Positions 1 through 64,000 of a DNA stretch of 64,000 nt are shown piece by piece. Below the pieces are notes generated by a model. It searched no databases. It was not told the DNA's origin and worked only from the letters and a program-made list of their open reading frames with translations. The position numbers and the translations under genes were made by a program. Origin of the DNA: Fundidesulfovibrio putealis DSM 16056 (GTDB taxonomy: Bacteria; Desulfobacterota; Desulfovibrionia; Desulfovibrionales; Desulfovibrionaceae). Numbering within the stretch: the stretch's first letter is position 1; each line of letters opens with the position of its first letter. The stretch lies in contig NZ_AUBQ01000015.1 in assembly GCF_000429325.1 (NCBI RefSeq), positions 62,001 to 126,000 of the forward strand, written 5' to 3'.

Positions 1-418
1 GGTCGTCGAAGGCGTAGAGCAGCGGGGAGAAGCCGCCCAGGTCCAGGATGAAGGCCCCGAACCAGAGCAGGTGGCTGGAGATGCGGTTCAGCTCGCTGGT
101 GATGACGCGGATGAATTCGGCCCGCTCCGGCACCTCGATGCCAGCCGCGCGCTCCACGATGCATGCGAAGTTGTGGTTGTAGGCAAGGGCGTGCAGGTAG
201 TCCATGCGGCCCGTGTTGGGCATGAACTGCGCCCAGGTGCGGTTCTCGCCCATCTTTTCGTGCATGCGGTGGATGTAGCCGAGCACGGGCTCCGCCTCGA
301 CGATGTACTCGCCGTCCATCACCAGTTTTATGCGCAGCACGCCGTGAGTGGCGGGGTGCTGCGGGCCCAGGTTCAGGACGAAGGTCTCGTTGGCCGGGTT
401 TGGGGCGAAAGAGTTCAT
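1..418 (-). CDS. nuoD: NADH-quinone oxidoreductase subunit D, N-terminal part (cut by window edge)
   Basis: Subunit D of complex I (49 kDa, quinone-site subunit of the peripheral arm). Reading leftward from the ATG at 418, the frame is open for 139 codons to the window edge. It carries the family signature LGPQHPATHGVLR near residue 17 and continues with a conserved block around GYIHRMHEKM, NRTWAQFMPNTGRMDYLHAL and SELNRISSHLLWFG. The start overlaps the nuoC stop as ATGA, so the two are translationally coupled in a nuoABCD order. Only about a third of the usual 390-400 residues is visible. Identification is secure; the rest of the operon lies to the left of the window. Confidence 0.95.
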   Translation of the reverse strand, partial: MNSFAPNPANETFVLNLGPQHPATHGVLRIKLVMDGEYIVEAEPVLGYIHRMHEKMGENRTWAQFMPNTGRMDYLHALAYNHNFACIVERAAGIEVPERAEFIRVITSELNRISSHLLWFGAFILDLGGFSPLLYAFDD

Positions 419-1050
419 GCGGTGAAATCCTTCCGAAGGGGATGGAAGTCGGCGTCCTCGGGCAAGAGCAGCGGCACCATGTAGGGGTGGCCCGCGAAGG
501 TGAAGCCGAAGAAGTCGCGGGCTTCACGCTCGTGCCAGTGGGCGGCGGGGTAGATTTCCGAGATCGTGGGAATTTCCGGCGCGTCGCGGGGCACGCGCAC
601 CCGCACGGCCACCCGGAAGAGCGTGTCGTAGCGGTTGAAGTCGTAGACGGCTTCCAGGTCGTCCGTCTGGGGGGCTTCGGGCTGTTTGGGCGCTTCTGGC
701 GCGGCGGCGGGTGCGGGGGCCTTTTCGGCTTTGGGAGCGGGGATTTCATCCGTGGAGACTTCGGCAGCGGCTTCTTCGGCGGCCTTGGCAGCCTTGGCGG
801 CGGCAGCCTTGGCCTTGGCCGCAGCCGCAGCTTCGGCCTCCTTGCGCAGGGCGGCTTTTTCCCCCAGCCAGTCCACGCCGGTGATGGTCTCGATGAAGAA
901 GCCCGTGCGGTCGAGCACCGTGACCACATCGCGCAGGTGTTGCGGGGAGACGCTCACATCCAGGTGGAATCCCCTGGCCTTGTAGTCCACCGTTTTCACG
1001 GCTGCGGTGGGGACAGCTTCCAGGGGCCGGGTTATGGCATCGGTGTCCAT
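415..1050 (-). CDS. nuoC: NADH-quinone oxidoreductase subunit C with an Ala/Lys/Pro-rich internal linker
   Basis: The 30 kDa subunit of complex I. The 211-residue product ends with the family signature HWHEREARDFFGF followed by a GHPYMVPLLLPED stretch. I place the start at the ATG at 1050, because GGAGG lies 12 bp upstream, rather than at the longer in-frame start at 1077 inside nuoB. Odd feature: residues about 65-130 form a low-complexity Ala/Lys/Glu then Pro-rich linker, probably coiled-coil or disordered, inserted between the N-terminal domain and the conserved C-terminal domain. Normal NuoC lacks it. The gene sits 2 bp after the nuoB stop and overlaps nuoD. Confidence 0.93.
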   Translation of the reverse strand: MDTDAITRPLEAVPTAAVKTVDYKARGFHLDVSVSPQHLRDVVTVLDRTGFFIETITGVDWLGEKAALRKEAEAAAAAKAKAAAAKAAKAAEEAAAEVSTDEIPAPKAEKAPAPAAAPEAPKQPEAPQTDDLEAVYDFNRYDTLFRVAVRVRVPRDAPEIPTISEIYPAAHWHEREARDFFGFTFAGHPYMVPLLLPEDADFHPLRKDFTA

Positions 1051-1052
1051 GA

Positions 1053-1550
<498 letters not shown>

Positions 1551-1930
1551 TCGAAGACTCCCTTTTTCCAAGCGTACACTATAATGAGCGAAAGGATTCC
1601 GACAAAAAGAAGGATTTCCAGGAATGCTCGAGAGCCATCAACAAGCCCAGGTTTGTTGTAGACCAGGGCTGCCGGGAACAGGAACAGTATGTCCACGGCA
1701 AAAGCCACGAACATCAGGGCGTAAAGATAGTAGACGACGCTGAATTTGACCCAGGCATCGCCGATCGGATCAACGCCGCATTCGATGAGCTGTTTTGTTT
1801 TCTGGCGAACGCTTCGTGTGGAGCGGGGGGAGAGAAGAGCGACGATTATGAAAGGACCGACCGCAAAGCCAAGGCCGGCCAGGAAGAACGCTGCAATATA
1901 GAGAAGGTCATTTTCCGAGCCGTTTCCCAC

Positions 1931-2492
1931 TACAATCCTCCTTCCGTAAGACGTGTCGCCATATGAAATGCTTCCCAACAAGGGGGAAGCCCATGAAGGC
2001 TAAGGAGAAGTCGAGTATGGTTACAGGCAGCGGGGGGAGAAAGACGCTGGCAGGCGTCACGACCGCAGCTTGATTTCTTTGCTGCTACCCTATGATAAAG
2101 TTGACTTTGTTGCCAGCACTAATTCTCTGAAGTTTGTAATTTCCTCAGATTGTCAGACAAAAATGTAAGCTAAAGGCCTGCCGATACGGGAGAAGTCCAG
2201 GATGCGAGTCGCACGATTCGGATGGTTGTGCGGCCTGGAGAATGGCTCCGGATGAATTCCTGGTAAGGAATTGAGCAATGCCATGGCTGGGCTGGGGTCG
2301 TGTTTTTGTCGGGTCAGGGCAGAAAAGTCAGAGGCGATTCAGGGCTGAGAGTGTTGGTTAACATGCGGTAATGTTGGCACTTGTTGCGTTTTCAGGGGGA
2401 GGCATGCGGACCCGGTTGGTAGGAAAGGTTGGGGAAAGTGAAAAAAAGTTGCTCCGTCTACTTGACATAAAATTCACAAGTAGGCTGTTTTT
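1931..2492. other. Intergenic region upstream of nuoA
   Basis: No convincing gene. It should contain the leftward nuo promoter, which I could not assign. A short hairpin (GACGC, 6-base loop, GCGTC) lies near 2043-2058. Base composition falls to AT-richer around 2090-2170. Confidence 0.5.
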
Positions 2493-2572
2493 CGGGCCGT
2501 CGGGCCGTCGGGCCGTCGGGCCGTCGGGCCGTCGGGCCGTCGGGCCGTCGGGCCGTCGGGCCGTCGGGCCGT
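2493..2572. repeat. Ten perfect tandem copies of an 8-bp unit (CGGGCCGT)
   Basis: Eighty bases made of ten head-to-tail copies of CGGGCCGT with no mismatch. Eight is not a multiple of three, so a frame running through it would read a 24-bp (8-residue) period; such frames exist on both strands but have no other sign of being genes. The tract lies between nuoA and the rightward DUF2092 gene, 170 bp upstream of its start. The perfect copies suggest recent slippage and probable length variation between strains. Confidence 0.97.
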
Positions 2573-2741
2573 TCAGGCGGCTTGCCTTTTCCCAAGTCAC
2601 CTGACAAAAGATCAATAAAAAGGTCTCATGGGCATGGCGACGTACATGAGGCGAACATCCCACCCGCCCCTTCGGGGAAGACGTCCGTTCGAACAGGCGA
2701 TGAGTCTTTCAGATGCAAACACGAGAGTGATGGAGGTTCGC

Positions 2742-3518
2742 ATGCGCTGTGCTCCCAAGGCGGCTTTCGCGGTCGCGCTGGCGTGTCTTCTGGCCCTGCC
2801 CGGCCTGGGCCTTGCCGCGAAGAAGAAGGCGGAGGTTCCCGAAACGCCCGTTATGGAAGAAAAGGCCGCCCAGATCCTCGACAAGGCGTGCAAGGCGCTC
2901 GGGGCTCTCAAGAGCTACTCCTTCCGGGCCGAGGTTGCCGTGGACAAGGTCTATCAGGACGGCTCCAAGATCCAGGCAGGACGCGTGATGGACGTGTCGG
3001 TCCTGCGGCCGGGAGCGTTCAAGGTCGCCACGGCGGGCGATGATTTCCAGGCCAGTTCGGTGTTCGACGGCAAGACCTTCAGCCTCTCCCTGCCGGACAA
3101 GAAGGTCTACGGCCAGATCGCCGCCGCCATGGACACGGACGCCCTCATGGACATGCTGGCCTCCACCTATGGGATTGAATCACCCCTGGGCGACCTGCTC
3201 TCCAACGACACCTGCTCCAAGCTGAAGGGCGTGGCAGGCTATTACGTTGGCAAGTCCAAGGTGCGCGGAACGGTGTGCGAGCACCTGTTCTTCCAGGGCA
3301 AGGACGTGGACTGGCAGATATGGGTGGAGGACGGCCCGAGCGCCCTGCCGCGAAAGATCGTGATCACCGAGAAGAAGCTGCGCAGTTCCCCGCAGTTCAC
3401 CGCTGTGCTCAGCGGCTGGAAGACGGGCGAGTCGTCCCTGGACGCCTTCGCTTTCTCGGCGCCAGTCGGCTTCACCCGCGACGACGCAGTCATCACCGGC
3501 GCGAAGTCCGGCAAGTAG
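2742..3518 (+). CDS. Secreted DUF2092-family protein
   Basis: A 258-residue exported protein of unknown function. Residues 1-23 (MRCAPKAAFAVALACLLALP and following) form a signal peptide; the start at 2742 is fixed by GGAGG 5 bp upstream, although the frame is open further upstream. The mature part, with an ASSVFDGKTFSLSLPDKK strand pattern and KIVITEKK near the C-terminus, resembles the DUF2092 family of periplasmic proteins, which have a LolA/LolB-like fold. The gene is followed at 8 bp by the Gly/Ala-rich secreted protein, so the two are probably one operon ending at the terminator at 4198-4246. Family assignment is from memory of the pattern. Confidence 0.75.
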   Translation: MRCAPKAAFAVALACLLALPGLGLAAKKKAEVPETPVMEEKAAQILDKACKALGALKSYSFRAEVAVDKVYQDGSKIQAGRVMDVSVLRPGAFKVATAGDDFQASSVFDGKTFSLSLPDKKVYGQIAAAMDTDALMDMLASTYGIESPLGDLLSNDTCSKLKGVAGYYVGKSKVRGTVCEHLFFQGKDVDWQIWVEDGPSALPRKIVITEKKLRSSPQFTAVLSGWKTGESSLDAFAFSAPVGFTRDDAVITGAKSGK

Positions 3519-3526
3519 GAGGCCAC

Positions 3527-4168
3527 ATGAAACCCGAAACCATGCGTGCCGCGAAACGAACCGTTTCGCTGGCGCTGGTGCTGTGGCTGACGGGGGGGCT
3601 TGTCCTCATGGGCGACTGGTTCACGCCGACCGACAGCGAGGCCAGGGGCGGCGGACGCGGTGTGGCCTCCGGACCCCGTGGAGGAACTGTGGCCTACTCG
3701 CCGCGCGGAGCCGTGGGTGTGGGGCCGCGCGGAGGCGTTGCCGCCGCAGGTCCCAGAGGTGCTGCCGCCGTGGGACCCGCTGGCGGAGCAGCCGTGCGCG
3801 GGCCTTACGGAGCCGCAGCAGTCGGCCCCGGCGGGGGGGCAGCTGTCCGTGGCCCTTATGGCGCTGCCGCCGTCGGTCCCAACGGTGGGGTGGTGGCCGC
3901 ACCGCGCGGCAGGGTCGTGCCTGCACCGGTGCCTGTTCCGGTCCCGGTCGCGCCTGCCTACGGGTACGGCTACGGCGGGTACTACGGCCCCTCGGCCTCG
4001 GGCGTGGCTGCGGGCATGGCCTTGGGCGCGATGCTCACCATTCTTCCGGCTACGGCCATAGCCGTCTCCAATTCCTCGAAGGGTACGGTCTACAGCGCGG
4101 ACGGCCAGTGTTTCCAGGAGGTCCGCCAGGGCGGAAACACCTACTACAAGGTCATTTCCTGTCCGTAG
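3527..4168 (+). CDS. Secreted Gly/Ala/Pro-rich repeat protein
   Basis: A 213-residue exported protein. AGGAGG lies 4 bp before the ATG at 3527, directly after the DUF2092 stop. A signal-anchor runs from about residue 10 to 30 (SLALVLWLTGGLVLMGDWF). Residues 37-140 are imperfect repeats of the form GPRGG/GPYGAAAVGP, followed by a Pro/Val run and a Gly/Tyr stretch. A hydrophobic segment with ASGVAAGMALGAMLTILPAT is followed by a C-terminal domain with two cysteines (GQCFQEV and VISCP). That tail resembles the C-terminus of small DUF6515-like or glycine-zipper envelope proteins, but I do not assign a function. Confidence 0.7.
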   Translation: MKPETMRAAKRTVSLALVLWLTGGLVLMGDWFTPTDSEARGGGRGVASGPRGGTVAYSPRGAVGVGPRGGVAAAGPRGAAAVGPAGGAAVRGPYGAAAVGPGGGAAVRGPYGAAAVGPNGGVVAAPRGRVVPAPVPVPVPVAPAYGYGYGGYYGPSASGVAAGMALGAMLTILPATAIAVSNSSKGTVYSADGQCFQEVRQGGNTYYKVISCP

Positions 4169-4197
4169 GCACAGCGGGCTGAAGTCAGGCGACGGCG

Positions 4198-4246
4198 ATC
4201 CAGGCTGGGTGGGGTTGAATCCCGCCCTGCCTGGATTTGTTGTTTT
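4198..4246 (+). terminator. Rho-independent terminator
   Basis: ATCCAGGC pairs with GCCTGGAT around an inner GGGTGGG/CCCGCCC stem and is followed by TTGTTGTTTT. It ends the DUF2092 operon. Confidence 0.8.
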
Positions 4247-4343
4247 CGTGCCTGGATTTGTCCGCAGCAGGGGGGGGCAGGCGTGCACCTTCTGGCGGGC
4301 TGGCCTTGCGGGTCGTAAGCTCGGGCTTGGCTGACAAATCAGA

Positions 4344-4376
4344 ATCAGCCCGGAGGCGGGAGCCGTCCGGGCTGAT
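4344..4376 (-). terminator. Probable terminator of the PEP-CTERM gene
   Basis: ATCAGCCCGGA (4344-4354) and TCCGGGCTGAT (4366-4376) form an 11-bp stem directly after the stop at 4402. The U-tract on the minus strand is weak (TTCTGATTTG). Confidence 0.6.
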
Positions 4377-4401
4377 GTGGAACCGGGGTGTGGTTCAGGG
4401 T

Positions 4402-5265
4402 TTAAGCCTTGGCCTTTTGGGAGCGCCTGCGCATGAAGATCGCTCCGGCTATGCCCGCGCCCATGAGCAGCATGGTGCCGGGTTCGGGAACGGAGCCTGG
4501 CGGAGGGTTGTTGGGGACGTTGCCAAGGGACGAAAGGTCTTCGAGGAGACGTCCGTTGCCGTTTTGGGGCAAGGGAAGGCCCAGAACGGTGTGGGATATG
4601 AAGGTGCCGTTGATGTCGTACGTGGCGATGGCGTTGTTGAAGATGTCCGATACGAAGTAGTTGGTGCCATCGAACGTAATGCCGGTGGGGGCGAAGGTCG
4701 GTGTGATGAAGTTGGCCTGGATCAAGTTTCCAGCAAGGTCGTACTTGTCGTACGGGCCGATGGCGTCGCCATGGTTCATGAGAATGTTGTTGTTGGCGAT
4801 CTCAAACCCATCCTGGCTGTTACCGCCAAACCCCGGAAGCAGGTTGCCGATAAGGGCGCCGGCCGTGGTGTACTTGAAGACGCCTGTGCCGTTGTTGTAC
4901 GGAATGACATAGAGGTCGGTGCCGTCGTAGGCGATGCTGGCGATGCCGCTCAGGCCGGTATCCACAAGAATGCCCAGGTCGGCGTGGGTGGTTGTGTTGG
5001 TTACATAGATGTTCCCCGAGTTTGCCGTTGTGTAGTAGATGGTAGTGCCGACGACTGCGATGCCGCGACCGTTATCCTGCACGGCGATCGGATTTGGAGC
5101 CAGAAATTGCTGCACGACAGCTCCGGTGGACATGTCAAACGCTTCCAGGGTCACGTTCCCGAAGGAGGCGTTGTTCCCCCAGACAATGGTGCTGGCCATC
5201 GCGTTGCCCGTCAGAGAGCACAACATCAGCGCGGCCATGAAGCATAGCAAAAGACGCTTTATCAT
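4402..5265 (-). CDS. PEP-CTERM sorted secreted protein, beta-propeller-like
   Basis: A 287-residue exported protein. GGGGAGG 4 bp before the ATG at 5265 and a signal peptide (MIKRLLLCFMAALMLCSLTG) fix the start; a longer frame upstream lacks these. The body has repeated blade-like strands (GRGIAVVGTTIYYTT, IASIAYDGTDLYVIPY, PTGITFDGTNYFVSD) that suggest an NHL/SMP-30-like propeller. The C-terminus is a textbook PEP-CTERM signal: VPEPGTM, a hydrophobic helix, then RRRSQKAKA. Known function of that tail: recognition by exosortase and surface or exopolysaccharide-associated display. No exosortase gene lies in the window. Confidence 0.88.
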   Translation of the reverse strand: MIKRLLLCFMAALMLCSLTGNAMASTIVWGNNASFGNVTLEAFDMSTGAVVQQFLAPNPIAVQDNGRGIAVVGTTIYYTTANSGNIYVTNTTTHADLGILVDTGLSGIASIAYDGTDLYVIPYNNGTGVFKYTTAGALIGNLLPGFGGNSQDGFEIANNNILMNHGDAIGPYDKYDLAGNLIQANFITPTFAPTGITFDGTNYFVSDIFNNAIATYDINGTFISHTVLGLPLPQNGNGRLLEDLSSLGNVPNNPPPGSVPEPGTMLLMGAGIAGAIFMRRRSQKAKA

Positions 5266-6146
5266 AAGGCCTCCCCATGGTGTTGGTGTGGTGAGCAGGA
5301 AAACCGCAATGCAATCCAGAAAATAGCTCGAGCTCAAGATTGTATGCGGTGTAAGAGCAATAAGCATGCCTTGGGTGGATTGCAGGGTATTACGGTGGTA
5401 TACAGAAACTCTGGCTGTCGCGGTCAATATTAATCGTTTGGTTGTATTGGTGAAAATGATGTCGGTTTTGGTAATTAATTGATAATATAAGTGCGCAAAT
5501 CCGGTGTCTTGGCTCTCGGGTCGGGGAGCGGTTCGGGCATGGTCAACATGCGCGCAACACGCTTGTTGCTGTTAAGTATTTCGACAAAATGCGGGGAAAT
5601 CTGCCTATGTTGCTGTAATGAAATAATAATATTGGAGAGTGCGTTGTTGGCCGACAACGTTCATGTTGCTAACGGTTTGACATTGTTTTTGTTTGGTGCG
5701 TTGACAATTTAGGATGCGGTTGAGTCTCTGTAAAATGCTCCGACAGGATCAGTTGCCTGGTGTGCCTGAAAGGTGTCCACTGTAGCCTGCAGTCGCAGAG
5801 CGTGTCTCATAAAGCACAAGCGTGAAGGGTTGCGGGGCTGTGCGGCTTAAATGTCATGTCATGCAGAAGGTTTGCATGATTACGTAAACCCTGGTGCTTC
5901 ATTCCCAGCAACCGGAGCACGGGGGCCGGGTTCCGGCAGCGTGTCCGGTGCCGCCGATGTCCTGCCCAGCCGGGGACGAGGTGACTCCTTTCTGCTCCTC
6001 CCGCCATATTGAGAACTTCCCGGTGGCGTATCTTTGCTGTAAGATACTCTTTGAGTGGGGCAGACCAATGGGGTCCAGCGATCACCTGGGTGCTGAATCC
6101 GACCGTGATAAACACAAATGCCGTACAAACCCGCGATAGGAACGCC
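5266..6146. other. Long intergenic region, no supported gene
   Basis: About 880 bp between divergent genes. The part at 5400-5720 is AT-rich, with two TTGACA hexamers (near 5678 and 5701) but no well-spaced -10 partner. Short frames here have neither ribosome sites nor recognisable products. Confidence 0.5.
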
Positions 6147-7400
6147 ATGACGCATGTAAAAGCCGCCCTCACGTCCATGTCCGCCTTGTTCGCCCTCATC
6201 ATGTTCGCCGCACATCCGGCCATTTCGCAGGAATTCGAATCCCCGCCGACATTCGAGGCTTCCGCCGTCCTGCCCAAGTCCCTCCTGTCCGGGAAGGATT
6301 GGCGGGTGGACAACATCGTCACCAACGACGGCTACCTGAATACCTATGTGCTGCACTCGCGCTTCGGCGATTTCACGGTGGTGTCCACGGCGCTCCTGCA
6401 TACCCGCATCGCGGAGGTCAAAGCCATGGCCGCCATGGAGCAGGTCAGCTCCTCCAGCCAGTTCGGGGGATCCCTGGCGGACAAGGGCGTCCAGACCGTG
6501 CAGGGCGCGGCCAATCTGGTGGTGCACCCCATCGATTCCGTGAGCGGGGCGCTCTCCGGCGTGGGCAAGATGTTCGCGCGCGCCCAGGAGAGTCTGGTGG
6601 AGAGCAACCCCAGCAAGTACGAGGACAACCGCTTCAAGAAGCTGGTCGGCTTCTCCCAGACCAAGCGCGACTACGCCAAGCAGTTCGGCGTGGACCCCTA
6701 TTCCACCAACCCGGTGTTGCAGCAGCGCCTGGACGACATCTCCAAGGCCGGGTACGCGGGCAGCATCACCGGCAGCGCGCTCCAGGCGCTCATTCCGGGC
6801 GGTGTCGGCATCGCGGTGAGCGCGGTGAGCGGGTCGGCTGTGCTTGGCGAGATAGACGTGGCCGTCGCGCCGGAAGACCTGAGACGCCAGAACCGGCAGT
6901 CGCTTAAGGACATGGGCGTGCCGTCCTCCGTGGCCGAACTGTTCATCGACAACGAGGACTTCACGCCCACGCAGCAGACCTGGATCGTCAAGGCCCTGGA
7001 GGCCATGCCGAACGTGAAGAACAAGTCCGCCTTCGTGAGCTTCCTGGTGCACACCAACAACCAGGATCTGGCCCTGTTCCGCCAGCGCATGAGCCAGATG
7101 TACGCGGGATACGACAAGGGCGTGGCGCGGCTGGACGGCTTCATGCCCCTGGGGCGTTTCGTTGGGGCAATGAAGCAGGACGGAACCCTGGTACTGGCCT
7201 TCCCCCTGGACTACCTGGCCTGGACGCCCGCCATCGCGACGGTTGCTCGGGCGCTGGCAGACGCCTCCAGGGAGCTTTCCGCCAAGGGAGTGGAGTTCTG
7301 GACCACCGGCAAGGTCAGTCCCGAGACCAAGCGCCAGATGAAGCGCATGGGCTGGAAGCTGACCGAGAACTGCTCGCAGAAGCTTTTGGGAACGCCGTAA
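6147..7400 (+). CDS. Exported protein of unknown function
   Basis: A 417-residue product that I do not recognise. The ATG at 6147 is preceded by AGGA and begins a signal peptide (hydrophobic residues 8-25, ending near AISQ), so I prefer it to the in-frame start at 6009. The body has no cysteines except one near the C-terminus (TENCSQKL). It includes a Gly/Ala/Val-rich segment around residues 205-235 (GSITGSALQALIPGGVGIAV) that could insert in or lie on a membrane. It is monocistronic, with a strong terminator at 7480-7516. Codon use matches the GC-rich neighbours. Confidence 0.7.
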   Translation: MTHVKAALTSMSALFALIMFAAHPAISQEFESPPTFEASAVLPKSLLSGKDWRVDNIVTNDGYLNTYVLHSRFGDFTVVSTALLHTRIAEVKAMAAMEQVSSSSQFGGSLADKGVQTVQGAANLVVHPIDSVSGALSGVGKMFARAQESLVESNPSKYEDNRFKKLVGFSQTKRDYAKQFGVDPYSTNPVLQQRLDDISKAGYAGSITGSALQALIPGGVGIAVSAVSGSAVLGEIDVAVAPEDLRRQNRQSLKDMGVPSSVAELFIDNEDFTPTQQTWIVKALEAMPNVKNKSAFVSFLVHTNNQDLALFRQRMSQMYAGYDKGVARLDGFMPLGRFVGAMKQDGTLVLAFPLDYLAWTPAIATVARALADASRELSAKGVEFWTTGKVSPETKRQMKRMGWKLTENCSQKLLGTP

Positions 7401-7479
7401 CCGGCACGCCTTCCGGAAATTTGAGGTCATGCCTTGCGCCCTGAAGACATGTGCATGTTATTCATGGGAGTGGCACGTT

Positions 7480-7516
7480 GCCCGGTTCGCACGAAGCGCG
7501 GACCGGGCTGTTTTTT
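7480..7516 (+). terminator. Rho-independent terminator
   Basis: GCCCGGT (7480-7486) pairs with ACCGGGC (7502-7508), followed by TGTTTTTT. It ends the 6147-7400 gene. Confidence 0.85.
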
Positions 7517-7576
7517 CGTGAATCCCTCCCTTTTCAATCCGGTCGCTCGTCTTATTGGGAGAGGCGAGAGGTACCG

Positions 7577-7795
7577 ATGCACAAAGAGCAGAAACACAAG
7601 GTCAAGAACTCCTGCTTCAATTGCCTGTGGGAACCTGTCTGGTACCAGTCGGACGCAGGCTTCGAGGGAACGTGCAGACGTCCCGGGGGCAAGGATGTCA
7701 CGATACGGTTTCAGGACGATGTGCTCCAGTATGCCAACGATGCGGGGGAGCACGTCTCGGAGGCGTGCCCACGGTGGTCTTCAACTGTCAGCTGA
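7577..7795 (+). CDS. Small cysteine-containing protein
   Basis: A 72-residue product starting MHKEQKHKVKNSCFNCLWEP, with a purine-rich AGAGGT just upstream. Four cysteines (a CFNC pair near residue 13, one in GTCRRPGG and one in EACPRW) could form a small zinc or disulfide-stabilised fold. No signal peptide. A longer frame from 7451 is open but has no ribosome site. I do not recognise the family; the composition and the ribosome site make it a plausible real gene. Confidence 0.5.
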   Translation: MHKEQKHKVKNSCFNCLWEPVWYQSDAGFEGTCRRPGGKDVTIRFQDDVLQYANDAGEHVSEACPRWSSTVS

Positions 7796-7924
7796 GATTT
7801 CCGGCAATCGCGATGTTTCACTTCTTCTTGTAGTATGGCGCCAGGAAGTCGGCGGAGCACGCCTCTCGCCCCTTGGCCAGCGTGTCCAGATTTCCGGTCG
7901 ATTCTTCGTCTCCCGTCCTATCAC

Positions 7925-7962
7925 TTGACGTCCCCCGTCCACATAGTTAGGTAGCTAGCTAA
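7925..7962 (+). promoter_or_regulatory. Promoter with MarR-type operator for the RND operon
   Basis: TTGACG at 7925-7930 can serve as -35. At 7947-7962 lies TTAGGTAGCTAGCTAA, a 16-bp palindrome with one mismatched pair, where the -10 element should be. The pattern (TTAG..CTAA) is typical of MarR/EmrR operators. It lies 65 bp before the adaptor gene of an operon whose last gene encodes a MarR repressor, so autoregulation is the natural reading (inference). Confidence 0.6.
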
Positions 7963-8028
7963 TCGGATGCTATCTATTTCACCCGTCGCTGGTCCCAGTG
8001 GCGGGAGCTTCCCCGGAGGATGCACGTT

Positions 8029-9267
8029 ATGAAGCTGTTCATGCATGAGCGTGGGCGCGGTCTTCTGCTGCCGCTCGTTGCCTTGCTGTCGTTGTTGGGC
8101 GCGGCCGGTTGCGGAAAGGACAGTTCCGGCCAGACGCCCGGAGCCGGTGCCCCGCCGCCGTCGGAAGTGGTGGTGAAGACCCTGGTCAGCGCCGATATCC
8201 CCCTCGATCTTGAGTACGTGGGGCAGGTTTCCGGCTCGCGCGAGGTCCAGGTGCGCGCCCGCGTGGGCGGCATCCTGCTTCGCCGCGCCTACGAGGAGGG
8301 CGCGAAGGTCCGCCAGGGCGACCTGCTCTTCGAGATCGACCCCGAACCGCTGAAGGCAGCGCTTGAGCAGGCCAAGGGTGCGCTCGGCCAGTCCGAGGCG
8401 CGGCTCGCCAGCGCCAAGCGCAACCTGGACCGCATGAAAAAGCTCCGCCAGGCCGACGTCATCAGCCAGAAGGACATCGACGACGCCCAGACCGAGTACG
8501 AGTCGGCCACCGCCGACGTGCGCGCCGCCCAGGGCAAAGTGCGCGAGGCGGGCATCAACCTGAGCTACACGCGGGTGGAGGCTCCCATCACGGGCATCAC
8601 CAGCAAGGAAACCAAGTCCGAAGGCAGCCTCATCGGCAACACGGCGGACTCGAGCCTCCTGACCACCATCAACCGCATCGACCCGGTGTACGTGAACTTC
8701 TCCATCCCCGGAGCGGAGTCCATGAAGTTCCGCAAGGACCGCGCCGAGGGCCGCATCGTGTTTCCCAAGGGCGGAGATTTCGAGGTGCGCCTGCTGCTGT
8801 CCGACGGCACGGAGTATCCTCATTCGGGCCACATCAATTTCATGGACACCCAGGTGGACGCCCAGACCGGCGTGGTGAAGGCCAGGGCGGAGCTGCCCAA
8901 CCCCTCGGGCGACATCCTGCCCGGCCAGTTCGTGCGCGCCAGACTCCTCGGCGCGGTGCTCAAGCAGTCCATGACCGTCCCCCAGGGCGCGGTGCTGCGC
9001 ACCCAGCAGGGTCCCATGGTCTGGGTGGTGAACGCCCAGGACACGGTGGAGCCGCGCCCGGTGACGCTCGGCGTCACGCTCGGCAACAACTACCTGCTGG
9101 AAAGCGGCGTGAACTCCGGCGAGCGGGTGATCGTGGAGGGCGTCATCAAGGTGCGCCCCGGCGCGCCCGTGCGCCCGCGCGACATCGGCCAGCCCGCAGC
9201 GCCGGCCCAGGCCCCTCCGACGGGCCAGGGCGACAAGACCCAGGCCCCTGCCGGGAAAACGGGATAA
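8029..9267 (+). CDS. RND efflux periplasmic adaptor (AcrA/MexA type lipoprotein)
   Basis: Membrane-fusion subunit that links an inner-membrane RND pump to an outer-membrane channel. The 412-residue product has a lipobox (LLGAAGC, cysteine near residue 28), a barrel-sandwich lipoyl half-motif (VQVRARVGGILLRRAYEEGA), an alpha-hairpin rich in Ala/Lys/Glu (residues 105-165), the second lipoyl half (YTRVEAPITG) and a beta-barrel domain. GGAGG at 8015-8019 favours the ATG at 8029 over that at 8020. It is followed 13 bp later by the pump gene. No outer-membrane factor is encoded here, so a TolC homologue elsewhere is needed. Confidence 0.93.
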   Translation: MKLFMHERGRGLLLPLVALLSLLGAAGCGKDSSGQTPGAGAPPPSEVVVKTLVSADIPLDLEYVGQVSGSREVQVRARVGGILLRRAYEEGAKVRQGDLLFEIDPEPLKAALEQAKGALGQSEARLASAKRNLDRMKKLRQADVISQKDIDDAQTEYESATADVRAAQGKVREAGINLSYTRVEAPITGITSKETKSEGSLIGNTADSSLLTTINRIDPVYVNFSIPGAESMKFRKDRAEGRIVFPKGGDFEVRLLLSDGTEYPHSGHINFMDTQVDAQTGVVKARAELPNPSGDILPGQFVRARLLGAVLKQSMTVPQGAVLRTQQGPMVWVVNAQDTVEPRPVTLGVTLGNNYLLESGVNSGERVIVEGVIKVRPGAPVRPRDIGQPAAPAQAPPTGQGDKTQAPAGKTG

Positions 9268-9280
9268 GGCGGAACTCATC

Positions 9281-12200
9281 ATGCTGGCACGCTTTTTCCT
9301 GAACCGTCCCATTTTCTCCACGGTTCTCTCCCTGGTGATCCTCATGGCCGGACTTGTGGCCATGAACGTGCTGCCGATTTCGCAGTACCCCGACATCATC
9401 CCGCCCGAAGTGCAGGTGCGGGCCTCCTATCCGGGCGCAAGCCCCGAGGTTATCGCCCAGACCGTGGCCGCGCCCCTGGAGCAGCAGATCAACGGCGTGG
9501 ACCGCATGCTGTACATGCGCTCCACCAGCGCGGGCGACGGCTCCATCTCCATCTCCGTGGTCTTCTCCGTGGGCACCGACCCGGACCAGGCCACCATCAA
9601 CGTGAACAACCGCGTGCAGTCCGGCCTGACGTCGCTGCCCGAGGAAGTGCGCCGCCAGGGCGTTACGGTCAGCAAGAAGTCCTCGAACTTCCTGCAGGTC
9701 CTGACCATGGACTCGCGCGACGGGCGCTACGACACGGTGTTCATCAGCAACTACGCCCTGGTGAACGTGCTGGACGAGCTGCGCCGCCTGCCGGGCGTGG
9801 GCGACGCGGTGATCTTCGGCAACCAGGACTACTCCATGCGCGTGTGGCTGCGCCCGGACAAGCTGGCGCAGCTGAAGCTCACCCCCGGCGACGTGGCGGC
9901 AGCCATCCGCGAGCAGAACGCCCAGTACGCTGCCGGGCGCATCGGCCAGGAACCCACGGCCGCGCGGGTGGACATGAACTTCATGGTCACCACCAAGGGT
10001 CGGCTCGTTTCCGCCGAGGAGTTTGAAAACATCATCCTGCGCTCCGACCCGGACGGCTCGTCCCTTCGCCTGAAAGACGTGGCCCGTGTGGAGCTTGGCG
10101 CGCGCGACTACAACTTCTCCGGCAAGCGCGGCGGCCAGCCCACCGTGCCCATGGGCGTGTTCCTGGCGCCCGGCGCCAACGCCCTGGCCACCGCCGACCT
10201 GGTGCACGCCAAGCTGGAGGAGCTCTCCAAGCGCTTCCCGGCGGGCATCACCTACAACATCCCCTACGACACCACCAAATTCGTGCGCGTGTCCATCAAC
10301 GAGGTGGTCAAGACCCTTGGCGAGGCCATGCTCCTGGTGTTCCTGGTGGTGTACCTGTTCCTGCAGAACTTCCGGGCGACGCTCATCCCGTTCATGGCCG
10401 TGCCGGTGTCCATCATAGGCACTTTCGCGGGCATGTACGCCCTGGGATTCTCCATCAACACCCTGACGCTTTTCGGCATGGTGCTGGCCATCGGCATCGT
10501 GGTGGACGACGCCATCGTGGTGCTGGAGAACGTGGAGCGAATAATGCGCTCCGAGGGCATGAGCGCCAAGCAGGCCACGGCCAAGGCCATGGAGGAGGTC
10601 ACAGGACCTATCATTGCCATCGTGCTGGTGCTGTGCGCGGTGTTCGTGCCCGTCGCCTTCATGGGCGGCCTGACCGGCGAGATGTACAAGCAGTTCGCCA
10701 TCACCATCGCGGTGTCCGTGGTCATCTCGGGCATCGTGGCCCTGACGCTGACGCCGTCCCTGTGCGCCATCCTGCTGCCCGACCTGCATGAAGAGCCGCG
10801 CGGCTTCTTCAAGATGTTCAACACCGGCTTCACCAAGGTGACCAACACCTACGTGGGCGGCGTGCGCTTCCTGCTGGAAAAGCCGCTCATCGCGCTGGGG
10901 CTGTTCGCCGTCCTGTGCGCGGCCACGTTCGGCCTGTTCAAGCTGGTGCCCGGGTCCATGCTGCCCGACGAGGACCAGGGGTTCATCATCGCAGCCACCA
11001 TCCTGCCCGATGGCTCGTCCCTCAAGAGAAGCCGGGAGCTTACCGACACCCTGGACTCCATGACCCTGAAGGACCCCGCCGTGCAGGACGCGGCCACCTT
11101 CGCGGGCTACGACGCCCTGACCGGCGCCAACCGCTCCAACTACGGCACGTCCTTCATAACGCTCAAGCCCTGGGACGAGCGCAAGGCTCCGGGCTTAAGC
11201 TCCTTTGATCTGGTGAAGCGCGTCTTCGGGTTCGGCATGTCCCAGCCCGCCGGGCTGATCCTGGCCTTCAACCCGCCGCCCATCAGCGGCATGAGCACCA
11301 CCGGCGGATTCGAGGCCTACATCCAGAACCGGGGCGAGGGCGACAGCAAGGCCCTGGCCGCCATGGTGGCCAAGGTCATCGCGGCTGCGGCCACTCGACC
11401 CGAGCTTGGCCGCGTGTCCACCACCTTCGGCGCGGACGTCCCCCAGCTGCACGTGGAGCTGGACCGCGACAAGGCCCTGGCCCACGGCGTGAGCGTCTCC
11501 AGCGTGTTCGAGGTGATGCAGGCCACCTTCGGCGCCTACTACGTGAACGACTTCAACAAATATGGACGCACCTTCCGGGTGACGCTCCAGTCCGAGGCCG
11601 AGTTCCGCGACCGCCCCGAGGCCCTGCGCGACGTGTTCGTGCGCACCAAGAAGGGCGAGATGATCCCGCTGCCCGCCCTGGTGACCGTCACCCAGTCCAG
11701 CGGGCCCGAGGTCATGGAGCGCTTCAACGTGTTCCCTGCCGCCAAGCTCATGGGCGCGCCCGCCCCGGGCTACAGCTCCGGTCAGGCCATGGCCGCCATG
11801 GAAGCCGTGGCCGCCGAGGTGCTGCCCCAGGAGTTCGGCCTGGCCTGGTCGGGCTCGTCCTACCAGGAGAAGGCCGCCGGAGGGTCCTCGACCCTGGTGT
11901 TCCTGCTGGGCATCATCATGGTGTTCCTGATCCTGGCCGCCCAGTATGAGAAGTGGTCGCTGCCGTTCGCGGTGGTGCTGGCAGTGCCGTTCGCGGTGTT
12001 CGGGGCCATCCTGGCCACCTGGGGCAGGGGGCTCTCCAACGACATCTACTTCCAGGTGGCGCTGGTGACGCTCATCGGTCTTGCGGCCAAGAACGCCATC
12101 CTGATCGTGGAGTTCGCGGTCATCCGGCACAGGCAGGGGCTCTCCCTGTTCGAAGCCTCGGTGGAGGCGGCGCGCCTTCGCTTCAGGCCCATCATCATGA

Positions 12201-12403
12201 CCTCCCTGGCCTTCGTGCTGGGCTGCGTGCCGCTGGCCATCAGCACCGGCGCGGGCGCCAACAGCAGGCACGCCATCGGAACGGGCGTCATCGGCGGCAT
12301 GCTCGGGGCGACGGTGCTTGCGCCGTTCTTCATTCCCGTGTTCTTCAAACTCATCATCGGGGCTGGACAGTATCTGAGCCGTAAGCCGAAAACCGACGAG
12401 TAA
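9281..12403 (+). CDS. RND multidrug efflux pump, HAE1/AcrB family
   Basis: Proton-driven inner-membrane transporter of hydrophobic or amphiphilic drugs. The 1040-residue length is normal for AcrB/MexB. It starts MLARFFLNRPIFSTVLSLVI and has the usual 12 helices with two large periplasmic loops. The proton-relay acidic pair lies in GIVVDDAIVVLENVERIM (helix 4) and the partner lysine in GLAAKNAILIVEFA (helix 10). It shows HAE1 features (STSAGDGSISISVVF, DPDQATINVNNRVQ) rather than heavy-metal ones. It sits between its adaptor and a MarR gene; its TAA overlaps the ATG of marR. Confidence 0.94.
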   Translation: MLARFFLNRPIFSTVLSLVILMAGLVAMNVLPISQYPDIIPPEVQVRASYPGASPEVIAQTVAAPLEQQINGVDRMLYMRSTSAGDGSISISVVFSVGTDPDQATINVNNRVQSGLTSLPEEVRRQGVTVSKKSSNFLQVLTMDSRDGRYDTVFISNYALVNVLDELRRLPGVGDAVIFGNQDYSMRVWLRPDKLAQLKLTPGDVAAAIREQNAQYAAGRIGQEPTAARVDMNFMVTTKGRLVSAEEFENIILRSDPDGSSLRLKDVARVELGARDYNFSGKRGGQPTVPMGVFLAPGANALATADLVHAKLEELSKRFPAGITYNIPYDTTKFVRVSINEVVKTLGEAMLLVFLVVYLFLQNFRATLIPFMAVPVSIIGTFAGMYALGFSINTLTLFGMVLAIGIVVDDAIVVLENVERIMRSEGMSAKQATAKAMEEVTGPIIAIVLVLCAVFVPVAFMGGLTGEMYKQFAITIAVSVVISGIVALTLTPSLCAILLPDLHEEPRGFFKMFNTGFTKVTNTYVGGVRFLLEKPLIALGLFAVLCAATFGLFKLVPGSMLPDEDQGFIIAATILPDGSSLKRSRELTDTLDSMTLKDPAVQDAATFAGYDALTGANRSNYGTSFITLKPWDERKAPGLSSFDLVKRVFGFGMSQPAGLILAFNPPPISGMSTTGGFEAYIQNRGEGDSKALAAMVAKVIAAAATRPELGRVSTTFGADVPQLHVELDRDKALAHGVSVSSVFEVMQATFGAYYVNDFNKYGRTFRVTLQSEAEFRDRPEALRDVFVRTKKGEMIPLPALVTVTQSSGPEVMERFNVFPAAKLMGAPAPGYSSGQAMAAMEAVAAEVLPQEFGLAWSGSSYQEKAAGGSSTLVFLLGIIMVFLILAAQYEKWSLPFAVVLAVPFAVFGAILATWGRGLSNDIYFQVALVTLIGLAAKNAILIVEFAVIRHRQGLSLFEASVEAARLRFRPIIMTSLAFVLGCVPLAISTGAGANSRHAIGTGVIGGMLGATVLAPFFIPVFFKLIIGAGQYLSRKPKTDE

Positions 12404-12903
12404 TGAGCAAGGAACCACTCCACAGGCTGCCACGGGAGGGGGCGGAAGGTTTCGCCCTCACCGCGCATGAGGTGGCCAAGGCCTTTAGGGCGCGCATCGA
12501 CGAGCGCTTCAAGCCGCTGGGGCTCTCCAAGGCCACGCTGAGCGTGATCGGAGCCCTGGCCTGCAACCAGAAGCCCCTGACCCAGCGCGAGCTGGCCGAA
12601 GCCATCTTCGTGGAGGGGCCGACCCTGGTCCGTCTGCTGGACAGGTTGGAGGCCTCGGGCTGGGTCAGGCGCGAGCCCGTGCCGGGCGACCGCCGCATGA
12701 AGCACGTGCACCTGACCCAGAAGGCCGAACCGTACCTGGAAGAGCTGGTGCGCACGGCCGTGGACATCGAGCGCGAGATCATGCAGGGCATCCCGGAAGC
12801 GGACGTCCGCCTGGCCCACAAGGTGCTGCTGCTGGTGCGGGAGCGCCTGGGCAGCCTGTCTGTCAGGACAGGGCAGGCTCCAGGCTCCCGGACTCCGGAC
12901 TGA
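12403..12903 (+). CDS. MarR-family transcriptional regulator
   Basis: A 166-residue winged-helix repressor. The MarR core is visible: helix-turn-helix QRELAEAIFVEGPTLVRLLD (about residues 64-83), then the wing with ASGWVRREPVPGDRRMKHVH, whose Asp-Arg-Arg is the conserved wing tip. The start codon overlaps the stop of the pump gene by one base, so expression is coupled to the operon it probably represses through the palindrome at 7947-7962. Ligand unknown. Confidence 0.92.
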   Translation: MSKEPLHRLPREGAEGFALTAHEVAKAFRARIDERFKPLGLSKATLSVIGALACNQKPLTQRELAEAIFVEGPTLVRLLDRLEASGWVRREPVPGDRRMKHVHLTQKAEPYLEELVRTAVDIEREIMQGIPEADVRLAHKVLLLVRERLGSLSVRTGQAPGSRTPD

Positions 12904-13023
12904 GGGGTCTCGGGCCGGGCCTGCTGCGGGGTCACTGGCGCAATTGCACCGTGGCGCTCAAGGTCGAAGCTCGAAAGCGGGGCCGCTGTTCCTGGGGACA
13001 TTCCCAAGTTTTCCAGGAGCGCG

Positions 13024-14787
13024 TCACGGGCAGGGAGCTGTGTCCCCGCCGCCGTGCTTGGGGTACGCCTGGGAAAGCGGCAGGCGTATGACCATGCGGG
13101 TTCCGCCGCCGGGAACGGGCTGCGCCGCGATGTCCCCGTGATGGTTGTTGACGATGATGAAGTAGGAGACCGAGAGGCCAAGCCCCGTGCCTTCACCTAC
13201 GGGCTTGGTGGTGAAGAACGGTTCGAAGGCGCGCTTGCGCACTTCCGGCGGCATGCCCGGCCCGTTGTCCTCGATCTCCACGCGCACGTGGTCGGTCTCC
13301 AGGGCGGTGCGCAACGTGATGGTCGGGGCGGGCGTGTCGGCCATGGCCTGGGCGGCGTTGGCCAGCAGGTTCATGAACACCTGCTGGATCTGGGTGTCCG
13401 AGCAGGGCACGGGCGGCAGGTGGCTGTCGTATTCCCTGACGACGCGGATGTTGCGGAAGTCGTACTTCTTTTTCAGGTCGTAGTCCGTGGCGCAGAGCTC
13501 AGTGGATTTGTCCAGCAGCTGGCCCAGGTCCGCGCAGCTGGCGTTGCCGGTGCTGGCGCGGCTGAACTCGAGCATGCTGGACACGATGCGCGCCGCCCTG
13601 CACCCCGTCTCGCGGATGGCGTCCAGTGACGCCAGGATGTCGCGCTTTTCCATGAAGTGCCTGATCGCTTCCAGGGAGCACCCGGCCTCGTTTGCGGCCT
13701 GGATGTTGGCGGGAGTGTCCATGGTGAGTCGACGCGCCATCACCTGGACGTTCTGCAGGATGCCGCTCAGGGGATTGTTGATCTCGTGGGCCATGCCCGC
13801 AGCCAGCCCTCCCACGCTCATCATCTTCTCCGTCTGGAGCATCACGTCCATCATGCGCCTGCGCTCGGTGATGTCGGTGTGAGCTCCCGCCATGCGCACC
13901 ACCTCTCCCTGTTCGTTCTTAAGCGATGCTCCCCGTCCCAGAATCCAGCGATAGCTGCCGTCCTTGTGGCGTAGCCGGAATTCCACCTCGAACGAAGGGA
14001 CTTCGCCGCTTATGCAGCGCTGGCTCGCGTGAATGGCCTGGTCCGCGTCGTCCGGATGGAGGCGGGTCCGCCACTGGTCGAGTTCGTTGGGGATCTCGTC
14101 CGGGCCGTATCCGATGATTTCCTTCCAGCGGGGCGAGAAATACACCTCTCCCGTGCGCAGGTTCCAATCCCAGATGCCGTCGTTGGTTCCGCGCAGAGCC
14201 AGGGCGTAGCGCTCTTCGCTCTCCTTGAGGGCCGCGTTGGCCCTGGAGAGTTCCATGGTCCGCTGGCTCACCTGCACCTCAAGGCCTGAATACAGCGACG
14301 CGTTGCGCAGGATGAGCGCCAGCACCGGGGCCAGCTTGTCCAGTGTGCGCAGGATCGTCCCGGTCCCCCGTTTGTCCATGAGATCAAGCAGCAGCATCAC
14401 CCCGGCCCGGTTCCCCGAATAGCACAGCGGGATGACGACCGATTCGCCGATGCCCAGCGCCTGCAGCTGTTCCCAGCCCGAGCCGGGCAGGCTCTGCGGC
14501 CCGATGACGGTGGCCTTGTCCATGTGGTGGCTCAGGTTCGCGAGGAGGTTCAGCTCCGGTGTTTCTCCCAGGGACCTCCGCCGCTCAGGCACGACGGCCA
14601 CCACGCGATGGACGTCGTCATCCAGCTGCCGGTCGCATTGCAGGATGAGCACGGTCCGCACGCCGATGAGGCTGCGAACCTGCGTGGCGATGTATTCACC
14701 GCACTCGCCGGGGCTACCCGCCAGGGCCAGGATGTCGATCACCAGGTCGGCGAACAGTTCGGAGAAGGCGATCTGCTCCTGCGGCAT
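13024..14787 (-). CDS. GAF-PAS sensor histidine kinase
   Basis: A 587-residue soluble-looking kinase. The start at 14787 (MPQEQIAFSELFADLVIDIL) lies 1 bp after the stop of the DUF1638 gene; the much longer open frame upstream is only the shadow of that gene. Order: GAF-like domain (residues 25-195), a coiled coil (QVSQRTMELSRANAALKESE), PAS/PAC (NDGIWDWNLRTGEVYFSPRW to AGAHTDITERR), HisKA with GGLAAGMAHEINNPLSG (phosphorylated His), HATPase with VFMNLLANAAQAM, DNGPGMPP and GEGTGLGLSVSYFI. There is no membrane segment and no adjacent response regulator. As the last gene of the corrinoid operon, it probably senses something linked to methyl-transfer or corrinoid state (inference). Confidence 0.9.
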   Translation of the reverse strand: MPQEQIAFSELFADLVIDILALAGSPGECGEYIATQVRSLIGVRTVLILQCDRQLDDDVHRVVAVVPERRRSLGETPELNLLANLSHHMDKATVIGPQSLPGSGWEQLQALGIGESVVIPLCYSGNRAGVMLLLDLMDKRGTGTILRTLDKLAPVLALILRNASLYSGLEVQVSQRTMELSRANAALKESEERYALALRGTNDGIWDWNLRTGEVYFSPRWKEIIGYGPDEIPNELDQWRTRLHPDDADQAIHASQRCISGEVPSFEVEFRLRHKDGSYRWILGRGASLKNEQGEVVRMAGAHTDITERRRMMDVMLQTEKMMSVGGLAAGMAHEINNPLSGILQNVQVMARRLTMDTPANIQAANEAGCSLEAIRHFMEKRDILASLDAIRETGCRAARIVSSMLEFSRASTGNASCADLGQLLDKSTELCATDYDLKKKYDFRNIRVVREYDSHLPPVPCSDTQIQQVFMNLLANAAQAMADTPAPTITLRTALETDHVRVEIEDNGPGMPPEVRKRAFEPFFTTKPVGEGTGLGLSVSYFIIVNNHHGDIAAQPVPGGGTRMVIRLPLSQAYPKHGGGDTAPCP

Positions 14788-14788
14788 T

Positions 14789-15388
14789 CTATGCGTCCCC
14801 GGCTGCGTCCAGGCTTCGCAGCCCGTCCCGTAGCGCCGCTTCGAGCTGGCCGAGCCCGACGGGGCACACCTCCACCGGCATGCCCAGATACGCCTCGATG
14901 TCAGCCAGCGTGTCCCGTGGGACCTCCTCCACGCCCGTGTCCAGATAGATGATCCGGGAGTGCATCTCGCGCATGAACTCCCGCGCAGTCTCCCGGGTGG
15001 TGAAGCCCAGTTCGGTCTTGAAGACCCGCTCCCAGCGCCGGGTCCACTCGGGCATGAAGAAGAAGACTCCCGCGCGCCGCAACTCCCGGTAGCGGTCATG
15101 CCCGAGGACGATCTCGCAGCAGTTCACGCCCGCGACCCTGCGGACGCCGTCCATGCGCGCGAACTGGTCCATGTGCGGGCAGCAGTCGCCGTAGATCAGC
15201 AGGAAACGCCCCTTCCGGGGTTCATGCAGCGCCTTGGCCAGCATGGAGTCCAGAAGGGCGGGGCGCATGTGCAGCATGGAGTCCAGGCGGACCAGCCTGC
15301 GGCCATGGCGGGAGGAATACCCCAGCGCGGCCAGCTCGTTGCGGAAAATTCCGCAGGTGATGAAGGTTGCCCCGGATGATTGCGTCAT
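14789..15388 (-). CDS. DUF1638 protein
   Basis: A 199-residue protein of the DUF1638 family, often found beside corrinoid-dependent methyltransferases in anaerobes (family knowledge). Visible features: ITCGIFRNEL near the start, LDSMLHMRPALLDSML, then a cysteine-rich core YGDCCPHMD and AGVNCCEIVLG. Five or more cysteines with adjacent pairs suggest metal or Fe-S binding. The start at 15388 follows a purine-rich AAGG. It lies 7 bp after the MtaA-like gene and is coupled to the kinase gene. Confidence 0.8.
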   Translation of the reverse strand: MTQSSGATFITCGIFRNELAALGYSSRHGRRLVRLDSMLHMRPALLDSMLAKALHEPRKGRFLLIYGDCCPHMDQFARMDGVRRVAGVNCCEIVLGHDRYRELRRAGVFFFMPEWTRRWERVFKTELGFTTRETAREFMREMHSRIIYLDTGVEEVPRDTLADIEAYLGMPVEVCPVGLGQLEAALRDGLRSLDAAGDA

Positions 15389-15395
15389 GGGAGCC

Positions 15396-16409
15396 TTATC
15401 CGTGCTCCCTGACGGCGTCGCGCACGGCCAGGAGGTTCTCAAGCGGCGTGTCCAGGGGGACGTCTGCGTGGCTGGAGGCCAGGATGAAGCGGGCATCGTC
15501 GCGGCGGTCGTCCAGGAGGTGTTCCACGCGGCGGCGGATGTCTCCGGGCTTTCGGGCGGACATGTGCGGTCCGCTGATCCCGCCCATCAGCAGGTGTCCA
15601 GGTCCCAGTGCCTGCCTGGCCTCGATGAAGCTGTCGCGCTCGTCCAGCACGAATCCCAGGACGTTGGGGACGTCCTTGAAGAGGCCCAGGTACTGCGACA
15701 GGGGATTGCCGCCGTGGTGGAACACCACTGGGCCGGGCGCTGCCGCGAAGGCTTCGCGCAGGGCGGGGAGCACCGTGGTCCGGGCGATCTCGGGGTTTAT
15801 GATGCGCGGGTTGCAGCACATGATAGGCGTTACGATGCAGGCCGCACCGGCCTCCATCATGGCGGCGCTCATGGCCCTGAAGTGCGCGCCCGTGGCCTCC
15901 AGCACGCGCCGGGCCGTGTCGGGGTCGAAGAGCAGGGCCTCCAGCCAGGGTTCCAGGCCCAGGAGCATGGCCGCCAGGTCGGTTGGCGCGGTGAGGATGC
16001 CCGCCACCGGGGTCTCGCCGTCCAGCGACTGGACCATTTGCCGTACGGATTCCACCAGATAGGCCAGGCCCGGATCGGCGTCCACGCGGGGCAGGGGATG
16101 AGCCAGCAGTTCTGCGGCGCTCCTGAACGCGGGCCTCCTGACGTTGGGCGGTCCGGCCTGCTGGTCGGCCAGGGTGCAGCCGAAGGCCCGGCCTTCCAGG
16201 GGCAGCACGAAGGGGCTGAACAGGATGTCCGGTTCCACCGCGTCACGCACGGCCAGCTGGCCTTCGAGGTATTTCGAGGGGTCGGCGTGGTAGGAGGGAA
16301 GGGGGCAGCCGGTGAGCGCAGCCCCGTAAAGGCTCAGGGTGAGGGTGAAGGCCCGGCGGTCGGCCTTGTCGCCCGTTATGGCCGCCATGACGCGCTGGGC
16401 GGAAGTCAT
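15396..16409 (-). CDS. MtaA/CmuA-type methyltransferase (uroporphyrinogen decarboxylase family)
   Basis: A 337-residue TIM-barrel protein of the URO-D/MtaA family, which moves methyl groups between corrinoid proteins and thiols such as coenzyme M, or acts on methylated substrates. Supporting residues: MTSAQRVMAAITGDKADR at the N-terminus, FSPFVLPLEGRAFGC, PIMCCNPRIINPEIA, VVFHHGGNPLSQYL, which supplies the His of a Zn site, and a C-terminal SSHADVPLDTPLENL, where related enzymes have a Zn-ligand Cys. It overlaps the corrinoid protein gene as ATGA, so the pair probably works as a unit. Substrate cannot be read from sequence. Confidence 0.85.
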   Translation of the reverse strand: MTSAQRVMAAITGDKADRRAFTLTLSLYGAALTGCPLPSYHADPSKYLEGQLAVRDAVEPDILFSPFVLPLEGRAFGCTLADQQAGPPNVRRPAFRSAAELLAHPLPRVDADPGLAYLVESVRQMVQSLDGETPVAGILTAPTDLAAMLLGLEPWLEALLFDPDTARRVLEATGAHFRAMSAAMMEAGAACIVTPIMCCNPRIINPEIARTTVLPALREAFAAAPGPVVFHHGGNPLSQYLGLFKDVPNVLGFVLDERDSFIEARQALGPGHLLMGGISGPHMSARKPGDIRRRVEHLLDDRRDDARFILASSHADVPLDTPLENLLAVRDAVREHG

Positions 16410-17089
16410 GCCGGTTGCTCCGGAAAGAGGGAGAGCGAGCGCGCAAGGAGCCTCTCGAACAGGGACGACGCCTGGAGCGCGCTTGCCGCGGTGCCGTCCC
16501 CGCCGACCTCCTCGACCAGTTCGGGGCGCAGCCTGAACACCGCCCCGCCCACGGCCAGCTGGATGCGGCCCGAAAGACCTCTGCGGTCAAGTTCCTCGCG
16601 CACCGAGCGTATGTTCACGGCAGTGGAGAGCATCATGGCCGAGGCGCCCACGACCCTGGCCCCGGTGGCCACGGCCTTGTCCACCAGTTCCGGCGCGCAG
16701 ACGTCGTTGCCAAGGTCAATCACGTCCCAGCCCGAGGCGCGCAGGAAAATGCCGACCAGCTTGCGCCCCAGGGCGTGGTAGTCGTCCTCGATGCAGCACA
16801 GCACCACGGGACCTTTCTTTGCGGCGGGCGTCAGCTCCCCCCGCTCGGCGGCAGCCAGCAGCACTTCCTCCGCCACCTTGCCCGCCACGTAGCCCTGCGC
16901 CAGGGAGATGCGCTCCGCCATCCAGTTCTCGCCGATCTCGGCAAGGACCGGCTCCAGCAGGCTGGTGAACATGCAGGTGAAGCCCGAGCGCTCCACTTCA
17001 CCCAGAAGCATGGCCACCGCCTGATCGCGTTTGGCAGAGAGAATCAGTCCATACAGGTCCCGGCATTCCCTGGAGAGAGGTTCGCTCAT
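16406..17089 (-). CDS. Methyltransferase corrinoid protein (B12-binding, MtaC/MttC type)
   Basis: A 227-residue two-domain protein: an N-terminal four-helix cap (residues 10-90, with GENWMAERISLAQGYVAGKV) and a Rossmann-like B12 domain. The cobalt-ligand motif DxHxxG is present as DDYHALGRK near residue 105, followed by DVIDLGNDV and AMMLSTAV, the usual second and third contacts, and a glycine-rich LAVGGAVFR. The start at 17089 has CCGGAG just upstream; the frame extends to 17287 without a ribosome site. It is the first gene of the corrinoid-MtaA-DUF1638-kinase operon. Confidence 0.9.
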   Translation of the reverse strand: MSEPLSRECRDLYGLILSAKRDQAVAMLLGEVERSGFTCMFTSLLEPVLAEIGENWMAERISLAQGYVAGKVAEEVLLAAAERGELTPAAKKGPVVLCCIEDDYHALGRKLVGIFLRASGWDVIDLGNDVCAPELVDKAVATGARVVGASAMMLSTAVNIRSVREELDRRGLSGRIQLAVGGAVFRLRPELVEEVGGDGTAASALQASSLFERLLARSLSLFPEQPA

Positions 17090-17327
17090 GTAGGCTCCGG
17101 CACTGGGGTTAGACACAATACCATAGCGTATTAATCCTATATCGGAACCGTAAAAGTGGCAATGTGAGTCTTGGATGCTGTCGGAAATACAGGATGTTGC
17201 GGTGCCGGGATGCTTCGTGGCGGGGAGATGCGGAAAACGATTGCGTTGTCCGGGCGTGTGACGGTCGTGGCGCGGACCTGAAGACAATGACCTGAGTCCA
17301 TCAGCGCATCAGCTTTCCGGAGCGGTG

Positions 17328-17356
17328 ACAGGCCGCACTCCGAACGTGCGGCCTGT
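17328..17356. terminator. Hairpin after the cytochrome b gene
   Basis: ACAGGCCGCAC (17328-17338) pairs perfectly with GTGCGGCCTGT (17346-17356). It stands 7 bp after the cytochrome b stop, between the cytochrome and corrinoid operons, without a U-tract. Confidence 0.6.
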
Positions 17357-17362
17357 GCCACA

Positions 17363-18163
17363 TCAGAGACCGTGCCGGATTATTTCCCTGAGCGCCCAGA
17401 AAGCCAGCAGCCAGCCGCACAGCACCACGACCCATCCCGCGATCAGCGCGAGGCTGCGTCCTGCCGGGGTCATGCGCGCCACGCATGCACCCGCGTCTGC
17501 CGGGGCTTCGAGCCTCGCTCCCCAGTCGCCGCGCTCAAGCCGGACCTCTTCCATGGGGATGCAGCCGTCCACCATGGCCATGTCCATGGGGAAGCGCGAG
17601 CGACGCAGGTGCGCCACCGTGAAGTGGATCAGGAAGATATAGCCCATGGCCAGGAAGGCTTCGTCGTGGTGCAGGGCCAGGGCGATGTTCAGCCACCAGC
17701 CCGGTACGAAGCGCGCCGAGGTCACCGGGTCCACCAGCAGCAGGCCGCTGCCGCCGATGATGGCCACGCCCCAGAACACCGCCCAGTAGTCGAACTTCTC
17801 CCAATAGGCGAAGCGGTCCAGGCTGGGGTGTTTGTTCATGCCCAGCATCCACCCGACGTGCCTGAAGAAGTCCGAAACGTCCCGGATGCGGGGCATCATG
17901 GAATCCGGCCCCGGAATGAGCCCGCGCGGCGAGGTGGCAAGCACGTGGAGCACATGGGCCAGGAGGAGCGCCACCATGAAGATGCCTCCGGCCTTGTGCG
18001 CGGCCAGCACCCCGCCCTGTCCCCCGAAGAGGGCGGCCAGCCGCTCTCCCCAGGCGTTTTCGGCGTAGAGTCTGGCAAGTCCCGTGATCGACTGCGCCAT
18101 GAAGCAGAAGGCCATCAGGGCGTGAAAGATCCTCTGGGTCAGCGTGAAGCGTCGGATGTTCAT
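17363..18163 (-). CDS. Membrane cytochrome b (NarI/FdhI/hydrogenase-type)
   Basis: A 266-residue integral membrane di-haem cytochrome b that would pass electrons between the menaquinone pool and periplasmic cytochromes. It has four or five helices with the expected histidines: TQRIFHALMAF, LAAHKAGGIFMVALLLAHVLH, ALALHHDEAF, IFLIHFTVAHL, and a C-terminal helix GRSLALIAGWVVVLCGWLLA. The ATG overlaps the TGA of the tri-haem cytochrome gene, with GGGGGA upstream. With the two cytochrome c genes before it, it forms a probable transmembrane redox complex reminiscent of Nhc/Ohc-type complexes of sulfate reducers (inference). Confidence 0.87.
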   Translation of the reverse strand: MNIRRFTLTQRIFHALMAFCFMAQSITGLARLYAENAWGERLAALFGGQGGVLAAHKAGGIFMVALLLAHVLHVLATSPRGLIPGPDSMMPRIRDVSDFFRHVGWMLGMNKHPSLDRFAYWEKFDYWAVFWGVAIIGGSGLLLVDPVTSARFVPGWWLNIALALHHDEAFLAMGYIFLIHFTVAHLRRSRFPMDMAMVDGCIPMEEVRLERGDWGARLEAPADAGACVARMTPAGRSLALIAGWVVVLCGWLLAFWALREIIRHGL

Positions 18164-18816
18164 GGCCGGTCCCCCTTGCGGCTGCGCTCCCGGTATTCCC
18201 GCAGAAGCCACAGCAGCGTGTGCGGCACGAACAGAAGGAAAACGCCGAGCAGCAGCGCGCTCATGCCCCAGGACACCCAGGACAGCGCCTTGAACTCCTT
18301 GGCGGCTTCTTCCGAGAGCGGCGCGGGCTGGTGCACCACGAACGTGGCGAAGGACGCACCGGCCCCCTCGTGGCATTTGGCGCAGACGTAGGCGTGTTTG
18401 CGCGCGGGGTTCAGCCTGGAGAAGAAGTGATTGACGCTGGCCACGGGCTCCGGGCCGTGGCACTGACGGCAGGTGATGCCCGCGTGCTCTGCGTGGCTAT
18501 TGCGCGCGGCCCCGGCGTGGCAGTCCTCGCACTTCTTGAAGCGATAGTAGGGGATGCCCGCGTGGGAATCGGCCAGGAACATCCGGTTGCGCGCCCGGCT
18601 TTGCGAGGCAGACCCCTGGACGGTTCCCGGTCCCAGACGTTGGAACTCGCTCTGCCTCTGCCTGGGCAGGACCTCGGTGTCGTCGTACTGGCCGCTGCTG
18701 GCCTCGTAGGCCTGGTAGCCGGTGCGGCGCGACGAATACTCACCCTGGCTCCACGCCCAGGGCGGCGCGGCCAGCGCGATACCCAGAACAAGCAGGGCTA
18801 TGGCTTTGAACCTCAT
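18160..18816 (-). CDS. Tri-haem cytochrome c with C-terminal membrane anchor
   Basis: A 218-residue exported cytochrome. Signal peptide at residues 1-24; three CxxCH haem sites (CEDCH, CRQCH, CAKCH) lie in the middle third; a single transmembrane helix near residues 180-205 (LSWVSWGMSALLLGVFLLFV) is followed by a basic cytoplasmic tail (REYRERSRKGDRP). GGAGGG before the ATG at 18816 fixes the start. It lies between the octahaem lipoprotein and cytochrome b genes and overlaps the latter by 4 bp, so it probably relays electrons between the two. Confidence 0.88.
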   Translation of the reverse strand: MRFKAIALLVLGIALAAPPWAWSQGEYSSRRTGYQAYEASSGQYDDTEVLPRQRQSEFQRLGPGTVQGSASQSRARNRMFLADSHAGIPYYRFKKCEDCHAGAARNSHAEHAGITCRQCHGPEPVASVNHFFSRLNPARKHAYVCAKCHEGAGASFATFVVHQPAPLSEEAAKEFKALSWVSWGMSALLLGVFLLFVPHTLLWLLREYRERSRKGDRP

Positions 18817-18881
18817 GATGCCCTCCACTCGTTGAGGCCCGTCCGCCTGGAATGCCCGGCGGACGGACCGTCATCCGGGCG

Positions 18882-20159
18882 CTAGTTTCCCGCCTTGATC
18901 ATGTCCACGCTGTCGATGACCTTGCCCTGCGGCCTGGGCAGCTGGGCCAGTGCGTCGTACTTCTGCTGGAGCGTGGCCAGATCGTCCTTGGCGTGGTGAT
19001 GGCATTTCACGCAGGAGTTGGGGATCTTGGGGTCCTTGAGGGTTTCCTTGGGCAAGAGCGTCTTGAACACGTGGCTGTGCAGGTCGCCCGATTCGGCGCT
19101 GGTGACCACGCGCGGCATGTGGCAGCCCAGGCAGTTGCCGAAGGAGTGGATGGCGTGCGCCTGGTTGGAGTTGGTGCGGGTATGGCAGGAGAGGCACTGC
19201 TTGGAGCCGGATTCGCGGGTCTGGAAGCGGGTCTTGCCGATGCCCAGCTCATGCACGTAGTGGCAGGAGGTGCACATGACGCCTTCCGCGAAGTGCTTGG
19301 ACTGCTTCCAGTCGATGTACTGCTGGTGGTGCGCCTTGGAGAACTCGTTGCCGTAGAGGTGCTGGGCGTCCCCGCCCGCGAAGGACGTGGACTTGAAGTA
19401 GGTTTCCAGGGCCTTGCCGGGCAGGTAGCCCACAGGCCATTCGGCCTTGTCGTTCTTTGTGGCCTTGCCCCGGTTGTGGCAGGAGCCGCATATCTGGGCG
19501 GCCACGCCGCTGGTCAGCTTGGCCGGGTTGACGATGGTGGCGCGCTTGTCGAACACCTGGGCCTTGGGCAGGGCCGTGTGCCAGGAACCCGGGCCGTGGC
19601 AGGCTTCACAGCCCACGCTCGGCTCGAAGGTGTTTTTCGCCAGGTCCACGCCGGTGGCGTGGCAGCCGCCGCACTTGAGTATCCAGGAACTCTTGTCCCA
19701 GGTGGCCTCGTTGTAGTTCACCCAGCGCCCGGTGTCGGAGTTGTACTGGATGGGGGCTATCACCAGCATGCCGTTCTTCTCGACGACGTAGCGCTGCTTC
19801 CACTGGCTGCCGATGGTGTAGAGCACTTCCTCGGGTTTGGGGATGTAGAAGTCCTCGGGCTTGACCTTGAGATTCTGAAGCTTGGCCAGATCGGCCCGGA
19901 TCACGTCGGGATTGAGGTCGGCGATGATGACGTCCTTGTCTTTTCGCGCGTCGCCAAGCATCCGGCTGTGCAGGGTCATCATCCAGGAGTCGAAGTGTTC
20001 GAGATGGCAGGATTTGCATCGATCGGAACCGACATAGACCTTGGGCTTGGACGTGACCTCCGCCACGTTCACTTTCTCCCCTCCGCCGCCTCCGCACGCC
20101 GTCACGGCCAGAACTGCCAAAACCGCAAGCATTGCCAGGAACAAGGACGCCCGTTTCAT
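18882..20159 (-). CDS. Octahaem cytochrome c lipoprotein
   Basis: A 425-residue secreted cytochrome. The signal peptide ends at a lipobox-like AVTAC followed by a glycine run, so the protein is probably lipid-anchored. Eight CxxCH sites occur: CKSCH, CGGCH, CEACH, CGSCH, CTSCH, CLSCH, CLGCH and CVKCH, with extra histidines (HSHVF, KCHHH) that can serve as distal ligands. The layout resembles the cytochrome c554/multihaem 'cytochrome c family protein' group rather than hydroxylamine oxidoreductase. GAGGAGG precedes the ATG. First gene of the three-gene cytochrome operon; partner substrate unknown. Confidence 0.88.
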   Translation of the reverse strand: MKRASLFLAMLAVLAVLAVTACGGGGGEKVNVAEVTSKPKVYVGSDRCKSCHLEHFDSWMMTLHSRMLGDARKDKDVIIADLNPDVIRADLAKLQNLKVKPEDFYIPKPEEVLYTIGSQWKQRYVVEKNGMLVIAPIQYNSDTGRWVNYNEATWDKSSWILKCGGCHATGVDLAKNTFEPSVGCEACHGPGSWHTALPKAQVFDKRATIVNPAKLTSGVAAQICGSCHNRGKATKNDKAEWPVGYLPGKALETYFKSTSFAGGDAQHLYGNEFSKAHHQQYIDWKQSKHFAEGVMCTSCHYVHELGIGKTRFQTRESGSKQCLSCHTRTNSNQAHAIHSFGNCLGCHMPRVVTSAESGDLHSHVFKTLLPKETLKDPKIPNSCVKCHHHAKDDLATLQQKYDALAQLPRPQGKVIDSVDMIKAGN

Positions 20160-20589
20160 ATGCCGATCCTCCTCGGTTGGTTCAGCCGGTACTTCTCTCC
20201 TTCATGCTACAGGTATTATTATTGACACTAACTATGTTCGCCTTCTTTGGGAAACTGTCAATGGATTTGTCCTCGGCAGCGCGAAATCTTTTCCACTGTC
20301 TCCAGGTGCGCGTCGCCTGAAAGGGCTGGCGGCGGGAAACCTCGCTTGACGTCGGCTGAAAGCAGTTGCCCTGGAGTCGAATACCCTTTAGCAACCCTGA
20401 CGGATGCTTATTGCGCGCCATCTGATCCACGAGAGCCGCAAGAGGCAGGTATTGCGCAACGGCGGCGGGATGAACCCCTAACCGCCAGGATTCGCTTTTG
20501 CGGCATGGTTCATGCCGCCAGTTTTCCCGGATTCCGGATCAGGATGACGTACCCCTGCGGGTGATGAACCGTATTCCCCAGAGCACACA
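20160..20589. other. Divergent intergenic region
   Basis: About 430 bp between the leftward cytochrome operon and the rightward lipase gene. It should carry both promoters. A TTGACA at about 20224 on the plus strand has no good -10 partner. No gene seen. Confidence 0.5.
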
Positions 20590-22518
20590 ATGAATTCGAC
20601 CGTCCTACCGGCTGTGTCCTGGACTGCCCCCCGAACCCGAAGCTTCATCCTGTGCCTCGTGAGCCTGGCCGTCCTGGGAGCGCTTCTTTCGGGCTGCGCC
20701 GGGACCAGCGTCAAACCGGTCCCGCTTTCCGAGCGCTTCAAGGCCCTGGACCGGACAGCCCTCAACTCAGACCTGCCCAGCGAACTCACCCTGGCCTACC
20801 TGAAACAGCGCGACCTGACGGAGCAGTGGAACAACGACCCCGAGGGGCTCATCAGCCGCCTGGACGCCAAATATCACGCCGATCCGGGCCTCGGGACCCT
20901 GTTCGCCCTGGTCGAGCTCTCGCACCTCCAGGCCAAGCGGTTGAAATCCCAGCCGGAGAAGGCCGCAACCTACGATCTGGCCTGCGCGGTCTATTCCTAT
21001 CTGTTCCTGTTCGACCCCAAGGTCATCCCTCCCAAGGGGGCCTTTCGCCCCAACGCGCGGCTGGCCTCGGAATTCCACAACCGTTCGTTGTCCAGGTATC
21101 TGCTGTACGCCCGCTCGGCGGACATCCGTTTCGAACCCGGCAGGCAGCTGCCCCTGGCTGTGGGCTTGCTGGAGCTCAAGGAGCGGTTGAGCGGCCTGCC
21201 GTTCAGCCCCGAAGAGTTCTCCGAGTTCCATCTGGCCTTCGAGTACGCTGTCTCGGGTCTGGACGTGACCTACTCCGTTCCCGGCATCGGCGCGCCGCTG
21301 TTTCTGGTGCGCAATTCCGGCAAGACCGACAAGCCAGGCGGGGACCGCCCGGAGGACCGCTTTCTGACGCGCGTGCGCCAGGTGCTGGCCGCGACCCTGT
21401 TCCTGCGCATCGAAACCGAACCAGAGCTGGACGCCTACGGGAACCGGGTCTACCGCAGCCGCCTGGAACTCTACGATCCCATGCGGGTGAACACGGTCCA
21501 GGTGGGCGACATGTCGGTGCCCCTGGAAACCGACACCACCACGCCCCTGGCCTGGATGGCCGCCACCTCTCCAGCGCCCCAGGGAATCAAGGGCCTCATG
21601 GACCCGGACGCCCTGAAGGCCGCCCAGGGGCTCTACATGCTCCAGCCCTACCAGAAGGGCAAAATCCCGGTGGTGTTCGTGCACGGCCTCATAAGCTCCC
21701 CCATGACCTGGCTGCCCATGATAAACGGCCTGATGGGCGATCCGGCGCTACGCGAACGCTATCAGTTCTGGTACTTCTCCTACCCCACCGGAAACCCGGT
21801 GTACTACTCCGCCTCGCTCCTGCGCGAGAGCCTGGAGAACACCCGCAAGGCCTTCGACCCGGACGGCACGGACCCGGCCTTCAACAACATGCTCATCGTG
21901 GGGCACAGCATGGGGGGGCTGCTGGCCAAGGCCATGGTCCAGGACAGCGGGGACAGCCTGTGGAGCGCCCTCTCCAAGGCGCAGTTCTCCGAAGTGGCCA
22001 TCTCCCCGGACGCACGGGAGCTGCTGGACAAGGTATTCTTCTTCAAACCCCTGCCCTACATTACGGAGGCCGTGTTCATCGCCACGCCGCACCGGGGCTC
22101 GGAGATGGCGCTGGGCAACATCGGCAGGATCGCCAAGGCCCTGGTGACGCTGCCCCTGACGATGGCGAAGGTGAGTTCGGCTTTGTTCCAGGCGCTGGCC
22201 TCGCTCGGCCAGAAATCCCCCGTGGAAGGCCTGCCCACCGGCATCGACGGGCTCTCTCCGAAGAATCCGGTGCTGAAGGCGTCGGCAGGATTGCCGGTGG
22301 CCGTGCCCTTCCACTCCATCATCGGCAACGAGAGCAAGGCCGGGGTCGCTGGCGGGTCGGACGGGGTGGTGCCCTACTGGAGCTCCCACCTGGACGGGGC
22401 GCAGACCGAGCTTGTCGTCAAGTCCGGCCACGGGGCGCACGAGCATCCCCTGGCCATCCGCGAGGTGCGGCGCATCATGCTGGAACACGCCTCGAGGGAT
22501 GACAGGAACCCCCAATGA
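20590..22518 (+). CDS. Lipoprotein alpha/beta-hydrolase (lipase-like)
   Basis: A 642-residue exported hydrolase. Hydrophobic residues 19-35 lead to a lipobox LLSGC. The C-terminal half holds the alpha/beta-hydrolase fold: oxyanion strand VVFVHGLISSPMTW, nucleophile elbow GHSMGG (catalytic Ser), ATPHRGSEMA, a probable acid in GGSDGVVPYWSS and a probable catalytic His in KSGHGAHEHP. The first 350 residues are a helical domain of unknown role, with PLARL-type features absent. It overlaps the next gene as ATGA, so it is co-translated with the DUF4105 membrane protein. A role in envelope lipid or polyester hydrolysis is plausible but not shown. Confidence 0.85.
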   Translation: MNSTVLPAVSWTAPRTRSFILCLVSLAVLGALLSGCAGTSVKPVPLSERFKALDRTALNSDLPSELTLAYLKQRDLTEQWNNDPEGLISRLDAKYHADPGLGTLFALVELSHLQAKRLKSQPEKAATYDLACAVYSYLFLFDPKVIPPKGAFRPNARLASEFHNRSLSRYLLYARSADIRFEPGRQLPLAVGLLELKERLSGLPFSPEEFSEFHLAFEYAVSGLDVTYSVPGIGAPLFLVRNSGKTDKPGGDRPEDRFLTRVRQVLAATLFLRIETEPELDAYGNRVYRSRLELYDPMRVNTVQVGDMSVPLETDTTTPLAWMAATSPAPQGIKGLMDPDALKAAQGLYMLQPYQKGKIPVVFVHGLISSPMTWLPMINGLMGDPALRERYQFWYFSYPTGNPVYYSASLLRESLENTRKAFDPDGTDPAFNNMLIVGHSMGGLLAKAMVQDSGDSLWSALSKAQFSEVAISPDARELLDKVFFFKPLPYITEAVFIATPHRGSEMALGNIGRIAKALVTLPLTMAKVSSALFQALASLGQKSPVEGLPTGIDGLSPKNPVLKASAGLPVAVPFHSIIGNESKAGVAGGSDGVVPYWSSHLDGAQTELVVKSGHGAHEHPLAIREVRRIMLEHASRDDRNPQ

Positions 22519-23519
22519 CCCGAGCCGCCGCACTGGTCCTGAGGTTCCTGGCGGCGGTGGCCGTGTCCCTGATGACCGGGTGGGCCGCCCTGGCCGTCTA
22601 CTGGTCAGACATCCAGAGCCCGGCCCTGCGCACGTCCCTGGCGGTCGGGATTGCCCTGGCGACGGTGTTGGCCTTCGCGCTACAGCCCCGCAAGGGCAGG
22701 GTGCTTGCCGGGTATCTGGCCTGTTTCCTGCTGTTTACGCTCTGGTGGTCCGGGATCGCCCCCTCCAACGTCCGCGACTGGCAACGCGACGTGGCCGTGC
22801 CGCCACATGCCGAGGTGAATGGCGACCTGGTGACGATGCACGACGTCCGGGACTTCTCCTATGCAACCGAGACAGACTATAAGCCCCGCTACCACGACAA
22901 GACCTACGACCTCGCGCGGCTCGACACCGTGGACCTCATCGCCGTGTACTGGATGGGGGACGCCATCGCCCACGTGATGATGAGCTTCGGCTTCGAGGGA
23001 GGGGACTTCCTGTGCTTTTCCATCGAGACCCGCAAGGAAGTGGGCGAGGAGTACTCCTCGCTCAAGGGCTTCTTCAGGCAATACGAGCTGACGTACGTGG
23101 CCGCAGAGGAGCGTGATCTGATCCGTCTGCGTACGGACTACCGGAATCCGCCCGAGGACGTGTACCTCTACCGCACCCGCATCCCGAAGGAGAACGCCCG
23201 CAAGCTGTTCATGGAATATGTGAAACAGATCAACAGTCTGTATGCCAGGCCGGAATTCTACAACACCCTCACCACCAACTGCACCACGAACATAGTGAGC
23301 CATGTGCGCGCCTTTGGCGGCAAGGTAAGCTTCAACTGGAAGATACTGCTGTCCGGCTATGCTCCGCAGTATGTGTACGAACTGGGCGGCCTGGATGAGA
23401 CGCTCCCCTTCGAGGAACTGCGGGCCAGGAGTCATGTGAATGCTGCGGCGCACGCCGCAGGGGACGCTCCGGATTTCTCCGCGAGGATTCGGGCGGGCCT
23501 GCCTGGAATGGCCCGCTGA
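22515..23519 (+). CDS. DUF4105 membrane protein
   Basis: A 334-residue protein with two or three N-terminal hydrophobic segments (residues 8-28, 37-55, 64-80), then an extracytoplasmic domain of the DUF4105 type. Marker stretches are TYDLARLDTVDLIAVYW, HVMMSFGFEGGDFLCFSIE, EERDLIRLRTDYR and NTLTTNCTTNIVSHV. The family has a papain-like/NlpC-type arrangement; here the His in AHVMMSF and the Cys in TTNCTTNI are candidates for the active site. Overlaps the lipase gene and ends at a strong terminator. Function unknown; probably envelope-related. Confidence 0.8.
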   Translation: MTRAAALVLRFLAAVAVSLMTGWAALAVYWSDIQSPALRTSLAVGIALATVLAFALQPRKGRVLAGYLACFLLFTLWWSGIAPSNVRDWQRDVAVPPHAEVNGDLVTMHDVRDFSYATETDYKPRYHDKTYDLARLDTVDLIAVYWMGDAIAHVMMSFGFEGGDFLCFSIETRKEVGEEYSSLKGFFRQYELTYVAAEERDLIRLRTDYRNPPEDVYLYRTRIPKENARKLFMEYVKQINSLYARPEFYNTLTTNCTTNIVSHVRAFGGKVSFNWKILLSGYAPQYVYELGGLDETLPFEELRARSHVNAAAHAAGDAPDFSARIRAGLPGMAR

Positions 23520-23567
23520 GGCAATCAGGCCTTCGGCTTCCGGGATATTTGTCCGGGAGTCGCTGAA

Positions 23568-23603
23568 GGGCCTGCGGCATGTTGCCGCAGGCCCTGTTTT
23601 TTT
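23568..23603 (+). terminator. Rho-independent terminator
   Basis: GGGCCTGCGGCA (23568-23579) pairs with TGCCGCAGGCCC (23583-23594), followed by TG and seven T. Ends the lipase-DUF4105 operon. Confidence 0.92.
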
Positions 23604-24106
23604 GCCGTCTGGCAGGGAAGCCACGCACACGCTGCGGCTCGGCATGGCCTGGCTGTGGGCATTCATAGAGTTCTGAACGCGGAGGCGAGGACCGTCTCTT
23701 TTTCCACAAAAATGCGGTGCAATCCGGAAGATGCCATGGGCCTTGGAAGGCATGGCAGACGTGATTGGCGTGGAATTCAAGACGGCAAACGGTACAGATC
23801 GTTCGCTTGGGCAAGTGTAAGGAACTTGGGAACAGCGTGTCGACATGTTTTACATTCATATGATTGGTGTTCTGTATATATCCTGAATTGTTGAGGTTGT
23901 GATTGGTCCGTATTTTGCTGTGTGGTTTGTGGTGCTTAGGGGCGCGAGCTGGTTTGCTCGATGTTCACGGCCTGGCTCCCCTCCGGATGGTATACGCCGC
24001 ATGTACGAATATTGATGTATTCGGGTTGAACAGAGTCGTGCGTTCGTTTCGTCGTGGCCGGATATGGTGCAGTGTTAATGATTAACCAATTCAATCAGGG
24101 GTTTAT
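23604..24106. other. Intergenic region before the second PEP-CTERM gene
   Basis: About 500 bp, AT-richer from 23820 onward. No supported gene. It must contain the promoter of the 24107 gene, which I could not place. Confidence 0.5.
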
Positions 24107-24835
24107 ATGAAAATTTCATCAATTATCTTTCTGTTTATGTTCATCCTGTCCTGCGCCACGAATTCTCACGCGCTTACGCAGACCTTCATGGGTGAAGATT
24201 TGGGATTGGGAGAAGGAACCAGACTGAACTCCTACCCGAATGCTTCCTCTGCAAATGCGGCATTCCTGAGCAACCTCGTCGGGGTTGGTGCGGAAAAATT
24301 TGAAAGTTTCTCCACCGGAGCCTCCGCTCCCCTGAACGTGTTGTTCTCGAACGGCGTCACCGCGACCCTGAACGGTACGGGTTCAATAGCCACCGTGAGC
24401 AGCGGCACCAACGGTTTTGGCCGCTACCCCATCTCCGGAAGCAACTACTATGAAGCCTCCGGTGTTTTCTCCATTGATTTCAGTGCTCCCATTGTCGCCT
24501 TTGGTTTCTACGGCATCGACATCGGCGACTTCAACGGCCAGGTGACCGCCACCACCCTGAACGGCAGCTCACACCTGTATAATGTCGGCAACTCCATGAA
24601 CATTTCCGGCGGGTCCGTGCTGTTCTGGGGCCTGATCGACACGCTGAACCCCTTCACCTCCATCACTTTCGGCAACACCAACGCCGGTACGGACTTCTTC
24701 GGCTTTGACGACTTCACCATCGGCACCATCCAGCAGGTCGCTGCCACTCCCGAACCCGGCACGATGGTGCTGATGGGTCTTGGCGCGGTGGGCGCGTTTT
24801 TCCTGAAGCGCAGGCACGGCAGAGCCGCCGCCTAG
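24107..24835 (+). CDS. PEP-CTERM sorted secreted protein
   Basis: A 242-residue exported protein. Signal peptide at residues 1-23 (MKISSIIFLFMFILSCATNS), then a Ser/Thr/Gly/Asn-rich beta domain with the pattern FGFYGIDIGDFNGQVT and DFFGFDDFTIG, typical of PEP-CTERM proteins with a lectin-like sandwich. The C-terminus is TPEPGTMVLMGLGAVGAFFL followed by KRRHGRAAA, the exosortase sorting signal. It shares only this signal, and not its body, with the protein at 4402-5265. Monocistronic, with a terminator directly after. Confidence 0.88.
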   Translation: MKISSIIFLFMFILSCATNSHALTQTFMGEDLGLGEGTRLNSYPNASSANAAFLSNLVGVGAEKFESFSTGASAPLNVLFSNGVTATLNGTGSIATVSSGTNGFGRYPISGSNYYEASGVFSIDFSAPIVAFGFYGIDIGDFNGQVTATTLNGSSHLYNVGNSMNISGGSVLFWGLIDTLNPFTSITFGNTNAGTDFFGFDDFTIGTIQQVAATPEPGTMVLMGLGAVGAFFLKRRHGRAAA

Positions 24836-24866
24836 GTCTTCCCGATCCGTTCCTTCGGATGCTAAC

Positions 24867-24901
24867 GTCCCGGCAGGCTCAGGTCTGCCGGGACTTTTTT
24901 G
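24867..24901 (+). terminator. Rho-independent terminator
   Basis: GTCCCGGCAG (24867-24876) pairs with CTGCCGGGAC (24885-24894), followed by six T. Confidence 0.92.
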
Positions 24902-25296
24902 TGCACCACGGGCCGCTGGAAGTTGTCCGTGTGAACGAGGGGGCGGCCTTGACGCCGCCCTGGTCGTTTTGTATCGAGCCTGCATCCCACGGCCTATTCT
25001 CAAGAGGTTTTTTTGAGAACCAACACAATGGATCTTGTCAGGCTGGTTGTCGGCGAGAGCCGCGGCCAGTAAGCGCCCCGAAGCCTGGCCTTCTTGAGGC
25101 AGGCATGTTTCTTGGGGCGAACTGTCCTCCCGCACCAAACCTGCCCGGCATTCCGGGCCGGTCTCTTCCTGCTTTCGTCCGACAACAGCGTCCCTGGCGA
25201 TTCTCATGGCAATCACGGCCATATATGTCGCATGAGCGGGCCTTGCGCCCGTCTCTTCGCCGACTATGGGCCACACTGCGCTCAAGGAGTGCCACA
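24902..25296. other. Intergenic region, no supported gene
   Basis: About 395 bp. A frame open from 24859 into the acetyltransferase gene has no ribosome site or recognisable N-terminus and is not annotated as coding. Confidence 0.5.
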
Positions 25297-25812
25297 ATGC
25301 TGATCAGAGACGAACGGCCTGAAGACGTTTCACGCATATCACAGATACACTACGCCGCCTTCAAAGGGCACCCGGTCCATCCCCCCGGCTCGGAGCCGGT
25401 GGAGCATCGTATAGTCGCGAGTCTGCGCGCCTCCGGTTCCCTGACGCTCTCCCTGCTGGCGGAAGTCGAAGGGGAGGCGGTGGGGCATATCGCCCTCTCG
25501 CCCGCCGTTGTGGGAGGCGATTCCGACGGTTGGTTCCTGCTCGGTCCGGTCGGCGTCCTGCCTGGCCTCCAGGGGCGGGGCATAGGTTCCGGTCTGGTCC
25601 GCGAGTCGTTGCGGCAAATGCGCGACATGGGGGCCGTCGGCGTCGTGCTGGTGGGGGACCCCGGATTCTACACCCGGTTCGGGTTCGTAAGCGTGCCGGG
25701 CCTGATCTATCCGGGCGTTCCGGACCAGTATGTGCTTGCGGCGCGCTTCGCGGACACGACCCCCAACGGTGATATCGTGGCTCACAAGGCCTTTAACATC
25801 ACTGCCGTGTAG
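25297..25812 (+). CDS. GNAT-family N-acetyltransferase
   Basis: A 171-residue acetyl-CoA-dependent acetyltransferase of the YhbS-like type. AAGGAGT lies 8 bp before the ATG. The fold markers are in order: LIRDERPEDVSRISQIHYAA (N-terminal strand-helix), VGHIALSPAVV, the acetyl-CoA pyrophosphate loop GVLPGLQGRGIGSGLV (Q/R-x-x-G-x-G/A) near residues 85-100, and the GDPGFYTRFGF motif. Acceptor substrate unknown. Single gene just left of the mobile module. Confidence 0.88.
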   Translation: MLIRDERPEDVSRISQIHYAAFKGHPVHPPGSEPVEHRIVASLRASGSLTLSLLAEVEGEAVGHIALSPAVVGGDSDGWFLLGPVGVLPGLQGRGIGSGLVRESLRQMRDMGAVGVVLVGDPGFYTRFGFVSVPGLIYPGVPDQYVLAARFADTTPNGDIVAHKAFNITAV

Positions 25813-25884
25813 CGTCCGCAACGCCTTACGAGAGACGACGCCGGAACCAGCGGCGAGGCTGCCGGGCGGTCGCATCAACGATAA

Positions 25885-25916
25885 GAGGGGCATCCTGCAT
25901 AGGCAGGATGCCCCTC
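25885..25916. terminator. Strong hairpin after the acetyltransferase gene
   Basis: GAGGGGCATCCTGC (25885-25898) pairs with GCAGGATGCCCCTC (25903-25916) with a 4-base loop. No long T-run on either side. Confidence 0.55.
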
Positions 25917-26107
25917 GCTGGTATTGTCGTTGTCCACAGCTACTCAAGCCCTACGGCAAGAGAGACTGCATAGCCTTGGGCTGAATACAGTCCGGCAATG
26001 GCTTGGCGAGGCCATGATCAAGGGCCAATGCAAAGTGGTGGATTTCAAAGAGAGAGAAGCCACCGCTTGGTAGATGGCTTCAGTATACCCAGCGTATACC
26101 CAGGCCC

Positions 26108-26139
26108 AAAGAAAAAGGAGCCTACTTTCGTAAGCTCCT
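26108..26139 (-). terminator. Terminator of the disrupted tRNA gene
   Basis: On the minus strand AGGAGC and GCTCCT form a stem followed by TTTTTCTTT. It lies 10 bp past the CCA end of the tRNA 3' fragment, as expected for the tRNA gene's original terminator. Confidence 0.75.
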
Positions 26140-26148
26140 GATTTTCTG

Positions 26149-26198
26149 TGGCGTCCCCAAGGGGATTTGAACCCCTGTTAGCGGCGTGAGAGGCCGTG
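26149..26198 (-). other. tRNA-Ser-like 3' fragment, probable attachment site (att)
   Basis: On the minus strand the sequence reads as the 3' half of a class II tRNA: a variable arm stem CGGC/GCCG (26182-26196), a T arm AGGGGTTCAAATCCCCT with its GTTCAAAT loop (26160-26176), a 7-base acceptor strand TGGGGAC, discriminator G and encoded CCA (26149-26151). Long variable arm plus discriminator G points to serine. The D arm, anticodon arm and 5' acceptor strand are missing: beyond 26200 the sequence is unrelated. An integrase starts 73 bp away, so this is best read as the displaced 3' end left at one border of an integrated element. Confidence 0.75.
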
Positions 26199-26270
26199 AA
26201 CATAAACCCTTCCCTAAATGCCCCTTTTTCGTCCATACAAACACCCCGAAACAAGCATGAGGAGTGTAGT

Positions 26271-27149
26271 ATGGCTTCTATTTCGAGCGCTTGGGCCTTG
26301 TATGCTAAACTTGTCCTGTCAACTGCATCAACCCATTCAATCGCGACAGAGACAGGGCGATGGAACAATCATATTCTCAAACATTTTGACCCAGACTGCG
26401 AGATTGAGAGCATAACCAGTATGAACTTACTAGAGTTCAGGTCCTCTCTTATCGGCAAGAAACTAAGTCCTCAAAGCATAAGTCACTGCTTGTCACTGTT
26501 TAGACGAGTACTTCAACGTGCAAAGCAATGGAAATTGATAAGTGGTGAGCTTCCTTCGTTTGACATGCCAAGGTTCGATAACAAACGCATCCGTTTTTTG
26601 ACAAAAGAAGAGGCAAACGAGTTGTTGCTTTGTGTGTCACTAAAGTCATCACTTTGGCATGACATCTGCGTGCTCGCACTACATACGGGACTGCGTTCAG
26701 GGGAGCTTTTCAAGCTTCGCCCCTGTCATTTCGACTCTCAGAATTCCGCTCTGCATGTGCTCGATACGAAATCAAACAGCAACCGGACAGTGCCTCTGAA
26801 CAAGCAGGCGTTGGAAGTCCTGAGTCGAAACATTTCCCGCAAGGAACTTATTTTCACAGAGCATGGGAAGCAGATTTTGTATGCCGGGAGAACCTTCAGG
26901 CAGGCCGTCGAAATCTGTCGCCTGAACTCCCACACACAGGATCGTCGCCAGCGGGTAGTTTTTCATACCCTTCGCCACACCTTTGCGAGCTGGCTGGTTC
27001 AGTCAGGCATCCCCCTTGCCGTGGTTGGCCAACTTCTCGGCCATAAATCCATGCAAATGACGATGCGCTATGCCCACCTCGCCCCAGCCCAAGGGGTGTC
27101 AGCTGTCAAAGCCCTAGAGCAGTTCACCAACTCTGTCAACTTGGAGTAA
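26271..27149 (+). CDS. Tyrosine-recombinase integrase
   Basis: A 292-residue site-specific recombinase. The start at 26271 has GAGGAG 5 bp upstream. N-terminal SAM-like DNA-binding domain (residues 5-95), then the catalytic domain with all core residues: Arg in HTGLRSGEL, Lys in DTKSNSNRTVPL, HTLRHTFAS, His in LLGHKS and nucleophile Tyr in MTMRYAHL. Its base composition is AT-richer than the flanking chromosome, a sign of transfer. It lies beside the tRNA fragment and before a relaxase module, so it probably integrates and excises the element. Confidence 0.92.
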   Translation: MASISSAWALYAKLVLSTASTHSIATETGRWNNHILKHFDPDCEIESITSMNLLEFRSSLIGKKLSPQSISHCLSLFRRVLQRAKQWKLISGELPSFDMPRFDNKRIRFLTKEEANELLLCVSLKSSLWHDICVLALHTGLRSGELFKLRPCHFDSQNSALHVLDTKSNSNRTVPLNKQALEVLSRNISRKELIFTEHGKQILYAGRTFRQAVEICRLNSHTQDRRQRVVFHTLRHTFASWLVQSGIPLAVVGQLLGHKSMQMTMRYAHLAPAQGVSAVKALEQFTNSVNLE

Positions 27150-27180
27150 AAAAGTCGGTTTCCTCTTTTGGCGTCTTCAA

Positions 27181-27211
27181 GTCTTCCGCTGGATTGTAGC
27201 CAGCGGAAGAC
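27181..27211 (+). terminator. Hairpin after the integrase gene
   Basis: GTCTTCCGCTGG (27181-27192) pairs perfectly with CCAGCGGAAGAC (27200-27211), loop of 7, followed by CAGTCTTTC. Likely terminator of the integrase. Confidence 0.65.
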
Positions 27212-27278
27212 CAGTCTTTCAAATTCAAGACCTTGTCAAGAATCAAAAGCCAGTTCGATTTTATTTTGTCTTGTGATT

Positions 27279-27374
27279 TGTCAACATAGCGCATTTTTCT
27301 GTCACCGTCGTGCATGTTGTGTCAACGTAGCGTTTTTAACTGTCAACAAGGCGGCGGAAAGTGTCAAAGCATTA
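27279..27374. repeat. Five phased TGTCA repeats (iteron-like)
   Basis: Copies start at 27279 (TGTCAACATAGCG), 27300 (TGTCACCGTCGTG), 27320 (TGTCAACGTAGCG), 27341 (TGTCAACAAGGCG) and 27362 (TGTCAAAGC), that is at 21, 20, 21 and 21 bp, two helix turns apart. An inverted TGTTGACAG follows at 27375. This is the geometry of a protein-binding array, such as iterons of a replication or partition protein or a relaxosome site. No Rep protein lies next to it. Confidence 0.8.
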
Positions 27375-27409
27375 TGTTGACAGACAGAGATTCCATACTC
27401 TGACAGAGT

Positions 27410-27465
27410 TGCCGGAGGCAGGACAGGTGAGGTACTAGTACCTCACGCCTGCCCTGCGGGGCTGA
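27410..27465. other. Candidate origin of transfer (oriT, IncP-like)
   Basis: At 27427-27446 lies the perfect 20-bp palindrome GTGAGGTACTAGTACCTCAC, inside a longer inverted repeat (GGCAGG...CCTGCC). Right after it comes GCCTGCCC, which resembles the MOBP/IncP nic region (RP4: ATCCTG/CCC); the nick would fall after 27451. A TraJ/MobC-like gene and a MOBP relaxase gene follow directly, the usual arrangement with the inverted repeat as the accessory protein's binding site. Assignment is by analogy. Confidence 0.65.
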
Positions 27466-27509
27466 TGCTTATTCGCCTTCGGCTCAACGCTAACCGGAGA
27501 GGATCGATC

Positions 27510-27839
27510 ATGCCGACCAAGAAGCTAGCGCTCTGGTGCTACGTCAACACGGAGGAGCACGCCCTGATCTCCGCCAGCGCCGAGCGGTCTGGCCTGTCCC
27601 GGTCCACCTACATCAAGCGTGTTTGCCTCGGGCAGCCGACGCCAAGCCTGGAGAAGCAACACGCCAGGCGCGACTTGCTCAAAATCAATGCCGACCTTGG
27701 AAGGCTTGGTGGCCTCTTCAAGATGTGCCTTTCGGAGAAAGATACCCCGACCCAGACGTTGCATTCGGAGGTGCGGCGAGTGCTCAAGGAAGTTGAAGCC
27801 CGGCAACGAGACCTGAAGGCTGCCATCGCTCGTATTTAA
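27510..27839 (+). CDS. TraJ/MobC-like relaxosome accessory protein
   Basis: A 109-residue protein with GGAGAGG 6 bp before its ATG. The N-terminus (LALWCYVNTEEHALISASAE, then RSGLSRSTYIKRVCLG) is a ribbon-helix-helix type DNA-binding domain of the plasmid-mobilisation MobC/TraJ group; the C-terminal half is an amphipathic coiled coil (LHSEVRRVLKEVEARQRDLK). It sits between the candidate oriT and the relaxase gene, 16 bp before the latter, so it probably binds the oriT inverted repeat and recruits the relaxase. Confidence 0.8.
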   Translation: MPTKKLALWCYVNTEEHALISASAERSGLSRSTYIKRVCLGQPTPSLEKQHARRDLLKINADLGRLGGLFKMCLSEKDTPTQTLHSEVRRVLKEVEARQRDLKAAIARI

Positions 27840-27855
27840 TCCCATGGCGTAAAAC

Positions 27856-29496
27856 ATGATCAGCCGACGTGTCCTCCAGGAACCGGAGAATGACGACTAC
27901 CGGCGCTTGGCCCGCTACATCGCGGCAGCCGACCACTCAGGCGAGAAGTCCCTGATGCGTTGGTGCGCCGGATGCCTGGCCGGAGACGATTACGCCCTGG
28001 GCATTCAGGAAGCAGTGGATACCCAGGCCATGAACAAAAGGACCACCAAGGAGAAGACGTATCACCTCATCGTGAGCTTCCGACCGGAGGACGAGGCCCG
28101 GCTGACGCCGGAGATGTTCATGGCCATTGAGGAAGAATTCGCCAAGACCCTTGGATTTTCCGAGCACCAGCGCCATTGCGGCGTTCACAAGAATACGAAC
28201 AACCTCCACATGCACGTGGCCTACAACATGATTCACCCGGAGCGACTGACCCGGCATGAGCCATACCGAGACTTCATCAAGCGCGACTCGGTCTGCCGGG
28301 ACTTGGAGCAGCGGTTCGGCCTAGCCATCGACAATGGGCGCGGAGTCGAGAAGAAGGCTCCGCAGATGAATGATATTGCGGCCACCGTGGAGGCCCATAC
28401 CGGCCAGCAATCATTTGAGGGATATGCCAAGGAGCGGAGGGAACGTCTCCTCGAGGCACTGGCTCAGGCAACCGATTGGGAGCAGGTCCACGCCGCCTTC
28501 GCTGGATGCGGAATGGAGATCAAGCCACATGGCAACGGGCTAGTCATCAAGGACCGCAACGGAGACCTCGCCATCAAGGCCAGTCGCTTGGACCGGTCGC
28601 TGTCCTTGTCCAAACTGACGAAGCGCTTCGGGACATATACCCGGTCGGGTCTGACCAAAGAGCACTATCCCGAAGGGGAACGATTCACGGCCAGGCCCTT
28701 GCATCTGGGGCCAGAGCGTGGTGATTTGTATCGGGAGTACCAGCAAGGCATCGAGCCCCGGAAGATGGCTTTGGAGGGTCTGGCCAACCGCCAGGTTAAA
28801 GAACTGGAAACCCTGAGGGCAACCTGGAATTTGGAGCGGGATAAGATCAACCGGCAGTTTTTCGGACGGAATCGGTATGACCTCCTCAAGATCGCGCGTT
28901 TAAAGGAGATGGAGCAACGGCTCCAGCTTCAGAAGAGGATCAGAGTCGAGCAGGAAAAGGCAAGGAAGGATGCACCCTATGCCTCCTGGACGGATTTCCT
29001 ACGCTGGAAGGCCACCCAAGGGAACGAAACAGCCCTGGCCATCCTGCGCTCCAAAGGGGACTTGGTTGAGCCTGAGGCCGCTCCAGGGGCCTTAGGCATA
29101 GACCGGAGGCAGGTGGTGCGCGAGAAGTGGATCGGAACGCAGCTTGACTTGGTTGCCAAGACAGACGTGAGCCGTCGAGCCCGTCGTGGTCTTCTTGCCG
29201 TGGCCAAGGCCCACGAACTGGCGGAACTGGAGCGCGCGGCTCCACGAGCCAAGAGGCTCTTCACGGGGTTCACCAGTTCGGTCGACGCCAGTGGGACGGT
29301 GTTCATCCACTTGGCCAACGGCGGAATGATCCGGGACATGGGCAAGGAGGTGGCGTTCACTGCTCATGACGAGGCGACCCAGGAGGCAGCTCTACAATTT
29401 GCCAGATCGAAGTGGGGCAAGGCCATCAGGCTGGAGGGCAATGTAGTTCGGTTGCAGCCAAGGGATAAGCGGATAGAGTTTAGCCTAGAGCGATAA
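27856..29496 (+). CDS. MOBP-family relaxase (TraI/MobA type) with C-terminal LPD7-like domain
   Basis: A 546-residue DNA-nicking relaxase of conjugative mobilisation. Motifs: the N-terminal MISRRVLQEPENDDYRRLAR region that supplies the catalytic tyrosine, KTYHLIVSFRPEDEARLTPE, and the metal-binding HCGVHKNTNNLHMHVAYN (the HxH of motif III) near residues 110-130. After a helical middle part, the C-terminal 90 residues (FTGFTSSVDASGTVFIHLA to the end) look like the LPD7 domain found in TraI-like relaxases. No primase or helicase and no type IV secretion genes are visible, so the element would be mobilisable rather than self-transmissible. Confidence 0.88.
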   Translation: MISRRVLQEPENDDYRRLARYIAAADHSGEKSLMRWCAGCLAGDDYALGIQEAVDTQAMNKRTTKEKTYHLIVSFRPEDEARLTPEMFMAIEEEFAKTLGFSEHQRHCGVHKNTNNLHMHVAYNMIHPERLTRHEPYRDFIKRDSVCRDLEQRFGLAIDNGRGVEKKAPQMNDIAATVEAHTGQQSFEGYAKERRERLLEALAQATDWEQVHAAFAGCGMEIKPHGNGLVIKDRNGDLAIKASRLDRSLSLSKLTKRFGTYTRSGLTKEHYPEGERFTARPLHLGPERGDLYREYQQGIEPRKMALEGLANRQVKELETLRATWNLERDKINRQFFGRNRYDLLKIARLKEMEQRLQLQKRIRVEQEKARKDAPYASWTDFLRWKATQGNETALAILRSKGDLVEPEAAPGALGIDRRQVVREKWIGTQLDLVAKTDVSRRARRGLLAVAKAHELAELERAAPRAKRLFTGFTSSVDASGTVFIHLANGGMIRDMGKEVAFTAHDEATQEAALQFARSKWGKAIRLEGNVVRLQPRDKRIEFSLER

Positions 29497-29852
29497 AGTT
29501 GCACTTCGGCTCCTCTCGGCGCATCCACAAGTTGCTTGGAAGAAGTGAAGTCACACTAACATATTTTAATGAAGGATGGTCTCCCGAACAGGGTACTCTC
29601 GGTGTCCTGGGAGTATGTCCCCCGTGCGTACCGCTTCATCAAGCGACAGGGATGTTGTGAATAATTTTTACACATGTTTTTTGTCGGCGCATGGGTATTA
29701 TATATCCATCTTCTCGCGTTGTTCGTCGCAAAGAACGTTAAAAAGACGTTGTATTTCAGCAGTTAATGTTGTTCGTAGCTGTCGGCAAGGTCCTTGCAGC
29801 TATCCGTTTGCTGGAACAAGTGCAATCACGAGATAAACAGGGAGGGAGTCAC
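29497..29852. other. Intergenic region between relaxase and fliL
   Basis: About 355 bp, markedly AT-richer than the coding flanks. It is a candidate place for the right border of the mobilisation module, but I find no copy of the tRNA 3' fragment here. No gene seen. Confidence 0.45.
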
Positions 29853-30437
29853 ATGGCAAAAGGCAATGACGCAGGCGATTTGGACGTTCCCAAGAAAAAA
29901 GGCAAGCTGTTGGTCATTATTATATTGATCATGTCCATTGCCGTATTGGGGGGTGGGGGATATTTTGCTTATATGAAGTTCTTCAAAGCACCTAATTCAA
30001 ATCCTATCGAGGAAGGACAAACTCCTTCGGAAGTTGAATCGGGTGGCTCTTTGAAAGCAGAGGGTAAGTCTGCACCAGCGAAGGAAGAAAAAAAGGATGA
30101 CAAAAAGAGTGGGAATAAGAAGGATGATAAGGTAGCACCTGTTACCTCGATTAATAATATTGTGACGAACTTGGCTGACCCTGGCGGCAGGCGTTATATA
30201 CGCATGTCTGTTGAGTTTGAATTCAAGGATGATAGCGTTGCACACGAGTTTTCAGATAAGTATCAAATGCGTGTTAAGGATGCTATACTGACATTGCTGT
30301 GGTCGAAGAGCAGTGATACGCTTTCCGTGGTTGAGGGGATGTCTACGCTAAAGGAAGATATCAAGAGCAGGGTGAACCAAATCATGGGTCCTGGAGCTGT
30401 GAAGCAAGTTTTCATACTGGACAGGGTGATTCAGTAG
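29853..30437 (+). CDS. fliL: FliL-family flagellar basal-body protein
   Basis: A 194-residue inner-membrane protein with a periplasmic FliL domain; FliL surrounds stators at the flagellar motor. GGGAGGG 6 bp before the ATG at 29853. One transmembrane helix (residues 18-40, LLVIIILIMSIAVLGGGGYF), a long charged Lys/Glu/Asp linker (residues 50-100), then the FliL domain with NIVTNLADPGGRRYIRMSV and the C-terminal VKQVFILDRVIQ. Codon use is AT-richer than neighbours on the left. It stands alone with its own terminator; no other flagellar gene is nearby. Confidence 0.85.
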   Translation: MAKGNDAGDLDVPKKKGKLLVIIILIMSIAVLGGGGYFAYMKFFKAPNSNPIEEGQTPSEVESGGSLKAEGKSAPAKEEKKDDKKSGNKKDDKVAPVTSINNIVTNLADPGGRRYIRMSVEFEFKDDSVAHEFSDKYQMRVKDAILTLLWSKSSDTLSVVEGMSTLKEDIKSRVNQIMGPGAVKQVFILDRVIQ

Positions 30438-30478
30438 TCTCGGTGCACATACATTTTAGGCCTCAATTTGAACAACAA

Positions 30479-30530
30479 GCAGGCACTCTGCGCACTATTC
30501 TAGCGCCAGAGTGCCTGCGTGCTCATTTTT
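30479..30530 (+). terminator. Terminator between convergent fliL and M23 peptidase genes
   Basis: GCAGGCACTCTG (30479-30490) pairs with CAGAGTGCCTGC (30507-30518), extended by inner GCGC/GCGC, and is followed by TCATTTTTA. It can serve both convergent genes. Confidence 0.85.
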
Positions 30531-31095
30531 AGCTGCCTACAATCTGTGTTGTGTCAACCAAGTGCTTGCGAGGATCGGCTAGCTTGCCTTCCACCATGAC
30601 TTCAAAATGGAGGTTTGCTCCAGTGGTGCGTCCAGTCCGTCCGACTTGACCGAGAACCTGGCCAGGGCGAGTCTGCTCTCCTTCGCGAACGTGTACAGCC
30701 CGGAGATGCGCGTAGCGGGTCTTCACTCCATTGGGGTGGAGAATGTCCACAGTATGACCGTAATCTCCCAGCCAGCCCGCTTTCACTACTGTCCCGCCCG
30801 ACCAGGCAAGAACTTTTGTACCCGCCGGGCGTGATATGTCGATGCCTTTATGGAAATCCTGTCGTTTGTTGATCGGGTCGCGCCGAACACCGAATCCCGA
30901 GGAGGCTCCGACTTTGCGTTTGGGTGCTGGAGTTTTGAGAAGCCTCTCTCCATTCTTTGCGATCCCAGTGTCTGCTTTGCTGGGGGTGACCTCAAGAGCC
31001 ACCACGCCAGCAACCATCGCGAACAAACCTGCGTGCAGAACAATCCTCTTGAGGCAGCGCTGAATAATCAGGCGGGTTGGGCCTTGACTCGCCAT
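30529..31095 (-). CDS. M23/LytM-like peptidase with an altered active site
   Basis: A 188-residue exported protein; AAGGAGG precedes the ATG at 31095. A signal-anchor covers residues 20-40. The LytM domain follows: GVRRDPINKRQDFHKGIDIS holds the HxxxD zinc ligands, VDILHPNGVKTRYAHL is conserved, and the C-terminal motif reads TTGANLHFEVMV. In active M23 enzymes this last motif is H-x-H (HLHFE); here the first His is Asn. The protein may therefore be a non-hydrolytic LytM activator of other amidases (as EnvC-like proteins are) or a weak enzyme. Convergent with fliL. Confidence 0.85.
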   Translation of the reverse strand: MASQGPTRLIIQRCLKRIVLHAGLFAMVAGVVALEVTPSKADTGIAKNGERLLKTPAPKRKVGASSGFGVRRDPINKRQDFHKGIDISRPAGTKVLAWSGGTVVKAGWLGDYGHTVDILHPNGVKTRYAHLRAVHVREGEQTRPGQVLGQVGRTGRTTGANLHFEVMVEGKLADPRKHLVDTTQIVGS

Positions 31096-31135
31096 GAATC
31101 CTCCTTTGGAAGCTATGAGGAACGCGTGGATGTCA

Positions 31136-33325
31136 CTAACGCTTGATGCGCAACAATTGCAAGCCGTTGAAAATGACCAGCAATGACGTGCCGAGGTCCG
31201 CAAGGATCGCGGTCCAGAGCGTGGCTATCTGAAACACAGCCAGCACGAGAAACACGGCCTTAATGCCAAGGGCGAACCAGATGTTGGCCTTGATGACTCC
31301 CATCGTGCGGCGCGAGTGCCGGATGAGCCAGGGCAGCTTGGAGAGATCGTCGGACATGAGGGCCACGTCGGCGGTTTCGATGGCCACGTCCGTGCCGATG
31401 GACCCCATGGCGATGCCCAAGTGGGATGCGGCTAAGGCCGGAGCGTCATTGACGCCGTCACCGACCATGCCCACCCGTTTGCCGGACGCCACCAATTCAG
31501 CCACCACGCGGGTTTTGTCCTCCGGCATGAGGTCGGAGCGGTACTGGGTTACCCCCGTCTCGGAAGCGATCTTTTCGGCCGTTTTGGAGTTGTCGCCTGT
31601 GAGCATGACGATGGTGTCCACACCCAGGGATTTGAGTTCAGTCAGGGCATCCCTGGATTGGGGCCGGACCTTGTCCTCTACCGTGAGGCAGCCCAGCACC
31701 TTTCCTGCGGTCCAGACCAGCACAACCGTTCCGGCGGACAGTTCGTGGCGGTCGAGGGCCTTCTCCAACTCGGTTGTCTGCGGGGCGTTGTCCGTCTCAT
31801 CCAGAAAACGGCGATTGCCAATGAAGTACATGGCGTCCTGGATGCGTCCCTGTGCTCCAAGGCCGGGTCTGGCCTGCGCATCTTCCACCTGTGCCGGGGT
31901 GGCTCCCATGGAAGATGCATGGCGCATGATGGCCTGTGCCACGGGGTGACTGCTGCGAGATTCCAGGGCAGATGCGATGCCCAGGAGTTCTTTCTCGGAC
32001 GTGCCATTCAGAGGAGTCACGGCGGTCACGGCGGGCCTGCCGTGGGTGAGTGTGCCTGTCTTGTCCAGGGCTATGGCGTTCAGCGCGGCGGGGACCTCCA
32101 GAAAGGCTCCGCCCTTGACCAGGACGCCGTTTCTGGCTGCCGAAGCCAAGGCGGCAACGATACTCACCGGGGTGGAGATAACCAGGGCGCATGGGCAGGA
32201 GATCACCAGGATGACCAACGCTTCGTAAAACCATTCATCCCAAGCTCCGCCAAACAAAAGCGGCGGGATCACCGCGAACAGGAAGGAAACGCCCACCATC
32301 ACCGGCGTGTACACGGCAGCGAATTTCTCAACCCACTGCACGGCTTTGGCCCGGCGGGACTGGGCATCCTCCACCATGCGCATGATTCTTGCTAGCGTGG
32401 ATTCGGATGCAGGCTTGGTGGTTTCCACTTCCAAGGCACCTTCGGCATTGATGGTGCCCGCGAAGACCACGTCCCCGGCTGTCTTGGCCACGGGCATGGA
32501 TTCGCCTGTGATGGGGGACTGGTCCACGGCGGATGCGCCGGAGCGTACCACGCCGTCCAGGGGGACGCGGTCGCCGGGCCGGACCAGGATGAGCGTGCCG
32601 GTGGGGACGGCCTCCACCGGCGTGTCCACCGGAGCGGGAGACGTCGGTGTAAATACAAGAGCCTTGTCCGGGGCCAGGCTCATGAGGGCGTGGATAGCAT
32701 TCCTGGCGCGGCCCACGCTCCAGGCTTCCAGTTGGTTGGCCAGGGCGAACAGGAAGGCAACGGAGGCCCCCTCGGAGTATTCGCCGATGGTCATGGCTCC
32801 GCTCACTGCCAGAACCATGAGCAGGTTCATGTCGGGGCGTAGCGAGCGAAGGGAGTGGGCGGCTTTTGGAAGCACATGCCATACCCCGCCAAACGCCGCC
32901 AGAATCCAAAGGAACTTGGCGGCAACGGGCGCGGACGCGCTCTCCTTGAACGCGGCAAGGAATGAACCGTGCTCGGCCATCATCATGGCCAACCCCGAAG
33001 CCCAGAGCAGTCCACTGACGGTGCAGAGGATTTCACGCCCCCTGCGCTCCCAGAGGCTCCCCTTCGTAGAGCATGTTCCCCCGCAGCAGGCACAGGACGG
33101 CAGGGCCTCCACAAAAGGCTCGGCCTTCATCCCTGTCTCATTGATGGCCTGGGTTATCTGGTCCGCGCTGACCAGGAGACCCGAGACGTCCACCTTAAGT
33201 TTGCGCTGAAGCAGGTCGAAAGTCAGGCGGGATTCTTGTCCAACAATTGGGGTAAGAACCCGGATGAGGATAGAGACCTCTTCGGAACAGTCCATGTTCA
33301 TAATGCGAAACGTCAATATATTCAT
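31136..33325 (-). CDS. Zn/Cd/Pb-exporting P1B-type ATPase (ZntA/CadA group)
   Basis: A 729-residue metal pump. The start at 33325 follows AAGGAAC and gives an N-terminal HMA-like domain with a single-cysteine motif (IMNMDCSEEV), then a Cys cluster SCACCGGTCS near residue 77. Core motifs are complete: TGES (actuator), SCPCALV (metal site in helix 6, CPC), DKTGT (phosphorylated Asp), SSHPVA (HP), GDGVNDAPALA. The C-terminal membrane Lys/Asp pair typical of ZntA is suggested by ALGIKAVF and LADLGTSLLV. It is transcribed away from a CadR-like regulator gene across a MerR-type promoter, so divalent soft metals are the likely inducer and substrate. Confidence 0.93.
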   Translation of the reverse strand: MNILTFRIMNMDCSEEVSILIRVLTPIVGQESRLTFDLLQRKLKVDVSGLLVSADQITQAINETGMKAEPFVEALPSCACCGGTCSTKGSLWERRGREILCTVSGLLWASGLAMMMAEHGSFLAAFKESASAPVAAKFLWILAAFGGVWHVLPKAAHSLRSLRPDMNLLMVLAVSGAMTIGEYSEGASVAFLFALANQLEAWSVGRARNAIHALMSLAPDKALVFTPTSPAPVDTPVEAVPTGTLILVRPGDRVPLDGVVRSGASAVDQSPITGESMPVAKTAGDVVFAGTINAEGALEVETTKPASESTLARIMRMVEDAQSRRAKAVQWVEKFAAVYTPVMVGVSFLFAVIPPLLFGGAWDEWFYEALVILVISCPCALVISTPVSIVAALASAARNGVLVKGGAFLEVPAALNAIALDKTGTLTHGRPAVTAVTPLNGTSEKELLGIASALESRSSHPVAQAIMRHASSMGATPAQVEDAQARPGLGAQGRIQDAMYFIGNRRFLDETDNAPQTTELEKALDRHELSAGTVVLVWTAGKVLGCLTVEDKVRPQSRDALTELKSLGVDTIVMLTGDNSKTAEKIASETGVTQYRSDLMPEDKTRVVAELVASGKRVGMVGDGVNDAPALAASHLGIAMGSIGTDVAIETADVALMSDDLSKLPWLIRHSRRTMGVIKANIWFALGIKAVFLVLAVFQIATLWTAILADLGTSLLVIFNGLQLLRIKR

Positions 33326-33421
33326 AATGTTCCTTGTTGTTGCGAGCGTGGTATCCGTGCCGGGTCCATCCGAATAATCTGGATGATTACGTCCGTTCCC
33401 GGTCAGCTCGCTTCTTGAACA

Positions 33422-33452
33422 TTTACACACCCTGGAGTAACTACAGGGTCAA
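33422..33452 (-). promoter_or_regulatory. MerR-type promoter/operator of the P-type ATPase
   Basis: On the minus strand TTGACC (33447-33452) and TGTAAA (33422-33427) are separated by 19 bp, the over-long spacer typical of MerR-controlled promoters. Within it lies the palindrome ACCCT-N11-AGGGT (33429-33449), whose outer arms match those of the CadR operator known from Pseudomonas. It fires toward the ATPase gene; the regulator gene is divergent. Confidence 0.88.
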
Positions 33453-33475
33453 GGCCTTTTCTTTTGGAGGTTCCG

Positions 33476-33949
33476 ATGAAGATTGGAGACCTTGCCAAGC
33501 GCGCGGGTTGCACGGTGGAAACCATCCGCTACTACGAACGGGAGGGGCTGCTTCCCAAGCCTGAACGCGGTGCAAACAATTATCGGCTGTATGATTCTTC
33601 CCATTTAAGAGCCTTGTGTTTTATAAGAAATTGTCGAGCATTTGAAATGACTCTTGAAGAGATAAAAATACTGATGAACCTTAAACTTGACCCTGGCAAA
33701 GATTGCAGCGAAGTGAATAGGATTCTCGAAGAACACATCGACCATGTCACAAGTAGGATTAGTATGTTGGAAGGTCTCAAAGATCAGCTCACATCGCTTC
33801 GTAATTTGTGTCATAGGATTAAACCTAGAAAGGAATGTGCGATACTTCTTGAGTTGGATGGACCTCTTGGGAATGACTCAGCAACTCGCAACGATGCCGC
33901 AACGCATGTGCACGGCACCCATTGTTCCCATACAACGGGAACAACGTAA
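33476..33949 (+). CDS. CadR/PbrR-like MerR regulator
   Basis: A 157-residue metal-sensing activator. GGAGG lies 5 bp before the ATG at 33476. N-terminal winged helix MKIGDLAKRAGCTVETIRYY, then the wing (YEREGLLPKPERGANNYRLY), a long dimerisation helix, and the three cysteines of the Cd/Pb group: PGKDCSEVN, RNLCHRI and RKECAIL. The tail (HVHGTHCSHTTG) is His/Cys-rich, as in CadR, where it forms a second metal site. Divergent from the ATPase gene it should control. Downstream hairpin terminator at 34035-34059. Confidence 0.92.
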   Translation: MKIGDLAKRAGCTVETIRYYEREGLLPKPERGANNYRLYDSSHLRALCFIRNCRAFEMTLEEIKILMNLKLDPGKDCSEVNRILEEHIDHVTSRISMLEGLKDQLTSLRNLCHRIKPRKECAILLELDGPLGNDSATRNDAATHVHGTHCSHTTGTT

Positions 33950-34034
33950 GGCTTGGGAAAGATACTCTCCTCGACAGGACAAGTTTGCTCTTTGACGGAC
34001 AACGCAAGTCGCATTTGACACCGTCCCCATTGGG

Positions 34035-34065
34035 GGGGGCAGCCTGGATGGCTGCCCCCTCTTTC
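34035..34065 (+). terminator. Terminator after the MerR gene
   Basis: GGGGGCAGCC (34035-34044) pairs with GGCTGCCCCC (34050-34059), followed by TCTTTC. Confidence 0.8.
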
Positions 34066-34101
34066 CTCAATGATTATCGGTATTTTTCAAATGGTGGTAG
34101 G

Positions 34102-34998
34102 TCAGTTCCCGGAACGTGCCGGGGCCAACAATTCGTCCATTCCTGGATCGACAGGAGCCTTCTCATCCAGAACCACCAGGTCGAAACGCACGTCCGATTC
34201 GTGTTTCATCCGTGAATCAGCGTGACGGTTCGAGATGTTTTCCAATCGGACGAGGTTCACGGCCTTGCCCTTGGAGAAAGGACGCACCCAGGCGGTGGTG
34301 CTGTCAGCCTCGAGCTTGCCTCGGTTCCCCGAACCATGGCCCCCTCCGAGCAGCACATCAAGGGGCTGCGGGAACTCCTTGAACTTGTTTAAGAATGCCT
34401 GCTCACCCTGAATCCCCCAGGAACTCACGCCGATTACCACATCCACGTTGGGGCGGACGTTGAGAGCCTCTCTTTTGACGGCATCCATGTCTGCGTCCGA
34501 AGGGGTTGTTTCAGGCGTGGACAGCACCGGGAAATACACCAACCCGATACGCAGATTCTTACGCTCGATGGTTTTGCTCGTCACCTTGCCGGGAGCCGTC
34601 ACCCAGGTTTTGAGAGCCTCCGGCATCTCCGTGCCGAGCACTGCGGCGTCCGCCGGGGTGAGCATCATGGCGTCGTTTTCCAGGGCGGCAAAAGCCTGCC
34701 CGGCAATCTTGGGTGCCGTGGCAGCGGGACTCTTGTTTTCGTCGATGTCCTGCAACTCATACGGACCAGCAATGAAAAGTCGAACCGTATCTGGTTCGAT
34801 ATCCTTCTTCTTCGAGGCGATAAGAGCGGCCCGCCGGGCCAACCCACCCATGAGCTTGCCCCCTCAGCCGGGGCAAGGGTCATAGTACCCGTAAGAGTTG
34901 GCGGTGTAATAGATCTCAAGAGCCTGCCCGGCGGCCTGGGCTGCCGTAGGCAGCAGGCCGCACAGAGCCAGGAGGATCAGCAGAATGCGAAATGTCAC
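34102..34998 (-). CDS. UshA-like selenoprotein with CPGU motif (in-frame TGA at 34864-34866)
   Basis: Read with the UGA as selenocysteine, a 298-residue exported protein results. GTG start at 34998 with GGAGGAG at 5-6 bp; signal peptide VTFRILLILLALCGLLPTAA. Residues 42-45 are C-P-G-U, a CxxU redox motif, in the context YDPCPGUGGKLMGGLARRA. Downstream the frame stays open for 253 codons. A GGCCC/GGGCC hairpin at 34828-34840 lies 24-36 nt past the UGA, where bacterial SECIS elements lie. The fold markers (GGLARRAALI, DVVIGVSS, DVLLGGGHGSGN) recall 5'-nucleotidase/UshA metallophosphatases, but the metal-binding HTNDTHG equivalent is YTANSYG, so phosphatase activity is unlikely. Last gene of the zraP-ccmF-TPR operon. 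A nonsense mutation is the alternative. Confidence 0.8.
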
Positions 34999-35010
34999 GG
35001 TGCTCCTCCG

Positions 35011-35581
35011 TTACTTCATATCCGAAAGTTCTTTGTTGATTTCCGCGATAAGATCGTTGTCTTTGGGACTTGTGGCCAATGCCTGCTGCAAATGCTTTTT
35101 CGCCAAATCAGGCTTGTTGAGGCCGTGTTTGTATATCACGCCCAGGTAATAGTGAGCCTGATACGCGTCGGGCTTGACCTTGAGGATGAACTCGTAGTCT
35201 GAGATTGCCTCTTCGTAGCGCTGGAGTTCCACCAGGGAGTATGCCCTGTGATAGTGGCCCCCAAGGTTATCTGGATTGAGTTCGAGTGCCTTGGTCCAGA
35301 AGAAGAGGGATTTTTCCCAGTTCTCCGTGCGGCTGAAGAGTTCAGCCAACTCAAGCAGGGCTTCCTCATCCTTGGGATTGGCCTGGACCCTGCCCATGAG
35401 AGCGGGCACGGCGGCCATCTCGTCGGACTTCATGGATTTCTTGCTCTGCGCCTGACGCTCAAGGGGAACGTTTGCTCCCGTGATGAACGAGGTCAGAAAG
35501 ATAGCCGTGATGCCCACGGCCATCATGCCCACGACCAATTTGCGCATGGGAAATTCAGCGTATGCAGTCACGGCCTTGGTC

Positions 35582-35592
<11 letters not shown>
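35011..35592 (-). CDS. Membrane-anchored TPR protein (CcmI/NrfG-like)
   Basis: A 193-residue protein with one N-terminal transmembrane helix (residues 18-38, KLVVGMMAVGITAIFLTSFI) and three or more TPR repeats in the periplasm (ALMGRVQANPKDEEALLELA; NPDNLGGHYHRAYSLVEL; KPDAYQAHYYLGVIY). TPR proteins of this design (CcmI, CycH, NrfG) hold apocytochrome c for haem attachment by CcmF. The start at 35592 lies inside the end of ccmF (11-bp overlap). The gene context makes the apocytochrome chaperone role likely, though the sequence alone would only give a TPR protein. Confidence 0.8.
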
Positions 35593-37480
<1,888 letters not shown>

Positions 37481-37569
37481 CCAACCTCCAGGGGAACGGG
37501 GCCGAAGCCCCGGACATGATGAAGGCGGGGCGCAACGCGCCCCGCCGGATTCTCAAGCCAAGGACAGAG

Positions 37570-38043
37570 TTACTGATGCATGCCCATGCCCATGCCGCCA
37601 TTCATCATGCCGCAGCCCATGCCGCCCATACCCATCCCCATACCCATGCCGCCCATGGCCGGGATGCCTTCCTTGGTCAGCTGGCGCTTCAGGTTCACCT
37701 GAGAGTCGAAGAGCTTGGCGTTGAGGTCGTTGATCTCCTTGGTCAGGGCTTGGACCTTCTTGTCGTCAGTGGCTCCGCCGTAGAGCTGGGCGTTGAGTTC
37801 GGACTGCTTGGCAAAGAGCTGCTGCTTCAGCTGGACCGTGGCCGCGTTGTGGTCAGCGTAGATCTTCTGCGCAGCGGCCTGCTTCTCCGGGGTCAGGCCC
37901 ATCATATTCCCGCCCATCATGCCCATTCCCATGCCGGGGCTGCCAGCTCCGTGACCTTGCGCGCTGGCGAATCCAGCAAAACCGAGGACGGCCACCAGGG
38001 CCAGCATCAGGGTCAGAGCAGAAATGCGATTACGAGTCTTCAT
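37570..38043 (-). CDS. ZraP/Spy-like periplasmic metal-responsive protein (copy 1)
   Basis: A 157-residue exported protein. Signal peptide MKTRNRISALTLMLALVAVL with cleavage near FASAQ; the mature part starts Gly/Met/His-rich, has an all-helical core ([40 protein letters not shown]) and ends in a Met/Gly-rich tail. This is the layout of ZraP, the zinc-binding chaperone that feeds back on ZraS, and of Spy/CpxP. AAGGAG precedes the ATG. The gene is first in the ccmF operon and has a perfect sigma-54 promoter at 38116-38130. Three paralogues lie at 42815, 50616 and 54056. Confidence 0.87.
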   Translation of the reverse strand: MKTRNRISALTLMLALVAVLGFAGFASAQGHGAGSPGMGMGMMGGNMMGLTPEKQAAAQKIYADHNAATVQLKQQLFAKQSELNAQLYGGATDDKKVQALTKEINDLNAKLFDSQVNLKRQLTKEGIPAMGGMGMGMGMGGMGCGMMNGGMGMGMHQ

Positions 38044-38115
38044 TGAAATTCTCCTTTCTCAGCAGTTAAGGCTTCGCGAAATGAGTTAGCTTCTTTCGTC
38101 ATCAGCTTTAATCAG

Positions 38116-38130
38116 GCAAACTGCGTGCCA
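38116..38130 (-). promoter_or_regulatory. Sigma-54 promoter of the zraP1-ccmF-TPR-selenoprotein operon
   Basis: Minus strand TGGCACGCAGTTTGC matches the consensus TGGCACG-N4-TTGC at every defined base. Start codon is 73 bp downstream. Confidence 0.88.
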
Positions 38131-38218
38131 AATGTTTGTGTTGATACAATATGCTGAGATTGCTGACTATTTATTGGTGTAGGTTGCATGCTTCAAGGTT
38201 GGGCTGAACTGTATGTGC

Positions 38219-38270
38219 AATTTCTGGGCACGGTTTTGCACATTGTGGGTAAAAAGTATCCGTGGGGGTT
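38219..38270. promoter_or_regulatory. Probable enhancer box (box A), homologous to box B at 44316-44366
   Basis: About 50 bp alignable without gaps to 44316-44366, sharing TTTCTGG, TTGTGGGTAAAAA and TATCC. The TATCC core is about 135 bp upstream of the sigma-54 promoter at 38116, as its twin is of the promoter at 44211. Likely binding site of the ZraR-like activator (inference). Confidence 0.65.
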
Positions 38271-38527
38271 TTCGCTCACTACCACGCTGACACGCGCCCC
38301 CATTATCGGCCTCCTTTGCTGGAGACCATTATAGATCGTGGTCGCACCAATAGCGCCCAGGTCCCGAAAAAGCGAACGAGGCTCCGGCAGTCCAACCCGC
38401 TGGGGCCTCCTTTTCGTGGACCCCATCCATCAGGTCTATCTATTTATCATATTGACATTCAAAATTTCAATTTGCCCGGACGGGTTTCTGCCTCTACCCT
38501 CCAGCATCTCACCGCAGAGGAGCACCC

Positions 38528-39550
38528 ATGCACATCAGGATCTTCGCACGTTCTCTGGCCTCCCTTGTCGTCGGCCTGCTGCTGTCCCAGGCGGCCCTGG
38601 CCGCCCCAAAGGGGGCGACCGTGACCTACACCGTGGCCCCGGCCGTGATCGATGGCTCCAAGACGGCGCAGGTCTGGTTGCCCTATCCGCTCTCCAACGA
38701 AAACCAGACCATCACCGGTGTCACGGTGGGGGGGAATTTCACCGCCTCCGCCGTGTACCGGGACGCGAAATCCTCAGCGGTCTTTCTCCATGCCCAGTGG
38801 TCGGACCTCAAGGAAAAGCCGGTACTGACCATGCGTTTCCACGTCACGCCGGACTTCAGCAAGGGGTCCAAGTTGAAGAACTCCGGTGAGCCCATACCGG
38901 CGGACATCCGCTCCCGCTATCTGGACGAAGCCCCGGAGGGGTATTTTCGGCAGGTGGCAGCAAAGATCACCAGAGGCAGGACGTCCGTTCTGGAAAAGGC
39001 CCGAGCTGCGTACGATTGGACGATCGACAACACCTTCCGCGATCCCGAGGTCAAGGGCTGCGGCCTGGGCCTGCCTGGACGGACCATGACTCAGGGCAAG
39101 GGGGGCGGCAAATGCGCCGACATCTCCAGCGTCTTCGTGGCCCTGGCCCGGGCGGCCGGGGTACCCGCCCGCGAGGTGGTCGGGCTGCGCCTGGCCGAGC
39201 CCAAGGACGGAGAAATCACGAGTGATTTCCACTGCTGGGCCGAATTCTATCTGCCTGGCCACGGCTGGGTGATGGTCGATCCAGCCGACGTGCGCAAGAT
39301 GATGCTCGTCAACAAACTGGAGCTAAAGGATGCGGAAAACAGGAAATGGCGGGAGTTCTTCTGGAACGGGGACGATCTCTTCCGCATCGTGCTGAACAAG
39401 GACTCCCGGGAGGTGGAGCTGACCCCGAGGCAGCACGGGGAAGCGCTCACCTACTTCATGTATCCCTTCGGCCAAGTGGACGGGGAAACCCTCAACTTCT
39501 TCGACCCCAAGAAATTCAGCTACAAGGTCGATTTGACGCTCGACCGCTAG
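38528..39550 (+). CDS. Exported transglutaminase-like protein
   Basis: A 340-residue secreted protein with signal peptide (MHIRIFARSLASLVVGLLLS, cleavage near ALAAP); GAGGAG 5 bp before the ATG. The C-terminal two thirds hold a transglutaminase/protease-like core with all three catalytic positions: Cys in KGGGKCADISSVF, His in DFHCWAEFYLPGHGW and Asp in MVDPADVR. An N-terminal beta domain precedes it. Such proteins act as cysteine proteases or cross-linkers in the envelope. The stop codon TAG is also the insertion target (CTAG) of the IS element that follows. Confidence 0.88.
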   Translation: MHIRIFARSLASLVVGLLLSQAALAAPKGATVTYTVAPAVIDGSKTAQVWLPYPLSNENQTITGVTVGGNFTASAVYRDAKSSAVFLHAQWSDLKEKPVLTMRFHVTPDFSKGSKLKNSGEPIPADIRSRYLDEAPEGYFRQVAAKITRGRTSVLEKARAAYDWTIDNTFRDPEVKGCGLGLPGRTMTQGKGGGKCADISSVFVALARAAGVPAREVVGLRLAEPKDGEITSDFHCWAEFYLPGHGWVMVDPADVRKMMLVNKLELKDAENRKWREFFWNGDDLFRIVLNKDSREVELTPRQHGEALTYFMYPFGQVDGETLNFFDPKKFSYKVDLTLDR

Positions 39551-39563
39551 GCCGCGTCGACAT

Positions 39564-40064
39564 TCACCTCAGCCAAACAGCGATGGCGGCGAGATGCAGA
39601 AAGGAAAGGAATGACGTCGCCAGCTTATCGTATCTGCTTGAAACTCTTCGAAACTGCTTGAGCTTGTTGAACATGCGTTCGATGACGTTTCTTTCTTTGT
39701 AAATATAACGATCATATTCTCGTTGTGTTTTTCGCAGACCCCGAGGCGGTATGACTGGCTCTGCGCCCTTCGCCTCAATAGCATCGATTATGGCTTGTGA
39801 GTCATATCCTTTGTCAGCAACAATATGTTCCGCATCTTGTCCTTCAATAAGTGGTATTGCTTGTGTATAATCTGACGCATTGCCACCTGTAAGAATAAAA
39901 CGAGTTGGACAGCCGAGGGCATCTGTGGTGGCATGGACTTTAGTTGAAAACCCACCTCTTGATCTACCAAATTTCTGCCACTGCTGCCCCCCGCGCGCCT
40001 GCTGCATGTTGATGCGCTCGAATGATTGTGCTGTCGACCATGAGCCATTCAGTGTCAGCATCAA
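39564..40064 (-). CDS. IS transposase, C-terminal frame (orfB)
   Basis: Frame of up to 166 residues with DDE catalytic parts: the second Asp in HIVADKGYDSQ and the Glu in YKERNVIERMFNKLKQFRR. It opens with no own ribosome site and overlaps orfA by about 100 bp in another frame, so expression by ribosomal frameshifting from orfA is expected. The extreme N-terminal residues listed by the open frame are probably not used. Confidence 0.85.
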   Translation of the reverse strand: MMLTLNGSWSTAQSFERINMQQARGGQQWQKFGRSRGGFSTKVHATTDALGCPTRFILTGGNASDYTQAIPLIEGQDAEHIVADKGYDSQAIIDAIEAKGAEPVIPPRGLRKTQREYDRYIYKERNVIERMFNKLKQFRRVSSRYDKLATSFLSFLHLAAIAVWLR

Positions 40065-40317
40065 CAGCCAATGTATTGAATATCATTTGCCAGACGCCAT
40101 TCTTTGACCAACGAATGAACCGTTTGTGCACCGTTGCCCACTTCCCATACTCACCGGGTAAGTCACGCCAAGGAGCACCCGTCTTTGCGATCCACATTAC
40201 GGCGTCAATAAAAAGTCTATTATCAGATGCAGTTCTCCCTCTGTCACCAATCTTTCCAGGAAGTGCATCTTTGATCTTCTCCCACTGATCATCCCTAAGA
40301 GCATGTCTGCGTTCCAT
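39964..40317 (-). CDS. IS transposase, N-terminal frame (orfA)
   Basis: A 117-residue N-terminal part of an IS5/IS427-like transposase. It starts MERRHALRDDQWEKIKDALP, with the DUF4096-like helix-turn-helix (FIDAVMWIAKTGAPWRDLP, YGKWATVHKRFIRWSKNGVW), and carries the first catalytic Asp in LMVDSTIIRAHQHAAGA. The C-terminal end after AAGARG is the out-of-frame tail; the true product continues in orfB. Confidence 0.87.
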   Translation of the reverse strand: MERRHALRDDQWEKIKDALPGKIGDRGRTASDNRLFIDAVMWIAKTGAPWRDLPGEYGKWATVHKRFIRWSKNGVWQMIFNTLAVDADTEWLMVDSTIIRAHQHAAGARGAAVAEIW

Positions 40318-40371
40318 TGCAGTCCTCCTGTGCTGATCAATAGCACAGGAGGCTACTAATGTCGACAGGCC

Positions 40372-40452
40372 CTAGGCCGTGCCGACATTTATCTCAACAA
40401 GATGGCAATCGCGGCGACATCCAGGGACGAAAGGACGAGAGCTACCGTAAGA
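40372..40452 (-). pseudogene. Relic of the end of a second, related IS
   Basis: Directly right of the IS, the sequence repeats a diverged form of the IS left end. On the minus strand it reads VLSSLDVAAIAILLR-stop, matching the orfB end FLSFLHLAAIAVWLR-stop, and then the inverted repeat (ATGTCGGCACGGCC against ATGTCGACGCGGCC). Only about 80 bp remain. The intact IS therefore landed at the CTAG border of an older, mostly deleted relative. Confidence 0.75.
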
Positions 40453-40575
40453 TGCTCCGCGCATGGCCAAGGAAAGCGGGATTGAGTCTCCAGCGGCTAA
40501 AGATGTCGCTCGCTTGGGTCGTAAGCGTATGGGCATGACGCTCTCGAACGAAGACCGGACGCGTTCTAAACATGA

Positions 40576-40605
40576 ACACCCCTTCCAGGAATCTGGAAGG
40601 GGTGT
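40576..40605 (-). terminator. Terminator of the chemoreceptor gene
   Basis: ACACCCCTTCCAG (40576-40588) pairs perfectly with CTGGAAGGGGTGT (40593-40605); minus-strand tail TTCATGTTT. Confidence 0.75.
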
Positions 40606-40713
40606 CACTGTTTGGGGAAGTCTCACCCATGGCGAGATACCTTCCAGAAGGAAGGCAGACTGGATGCTGGCGGTCAGACTGGGATAAGATCCAGTTATAA
40701 GGTGGAGGGGACG

Positions 40714-42723
40714 CTATTCCTTAACTTCAGCTAACCCCTTGAGCTTGTGGGCCATGGCAGCAAGGTCCGTTGTCGCTTTCGCGGAAAGAGCCATGCCCGA
40801 AGCGATTTCCCGGGATACGGCGTCCACCTCCTGAATATTGCGATTGACCGTGTCGCTGGTGACAGCTTGCTCTTCCGCCGCGCGGGCGATCATGCCCACC
40901 TGAGCCGATGTGGCTTCAACGAGGGGCACAATTTCCTCCAGGGCTTGGCCAGATTCAACAGCCAGGCCCGCAGCATGTTGGATGGCGCTGGAGGCTCTCT
41001 CCATGCCTTCTATGTTGGTTCCGACTCCATTCTGAATAAGTTTCACCGCTTGGCCAACTTCCTGGGTGGCGGACATGGTTTTCTCGGCCAGTTTTCGGAC
41101 CTCATCGGCCACGACTGCGAATCCCCTGCCTGCCTCGCCCGCGCGGGCGGCTTCGATGGCTGCGTTCAAGGCCAGCAGGTTGGTCTGGTCTGCGATATCA
41201 CTTATGACGTTGATGATTCTGCCGATGGACTCCGCTTGAACTCCCAGGGACGAAACGTTTTGCCGGAGTTCGCCAGACAGCGATTGGACATTTGCGATAG
41301 CATCAACCGAACTGGATACGACAGTGGCACCTTGCCTGGCTTTTTCACGCGCCTGATTCGCCAGTTGAGAGGCCCGCGATGCATTCCCAGCGACTTCGCC
41401 GATTTTTGAACTGATTTGTTCCATGGCTCCCACGCTCAAGGCGATCCGGTTGGTTTGAGCCGTGGCCCCTGAGGACACCTGCTCCATCTGGGTGGCGATG
41501 TTATCCGTGGCTTCTGCGATCAGTTGGGCCGCGCTGTCCGCCTCGAAATTGACATGGCGCACTCTTTCCAGGTGCTTGGCGACTTCCCTCTCGTGGAGGA
41601 CCATTTCCGTGATGTCCCTGGCAACTTCCAAGAAGCCGATGGTATGGTGGCCTTCATCGAGCACGGCCACGGCATGGGGTTGGAAGAAAACCGATCCCGA
41701 CTGCGTGTTGCATTCTATGATTCCAAGTTTTGCGCCTGCTTGGCTGCTGGGGTGGAAAGGCGTTCCACAGACACCGGCCTTGAAAGCCATTTTGCAGTTC
41801 TGCCCGATGAGAGATCCCTTGGGGACTTTTGCCAGACGGACGGCGGCGGCGTTTGCCAGCATCACTGCGTCATCTTCGCCTGTCATAAATATAGGGTCGG
41901 GCACCGCATTGAGCACTGCGTCGTTGAGGGCCAGAGACTTGCCTATCCGTTCCAAAAGATGATCAAGCGTACGAGAAAGCTCTGCGATTTCGTCATTTCC
42001 AGGAATGTTCACGCGCAGGTTGGTTTCACCCTCGGCGATACGAGCCGCCTGAGAGGCGATAGAACGCAGAGGCAGGATTACCCCTCGGCGAACGAAGAGG
42101 ATCACCAGGAGGCATGTTGCGAGCGCTCCTAAGCCTGTGCTGCCCATGACAACGCGCATAAGGTCGACGGTATCGTCCGCATCGTTCGCCGCTTTGTGGG
42201 CCAACTCCGTTTGCCCGGTCCTAAGCTGCTCGATCCGTTCCTCCAGCCCTTCAAGAATGCTGGTGTTTTTCTCCTGTTTCTCGTGTCCCTTCTCCATGCC
42301 TTGTTGGCGGAAGACCGCCACGGCGTCGGTGTTTTCCTTCATGAAGCGCTGGAATAGCTCCTGAATCTCTGCGACCAGTTTCAGGTTCTCGGTGTCTGCC
42401 TCCTTCCGAAAGGTGGAGGAGAATCCCCCCGTCAGTTCCTGGAATTCCAGGGAGAGACGCTTGACTTCAGTTTCAGTCGCTGGATCGGGTTGATGCTGGG
42501 TAGACTGAGCGACAAAAAGCTGTTGTAAACGCAACAGATCATCGCCCATCTTGTCTGCTTTGAGGGCGTTGGGGAAGTATTCGTCCACCACGCTCATGAC
42601 GCTTTTATCGACAGAAGAGATCAGAATGGCGCTGACAATGCCGTTGAGAATGAAGATGAGCGCTATGGCGACGAAACCCAGGGTAAGCTTGGTTCCGATT
42701 TTCCAGTTCCTGGTTGAAAACAT
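40714..42723 (-). CDS. Methyl-accepting chemotaxis protein with PAS domain
   Basis: A 669-residue chemoreceptor. The start at 42723 ([20 protein letters not shown]) follows AGGAG. Order: TM1 (residues 12-36), a helical periplasmic sensor of the four-helix type (37-185), TM2 ([20 protein letters not shown]), HAMP ([20 protein letters not shown]), a PAS-like domain with cysteines ([20 protein letters not shown]), then the cytoplasmic signalling helices with the hairpin tip [20 protein letters not shown]. No C-terminal CheR-tethering pentapeptide (ends KGLAEVKE). It lies 91 bp after a ZraP-like gene, so metal or envelope stress taxis is possible (inference). Confidence 0.9.
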
Positions 42724-42814
42724 GCTGTCTGCTCCTGGAAGCGGCGTTGACATTGAAATGGCGAAAAAATGGGGGAAGCCGTGAGACTTCCCCCGTTCTA
42801 TCCGAATCCTGCGG

Positions 42815-43327
42815 CTAGTAGCCCATGCCCTGATGACCCATGCCCATTCCACCCATTCCCATGCTGCCGCCCATCATCGGGCAACTCATGCCGCCCATCA
42901 TCCCCATGCCGCTCATGGCCGGGATGCCTTCCTTGGTCAGCTGGTTCTGGAGAGCCACCTGGGCCTCGAAGATCTTGGCGTTCAGGTCGGCGATATCCTT
43001 GGTCAGGGCCTGGACCTTCTTGTCGTCGGGCGTCGCGCTGTAGAGTTGGGCGTTCAGTTCGTACTGCTTCGCGGTCAACTGCTGGCGCATGGTGGCCGTC
43101 TTGGTGTTGAAGTCGGCGTATATCTTCTGGGCGGCGGCCTGCTTCTCAGGGGGCAGGTTCATCATCATGTTGCCGCCCATCATACCCTGTCCACCCATCA
43201 TGCCCATGCCCTGTCCGCCCATCATGCCGGGACCCATCATCTGCGCGTTGGCCAGGCCGCTGAGGCCGAGAAGGGCCACCAGGGCCAGGGCCACAGTCAG
43301 GCCGGAAATGTGCTTGCGAGTCTTCAT
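42815..43327 (-). CDS. ZraP/Spy-like periplasmic protein (copy 2)
   Basis: A 170-residue exported protein of the same family as 37570-38043: signal peptide [20 protein letters not shown], cleavage at ANAQ, a Met/Gly-rich head with repeated MMGGQGM units, the helical core [20 protein letters not shown] and [20 protein letters not shown], and a Met/Gly/His tail containing a cysteine ([10 protein letters not shown]). AAGGAG precedes the ATG. No sigma-54 site was found in its 235-bp upstream gap, so its control may differ from that of its paralogues. The chemoreceptor gene follows. Confidence 0.86.
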
Positions 43328-43561
43328 GGGAGTTCTCCTTGGTTAAAGTGTTGTGGATTGACTGAAAACCAGGGACTTGCCTCCATGGTTATCACGGTTA
43401 GAGGGCTGTTACCACAGGTAGCCGCCCCAACAACTACATCCGTTCTGGACGGCCTGCGGGGGGATTTTCCTGGCTCGCCATCCTGCAAGACAACGATGTT
43501 GCGCTACAAATTGTAACCATCAAGATTATTTGACTTAAGCTGCTGTTCCGTGCAACGGTCG

Positions 43562-44122
43562 TCATTCTGATGGAAACCCCTTTTCAATCGAGAAACGTCT
43601 GGTTCTCCCCCATGGTTTTATGACAGAGATGCTGACAATGAAGAACACAGCAAACAATTGTATGATGTCCATTGTGTTGCGCATAACATAGACTGGCAAT
43701 GTTTCTGCTAACATTCCTTTGGCATTGTTAACGAATTCTCCATAAGAAAATAGCCTCTCCAGCCCGGGCATGTACCAAGCGAAGCCGAACGTTAAGTATG
43801 CAATGGTCATAATCCATTTGAAGACGATCCATTTATACTTGAGAAAACCAAATTTTGTGAGCGCAGCATAGGCAATTCCTGTGAGAAGGCAGCCGATGGC
43901 TGAGGGCGCGACGATGTAGTAGTCAATGTATGCTACTGACAAGCTGCTTGCATACAACTCGGACGCATTTTTCGGTTGAAAAAAACACTGTACGAGGGCG
44001 ACGCTGGCTGTAGAGCCTCCCCATAAAGAGGCACAAAAAAGATGAAATATCTTGATCAGACGTTGCTGGCGCACAGTAATTTTTATTGGTGTCCAAGTTT
44101 GCAAACTGATTACATTTAACAT
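43562..44122 (-). CDS. Membrane protein with four helices (DUF2269-like)
   Basis: A 186-residue integral membrane protein. Four hydrophobic segments: LIKIFHLFCASLWGGSTASV, IVAPSAIGCLLTGIAYAALT, KWIMTIAYLTFGFAWYMPG and IIQLFAVFFIVSISVIKPWG. The pattern with a first-helix His and Trp-Gly-Gly resembles DUF2269-type proteins, an assignment I hold loosely. I place the start at 44122 because GAGG stands 5 bp upstream and a sigma-54 promoter lies at 44211-44225, inside the longer open frame that begins at 44251; transcripts from that promoter could not encode the longer form. Member of the ZraR-like regulon by its promoter and box B. Confidence 0.7.
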   Translation of the reverse strand: MLNVISLQTWTPIKITVRQQRLIKIFHLFCASLWGGSTASVALVQCFFQPKNASELYASSLSVAYIDYYIVAPSAIGCLLTGIAYAALTKFGFLKYKWIVFKWIMTIAYLTFGFAWYMPGLERLFSYGEFVNNAKGMLAETLPVYVMRNTMDIIQLFAVFFIVSISVIKPWGRTRRFSIEKGFPSE

Positions 44123-44210
44123 AAAGTCCTCGATATGTTTATTCTCGTGGGATAACCCAGAGTGACATTCAATGACGGCGTATTCACACTCGCCATCAGT
44201 AGCCAGTTGA

Positions 44211-44225
44211 GCACATTGCGTGCCA
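44211..44225 (-). promoter_or_regulatory. Sigma-54 promoter of the four-helix membrane protein
   Basis: Minus strand TGGCACGCAATGTGC: one mismatch to TGGCACG-N4-TTGC, keeping the invariant GG and GC at 10-bp spacing. Lies 89 bp before the start at 44122. Confidence 0.7.
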
Positions 44226-44315
44226 AGTTCTATTTTTTTTGTTAATGGCATGGAATGATATGATATTTATGAACATGGCCGTGTGTTTCATAATCAAGCG
44301 GCACAAGGGCGGGTG

Positions 44316-44366
44316 ATTTCTGGACATGGTGCCTGGGTGTTGTGGGTAAAAAATATCCATGAGGTT
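44316..44366. promoter_or_regulatory. Probable enhancer box (box B), homologous to box A at 38219-38270
   Basis: Shares TTTCTGG, TTGTGGGTAAAAA and TATCC with box A; the TATCC core is about 136 bp upstream of the sigma-54 promoter at 44211. The neighbouring gap (44123-44491) holds no gene. Confidence 0.65.
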
Positions 44367-44437
44367 GAGGAGGCGCTCTTTGGGGCAATTGATTGAAATA
44401 ATGAAACCTTGGTTGGGCGACTGCTGATAACAGCAGA

Positions 44438-44461
44438 CGGCCGGGGCTTGCGCCCCGGCCG
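44438..44461 (-). terminator. Terminator-like hairpin after the porin gene
   Basis: CGGCCGGGGC pairs with GCCCCGGCCG around TTGC. A second small hairpin (CTGCTG/CAGCAG) follows; no long U-run. Confidence 0.6.
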
Positions 44462-44491
44462 CTGGCTTAGTCCGGCAAAATCCTCAACCGC

Positions 44492-45940
44492 TTAGAACTT
44501 GTATTGAATGCCGAAGGCGACCTTCCAGGCGTCGCCGTTCTGGGACTGGTTCACCATGCGGCGTCCCCAGACGCTCTTTTCGAACTGGCCGTGAGCCCAA
44601 CCAGCCTCGACGATGGCGGCCAAGTTCTCGTAGATGTTGTACTGGTTGTCGAAGTTGACGCCCACCACATACTCGTTGGTGGTCAGGTCGCGGCCCATCT
44701 GGACATAGCTGCCGGTGCCCCAGAGGGCGTTGGCGGCGCGCAGGGCGCGGCCGGAGTTGGTGCCGCGAGCGTACGTGAAGGTCAGGCGGTGGGTCAGGTT
44801 CTCAATGAAGGACATCTTGTTCAGGGAGGCGGCGAAGCCCCAGGAACCGGTGGGGTTCAACCCCATATGGCCCGAGAACGCCTGGCCGGAGTCGAGCAAG
44901 AACGAAGTGGAGGGGCCCCAGGAACCCACGACGGTGGGCATCCGCTCTGAGCCGTTACGGGTGGAGCTGTCCTCGCCGGTGGAGTACCAGAAGGCCACCT
45001 GCGGGGTCAGCATGTCGAATCCGCCGTACTCGGCGGCCACGTCGAAGAACAGGCCGCCGCGACGGTTCTTGCCGTCGTTGGCGGCTCCCTCGCCGTACAT
45101 CACGTCCGCATAGAACTTGAACGGATCCAGTGCGGTGACTGCGAACGCACTGCCGACCCACCAGTACGTGGTCTGGGCCTGACGGAAGCCGACGGGTCCC
45201 AGCATGTAGCCAGCCGAGGCCAGGTTGGTGGCCAGAGACTGGTTCGTGAATCGGGGGGACGTGCCCACGGGGGTGACATAGTTGGCGTTCTTGCCGCCGA
45301 AGGAGAGCACGGCCCAGGGAGTTGCGGCGAAACCGTCCAGGGTGATGGGCAGAGCGAGGAAGTAGGCGTCCAATTCGTCGGGCACCTGAGTAGTGGTGGG
45401 ATCGAAGTCCCTGTTGGTGTCCAGCAGGCGGGTGAAGCCGCCGATGACCTTGAATTGGTCTACCACAGGAATGACAAACACGGCGGCCGCAGCGCGCGTT
45501 CCGCCCAACACGGGGTTAGAATTGAACAGCCCTTGAGAGGAGATCGGCAGGTCCATGTCCTGCAAGCCCAGGGTGAACTCCACGTCGGTGTTGGGCCACT
45601 TGAATTGCAAGTAGGCTTGGTACACGTCGATGGAAACGGCCGGGTTGTCCACGGTGAACGTTCCGTTGCCCCAGGGGGTGTTGTTCACGCGGATGCCTAA
45701 GCGGAACTTCAGGTTCTCATTGGCGATGAAGTCCGTGCGCAGGCGGAAGCGCTCCCAGATGGTCAGGGCATCGCCGGTGTTGGTGCCCGTGGTGTTCCAG
45801 CCGGTGTAGTTGATGTTGGACCAGAAGTTGCCCCATATACGTGCATCGCCGGTCATTTTGACCTCGGTGGCTGCGGAGGCGGTCGCCGCGCAGCCGAGTG
45901 CCATGAGGCCGAGCAGCGCCAGGGTGATCAATCGTTTCAT
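44492..45940 (-). CDS. Outer-membrane porin (homotrimeric, Desulfovibrio type)
   Basis: A 482-residue beta-barrel protein. Signal peptide MKRLITLALLGLMALGCAAT with cleavage near ASAAT; the mature N-terminus EVKMTGDARIWGNFWSNINY and the alternating hydrophobic strands with frequent Trp/Tyr (WERFRLRTDFIANENLKFRL; WWVGSAFAVTALDPFKFYAD) fit the 'outer membrane homotrimeric porin' family abundant in Desulfovibrio. It ends with an aromatic residue (GIQYKF), the recognition signal for the outer-membrane assembly machine. Upstream lie a 12-base C/G tract and a weak sigma-54-like element. Normal length. Confidence 0.88.
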   Translation of the reverse strand: MKRLITLALLGLMALGCAATASAATEVKMTGDARIWGNFWSNINYTGWNTTGTNTGDALTIWERFRLRTDFIANENLKFRLGIRVNNTPWGNGTFTVDNPAVSIDVYQAYLQFKWPNTDVEFTLGLQDMDLPISSQGLFNSNPVLGGTRAAAAVFVIPVVDQFKVIGGFTRLLDTNRDFDPTTTQVPDELDAYFLALPITLDGFAATPWAVLSFGGKNANYVTPVGTSPRFTNQSLATNLASAGYMLGPVGFRQAQTTYWWVGSAFAVTALDPFKFYADVMYGEGAANDGKNRRGGLFFDVAAEYGGFDMLTPQVAFWYSTGEDSSTRNGSERMPTVVGSWGPSTSFLLDSGQAFSGHMGLNPTGSWGFAASLNKMSFIENLTHRLTFTYARGTNSGRALRAANALWGTGSYVQMGRDLTTNEYVVGVNFDNQYNIYENLAAIVEAGWAHGQFEKSVWGRRMVNQSQNGDAWKVAFGIQYKF

Positions 45941-46041
45941 CTTCTTCCTTTCCCCTTGTTTGTGATGAAGATTGCCGGACTATCGATGCGGCAGGGCCTT
46001 CCTATGAAGACCCTGCCGCTTTTCCCATATCTTGTTCGTTA

Positions 46042-46068
46042 CCCCCCCCCCCCGCAAATGGCAAGCCG
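46042..46068 (-). promoter_or_regulatory. Poly-C/G tract next to a weak sigma-54-like element, upstream of the porin
   Basis: Twelve C (plus strand 46042-46053) directly abut 46054-46068, which on the minus strand reads CGGCTTGCCATTTGC, keeping GG and TTGC of the sigma-54 consensus. An AGAGTATCC sits 113 bp further up (46178-46186), within the next gene. The homopolymer would lie around the transcription start, where slippage could change promoter or leader length. Confidence 0.4.
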
Positions 46069-46138
46069 TAGCCGGAAGTCGAGGCTTTCGGATTGTTGAT
46101 GACGAGGTGTTTAGTGGTGCGAGGTTTCCAGTCGCTCT

Positions 46139-46810
46139 TTATTGGTCGTTGACAGGAACCCCCTTGCTCGCCGTGGAAGAGTATCCCTGGCCTTTCGTGG
46201 CGCTGTTCTTGCCGCTGGGGTTGCTCATGTCGGTGTAGCTTGTGTTGTTCATGCCCTTGGAGCTGGAGGAGCTCATGTTTCCAGAGCTGTTCATATTTGT
46301 ATCGGTATTCATGTTGGTATTCATGTCCGTGGAACTGGTCATGCCACTGTATGCATTCATGTTGCCGGAGTTGCTGGTGCTGCTCTTGCTGCTGGAGCTA
46401 CCCATGCTGCTGGAACTCCCGGAGTACCCGGAGCTACCCATGCTGCTGGAGCTACCAGAGTACCCGGAACTGCCCATGCTGCTGGAGCTACCAGAGTACC
46501 CGGAACTGCCCATGCTGCTGGAACTCCCGGAGTGGTCCGAGCCCATGCTGCCATTGCTGCCCCCGCCGGAATTGCCGCTTGAGGAACCCTGGCCACCACC
46601 GCCGGAGCTTCCGCCCATGCCGCCACCACCGCCGGAGCTTCCGCCCATGCCGCCACCACCGCCGCCCATGCCACCGCCGCCGTCGCCGCCGTGACCGCCG
46701 CCACCACCACCGCCGCCGCCACCACCACCGCCCATGGCAAAGGCAAGGGAGCTTACGAGCAGCAGGGAGAGACACAGGGCCAGGATTTTTTTCAAGGAAT
46801 GTATGTTCAT
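46139..46810 (-). CDS. Secreted Gly/Ser-rich low-complexity protein
   Basis: A 223-residue exported protein. Signal peptide after the ATG at 46810 (GGAG 6 bp upstream), cleaved near LAFAMG. The mature part starts with 13 consecutive glycines, continues as GGGGMGG and GGSSGGGG blocks, then four near-identical GYSGSSSSMGSS repeats, and ends in an Asn/Ser/Thr/Met-rich region (TDMNTNMNTDTNMNSSGNM). No cysteine in the mature part. The composition suggests a disordered surface or matrix protein; I do not recognise a family. The Gly run and repeats are prone to length change. Confidence 0.7.
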   Translation of the reverse strand: MNIHSLKKILALCLSLLLVSSLAFAMGGGGGGGGGGGGGHGGDGGGGMGGGGGGMGGSSGGGGGMGGSSGGGGQGSSSGNSGGGSNGSMGSDHSGSSSSMGSSGYSGSSSSMGSSGYSGSSSSMGSSGYSGSSSSMGSSSSKSSTSNSGNMNAYSGMTSSTDMNTNMNTDTNMNSSGNMSSSSSKGMNNTSYTDMSNPSGKNSATKGQGYSSTASKGVPVNDQ

Positions 46811-47074
46811 TTTCATCTCCGTTCTTGTTCCCGATTGTGTATTCAGCACGCTGAATAAAGCTGGAATGTTGTTGGAACGCAGGGCATGGTCACAAAATGC
46901 CCTGCGTTCCACCGTGCTTTTTCACGGTCTCCTGCGGGTTCGAGGCGATCTAGAAGAGCCTTTGGCGATGCGTAGGGCCAACGTCAGATCGCGATTTCTG
47001 GACCATTTCAGTATGAATTTTGTGCACATTGCTCCATTGTTTTATAGACTTGCTGCGCAACTAGGAACTTTGGT

Positions 47075-47368
47075 TTACCACCACCAGCAGCCCCAGAAGG
47101 CCGTGGGCTGGGAAGTGGTAGCCTGCGGAGCTACCGGCACGGTGCCTGGAGTAGCGGAGGTGGTAGGCCACAACACCGTAGGCCAGTTCCAGCCGGTGTA
47201 AACGGAGTCAGGCAGCACGCCCTGGACGCCCTGGGCAGTGGCCTGCGTCTGGATCGTCCCCTGCGGTTGGACCGTGGTGGTCTGCGCTTGGGACGGCAGG
47301 GCCGACCCGGCCAGAACCGCAACGCCCAGGGCCGTGGCGGCCAGGAAGGAAGTCTTTTTCGATCTCAT
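47075..47368 (-). CDS. Small secreted Thr/Gln/Trp-rich protein (family C, orphan copy)
   Basis: A 97-residue exported protein; GGAGG lies 9 bp before the ATG at 47368. Signal peptide MRSKKTSFLAATALGVAVLA ends near LPSQAQ; the mature part begins TTTVQPQGTIQTQ, has VYTGWNWPTVLWPTTS, and ends in FWGCWWW. It is clearly homologous to the products at 51455-51739 and 54895-55173, which are members of the duplicated six-gene cluster. Here it stands alone. A partial sigma-54-like match at 47431-47445 (8 of 11 defined bases) was not accepted as a promoter. Function unknown. Confidence 0.78.
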   Translation of the reverse strand: MRSKKTSFLAATALGVAVLAGSALPSQAQTTTVQPQGTIQTQATAQGVQGVLPDSVYTGWNWPTVLWPTTSATPGTVPVAPQATTSQPTAFWGCWWW

Positions 47369-47660
47369 GTTCGATACCCTCCAAACGTGGTTAAGGGTGA
47401 TGCGGCAGCACAAGGAATTGTCAGTGCCGTGCAGGAGCCGCTCCAGTCCATCAAGGGCACTCACATTGATATACGATTGAGGTTTGTGAAGGGTCACAGA
47501 ATTTTTTTTCAGAATGCATAAATGTCTTCAACAAAGTCGGAATCTAATTGCATGGCTGCTAATAAGAATGATTATGGGAGGGTGTTTCAACTGAAATCAT
47601 GCGTTACGGTGCGACATTGTTATGGTAACAATCGTTATGCTGAAGAGTAGATTAGATTCC

Positions 47661-48797
47661 TCACCTGCCATGTCCGCCCCTGTTGCCTCCACCGCCGCCG
47701 CTACCACTACCGCTGCTACCACTACCGCTGCCGCCACTACCGCTGCCGCCGCTACCGCTGCCGCCGCTACCGCTGCCGCCGCTACCGCTGCCGCCGCTAC
47801 CGCTGCCGCTGCCGCTACCGCTACCGCCGCTACCGCTGCTGCCACTCCCGCTTCTACTGCTAGCCCCTTCAGACCCATCGTGACCGCCACTCCCCACAGA
47901 CTCTCCACCCTGGCTCTTGCCGCCAGACCAAGAATTGGTTTTGTCGGTGCTCCGCCCGGTTGCTGCGTCCCCAGGCATTCCCTCTCTCTGGGTCCCAGTA
48001 GGGGCCGTGTCCCGGTTGTTTACGGCAGACTGACGAGCAGTATGTTCGCTGAGGCCAAGCGCCGTCGGCACGCCCCGCATGTCGCCAAACTTACCGATAG
48101 AGTCCATCATGGCCGACATCGCTTTATCCTGCGTAATGCCTTGCTCCGCTGCCAATTTGCTCATTGTGGCCAACGAGTTCCAGTCCGAGAAGCGATCACT
48201 CATCATGGCGGCCTCGATGACATTCCTGGCGCTGTCAGGGTTTATCCCGCGCTGCTTCAATGCGGCATACGCCTCTGTTCCCTGCGTCAAGGAGGGAAGT
48301 GAAGAGGCTGGAGCCGTTCTGATCATTGACGATAATTCGTCCCGGGTGACGCCGTAGCCATAGCAATCCGCAAGGCGTCCGATAAGGTCGGCCCGCACGG
48401 TGTCGGGCCAATTCTTTCTGTATTGTCCGAGCAAGTTTTTCACTTCCGAATAGTCATTAACCCTACGCTCCAGAACAGATGCCACCTTCATCGGGGGGAC
48501 GCGCTTGGTCAGTCCTTCGTCCAGTTTGTCGTTGAGGGGCTTGTGGGGCATACTCAAAAGACGCGCTTTCTCCATGACGCCAAGAAGTGCCGTAGCTTCC
48601 TCAACATTGATTTTATTTTCGGACTTTAGCGACAAAATGTGCCCAGAGTATGGATCTCCACCGACACCACTGGCTGTTGTTCCAGAAGTTTCTGAAAGGG
48701 AACGCGTTTGCGCATATAAATTACACGCCAAGAGTGGCAGCATGAATGCAGTGGCTAGCGCCGCAGTGACAATGAGTAGTCTATATGGATAAGTCAT
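47661..48797 (-). CDS. Exported protein with C-terminal Ser-Gly repeats, last gene of the ECF sigma operon
   Basis: A 378-residue exported protein. Signal peptide after MTYPYRLLIVTAALATAFML with a cysteine in LLACNLYAQ that may be a lipobox. Residues 30-240 are mostly helical, without a family I recognise; residues 300-378 are a GSGGSGSGGSGS run ending GGGGGNRGGHGR, encoded by a degenerate hexamer tract (47690-47850). It overlaps the end of the upstream CBM48 gene by 17 bp, so it is translationally coupled. It may be an export target or co-regulator of the sigma system (inference). Confidence 0.72.
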   Translation of the reverse strand: MTYPYRLLIVTAALATAFMLPLLACNLYAQTRSLSETSGTTASGVGGDPYSGHILSLKSENKINVEEATALLGVMEKARLLSMPHKPLNDKLDEGLTKRVPPMKVASVLERRVNDYSEVKNLLGQYRKNWPDTVRADLIGRLADCYGYGVTRDELSSMIRTAPASSLPSLTQGTEAYAALKQRGINPDSARNVIEAAMMSDRFSDWNSLATMSKLAAEQGITQDKAMSAMMDSIGKFGDMRGVPTALGLSEHTARQSAVNNRDTAPTGTQREGMPGDAATGRSTDKTNSWSGGKSQGGESVGSGGHDGSEGASSRSGSGSSGSGGSGSGSGSGSGGSGSGGSGSGGSGSGGSGSGGSGSGSSGSGSGGGGGNRGGHGR

Positions 48798-49410
48798 TGT
48801 TGTTTCCAATTATTAGTACTGAATTGCGACTCCCAAAGCCATCATCTTCGCACATTATGGCACTTGGGTCAGGCTCGACATTCATTTCATTGACAAGAAA
48901 AGCATATTTGTGCCGGCCTGGATTCAAGGGTAGAGTAAGAACCCAGGAGCCGTTATCCAGCCGACGCATCTCATTTCCGCCGGGTGTCCACTCATTGAAT
49001 GAGCCAACAACCGCAACAGTGCGGGCTTGAGGTGAGTGAAATACAAAGGACACAACTTGCTTTCCGGACGGATCTTGGCGGACATCGACGGTATTAAGGT
49101 TCACTTTTTCCCGAATGCCCAGCACGAGCAACATGGCAGCTAGTGCGAAGGCTGGAGCAATCTTAAGGGGACTATAGGTTATGGTGCGAGGTGATTTCAC
49201 CCAGTCGGCGAACCTTGCCCATGCACTCTTCCCCTTGCTGGCAACCGGCAGGCTGGCCATCACCATGTCCGTGAATGCGTCTGGGACACGTTGGTCTGGA
49301 AGTTCCCTTAAGGCACATGCAATCTCACGAAGGTCAATCTCTTCTGGAGAAAGGATCCGGCGGCCAGTTCCTTTTTGCTCTTCATCTCCAGATTGATTAT
49401 CGTATGGCAT
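48781..49410 (-). CDS. Anti-sigma-factor-like membrane protein with periplasmic CBM48 domain
   Basis: A 209-residue single-pass protein. Cytoplasmic N-terminus (residues 1-80, EEIDLREIACALRELPDQRV), one helix (PLKIAPAFALAAMLLVLGI), then a periplasmic glycogen-binding CBM48/AMPK-beta-like domain: VVSFVFHSPQARTVAVVGSF, NEWTPGGNEMRRLDNGSWV, PGRHKYAFLVNEMNVEPDPS. It overlaps the ECF sigma gene by 14 bp. Position, topology and size are those of an anti-sigma factor whose outer domain would sense a carbohydrate-like ligand (inference). No zinc-finger (HxxxCxxC) anti-sigma motif is present. Confidence 0.75.
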   Translation of the reverse strand: MPYDNQSGDEEQKGTGRRILSPEEIDLREIACALRELPDQRVPDAFTDMVMASLPVASKGKSAWARFADWVKSPRTITYSPLKIAPAFALAAMLLVLGIREKVNLNTVDVRQDPSGKQVVSFVFHSPQARTVAVVGSFNEWTPGGNEMRRLDNGSWVLTLPLNPGRHKYAFLVNEMNVEPDPSAIMCEDDGFGSRNSVLIIGNNNDLSI

Positions 49411-50071
49411 GATTTTGCTCCCTCAACATCAGACGTAGACGCCCAAGCCCTCTGCTGACTCGCATCTTCGCTCCGCTTAACGTCAGTCCAAGCGCATCGG
49501 CCACTTCCTGCAAAGACAACTCGTGATGGTATCGCAGCATCACCGCTTCCCTGTAATCCTCGGGCAGTTTCAGCACCGCCGCACTGAGACGCGCGGCATC
49601 GAGCCTCTGGCACATCTTCTCGGATTCTTCCGCATAGTCGCCAACCTCCTCTTCAGGATCTTCCTCGTAACTCACAGGTGCGGTTTTCTTCCGCCGAAGA
49701 TAGTCGCGTGCCACGTTCATGGATATCGAATAAAGCCAGGGAAAAAACCGTGCAGAGCCATTAAATTTGTTGATGTTTTGATAGGCTTTTATGAACGCTT
49801 CCTGGGATAGGTCTAATGCCTCCGCTTCAGACCCTGACATACGGAGCATGAGGTTATATATTGGCCTCTGGTGTCGATCGACGATAACCCTATAGGCGTT
49901 GGCGTTCCCAGAAAGTACGGCACGAATCGCATCACGTTCTTGGTGTTCCGCGTCGTTGCTCGTTACATCCTTATTCCTGTGCACGTCAGGCTGTCCTTGT
50001 ATCGAACTGGCCACCTCCCCTGGATTCCCGGAGGATTGACGGCTGGAGGAAGCGAGGTCGGCGGTCCTCAT
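49397..50071 (-). CDS. ECF-family RNA polymerase sigma factor
   Basis: A 224-residue sigma factor. Region 2 is clear: NAYRVIVDRHQRPIYNLMLR, SEAEALDLSQEAFIKAYQNI, ARFFPWLYSISMNVARDYLR; region 4 follows: LPEDYREAVMLRYHHELSLQ then EVADALGLTLSGAKMRVSRG. The first 45 residues are a Ser/Asp-rich extension. The start at 50071 lacks a clear ribosome site, but a relic copy at 53420-53549 aligns from the same point. It is followed by the CBM48 anti-sigma-like gene (14-bp overlap) and preceded by a CBM48 lipoprotein. Confidence 0.88.
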   Translation of the reverse strand: MRTADLASSSRQSSGNPGEVASSIQGQPDVHRNKDVTSNDAEHQERDAIRAVLSGNANAYRVIVDRHQRPIYNLMLRMSGSEAEALDLSQEAFIKAYQNINKFNGSARFFPWLYSISMNVARDYLRRKKTAPVSYEEDPEEEVGDYAEESEKMCQRLDAARLSAAVLKLPEDYREAVMLRYHHELSLQEVADALGLTLSGAKMRVSRGLGRLRLMLREQNHAIR

Positions 50072-50108
50072 AATAAGATATACGAACTGGAGATGAATAT
50101 GGTCACGA

Positions 50109-50489
50109 TCATTCCACCACCAGGACAGAGTTTTTGCCGCCGAACCCGTCGTCCTCCGAAATGATTGCCCTCGGATCATGAATCATTGTCTTCGAGTCAA
50201 TGATCAGCTGGTATTTGTAGCGTCCAGGACCGAAACGCTTTTCCAGTGCGAAGCCGCTTTTTTGCTTGGAAAGGCAGTCCGCCGTTGTGGACCATCCATT
50301 GAAATCGCCTGTAACGCATACAGAATCAGCACCCTTATCCAGATAGCTGAATCTGATGACGGCTTCTTTCCCAGTATCCCTTCCCTGAAGAGGGTGGCGA
50401 GCTGCGACAATATGACAACCGGCCAGTACAATGGAGATGAGCGGAAGTAACGCACGGAGAAGTTTTCTTAGGAAATGTTCTGTAATCAT
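50109..50489 (-). CDS. Lipoprotein with CBM48 (glycogen-binding-like) domain
   Basis: A 126-residue probable lipoprotein. Hydrophobic residues 9-23 lead to the lipobox IVLAGC. The rest is one CBM48/isoamylase-N domain: VIRFSYLDKGADSVCVTGDF, NGWSTTADCLSKQKSGFALE, GPGRYKYQLIIDSKTMIHDP, and the end EDDGFGGKNSVLVVE. The last part is nearly the same as the end of the anti-sigma-like protein (EDDGFGSRNSVLIIG), so the two domains are close relatives. Located 37 bp before the sigma gene; probably part of the same signalling unit. Confidence 0.78.
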   Translation of the reverse strand: MITEHFLRKLLRALLPLISIVLAGCHIVAARHPLQGRDTGKEAVIRFSYLDKGADSVCVTGDFNGWSTTADCLSKQKSGFALEKRFGPGRYKYQLIIDSKTMIHDPRAIISEDDGFGGKNSVLVVE

Positions 50490-50553
50490 GGTTGTAGTCC
50501 GATGCTTCCTGGTGCCTGTCCTCCAGGTGCTGCTGGACGGAGACAAAGATGAG

Positions 50554-50586
50554 GAAGAGACGGAGGGAGCATTTCTCCGTCTCTTC
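50554..50586 (-). terminator. Terminator of small-protein cluster 1
   Basis: GAAGAGACGGAG pairs with CTCCGTCTCTTC (12 bp, 9-base loop). The counterpart at 53993-54025 keeps the stem with paired changes. Minus-strand tail CTCATCTTTG. Confidence 0.78.
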
Positions 50587-50615
50587 TTCGATCATGCATC
50601 ATAATGCTGCATCAC

Positions 50616-51062
50616 TTACCAGCACCACCCCATGTTCATTCCATGGTGCATTCCGCCCGCCATCATGCCCATGCCGCCCATGGCCGGAATGCCTTCCCTG
50701 GTCAGTTGGTTCTGGAAAGCCGCCTGGGCTTCGTAAAACTTCGAGTTCAGGTCGGCGATTTCCTTGCTCAAGGACTTGATCTTCTTGTCATCCGGGTTGG
50801 AGGTGTTAAGCAGGACGTTCAGCTCATACTGCTTGGCGTTCAGGCGCTGCCCCAGGGTGGCCGTCTTGGCGTTGAAGTCCGCGTAAAGCTTTTGGGCGGC
50901 GGCCTGCTTTTCCGGGGTCAGACCGTACATGGGGCCGCCCATCATCTGGGGGCCGCCCATCATTCCGGGACCCATCATTTGGGCGTTTGCCAGCCCGCTC
51001 AGACCGAGAAGGGCCACCAGGGCAAGCGTCAGGGTCAAGGCGTGCATTCGAGAGGTCTTCAT
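50616..51062 (-). CDS. ZraP/Spy-like periplasmic protein (copy 3; cluster 1 gene a)
   Basis: A 148-residue exported protein, last gene of cluster 1. Signal peptide [20 protein letters not shown], cleavage at ANAQ; Met/Gly-rich head ([19 protein letters not shown]), helical core ([40 protein letters not shown]) and a Met/His/Gly tail ending GMNMGWCW. AAGGAAAA precedes the ATG at 51062. It is nearly the same as 54056-54505, differing at a handful of residues. Family role: zinc-binding periplasmic chaperone and feedback regulator of ZraS. The Trp/Cys ending is not seen in the copies at 37570 and 42815. Confidence 0.87.
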   Translation of the reverse strand: MKTSRMHALTLTLALVALLGLSGLANAQMMGPGMMGGPQMMGGPMYGLTPEKQAAAQKLYADFNAKTATLGQRLNAKQYELNVLLNTSNPDDKKIKSLSKEIADLNSKFYEAQAAFQNQLTREGIPAMGGMGMMAGGMHHGMNMGWCW

Positions 51063-51100
51063 AGTCGTTTTCCTTTTGGGTTCAGATTGAATCAGGTGGC

Positions 51101-51403
51101 CTAATACCAGCCGCATCCCCAACCACCGTAGCCGTAGCCGGGAGCGTATCCCCTGGGAGCGTACGCCTGCGGTCCGGGCGCATAGCCGGGGCCGTAATAG
51201 CAGGGACCGTAGTAGCCGGGACCGTAGTAGCCGGGGGCGGGTGCGTACGTTCCGGCCGGGACCTGCTGCACGACCGAGGGCTGGGCCGTGGTGGAGGTGT
51301 CAGGGGTCTGGGCCGAAGCCATGTTGGGAATCCCCGCGAGGGAGGCTAAGCCGAGAGCCAGCGCCAGTCCAACGTTTCTGGACTTTTTAAGTATGGATTT
51401 CAT
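51101..51403 (-). CDS. Small secreted Tyr/Gly/Pro-rich protein (cluster 1 gene b)
   Basis: A 100-residue exported protein. AAGGAG precedes the ATG; signal peptide MKSILKKSRNVGLALALGLA, cleavage at ASAQT. After a short Thr/Gln linker, the mature part is a repeat of GYYGPGYYGP units, then YAPRGYAPGYGYGGWGCGWY at the C-terminus with one cysteine. Closely matches the protein at 54544-54840. Tyr/Gly-rich chains of this kind are usually disordered, adhesive or metal- and matrix-binding; no family known to me. Lies 38 bp before gene a. Confidence 0.78.
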   Translation of the reverse strand: MKSILKKSRNVGLALALGLASLAGIPNMASAQTPDTSTTAQPSVVQQVPAGTYAPAPGYYGPGYYGPCYYGPGYAPGPQAYAPRGYAPGYGYGGWGCGWY

Positions 51404-51454
51404 TTGCGTTTCTCCTTGATTTTGTGCGTTTTCGGCGCGGTTAAAGGTTCTGGA

Positions 51455-51739
51455 TTACCACCACCAGCCGCCCCAGCCGCCCCAAAAGGACGTGGGCTGA
51501 GAGGTGGTTCCCGGTGTCGCGATGGTTGTGGTTGCCGTGGTGCTCGAAGCGGCAGGCCACCACATCATGGGCCAAGACCAGTTGCCGAAAGTTGCGGGCG
51601 AAGACTGTGCGATCTGGATAGTGGCCTGCGGCTGGACGGTGGTGGTCTGTGCCGGGGACGGCAAGGCCGACCCGGCCAGGATGGCCGCGCTAAGAGCCAC
51701 GGCGGCGAGGAAGGTGGTCTTTTTCGATCTTGTCTTCAT
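51455..51739 (-). CDS. Small secreted Thr/Gln/Trp-rich protein (family C; cluster 1 gene c)
   Basis: A 94-residue exported protein; GAGGATATCTGT precedes the ATG at 51739. Signal peptide MKTRSKKTTFLAAVALSAAI, cleavage at SPAQ; mature part TTTVQPQATIQIAQ, then FGNWSWPMMWWPAASSTTAT and a Trp/Gly ending WGGWGGWWW. Homologous to 54895-55173 and 47075-47368. The unusual tryptophan clusters may insert in a membrane or bind sugars; function unknown. Confidence 0.77.
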   Translation of the reverse strand: MKTRSKKTTFLAAVALSAAILAGSALPSPAQTTTVQPQATIQIAQSSPATFGNWSWPMMWWPAASSTTATTTIATPGTTSQPTSFWGGWGGWWW

Positions 51740-51856
51740 ACAGATATCCTCACGTACAGTTTTGGTTGATTTCATTTGTTCCGCCGAAGCCGGGCAAGGA
51801 CGACGGTGAAGGTGGAGAGGGTGGCTTAACAACACCCGGCTCCGGCGGTATTTTTA

Positions 51857-52165
51857 TCACCAGGAGCAGCCGTATCCGTAGCCGTATCCGCGCGGGCCGT
51901 AATGCCGCCCTTGGCCGTAGTATCCGCCCGAGGTGTTGACGTACCGTTTGTAATTCTTCGGCGTAACGTACCCGTACGTATTCTGCTGAGGCGGATACGC
52001 CTGCTGATTCTGCACCACCGATTGCGGCACAGGCTGCACCCAGTTCTGGTCATAGCCGTACATCATCTGAGCCTTAGCTTCCTGGAAGGAACCGGAAACA
52101 GCCAGGCCTCCGGCCAGGACAGCAGCCATTGCGAATCCCTTCAGCATCCGCTTTTGAAAAGTCAT
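51857..52165 (-). CDS. Small secreted Gln/Tyr/Gly-rich protein (cluster 1 gene d)
   Basis: A 102-residue exported protein with AAGGAGGG before the ATG at 52165. Signal peptide MTFQKRMLKGFAMAAVLAGG, cleavage near AKAQ; mature part MMYGYDQNWVQPVPQSVVQN, QQAYPPQQNTYGYVTPKNYK, RYVNTSGGYYGQGRHYGPRG and the ending YGYGYGCSW. The product at 55282-55593 is the same over the whole mature region except the last residues, although synonymous and promoter differences show the copies are not brand new. No known family. Confidence 0.78.
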   Translation of the reverse strand: MTFQKRMLKGFAMAAVLAGGLAVSGSFQEAKAQMMYGYDQNWVQPVPQSVVQNQQAYPPQQNTYGYVTPKNYKRYVNTSGGYYGQGRHYGPRGYGYGYGCSW

Positions 52166-52185
52166 GTTGTTTCCCTCCTTAGTTA

Positions 52186-52422
52186 CTACAGCACGCTCTT
52201 GAGCGTGTTGTAGTCGTCCATGTTGATATCGCCCCTGGCCAGCCTGGTCTTCAGGATTGCCAGCGAATCGTTTCTGTCGGCATCCTGGTTGCCGTTCCTG
52301 GACTTCCCGCAGAGCGTCTTGAAGGCCAGGAGGGCAATTCCGCCCAGAATCAACAACCAGAACACCATCGGAATCCATCCGCCCCAGCCTGATGCGTAGG
52401 GTATGTAGTCGCAGCCCCACAT
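52186..52422 (-). CDS. Small membrane protein with SHOCT domain (cluster 1 gene e)
   Basis: A 78-residue protein: short N-terminus MWGCDYIPYASGWGGW, one transmembrane helix (IPMVFWLLILGGIALLAFK), a CGKSRNGNQDADRND linker and a C-terminal SHOCT motif (LAILKTRLARGDINMDDYNT LKSVL read as one helix-turn-helix). SHOCT (short C-terminal) domains are found on many small membrane proteins and are thought to aid oligomerisation. AGGAGG precedes the ATG. Nearly the same as 55614-55850. It is the only member of the cluster that is clearly an inner-membrane protein. Confidence 0.82.
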   Translation of the reverse strand: MWGCDYIPYASGWGGWIPMVFWLLILGGIALLAFKTLCGKSRNGNQDADRNDSLAILKTRLARGDINMDDYNTLKSVL

Positions 52423-52434
52423 TCGTTTCTCCTC

Positions 52435-52599
52435 CTATCTCCCGTACCCGCCGTAGGGGCCGTAATTGGCGGGGGCGCTGTAGTAGCCGGAGCCGCTCCA
52501 GTATCCGCCCGAGCACCAGCCGGGGCCGCCCCAGGATCGGTACGGAGCGCACGAGGCGACCAGCAGAAGAGCCGCGACAGCCAGAAGAACCTTATTCAT
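52435..52599 (-). CDS. Tiny Gly/Tyr-rich lipoprotein (cluster 1 gene f)
   Basis: A 54-residue lipoprotein, too short for most gene finders. It reads MNKVLLAVAALLLVASC (lipobox VASC), then APYRSWGGPGWCSGGYWSGS and GYYSAPANYGPYGGYGR. AGGAGG lies upstream of the ATG at 52599. The counterpart at 55863-56048 has the same signal region and the same composition with one GGGPGW unit more. It is the first gene after the sigma-54 promoter at 52654-52668. Confidence 0.75.
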   Translation of the reverse strand: MNKVLLAVAALLLVASCAPYRSWGGPGWCSGGYWSGSGYYSAPANYGPYGGYGR

Positions 52600-52653
52600 G
52601 ATGAGCCTCCTTGCGTTCCCTTTTCAGTTTCAACGCGAGATGGAACCTATAAG

Positions 52654-52668
52654 GCAAGCGCCGTGCCA
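52654..52668 (-). promoter_or_regulatory. Sigma-54 promoter of small-protein cluster 1
   Basis: Minus strand TGGCACGGCGCTTGC matches TGGCACG-N4-TTGC at every defined base, 55 bp before gene f. Confidence 0.9.
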
Positions 52669-52760
52669 GTATGAAAATATTAATCTATTTGCTTAAAATA
52701 ATTAACTTTATGCTGTTCTGCCGGGTTTGTGCGCAACCTGGATGTGTTTTTGAGTGCGTC

Positions 52761-52776
52761 AAAAGTATCCACTTTT
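52761..52776. promoter_or_regulatory. Probable enhancer palindrome (box C)
   Basis: AAAAGT-ATCC-ACTTTT, a perfect inverted repeat about 107 bp upstream of the sigma-54 promoter. The counterpart box D keeps the symmetry with paired changes. Confidence 0.72.
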
Positions 52777-52842
52777 TGCTGGGTGCGATGCGTAAAATGG
52801 TAACTTGTTTCCGGCGGCAACTTGAAACGAAGAGGAACTCGA

Positions 52843-53113
52843 AATGACAGGGAGGCTTGCGTTCCATCCTTTTCTCATGCCCAATTCTTCTTCAGCTTTG
52901 CCCCTGTTTGATCGTGGGGGGCCGTAATCTTCCGGTGTGGCATCGCCATGCTGGCCGCCAGGAACAGACTGCGGGAAGGGCGACGCATGTCCCAGAGCCT
53001 CGTGGACAGGCCGAGGTGCTGATTTGGGCTTTGGAGGCCGGAAACGCGGACTTGGATGGGATTTCTAGGCGGGAATCGCTAGGTTCAGGCGTTGGTGGTG
53101 GAGTCTGCTAATA
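52843..53113 (+). pseudogene. Relic of the 5' end of a zraS-like histidine kinase gene
   Basis: Aligns with the first 270-280 bp of the intact kinase gene at 56291: shared stretches include GGCTTGCG/AGCTTGCG, TTGATCGTGGG, TGGCCGCCAGGAA, CATGTCCCAGA.CCTCGTGGAC and GCTGATTTGGGCT.TGGAGG. Frameshifts and stops interrupt it early (a TAA follows ATCGTGGGGGGCCG), and nothing of the kinase core remains. Its upstream region, including the enhancer palindrome, is kept because it also serves cluster 1 on the other strand. Confidence 0.85.
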
Positions 53114-53218
53114 GCCAGCTTGGCCGTTCCTGGCTCCACAAAAAAAACGCCAGGCTCGACGCACTCCTTTATGAATGAAGACGAAGATATGGGCAATATT
53201 ATCCAAAGAGATGGCTGA

Positions 53219-53389
53219 CTATTCTGAACACCTATTCTCTTTCATTTTTAACCTCTCAGGGGCAACGCCAAAGCAGATCCTCCGCGACCGTTTGGCCCAT
53301 AGCTCAGCCGTGCGCATCAGGCGGTCCTCTGGCCAGTCTGGATGAGCTGACCGGAGGATTTTAAGTTGGTGGTTGAGGACGTAATCCAT
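53219..53389 (-). CDS. Small hypothetical protein
   Basis: A 56-residue product, MDYVLNHQLKILRSAHPDWP and onward, basic (RSRRICFGVAPERLKMK) with one cysteine. GGGAG lies 5 bp before the ATG at 53389. No signal peptide. It is in the gap left by decay of the duplicated sigma gene, and I see no relation to that gene. Real coding status is uncertain. Confidence 0.4.
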   Translation of the reverse strand: MDYVLNHQLKILRSAHPDWPEDRLMRTAELWAKRSRRICFGVAPERLKMKENRCSE

Positions 53390-53419
53390 GGAGTCTCCCA
53401 TTTAACCCGGCTGGGCCTC

Positions 53420-53549
53420 TTTGCTGGCCATGGGCACGGTGGTCATATCCCTTTTGTATGGACACATCGTGCCGTTGTTTCATTGAATCAGCCATCTCTA
53501 TTGGATGCCTGAAGGGCTGATCGTTGGAGGACACGCGATCGGCGGTCCT
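53420..53549 (-). pseudogene. Relic of the 5' end of an ECF sigma gene
   Basis: On the minus strand, AGGACCGCCGA..CG...TCCTCCA.C and the following bases align with the start of the sigma gene at 50071, giving IRTADRVSSNDQP against MRTADLASSSRQS. The start codon is changed (ATG to ATA) and the alignment fades after about 110-130 bp. It shows that the tandem duplication once included the sigma gene. Confidence 0.6.
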
Positions 53550-53555
53550 TATGTT

Positions 53556-53762
53556 TCATAAAGATAGATATTGTGATTTGTCTTTCCACTCATTAGTATC
53601 TATGACCTCTGTAAACTCAAGTGGAGAGCATTTAATATTCCATGATTTGCCGCAGGAATGGCATTCAAAGCAAGCAGTCAGAAATTCAACGCCGTAGTCT
53701 CTGTTCATGCCATGGTCACCGATATGCTCGAGCGAGCTTTTACATGCTGGACAAATGAACAT
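53556..53762 (-). CDS. Small zinc-ribbon-like protein
   Basis: A 68-residue product with two CxxC knuckles: FICPACKSSLEHIGDH and CFECHSCGKSWNIKC. This spacing is that of a zinc ribbon. A weak AGG precedes the ATG at 53762. AT-rich compared with its neighbours. It occupies the place where the CBM48 lipoprotein gene would be expected in the second copy of the duplication, so it may have entered by insertion. Function unknown. Confidence 0.55.
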   Translation of the reverse strand: MFICPACKSSLEHIGDHGMNRDYGVEFLTACFECHSCGKSWNIKCSPLEFTEVIDTNEWKDKSQYLSL

Positions 53763-53992
53763 CACATGCCTGACATTGGTATAAGTAGTTTCCTGTGCAT
53801 ATGTCTTCCAGATAAAAAGTAAATATTATGGGTGATGAGGCTTTGCAACTCCATCGCCAACCCTTCTTGTGGTGGCATGGCCAGCATCCGCCTCTTCCGA
53901 GGGGCTCTCAGGTTAAAACCGTCTCACTTCAGTATACGTACCGGAGGATAATATGGTCACGATCATAATTACGCCCAGGAGAATGAAGGGAA

Positions 53993-54025
53993 GAAGAGAT
54001 GGGGGGAGCGTTTCCCCATCTCTTC
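53993..54025 (-). terminator. Terminator of small-protein cluster 2
   Basis: GAAGAGATGGGG pairs with CCCCATCTCTTC around GGAGCGTTT. Compared with 50554-50586, the C-G pair became T-A and an A-T pair became G-C, keeping all 12 pairs. Confidence 0.78.
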
Positions 54026-54055
54026 CTCTTGTGATGCATTAGTATGCCGTTCCAG

Positions 54056-54505
54056 CTACCAGCATCTCCATCCCATGCCCATGCCATGGTGCATTCCGCC
54101 AGCCATCATGCCCATGCCGCCCATGGCCGGAATACCTTCCCTGGCCAGTTGGTTCTGGAAAGCCGCCTGGGCTTCGTAAAACTTCGAGTTCAGGTCGGCG
54201 ATTTCCTTGCTCAAAGACTTGATCTTTTTGTCATCCGGGTTGGGGGTGTTAAGCAGGACGTTCAGCTCATACTGCTTGGCGTTCGACTGCTGCCCCAGGG
54301 TGGCCGTCTTGGCGTTGAAGTCCGCGTAAAGCTTTTGGGCGGCGGCCTGCTTTTCCGGGGTCAGACCGTACATGGGGCCACCCATCATCTGGGGGCCGCC
54401 CATCATTCCGGGACCCATCATTTGGGCGTTTGCCAGCCCGCTCAGACCGAGAAGGGCCACCAGGGCAAGCGTCAGGGTCAAGGCGTGCATTCGAGAGGTC
54501 TTCAT
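54056..54505 (-). CDS. ZraP/Spy-like periplasmic protein (copy 4; cluster 2 gene a)
   Basis: A 149-residue exported protein, nearly identical to 50616-51062 in signal peptide, Met/Gly head and helical core; differences include QQSNAK for QRLNAK, TPNPDD for TSNPDD, LAREG for LTREG and a tail GMGMGWRCW. Last gene of cluster 2, followed by the terminator at 53993-54025. As ZraP is the feedback partner of ZraS, and zraSR lies at the other end of this cluster, this copy is probably the cognate one (inference). Confidence 0.87.
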   Translation of the reverse strand: MKTSRMHALTLTLALVALLGLSGLANAQMMGPGMMGGPQMMGGPMYGLTPEKQAAAQKLYADFNAKTATLGQQSNAKQYELNVLLNTPNPDDKKIKSLSKEIADLNSKFYEAQAAFQNQLAREGIPAMGGMGMMAGGMHHGMGMGWRCW

Positions 54506-54543
54506 AGTCGTTTCCCTTTTGGGTTCAGATTGAATCAGGTGGC

Positions 54544-54840
54544 CTAATACCAGCCGCATCCCCAACCACCGTAGCCGTAGCCGGGAGCGTATCCTCTGGG
54601 AGCGTACGCCTGCGGTCCGGGCGCATAGCCGGAGCCGTAATAGCCGGGGCCGTAGTAGCCGGGGGCGGGTGCGTACGTTCCGGCCGGGACCTGCTGCACG
54701 ACCGGGGGCTGGGCTTGATCCGCCGTGGCGGGGGCATTTGGGGTCTGGGCCGAAGCCATGTTGGAAATCCCCGCGAGGATGGCGACGCCGAGGGCCAGCG
54801 CCAGCCCGACATTTCTGGACTTTTTGAGTATGGCTTTCAT
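54544..54840 (-). CDS. Small secreted Tyr/Gly/Pro-rich protein (cluster 2 gene b)
   Basis: A 98-residue exported protein, AAGGAG before the ATG. Signal peptide MKAILKKSRNVGLALALGVA, cleavage at ASAQT; linker NAPATADQAQPPVVQQVPAG; then GYYGPGYYGSGYAPGPQ and the conserved end APGYGYGGWGCGWY. It has one GYYGP unit fewer than its paralogue at 51101-51403 and lacks that protein's internal cysteine. Lies 38 bp before gene a, the same spacing as in cluster 1. Confidence 0.78.
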   Translation of the reverse strand: MKAILKKSRNVGLALALGVAILAGISNMASAQTPNAPATADQAQPPVVQQVPAGTYAPAPGYYGPGYYGSGYAPGPQAYAPRGYAPGYGYGGWGCGWY

Positions 54841-54894
54841 GCGCGTTTCTCCTTAAATTTATGCGTTAGCTGTGTGGTTGACGGTTTTAGGTTA

Positions 54895-55173
54895 CTACCA
54901 CCAGCCGCCCCAACAGCCCCAGAAGGCCGTGGGCTGGGTAGTGGTCACCTGCGGGGCAACCGGCACAGTACCCGAATTGCCCGAGGTGGTGGGCCACCAC
55001 ATCGTGGGCCAGTTCCAGCCGCTGTAAACGTTGGCAGGCAGCACGCCCTGGACTGTGGCCTGCGGCTGGACCGTGGTGGTCTGTGCCTGGGACGGCAAGG
55101 CCGACCCGACCAAGATGGCCGCACCAAGAGCCATGGCGGCGATGAAGGAAGTCTTCTTCGATTTCGTTTTCAT
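54895..55173 (-). CDS. Small secreted Thr/Gln/Trp-rich protein (family C; cluster 2 gene c)
   Basis: A 92-residue exported protein with GGAGG 8 bp before the ATG at 55173. Signal peptide MKTKSKKTSFIAAMALGAAI, cleavage at PSQAQ; mature TTTVQPQATVQGVLPANVYS, GWNWPTMWWPTTSGNSGTVP and the ending FWGCWGGWW. In the middle it is closer to the orphan at 47075-47368 (VLP..VY.GWNWPT) than to its cluster 1 partner, which suggests that the orphan arose from this copy or that gene conversion has occurred. Confidence 0.78.
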   Translation of the reverse strand: MKTKSKKTSFIAAMALGAAILVGSALPSQAQTTTVQPQATVQGVLPANVYSGWNWPTMWWPTTSGNSGTVPVAPQVTTTQPTAFWGCWGGWW

Positions 55174-55281
55174 CTTGATATCCTCCAATGCATGGTTAAA
55201 ATTGATTGCGTTTGATCCGCCGAAGCCGGGCAAGGCCGGAGGTGGAGGTGGGGGGACGAAACCCGGCTCCGGCGAAATTTT

Positions 55282-55593
55282 TTACCACCAAGAGCAGCCG
55301 TATCCGTAGCCGTATCCGCGCGGGCCGTAATGCCGCCCTTGGCCGTAGTATCCGCCCGAGGTGTTGACGTACCGTTTGTAATTCTTCGGTGTAACGTATC
55401 CGTACGTATTCTGCTGAGGCGGATACGCCTGCTGATTCTGCACCACCGATTGGGGCACAGGCTGCACCCAGTTCTGGTCATAGCCGTACATCATCTGCGC
55501 CTTAGCTTCCTGGAAGGAACCGGAAACAGCCATGCCTCCGGCCAGGACAGCAGCCATTGCGAATCCCTTCAGCATCCTCTTTTGAAAAGTCAT
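55282..55593 (-). CDS. Small secreted Gln/Tyr/Gly-rich protein (cluster 2 gene d)
   Basis: A 103-residue exported protein, GGAGGG 7 bp before the ATG at 55593. Signal peptide MTFQKRMLKGFAMAAVLAGG, cleavage near AKAQ; the mature region matches 51857-52165 residue for residue up to YGYGYGCSW and adds one Trp. Such conservation, with silent base changes between the copies, indicates purifying selection on the protein. No known family. Confidence 0.78.
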   Translation of the reverse strand: MTFQKRMLKGFAMAAVLAGGMAVSGSFQEAKAQMMYGYDQNWVQPVPQSVVQNQQAYPPQQNTYGYVTPKNYKRYVNTSGGYYGQGRHYGPRGYGYGYGCSWW

Positions 55594-55613
55594 GTTGTTT
55601 CCCTCCATATTTA

Positions 55614-55850
55614 CTACAGCACGCTCTTGAGCGTGTTGTATTCGTCCATGTTGATTTCGCCCCTGGCCAGCCTGGTCTTCAGGATTGCCAGCGAATCGTT
55701 TCTGTCGGCATCCTGGTTGCCGTTCCTAGGTTTCCCGCAGAGCGCCTTGAAGGCCAGGAGGGCGATTCCGCCCAGAATCAACAACCAGAACACCATCGGA
55801 ATCCATCCGTTCCAGCCGGACGCATAGGGAATATAGTTACAACCCCACAT
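55614..55850 (-). CDS. Small membrane protein with SHOCT domain (cluster 2 gene e)
   Basis: A 78-residue protein, AGGAGGG before the ATG. One transmembrane helix (IPMVFWLLILGGIALLAFK) and a C-terminal SHOCT helix pair (LAILKTRLARGEINMDEYNT, then LKSVL). Differs from 52186-52422 by conservative changes (N for D, E for D, A for T). Function unknown; inner membrane. Confidence 0.82.
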   Translation of the reverse strand: MWGCNYIPYASGWNGWIPMVFWLLILGGIALLAFKALCGKPRNGNQDADRNDSLAILKTRLARGEINMDEYNTLKSVL

Positions 55851-55862
55851 ATTGTATCCCTC

Positions 55863-56048
55863 CTACCAGCCGTACCCGCCGTAAGAACCGTACTGTGAAG
55901 GGGCACTGTATCCGTAACCGCCCCAGTATCCGCCCGAGCAGTTCCAGCCCGGACCGCCCCCGTACCAGCCGGGGCCGCCCCCGTACTGGTACGGAGCGCA
56001 CGAGGCGACCAGCAGAAGAGCCGCGACAGCCAGAAGAACCTTATTCAT
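55863..56048 (-). CDS. Tiny Gly/Tyr-rich lipoprotein (cluster 2 gene f)
   Basis: A 61-residue lipoprotein: MNKVLLAVAALLLVASC (lipobox VASC), then APYQYGGGPGWYGGGPGWNC, SGGYWGGYGYSAPSQYGSYG and GYGW. The GGGPGW unit is duplicated compared with the cluster 1 copy. First gene after the sigma-54 promoter at 56103-56117; gene e follows 12 bp later. Confidence 0.78.
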   Translation of the reverse strand: MNKVLLAVAALLLVASCAPYQYGGGPGWYGGGPGWNCSGGYWGGYGYSAPSQYGSYGGYGW

Positions 56049-56102
56049 GATGAGCCTCCTTGCGTTCCCTGTTTCGGTTCAACGCGAGATGTCACCAGTA
56101 GG

Positions 56103-56117
56103 GCAAATGGCGTGCCA
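56103..56117 (-). promoter_or_regulatory. Sigma-54 promoter of small-protein cluster 2
   Basis: Minus strand TGGCACGCCATTTGC matches TGGCACG-N4-TTGC at every defined base, 55 bp before gene f. The N4 spacer differs from cluster 1 (CCAT against GCGC), while the contacted bases are kept. Confidence 0.9.
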
Positions 56118-56209
56118 ACACGGAATATTGTATTTATTTATATAAAATAATTGACTTTAGTTTTTTGTCACCAAGTCGGTAGGCTCCCTGGACGTGCTTG
56201 TGCATCCCG

Positions 56210-56223
56210 GAAGTATCCACTTC
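56210..56223. promoter_or_regulatory. Probable enhancer palindrome (box D)
   Basis: GAAGT-ATCC-ACTTC, a perfect inverted repeat 106 bp upstream of the cluster 2 promoter and 68 bp upstream of the zraS start. It may serve both directions. Confidence 0.72.
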
Positions 56224-56290
56224 TCACTAGACATGGCGTGTAAAATAGTTACAGGTTCTCGCAGTAACTTGAAACGAAGAGGAACTTGTC

Positions 56291-58090
56291 ATGCCAAGCT
56301 TGCGTTCAGGTTTTTCCCCACGCCGCAGCTTCGTCCTTCAGCACTCCCCATGGTTGATCGTGGGAGGGGCCATAATTCTCGGCGTGGCCATTGCCGTGTT
56401 GGCCGCCAGGAATACGCAGCGAGAAAAGCGGCATATGTCCCAGAACCTCGTGGACCGTGCCGATGCGCTGATTTGGGCTGTGGAGGCCGGAACACGGACC
56501 TGGATGGGGTTTCAAGGCGGGAGCCGCCAGCTCCAGGCGCTGGTGGAGGAGACCGCCAAGCAGCCGGGGATTGCCTATCTGGCGGTCGTGGACGGCAAGG
56601 GCCGCATCCTGGCTCACAATGACCCCACCAGGATCGGCGCGCTCATTCACGAAGGTGAGGATGTGGCCCGATTGGGTGCTTCCGAGCAGTCCGCTTGGCG
56701 GATCAACGAAAGCGCGGCGGAGAAAATCTTCGAAGTGTATAAAATCTTCGCACCTGCTCAGGAGTACCAACATGGCATGCACGGCATGGGACATTCCTCC
56801 TGGGGCGATTGTCCGGATTGCGGAGTTGGGGGGATGGGGCGGCAAGGTTCGGCCATGCCCTTTGCCAGAACAAACGGCAACACACTCGTTTTCGTGGGCC
56901 TTGACATCAAGCCCTTTGAGGAAGCCCTGGCAGAGGATTTCCGCAACACCATGGTCATTGCGATGTTGGTGGCTTTTCTGGGGCTAGGCGGTTTCGTCTC
57001 ACTGTTCTGGGCGCAGAACTACAGGCTCTCGCGCCGCCAACTCCAGGATACGCGGGCCTTTGCCTCAGAGGTGGTCACCAGCCTTCCCGTGGGGCTCCTG
57101 ACTAGTGATACAGATGGGAAGATCAAATTGGCGAATGCCGCCGCCTCGGCCATGTTGGGAATCGAGCGCGGGAACTTACTCGGAATGCCGCTCCGAGGCC
57201 TTGGTAGCCTGGAGTGGGAACCGATCATCGCGGCCCTGGCAGGGGACGAGGCCGTGCTCGAACGAGAGGTGGAACTGGCAGCCAGCCGTGGAAGGAAAGC
57301 GCCAGTAAGCCTGAGCGCGTCTCGCATTGTCAACGAAGAGGGGCTGTTCCTGGGACACCTCTTCATCCTACGCGACCTAGGGGAAGTCCGGCGACTTCAG
57401 GAGCAAGTGCGGCGCAACGAGCGCCTTACCGCTCTGGGCAACTTGGCTGCGGGCGTGGCCCATGAAATCCGTAATCCGCTCAGTTCCATTAAGGGCTTTG
57501 CCACGTATCTTGCGAGCAAGATCAAAGGCGAAGGCCCGGACAAGGACGCCGCCAAGATGATGATCCAGGAGGTGGACAGGCTGAACCGAGTGGTTTCGGA
57601 ACTTCTGGAGTTCGCGCGCCCGGGTGAAATGAAACTCAAGGTCGAAGACATCAACCAGGTCATCGAACGTACTTTGCGCTTGGCCAGCTCGGACGCATCG
57701 GCCAAGGGTATTGCTACGCGTTTCTCCCGCAACGACTCCCTGACGCAGATCCCCATCGACTCGGAAAGGCTCACTCAGGCCCTGCTCAATTTGTTCCTGA
57801 ACGCGGTCCAGGCCATGGATCCGGGGGGCGTGCTGGAAGTTTCCACATCGATCGAAAGCGCATCGGGCAGGGTGAGCGTTCGCATCGCGGACACGGGGAA
57901 AGGAATGGCCCCGGAGGTGCTCTCCGATATCTTCAACCCATATTTCACCTCCAAACCCTCCGGGACGGGTCTGGGTTTAGCCATCGTACACAGGATAGTG
58001 GAAGGGCACGGCGGCGAGATCAAGGTTGAGAGCCAGCCCGGCAAGGGAACCGTTTTTACCATCCTGCTGCCCTTGGCAAGGATGGCGTAG
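56291..58090 (+). CDS. ZraS-like membrane sensor histidine kinase
   Basis: A 599-residue kinase; AGAGGA 7 bp before the ATG. TM1 ([19 protein letters not shown]), a periplasmic sensor with [20 protein letters not shown] and a metal-ligand-rich stretch ([20 protein letters not shown], near residues 158-177), TM2 ([20 protein letters not shown]), a PAS domain, HisKA with [19 protein letters not shown] (phosphorylated His), HATPase with [19 protein letters not shown] and [14 protein letters not shown]. The His/Met/Cys cluster in the sensor is fitting for a metal-responsive kinase of the ZraS/HydH group. Transcribed with the regulator gene 9 bp later. A decayed copy of its 5' end is at 52843. Confidence 0.9.
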
Positions 58091-58099
58091 GAGACACGC

Positions 58100-59476
58100 A
58101 TGGCAAAACCATCCAAGACCAGACTTTTGGTGGTGGACGATGATCCCGGCCACCGCAACATGCTGCTGACGTTGCTCGCTGACTGGGGCTACCGCCTGGA
58201 GGGCGCTGAGGACGGCGAGGCCGCAGTGGCCCTTTGCAGGGAACGTCCCTTCGACCTAATCCTCATGGACGTGCGCATGGCCGGGATGTCCGGCATCGAG
58301 GCCCTCAAGGAGATCAAGGCCTACAATCCGGCCATCCCCATCCTGATCATGACCGCCTACTCCAATGTGGAGACGGCCGTGGAGGCCATCAAGGCCGGAG
58401 CCTACGACTACCTGACCAAACCTCTGGATTTCGACGATCTCCGGTTGACCCTGGACCGGGCGTTGGACCACGCCTCCCTGCGCGATGAAAACAAGGCTCT
58501 GAGGGATACTCTGTCGGCAACTTTCGATCAGGGCGGCATCATCGGGCAGAGTCCATCTATGCGCCAACTCATGGAGTTGCTGGCCGCCGTCGCCCCTTCC
58601 GAGGCCACGGTTCTCGTCACGGGCGAGTCTGGCACGGGCAAGGAACTCATCGCCAGGGCCATCCACACCAACAGCCAGCGCCGTAAAGGCCCTTACGTGG
58701 CGGTGAACTGCGCTGCCCTTACCGAAACCCTCCTGGAATCAGAACTCTTCGGGCATGAGAAAGGAGCTTTTACGGGGGCGGAAAAAAGACGCGAAGGGCG
58801 TTTTCTGGTCGCCGACAAAGGCACCATTTTCCTTGACGAGATAGGGGAGATGCCGCTGGCCATGCAGGTCAAGCTCCTGCGTGCCATCCAGGAACGGGAA
58901 ATCCAGCGGGTGGGCGGCGACCAGACCATCAAGGTAGACGTGCGCATCTTGGCCGCCACCAACCGTGACCTCAAGGAAGAGGTGGAGGCGGGCCGCTTCC
59001 GTCAAGACCTCTACTATCGCCTGAACGTTGTCTCGCTGGCACTCCCCCCCTTGCGCGAGCGCGTGGAGGATATCCCTTTATTGACAATGCATTTTCTGAA
59101 CAAGTTCGCGATCAAGAACGGCAAACAAGTGAAAGGGTTCACCCCTGGAGCCATGGACAAGCTGCTCAAGTATTCATGGCCTGGAAACGTGCGTGAGTTG
59201 GAAAATGCCGTGGAACGTGCCGTGGTGCTTCTGGTTGGCGAGTATGTGACCGAAAGGGAACTGCCCCCGGTGATCATTCAGGCACAGGATGGCGGTCAAT
59301 GTCCAGAGCCTGGCTTTTCCAACATGACTTTGGAGGGAGTCGAACGCATCGCCATCCTGGATGCGCTTGATGCCGCCGAGGGCAACAAGAGCGAGGCCGC
59401 ACGGAGACTTGGCATCACAAGGAAAACACTACACGCCAAGTTGCAGCGGTATGGGGTGGCAGACGCAAATGACTAA
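58100..59476 (+). CDS. ZraR-like sigma-54-dependent response regulator
   Basis: A 458-residue NtrC-family activator; AGGAGA 6 bp upstream. Receiver domain with phospho-acceptor Asp57 ([10 protein letters not shown]) and acidic pocket VVDDDPG; AAA+ domain with Walker [16 protein letters not shown], the intact sigma-54 contact loop GAFTGA (in [19 protein letters not shown]) and Walker [12 protein letters not shown]-terminal Fis-type helix-turn-helix ([20 protein letters not shown]). An intact GAFTGA means it can activate sigma-54 promoters such as those at 38116, 44211, 52654 and 56103. Confidence 0.93.
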
Positions 59477-59971
59477 AGAAGTTGTGTCGACTTGCTTCGG
59501 TTGTAAACTGCACTTTCTTCAACAATTGTTGAAATCATGGTAAACAATGCCCGTGTGCTTAATCAGCGTAATGCCGCTCGGGGGCAAGAGAAATTCAAAG
59601 AAGGGGGCAAGGCCTTCGGCAGTAGTTCTGGTAGTGGGATCGCAAGGCCGACTTGCAGTTTGGAACTCTTGCGAAATGACATTGAAGCATAGGTGGACAG
59701 CCAACGCGCAGGACCCAAGTCTCAGCTCAACGGGGTGATCGTTCGGTACTTGCCACCATGTGACTGTTTCGGTGGTTATGGCACTGTATACCACGACATG
59801 ATCGATCTTGTTCCGCGTAATCAGTCGCATAGCTTCAGACTGAAATATCTGTTATAAGCGAGATATTTGAGCACGTGGTGAGATGTAAAGCCGAACATGT
59901 GAGGTTGTTTGCGTGGGATGCATGAGTTTAAATAATTCAATTTCAGAAAATTATAAATGCATAATGGTGCA
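59477..59971. other. Intergenic region between zraR and the phosphatase gene
   Basis: About 495 bp between convergent genes. A short palindrome CAACAATTGTTG lies near 59519-59530. A 103-codon minus-strand frame (59519-59830) has no recognisable product or ribosome site. No gene accepted. Confidence 0.5.
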
Positions 59972-60679
59972 CTAAGCTATTGCGACAATTGCTGTTACAT
60001 TGTCTCTTCCGCCATATAGCAGTGCCTGCGCTATGAGATTACTCGCCATGCTGGAAGCATCCTCATTTTCTCCAAGTATTGTTTCAATTATACGGTCGTC
60101 TAATTCATTTGTGAGGCCATCGCTACATAGAAGAAGAACGTCGTCTGGCTGGACATAAAAGACTCCTGTGTCGATCGAGAAGTCATCGCACCCTATGCAT
60201 TGTTCGAGTATATGGCGTAGTGGATGCTTCCGAGACTCAGTTATGTCTACAACTCCTCCGTCGACGAGTCGTTGTACCAGGGTGTGATCCTCGGTGATTT
60301 TTATGATATGACCATTATGGTAGTGATATAGCCTGCTGTCTCCTACATGGGAATAAGTCACTTCCCCCTTGTTCAAGATAATTGCTGTCGCTGTCGTTCC
60401 CATCCCAAGCGTAGCTGTATCGTTATTTGCTTTATTAATTACCTCAGTGTTGGCTTCTTTGAAAGCATTGGACAGTGCCATGGCTGCAACATTCGGATTT
60501 GACGGCATCCTGCTTAATACATCCACTAGAATTTGAGCGGCAATATCTCCTGCCGCTTCCCCCCCCATGCCGTCGGCAACCGCCAGTAAATACATGTTGT
60601 TTTCAAGCGCACGAACGATAAACCTGTCTTCGTTGCGTTTTCGAGTCAGTCCTTTGTTTGTTTCTCCATGTATATCCAT
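59972..60679 (-). CDS. PP2C-type Ser/Thr protein phosphatase
   Basis: A 235-residue metal-dependent phosphatase. Family motifs in order: TRKRNEDRFIV (first metal Asp), AVADGMGGEAAGDIAAQ, TLGMGTTATAIIL, YSHVGDSRLYHYH, LLLCSDGLTNELDD and the C-terminal GGRDNVTAIVAIA. Soluble, no membrane helix. The start at 60679 (MDIHGETNKG) is 22 bp after the kinase gene stop and has only a weak ribosome site. With the kinase it forms a typical PknB-Stp reversible phosphorylation pair. Confidence 0.92.
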   Translation of the reverse strand: MDIHGETNKGLTRKRNEDRFIVRALENNMYLLAVADGMGGEAAGDIAAQILVDVLSRMPSNPNVAAMALSNAFKEANTEVINKANNDTATLGMGTTATAIILNKGEVTYSHVGDSRLYHYHNGHIIKITEDHTLVQRLVDGGVVDITESRKHPLRHILEQCIGCDDFSIDTGVFYVQPDDVLLLCSDGLTNELDDRIIETILGENEDASSMASNLIAQALLYGGRDNVTAIVAIA

Positions 60680-60701
60680 ATGTATCACGTACGGATGCGT
60701 C

Positions 60702-62534
60702 CTAGGGGTTAATAACTGTCCGGAAACTAACGTTCGGGAATGCTTCCCAGGGCTGACGTTCGTAATGATCCTTGGCTGATGACTGAAAACCGGTGCCTCC
60801 GAGGACGTGATACTCAAGAATTCCGGGTTGGGACTGATAAGTGGTCCATTCGTTCACCCTTGCCCCCAATCCTGTGATTTGGAAACGATTGGCAGCATTT
60901 TCCGATAGCGGAAAGGGAGCCGACGACAGGCTTTTTAGGGCGGAACCGGGTTCAAGCGCGAGTGTCGGGCCTGTAGCGGATGGGGCAGACTCAGGTGGGC
61001 GTATCATGGCTTTTTCTGATTCCGTTTGGGCAAGCCGCCACTCCGCCATGCTGGGGATTCTCCTGCCATAATTGCTGGCATACGCGGATGCGCCTATGGC
61101 TGTGACACGGACTATGGGGCTAGCGGCTGCCTCGGGCTTGAGAATGAACTTGCCTTTTTTGTACGCAATGGGTTCGTATCCTTCTAAGACCTCTCCGAGC
61201 AATAACCATAATTTACCGTCTCCATAAACAGTCTTGCCTCTGACATCCAGTCGTTCTTTGTTTTTGCGCAAGAATTCAACATATTGATAGTTAGTTATTG
61301 GCATCTTGTCCATGTAGAATGGTTTGACTTCGATAGTAGTATGTTTAGCTGCGTCATCTATCATGTCGACATTTCCGCCAACCACTAACACAAGGGACGC
61401 CCCTTCTTTACCTACGATTTCTCTTGGCACGGCAGCGTCCTGATTGGATAGTGTGCTCTGATCCAGGGGAACAGTATCCCCTTTTGATGGCTCGATTTCA
61501 CTGCGAGGCGGGGTGATGTCCGGAACGGGAGAAAAAACCTCGACGTGAGGTTCTGGCATCATGTAATGGTAATGATAAATAGCTCCTCCCGCCAGCAATG
61601 CCACTGACAAAAGTGCTACACCAATCCAGAGACGAACAGTGTGATTTCGTTTCGTACCTGGGACATCTTTCAACAGTTCCTCAAGTGATTCGCGTAATGC
61701 CTTAGCTGAGGGAGTTCGCTTGTTCTGATCTTTCGCGGTGGCTTGTCGCATAATCCGATCAAGGCGTTTGAAAAAAGGCGTGCTAGGGGTATTCAGGCCT
61801 ACCGTTTGGAACGGTGAAGCCTTGGATTTTAGGAGCGATCCTGAGATGGCTTCAAAGAGCATTCGACCCAAGGCAAATATGTCGGAGCGGACATCCAGGT
61901 GGGACAGGCCATACAGTTGTTCCTCGGGCATATACGGGAGACTGCCGATGATGTCGCAACTTCGTGTCACGGAGTCGATCATCTGGCCGCCAGCCAATCC
62001 GAAATCGACTATTTTTGGAGTATCATCTGCAATGAGTACGTTGCCAGGCTTTAGGTCGCGGTGTATTATTCCTTTGACGTGAACCGCTTCTACCCCATGC
62101 AGGATTGGCAGATAGTACTTGTGAATCCACTTTTTTACAGGTGCCTCTTCCTGCCCCAGGCCTGATTCCGGATAAGTCATGGACAGGTCCGACCCGGCAA
62201 CATACTCCATTACAATGTATTCGAATATATTTGTATCAATTTCGACTTGGTCAAAGTCAAATACCTGGATGATGTTGGGGTGTCGCATGTGAGCAAGAAT
62301 TTTAACCTCCCGGCGAAATCGCTCAGTTTCCGCAGCCACACCTTCATGATCGTCCTCAAGGCTTTCAAGGTAGGCTTTGGATATGACCTTAAGGGCTACC
62401 TTACGATCCAAACCGCGCTGATTTGCAAGGTAAACTTCCCCCTTTCCGCCAGTGGCGATATGAGAAATAATCTCCCATTTCTCGTTAATAAGCAGTCCTT
62501 CTTCAAGAACTCCTTTTTTGGCTTCATCTATCAT
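60702..62534 (-). CDS. Membrane Ser/Thr protein kinase with C-terminal FGE-sulfatase-like domain
   Basis: A 610-residue kinase; GGAG at 7 bp before the ATG at 62534. Kinase domain residues 12-290: ISHIATGGKGEVYLANQ (glycine loop), VALKVISKA (Lys), HMRHPNIIQVFDFD, GIIHRDLKPGNVLI (catalytic loop), KIVDFGLAGG (DFG), SLPYMPEEQL. One helix (LWIGVALLSVALLAGGAIYH), a Pro/Ser linker, then a periplasmic domain (residues 395-610) like formylglycine-generating enzyme: IEVKPFYMDKMPITNYQYVE, YGRRIPSMAEWRLAQTE, GARVNEWT, HVLGGTGF and VSFRTVIN. The conserved cysteines of true FGE are absent, so it is a ligand or sensor domain. Confidence 0.88.
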   Translation of the reverse strand: MIDEAKKGVLEEGLLINEKWEIISHIATGGKGEVYLANQRGLDRKVALKVISKAYLESLEDDHEGVAAETERFRREVKILAHMRHPNIIQVFDFDQVEIDTNIFEYIVMEYVAGSDLSMTYPESGLGQEEAPVKKWIHKYYLPILHGVEAVHVKGIIHRDLKPGNVLIADDTPKIVDFGLAGGQMIDSVTRSCDIIGSLPYMPEEQLYGLSHLDVRSDIFALGRMLFEAISGSLLKSKASPFQTVGLNTPSTPFFKRLDRIMRQATAKDQNKRTPSAKALRESLEELLKDVPGTKRNHTVRLWIGVALLSVALLAGGAIYHYHYMMPEPHVEVFSPVPDITPPRSEIEPSKGDTVPLDQSTLSNQDAAVPREIVGKEGASLVLVVGGNVDMIDDAAKHTTIEVKPFYMDKMPITNYQYVEFLRKNKERLDVRGKTVYGDGKLWLLLGEVLEGYEPIAYKKGKFILKPEAAASPIVRVTAIGASAYASNYGRRIPSMAEWRLAQTESEKAMIRPPESAPSATGPTLALEPGSALKSLSSAPFPLSENAANRFQITGLGARVNEWTTYQSQPGILEYHVLGGTGFQSSAKDHYERQPWEAFPNVSFRTVINP

Positions 62535-62633
62535 GGAATGACTCCGTGCCATAAACACATTTTTAAATAACGCCTGTTGTAAAGCTAGGCCGAAAGTGTG
62601 CATAGCATCAATGAGGATAGAATGGTTCTTGTG

Positions 62634-64000
62634 TTATGTTTCCTCATCTGCATTATCTTCACGTTGTCTTGGCAATGACATCCCTTTCCACAGCGCGAAG
62701 ATGGCCGGGTAAAGGATCAGTTCCAATATGGTGGAGGTCACCACGCCGCCGATCATGGGGGCGGCGATGCGCTTCATCACGTCCGAGCCCGCTCCGGTGG
62801 AGAACATCACCGGCAAAAGGCCCGCCAGGATCACGGCCACGGTCATGATTTTGGGCCGGATACGCTTCACTGCGCCGTGCATCACGGCGTCATTCAGGTC
62901 CGACCGAGTTTTGAGGAGGCCCTTGTCCTGCCACTCCTTGTGAGCCAGTTGCAGGTACAGAAGCATGACCACCCCCGTTTCCGCGTCCAGGCCCGCCAGG
63001 GCGATGATACCCACCCACACCGCGATGCTCAGGTTGTAGCCCAAGAGATACAGCAGCCAGAACGAGCCCACCAGGGAGAAGGGTACGGCCAGCAGCACGA
63101 TGCAGGTGGCCGGGAAAGACTTGGTGTTGAAGTAGAGCAACATGAAGATGATGAAAATGGTTAGAGGGATGACCATTTCCAGCCGCTCCTGGGTGCTGAC
63201 CAGGTTCTCGTACTCGCCGCTCCACACCAGGCGGTAGCCCGCCGGAAGTTGGACGGCGGCCTCCACGGCCCTCTTGAGGCTGTTCACGTAGCCGCCCACG
63301 TCCGTGCCCGAGAAATCGATGTAGACATAGGCCGTGGGCAGCCCGCCCTCGCTTTTTATCATGGAGGGGCCGTTGGTCACCCTGATGTCCGCCAACTCCC
63401 CGAGGGGAACCTGCAGGAGCCTGCGCGGCCCCGGGAAGGAGCCCATTGCGGGCTTGGGGTCCTCGCCCGCTCCCCCGACGGGAACAAGCATGGCCTTGAT
63501 GGTGTCCACGTCCTGGCGCAGGTCGCGAGGGTAGCGCACGTTCACGGGATAGCGCTCCCGGCCCTCGATGGTGGTGGTGAGATTGCGCCCGCCGATGGCT
63601 GATTCGATGATGTCCTGCACCTCGGCCACGGAGAGCCCGTAGCGCGCGATGGCCTGTCGCTTCACCCTGATGTCCAGGTAATAGCCGGTGTTCACCTTGT
63701 CCGCGAACACGGACAGGGTGTGGGGCACGGTTTTGACCACGTTTTCGAGTTGGGTGCCGATCCCCTCGATCACGGCCAGGTCCGGCCCCAGGATTTTTAT
63801 GCCCACCGGGGTGCGGATGCCCGTGGAGAGCATGTCCACCCGGGCCTTGATGGGCATGGTGAAGGCGTTCACCACGCCGGGAATGTTCAATCTGGTGTTC
63901 AGGTCCGCCTTGAGCTTCTCCACGGTCATGCCCGGACGCCACTGGGATTCGGGCTTGAGATTGATGACCGTCTCGAACATTTCCATGGGTGCCGGGTCCG
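62634..64000 (-). CDS. CusA/SilA-like heavy-metal RND pump, C-terminal part (cut by window end)
   Basis: The last 455 residues of a heavy-metal efflux RND protein; the frame is open to the window edge (DPAPMEMFETVINLKPESQW is the periplasmic start of what is visible). Visible markers: MPIKARVDMLSTGIRTPVGI, VNTGYYLDIRVKRQAIARYG, GRERYPVNVRYPRDLRQDVD, VWSGEYENL, and the membrane segment ALAGLDAETGVVMLLYL, whose acidic residue typifies the Cu(I)/Ag(I) (CusA) branch rather than CzcA. About 1040 residues are expected in all. Stop at 62634, about 100 bp upstream of the divergently placed kinase gene start region but on the same strand. Confidence 0.92.
   Translation of the reverse strand, partial: DPAPMEMFETVINLKPESQWRPGMTVEKLKADLNTRLNIPGVVNAFTMPIKARVDMLSTGIRTPVGIKILGPDLAVIEGIGTQLENVVKTVPHTLSVFADKVNTGYYLDIRVKRQAIARYGLSVAEVQDIIESAIGGRNLTTTIEGRERYPVNVRYPRDLRQDVDTIKAMLVPVGGAGEDPKPAMGSFPGPRRLLQVPLGELADIRVTNGPSMIKSEGGLPTAYVYIDFSGTDVGGYVNSLKRAVEAAVQLPAGYRLVWSGEYENLVSTQERLEMVIPLTIFIIFMLLYFNTKSFPATCIVLLAVPFSLVGSFWLLYLLGYNLSIAVWVGIIALAGLDAETGVVMLLYLQLAHKEWQDKGLLKTRSDLNDAVMHGAVKRIRPKIMTVAVILAGLLPVMFSTGAGSDVMKRIAAPMIGGVVTSTILELILYPAIFALWKGMSLPRQREDNADEET

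Follow-up and report, generated by a model that had tools for sequence, protein, structure and literature searches.

We analysed a 64,000-nucleotide stretch of the Fundidesulfovibrio putealis DSM 16056 genome (hereafter the window) that carries a ZraSR-type two-component pair and, on the opposite strand, four units preceded by predicted sigma-54 promoters. The genes and transcript features concerned are as follows.

34102–34998, minus strand: UshA-like selenoprotein family 2, in-frame TGA at 34864–34866
35011–35631, minus strand: TPR protein, weakly similar to the TPR domain of CcmH/CycH
35582–37480, minus strand: CcmF/NrfE-type heme lyase; the genome encodes two CcmF_C proteins, including this one (domain search, NCBIfam)
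37500–37575, minus strand: stable hairpin between zraP1 and ccmF, a possible attenuator (folding against shuffles)
37570–38043, minus strand: ZraP-like protein 1, zraP1, with Metal_resist domain (Pfam, NCBIfam)
43562–44122, minus strand: membrane protein, weak DUF2269 match; start set at 44122 because 44251 is upstream of the promoter
50616–52599, minus strand: cluster 1 operon, encoding lipoprotein-like, SHOCT-like, three small secreted-type and ZraP-like (50616–51122) proteins
52857–53111, plus strand: 5' remnant of a duplicated ZraS-type kinase gene, adjoining cluster 1
54056–54565, minus strand: cluster 2 ZraP-like protein, so named by its likeness to the cluster 1 copy
54544–55608, minus strand: three small cluster 2 proteins (ORFs of 108, 112 and 98 aa), signal-like N-termini, Gly/Tyr/Pro/Gln-rich
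55614–55850, minus strand: cluster 2 SHOCT-like small membrane protein (SHOCT E 4e-5, failing Pfam's cut-off)
55863–56048, minus strand: first gene of cluster 2, encoding a 61-aa protein whose lipobox-like signal (LVASC) was recognised by eye
56291–58090, plus strand: ZraS-type sensor kinase (Pfam, NCBIfam)
58100–59476, plus strand: ZraR-type sigma-54 activator with GAFTGA loop (Pfam, NCBIfam, alignment)

Both proteins of the pair scored under the equivalog cut-offs of their best NCBIfam families (ZraR, 625.7 against 760; ZraS, 474.6 against 479), and we therefore call the pair ZraSR-type rather than ZraSR proper. The activator contains a receiver, a sigma-54 AAA+ domain with GAFTGA and a Fis-type helix-turn-helix (HTH), and the sensor part of the kinase contains HGMHGMGH and CPDC, motifs suggestive of sensing zinc, lead or envelope stress. 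As expected of zraSR, the pair lies divergent from a zraP-like target with paired predicted regulator sites and a sigma-54 promoter; in this target, cluster 2, the ZraP-like gene comes last of six. The Metal_resist domain scored above Pfam's cut-off in all three ZraP-like proteins scanned (37570, 42815 and 50616), while the NCBIfam ZraP equivalog scores (79.4 and 80.5) were under the cut-off of 200, hence "ZraP-like". No Pfam match was found for the 61-aa, 108-aa and 98-aa proteins of cluster 2, and the 108-aa protein is restricted to this genome among 119. Clusters 1 and 2 are duplicates of each other with 84% identity (2,613 aligned positions), so we count them as one observation.

The initial annotation had described three exact and one near match to TGGCACG-N4-TTGC, 55–90 bp before a first gene. 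All four were recovered on the minus strand, and the first ATG follows the -12 GC by 54 nt at clusters 1 and 2, 72 nt at zraP1 and 88 nt at the membrane gene. Each site lies upstream of a gene; three have exact -24 TGGCA/-12 TGC elements at standard spacing, and the membrane gene promoter deviates with TGTGC at -12. Two further one-mismatch sites occur in the window, at 9285 and 57499 on the plus strand. The window was not enriched for the pattern at up to two mismatches (19 observed against 28.6 expected from shuffles), so hexamer matches are weak proof on their own. The whole genome has 13 exact sites against five for the reversed control; three of the 13 fall in the window, which is 1.4% of the genome, and two of these are mutual duplicates. 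A promoter of the same kind for zraSR itself was sought on the plus strand (56061–56300), where the best candidate agreed at only 7/11 positions.

56103–56117, minus strand: cluster 2 predicted sigma-54 promoter (-24/-12), exact site
56206–56220, minus strand: cluster 2 enhancer site 2, degenerate, GTGGATACTTCCGGG, containing the TATCC box, register by alignment
56238–56252, minus strand: cluster 2 enhancer site 1, GTAACTATTTTACAC, 135 bp upstream of TGG
52654–52668, minus strand: cluster 1 predicted sigma-54 promoter, exact site
52758–52772, minus strand: cluster 1 enhancer site 2, GTGGATACTTTTGAC, by alignment
52790–52804, minus strand: cluster 1 enhancer site 1, weak, GTTACCATTTTACGC, 136 bp upstream, not detected by profile R1
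44211–44225, minus strand: membrane gene predicted sigma-54 promoter, one mismatch
44311–44325, minus strand: membrane gene enhancer site 2, GTCCAGAAATCACCC, by alignment and profile
44344–44358, minus strand: membrane gene enhancer site 1, GGATATTTTTTACCC, 133 bp upstream
38116–38130, minus strand: zraP1 predicted sigma-54 promoter, exact site
38215–38229, minus strand: zraP1 enhancer site 2, degenerate, GCCCAGAAATTGCAC, by alignment
38247–38261, minus strand: zraP1 enhancer site 1, GGATACTTTTTACCC, 131 bp upstream

Each of the four promoters has two 15-bp enhancer sites upstream of its TGG. Alignment with relatives placed site 1 at the distances listed, and site 2, read off the alignment rows, lies at 103 (cluster 2), 104 (cluster 1), 99 (zraP1) and 100 bp (membrane gene), in degenerate form at both clusters and zraP1. 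A shared TATCC box had been proposed about 106 bp upstream at the clusters and 135 bp at the other two units. The element is real and part of the enhancer, but its register was wrong: its reverse complement, GGATA, starts 101 (cluster 2), 102 (cluster 1), 131 (zraP1) and 133 bp (membrane gene) upstream of TGG, and there are two apparent distances because the box falls in site 2 at the clusters but in site 1 at the other two units. We thus dismissed two distance-based enhancer classes, as the alignment gives a single two-site geometry. GGATA as the regulator's box per se was also rejected; it occurs within 220 bp at one (L075) of the 12 kinase-linked promoters examined in relatives, at nine of which the aligned enhancer is present. 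Among the other exact sigma-54 sites of the genome, L013 has an isolated GGATA at 112.

The whole genome was scanned with a profile, R1, trained on nine enhancers, all from other genera. In the 4.7-Mb genome R1 gave four matches at E ≤ 10 (150 of 190 first-look candidates scored), recovering three of the four window promoters (zraP1, 0.0042; cluster 2, 0.064; membrane gene, 0.12) and the contig-15 zraSR promoter (1.1); cluster 1, whose site is weaker, was not detected genome-wide. A single genome could yield the cluster 2 and membrane gene values by chance, as a scan of 119 genomes gives many matches of 0.01–0.2; the case for these two depends on position. A joint enhancer-promoter pattern occurred at four places genome-wide, namely zraP1, clusters 1 and 2 (but not the membrane gene, hence three of the four window promoters) and the contig-15 zraSR promoter, with none in the control. 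A 31-column matrix ranked cluster 2, zraP1 and the membrane gene as the top three of 7,996 window bins, and cluster 1 seventh. Site 1 lies at 134 at the contig-15 promoter, at 131–136 at the seven g55 training promoters and, outside the training set, at 134 in G066 and at 134 and 133 in G116. The ten other exact genomic sigma-54 sites were rejected as regulon members (enhancer in none, scores far lower), as were GGATA-like matches on contigs C2 and C3 and at C8:23580, which have no real R1 match and no nearby sigma-54 site.

Across genomes, the kinase was found in 37 of 119, 27 of them without any R1 match under 1e-4, and was not found in six same-genus genomes at E ≤ 1e-80. The motif is absent from both kinase-linked promoters of G021. 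At the 18 other loci of membrane-gene relatives R1 found no enhancer, and only poor sigma-54 candidates were seen, at seven loci, the best of which (L094) falls within the matched coding part.

The locus resembles Escherichia coli ZraPSR in that zraP is divergent from zraSR and is preceded by a sigma-54-type promoter (TGGCACGGAAGATGC) and paired inverted-repeat sites (GAGT-N7-ACTC twice, 31 bp apart), and in the identical core of the recognition helix. Unlike here, E. coli zraP is solitary, with no lipoprotein-like, SHOCT-like, secreted-type or CcmF genes, and its two sites lie closer to TGG, starting at 88 and 57 bp rather than about 133 and 101 bp. Site-to-site spacing is thus nearly constant (31 bp against 32–33 bp), whereas the distance to the promoter differs by 43–48 bp, about four helical turns, which amounts to a natural experiment on enhancer geometry. 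The result is a concrete ZraR-type enhancer with fixed spacing, whose profile transfers between genera.

A related regulon is already known in Desulfovibrio vulgaris, whose DVU3384 we take to be ZraP-like. In the Hildenborough strain, DVU3381 is a two-component activator containing GAFTGA, whose sigma-54 targets are DVU3382-DVU3381 and DVU3384 (PMC3333781, PMC4641369), and its regulon has been classed as an envelope stress response (PMC4641369). Its binding site is kept in close relatives (Rajeev 2011, PMC3333781; Kazakov 2015, PMC4641369), and the genes that it targets in sulfate reducers had been reported as hypothetical, without a known function (PMC3333781). By published description the systems are alike in activator type and sigma-54 targets, but the D. 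vulgaris regulon has two target units against four promoters at one locus and two more zraSR pairs here. What is new is the regulon size, the uniform enhancer geometry and the CcmF-TPR-selenoprotein cargo. No ZraR motif was found in PMC7657598. In D. alaskensis, zraP is reported to have dropped strongly under copper (PMC8836040), which does not favour copper as the inducer.

The four promoters very probably form one ZraR-type sigma-54 regulon responding to an envelope or metal signal, as judged from sequence, with the window ZraR, its contig-15 paralogue or both acting. To this extent the one-regulon reading of the initial annotation is well supported, by R1, the joint pattern and the ten enhancer-less sites. 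The computation shows the promoters, the uniformly spaced two-site enhancer, the recurrence of this enhancer at promoters linked to zraSR in other genera, the likeness to E. coli zraP and the shared DNA-binding helix; ZraR binding, activation and the inducing signal are inferred. The periplasmic part of ZraS would sense the signal, and phosphorylated ZraR (the window protein, the 85% identical contig-15 paralogue, or both) would bind two sites of roughly GNNN-N7-ACCC, 32–33 bp apart, at about 133 and 101 bp before the -24 element. Looping of the DNA would carry ZraR to the sigma-54 polymerase, and the GAFTGA domain of ZraR would open the promoter by hydrolysing ATP. The regulon is predicted to produce ZraP-like chaperones in the periplasm, small proteins of lipoprotein-like and secreted type, and the membrane protein, while read-through from zraP1 may yield the spare CcmF-TPR heme lyase and the selenoprotein, which could help re-make metal-damaged c-type cytochromes.

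That the shared sites reflect chance or mere copying, sigma-54-like sites being common and two of the four promoters duplicates, is very improbable. The deficit of window matches against shuffles, the 84% identity of the clusters and the weak single R1 E-values fit such an origin, but the upstream regions of zraP1, the membrane gene and the clusters appear unrelated by eye outside the enhancer and yet have equal site distances, and the window promoters were picked out by a foreign-trained profile, the joint pattern and matrix ranks. There is a more substantial chance, somewhat short of even, that a paralogous ZraR is the real or shared activator and that the window regulator serves only some promoters. 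The initial annotation's single NtrC-type activator holds for the window but not for the genome, in which three ZraS-like kinases are each paired with a ZraR-like regulator (contig 15, 85% identical to the window copy; C8:143761, 69%), so the activator of the four promoters has no unique assignment. The HTH region is nearly unchanged among the window, contig-15 and g55 regulators, with near-identical recognition helices, and the same enhancer precedes contig-15 zraSR; against this, cluster 2 is transcribed divergently from the window pair, and Desulfovibrionales regulators are described as usually targeting co-localized promoters (PMC4641369). Enhancer site sequences do not discriminate between the ZraR copies. 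DVU3384 is also bound by a second regulator, DVU0621, which counts against a unique ZraR-type regulator assignment (PMC3333781).

An enzyme of cytochrome assembly, present as a spare copy, and a selenoprotein may also belong to the one regulon. A cytochrome c assembly operon had been annotated here; a CcmF-type gene is present, but as a second CcmF with a TPR protein rather than a full assembly operon. The order of a CcmF/NrfE-family protein then a TPR protein is that of NrfEFG and CcmFH, whereas the heme lyase here scores under NCBIfam's NrfE cut-offs, and its gene has a ZraP-like gene with a ZraR-type enhancer before it and the selenoprotein gene after it. The shared switch is predicted to act at the four promoters, but control of ccmF and the selenoprotein gene, also claimed initially, is only inferred because of the strong hairpin between zraP1 and ccmF (-37.8 kcal/mol, z -3.36, in an 89-nt gap). 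If this hairpin terminates transcription, only zraP1 would belong and another promoter would drive ccmF-TPR-selenoprotein, which we consider rather unlikely. G116, the one other genome with this cargo next to zraSR, bears on both sides: its enhancer lies ahead of SHOCT-like, ZraP-like, IS200-like, CcmF, TPR and selenoprotein genes adjoining the kinase and regulator, so the ZraP-CcmF-TPR-selenoprotein order is repeated, but with the IS200-like gene between zraP and ccmF and a weak sigma-54-like site before ccmF. A simple scan found no stem-plus-T terminator in the zraP1-ccmF gap and no sigma-70-type site before ccmF, which argues against termination there and against a separate promoter.

We tentatively propose, at somewhat under even odds, that a ZraR-type regulon captured a spare holocytochrome-c synthase (CcmF and TPR) and an UshA-like selenoprotein, that this module rebuilds c-type cytochromes alongside ZraP-like chaperones under periplasmic metal stress, and that it moves with zraSR between Desulfovibrionales families. 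Such bacteria, relatives of sulfate reducers, depend on cytochrome c supply, and membership of the heme lyase and selenoprotein would, if true, link metal stress to that supply. A limited literature search found no paper with both ZraP and CcmF. A SECIS-like hairpin after the TGA was not more stable than shuffles (z -0.48). The selenoprotein itself passed the cut-off of its family (NF049981, 270.6 against 140), with the in-frame TGA at the conserved CPxU. Its relatives occur in 67 of 119 genomes, mostly with one TGA per match, and the CPxU motif was visible at six of 30 loci under a rough pattern filter.

The four minus-strand promoters of the window (cluster 1, cluster 2, zraP1 and the membrane gene) very probably form one ZraR-type regulon. 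The gene at 58100 had been described in the initial annotation as an NtrC-type activator with a GAFTGA loop, and its domains bear this out (receiver, sigma-54 AAA+ with GAFTGA, Fis-type helix-turn-helix). Its best NCBIfam families, with those of its partners, were ZraS, ZraR and ZraP, every score falling under its equivalog cut-off, so the system is filed as ZraSR-type. The sensor part of the window kinase contains HGMHGMGH and CPDC. The genome holds three ZraS-like kinases (C8:118291, C15:6674 and C8:144726) and 43 sigma-54 activator domain matches, 39 of them strong. The window regulator and the contig-15 ZraR paralogue are 85% identical overall, and its helix-turn-helix is nearly invariant in that paralogue and in the genus group g55.

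We recovered the three exact TGGCACG-N4-TTGC sites and the near match of the initial annotation, the latter a single-mismatch site at 44211, all on the minus strand; the window has two further single-mismatch sites. The window spans C8:62001-126000 of the 4.71-Mb genome (29 contigs), in which there were 13 exact sites vs 5 for the reversed pattern. The first ATG follows the -12 GC by 54, 54, 72 and 88 nt. The membrane gene has TGTGC as its -12 element, and its start was placed at 44122 because a longer ORF begins upstream of its own promoter.

Regions around ZraS-type kinases were compared, two from this genome and thirteen from relatives. A sigma-54-like site adjoins the kinase gene, directed away from it, in 14 of the 15; none was found at the threshold used in the remaining region (L080). 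Seven g55 promoters share a strongly conserved block (e.g. CCTGTAACCGTTTTACCCATATTGTCCAGAACACTGTCACATCTTTACCCGC) made of two similar 15-mers, site 1 at 131-136 bp and site 2 at 99-104 bp upstream of the TGG of the -24 element, and the window promoters match this two-site frame. The TATCC boxes noted earlier (GGATA on the coding strand) are present at all four promoters, but their distances, given as about 106 and 135 bp, were measured as 101, 102, 131 and 133 bp. Since GGATA sits inside site 2 in the two clusters but inside site 1 at zraP1 and the membrane gene, the two box distances represent one geometry.

Predicted enhancer sites and GGATA boxes in the window (start, bp upstream of TGG)
Cluster 2: site 1, 135; site 2, 103; GGATA, 101
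Cluster 1: site 1, 136; site 2, 104; GGATA, 102
zraP1: site 1, 131; site 2, 99; GGATA, 131
Membrane gene: site 1, 133; site 2, 100; GGATA, 133

An enhancer profile, R1, was trained on nine enhancers of other genomes (seven g55, one G007, one G060), without any sequence from this genome. A genome-wide scan with R1 yielded four matches at E ≤ 10 (150 of 190 first-look candidates scored): zraP1 (E = 0.0042), cluster 2 (0.064), the membrane gene (0.12) and the contig-15 zraSR promoter (1.1). Taken singly these values are weak, and across 119 genomes many R1 matches fell between E 0.01 and 0.2, as expected by chance; chance does not, however, predict that all four lie equidistant before a right-strand sigma-54 site. 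The joint pattern TTTAC, 115-127 bp, YGGCAC-N5-TNGC had just four occurrences, at zraP1, both clusters and contig 15, and its control had none; the membrane gene was missed because of its TGTGC. Cluster 2, zraP1 and the membrane gene ranked 1-3 of 7,996 window bins by a 31-column matrix and cluster 1 ranked 7th (scores for the four promoters 27.6, 25.0, 21.4 and 8.4), while ten other exact sigma-54 sites scored only -22 to -4 at enhancer distance.

Outside the training set, a G066 promoter carries the enhancer at 134 bp, with CGGCACAGAACTTGC, and G116, a genome of another family, has it at two promoters, one at 133 bp (R1 match 35 bits; -12 TTGT instead of TTGC) and one at 134 bp, matched by eye and missed by R1. 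R1 matches below 1e-4 occurred in 10 genomes, eight of them sources of the training set, and all 10 have the kinase (37 of 119 genomes do); they were absent from 27 kinase-bearing genomes, this one among them. Among the training promoters, site 1 lay at 125 bp in G007 and 120 bp in G060. Two G021 promoters (L078, L081) had no enhancer match, and their regulators' recognition helix differs. The third zraSR locus of this genome (L068, G000:C8:136000-152000) has one enhancer-like site, at 106 bp. It also holds a sigma-54-like site and a zraP-like ORF ending early, as if frameshifted.

At bacterial enhancers, phosphorylated activator dimers on two sites form a hexamer that reaches sigma-54 polymerase via looping. 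Phosphorylated ZraR-type dimers at sites 1 and 2 would assemble such a hexamer, which would likely contact the polymerase through looping, as in ordinary enhancer biology. The E. coli K-12 zraP promoter has GAGTAAAAATGACTC and GAGTCATTTTTACTC at 88 and 57 bp upstream of TGG, and the second was the best R1 match in a 9-kb E. coli stretch (E = 0.036).

In Desulfovibrio vulgaris, DVU3381 is a GAFTGA response regulator with DVU3382-DVU3381 and DVU3384 as targets, filed under envelope stress response (Kazakov, PMC4641369); it was assayed by gel shift, its sites are conserved among close relatives, and DVU3384 is also a target of a second regulator, DVU0621 (Rajeev, PMC3333781). On these accounts, this kind of regulon is already known in the order and target cross-control has precedent. 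In D. alaskensis, zraP decreased under copper (PMC8836040). No paper on ZraP together with CcmF was found within the limited literature searched.

The two clusters share 84% identity across 2,613 aligned positions, and a 5' remnant of a kinase gene adjoins cluster 1. In four foreign loci, with genes named by likeness, the promoter precedes a SHOCT-like then a ZraP-like gene (two loci), a ZraP-like gene alone (one), or a lipoprotein-like gene in first place, followed later by a ZraP-like one (one). The window clusters combine both first-gene kinds with three small secreted-type proteins. The 108-aa secreted-type protein had no relative at E ≤ 0.001 in 118 other genomes.

Behind zraP1 lie genes for a CcmF/NrfE-type protein, a TPR protein and a selenoprotein:

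34102-34998, minus strand: UshA-like selenoprotein, family 2, in-frame TGA at 34864-34866

Because a strong hairpin separates zraP1 from ccmF, their co-transcription remains putative. The second CcmF of the genome, on contig 2, adjoins what we take to be an ABC-type ATPase and CcmB-like and CcmC-like proteins, so the window CcmF looks like a spare; a cytochrome-repair reading is tentative. When 30 selenoprotein loci (1.5-kb flanks) were searched using the window CcmF and TPR proteins, the trio turned up at two, one in this genome and one in G116. The G116 trio adjoins zraSR, 3' of an enhancer-bearing SHOCT-like/ZraP-like unit and a presumably IS200-like gene, a gene order that supports a link of the trio to the regulon. 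Selenoprotein relatives occur in 67 of 119 genomes, with one TGA in most matches, and this genome has a second copy (G000:C2:193905). Over 34102-37480, identity to G116 (L106/L077) is 76% for CcmF (304 residues), 54% for TPR and 68% for the selenoprotein, against 35-37% for the selenoprotein and its same-genus relatives, which suggests horizontal transfer.

Counting this genome, 17 of the 119 carry relatives of the membrane gene; the enhancer was absent at all 18 other loci, so regulon membership of this gene is seen only here. A further ZraP-like gene (Metal_resist; 42815-43327, minus strand) lies 3' of it; neither an exact sigma-54 site nor an R1 match of its own was found, and it possibly shares the membrane gene's transcript. 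Other neighbours were as follows:

31136-33949: divergent genes for a metal-exporting ATPase (Cd/Zn-type) and a MerR regulator of CadR/PbrR type, adjoining the zraP1 operon
39564-40317, minus strand: two overlapping ORFs between regulon units, presumably an IS5-type transposase split between frames
47661-50546, minus strand: sigma-70-family (ECF-like) factor, two small CBM48/AMPK1_CBM proteins and a Ser/Gly-repeat protein, which looks like a separate regulatory unit
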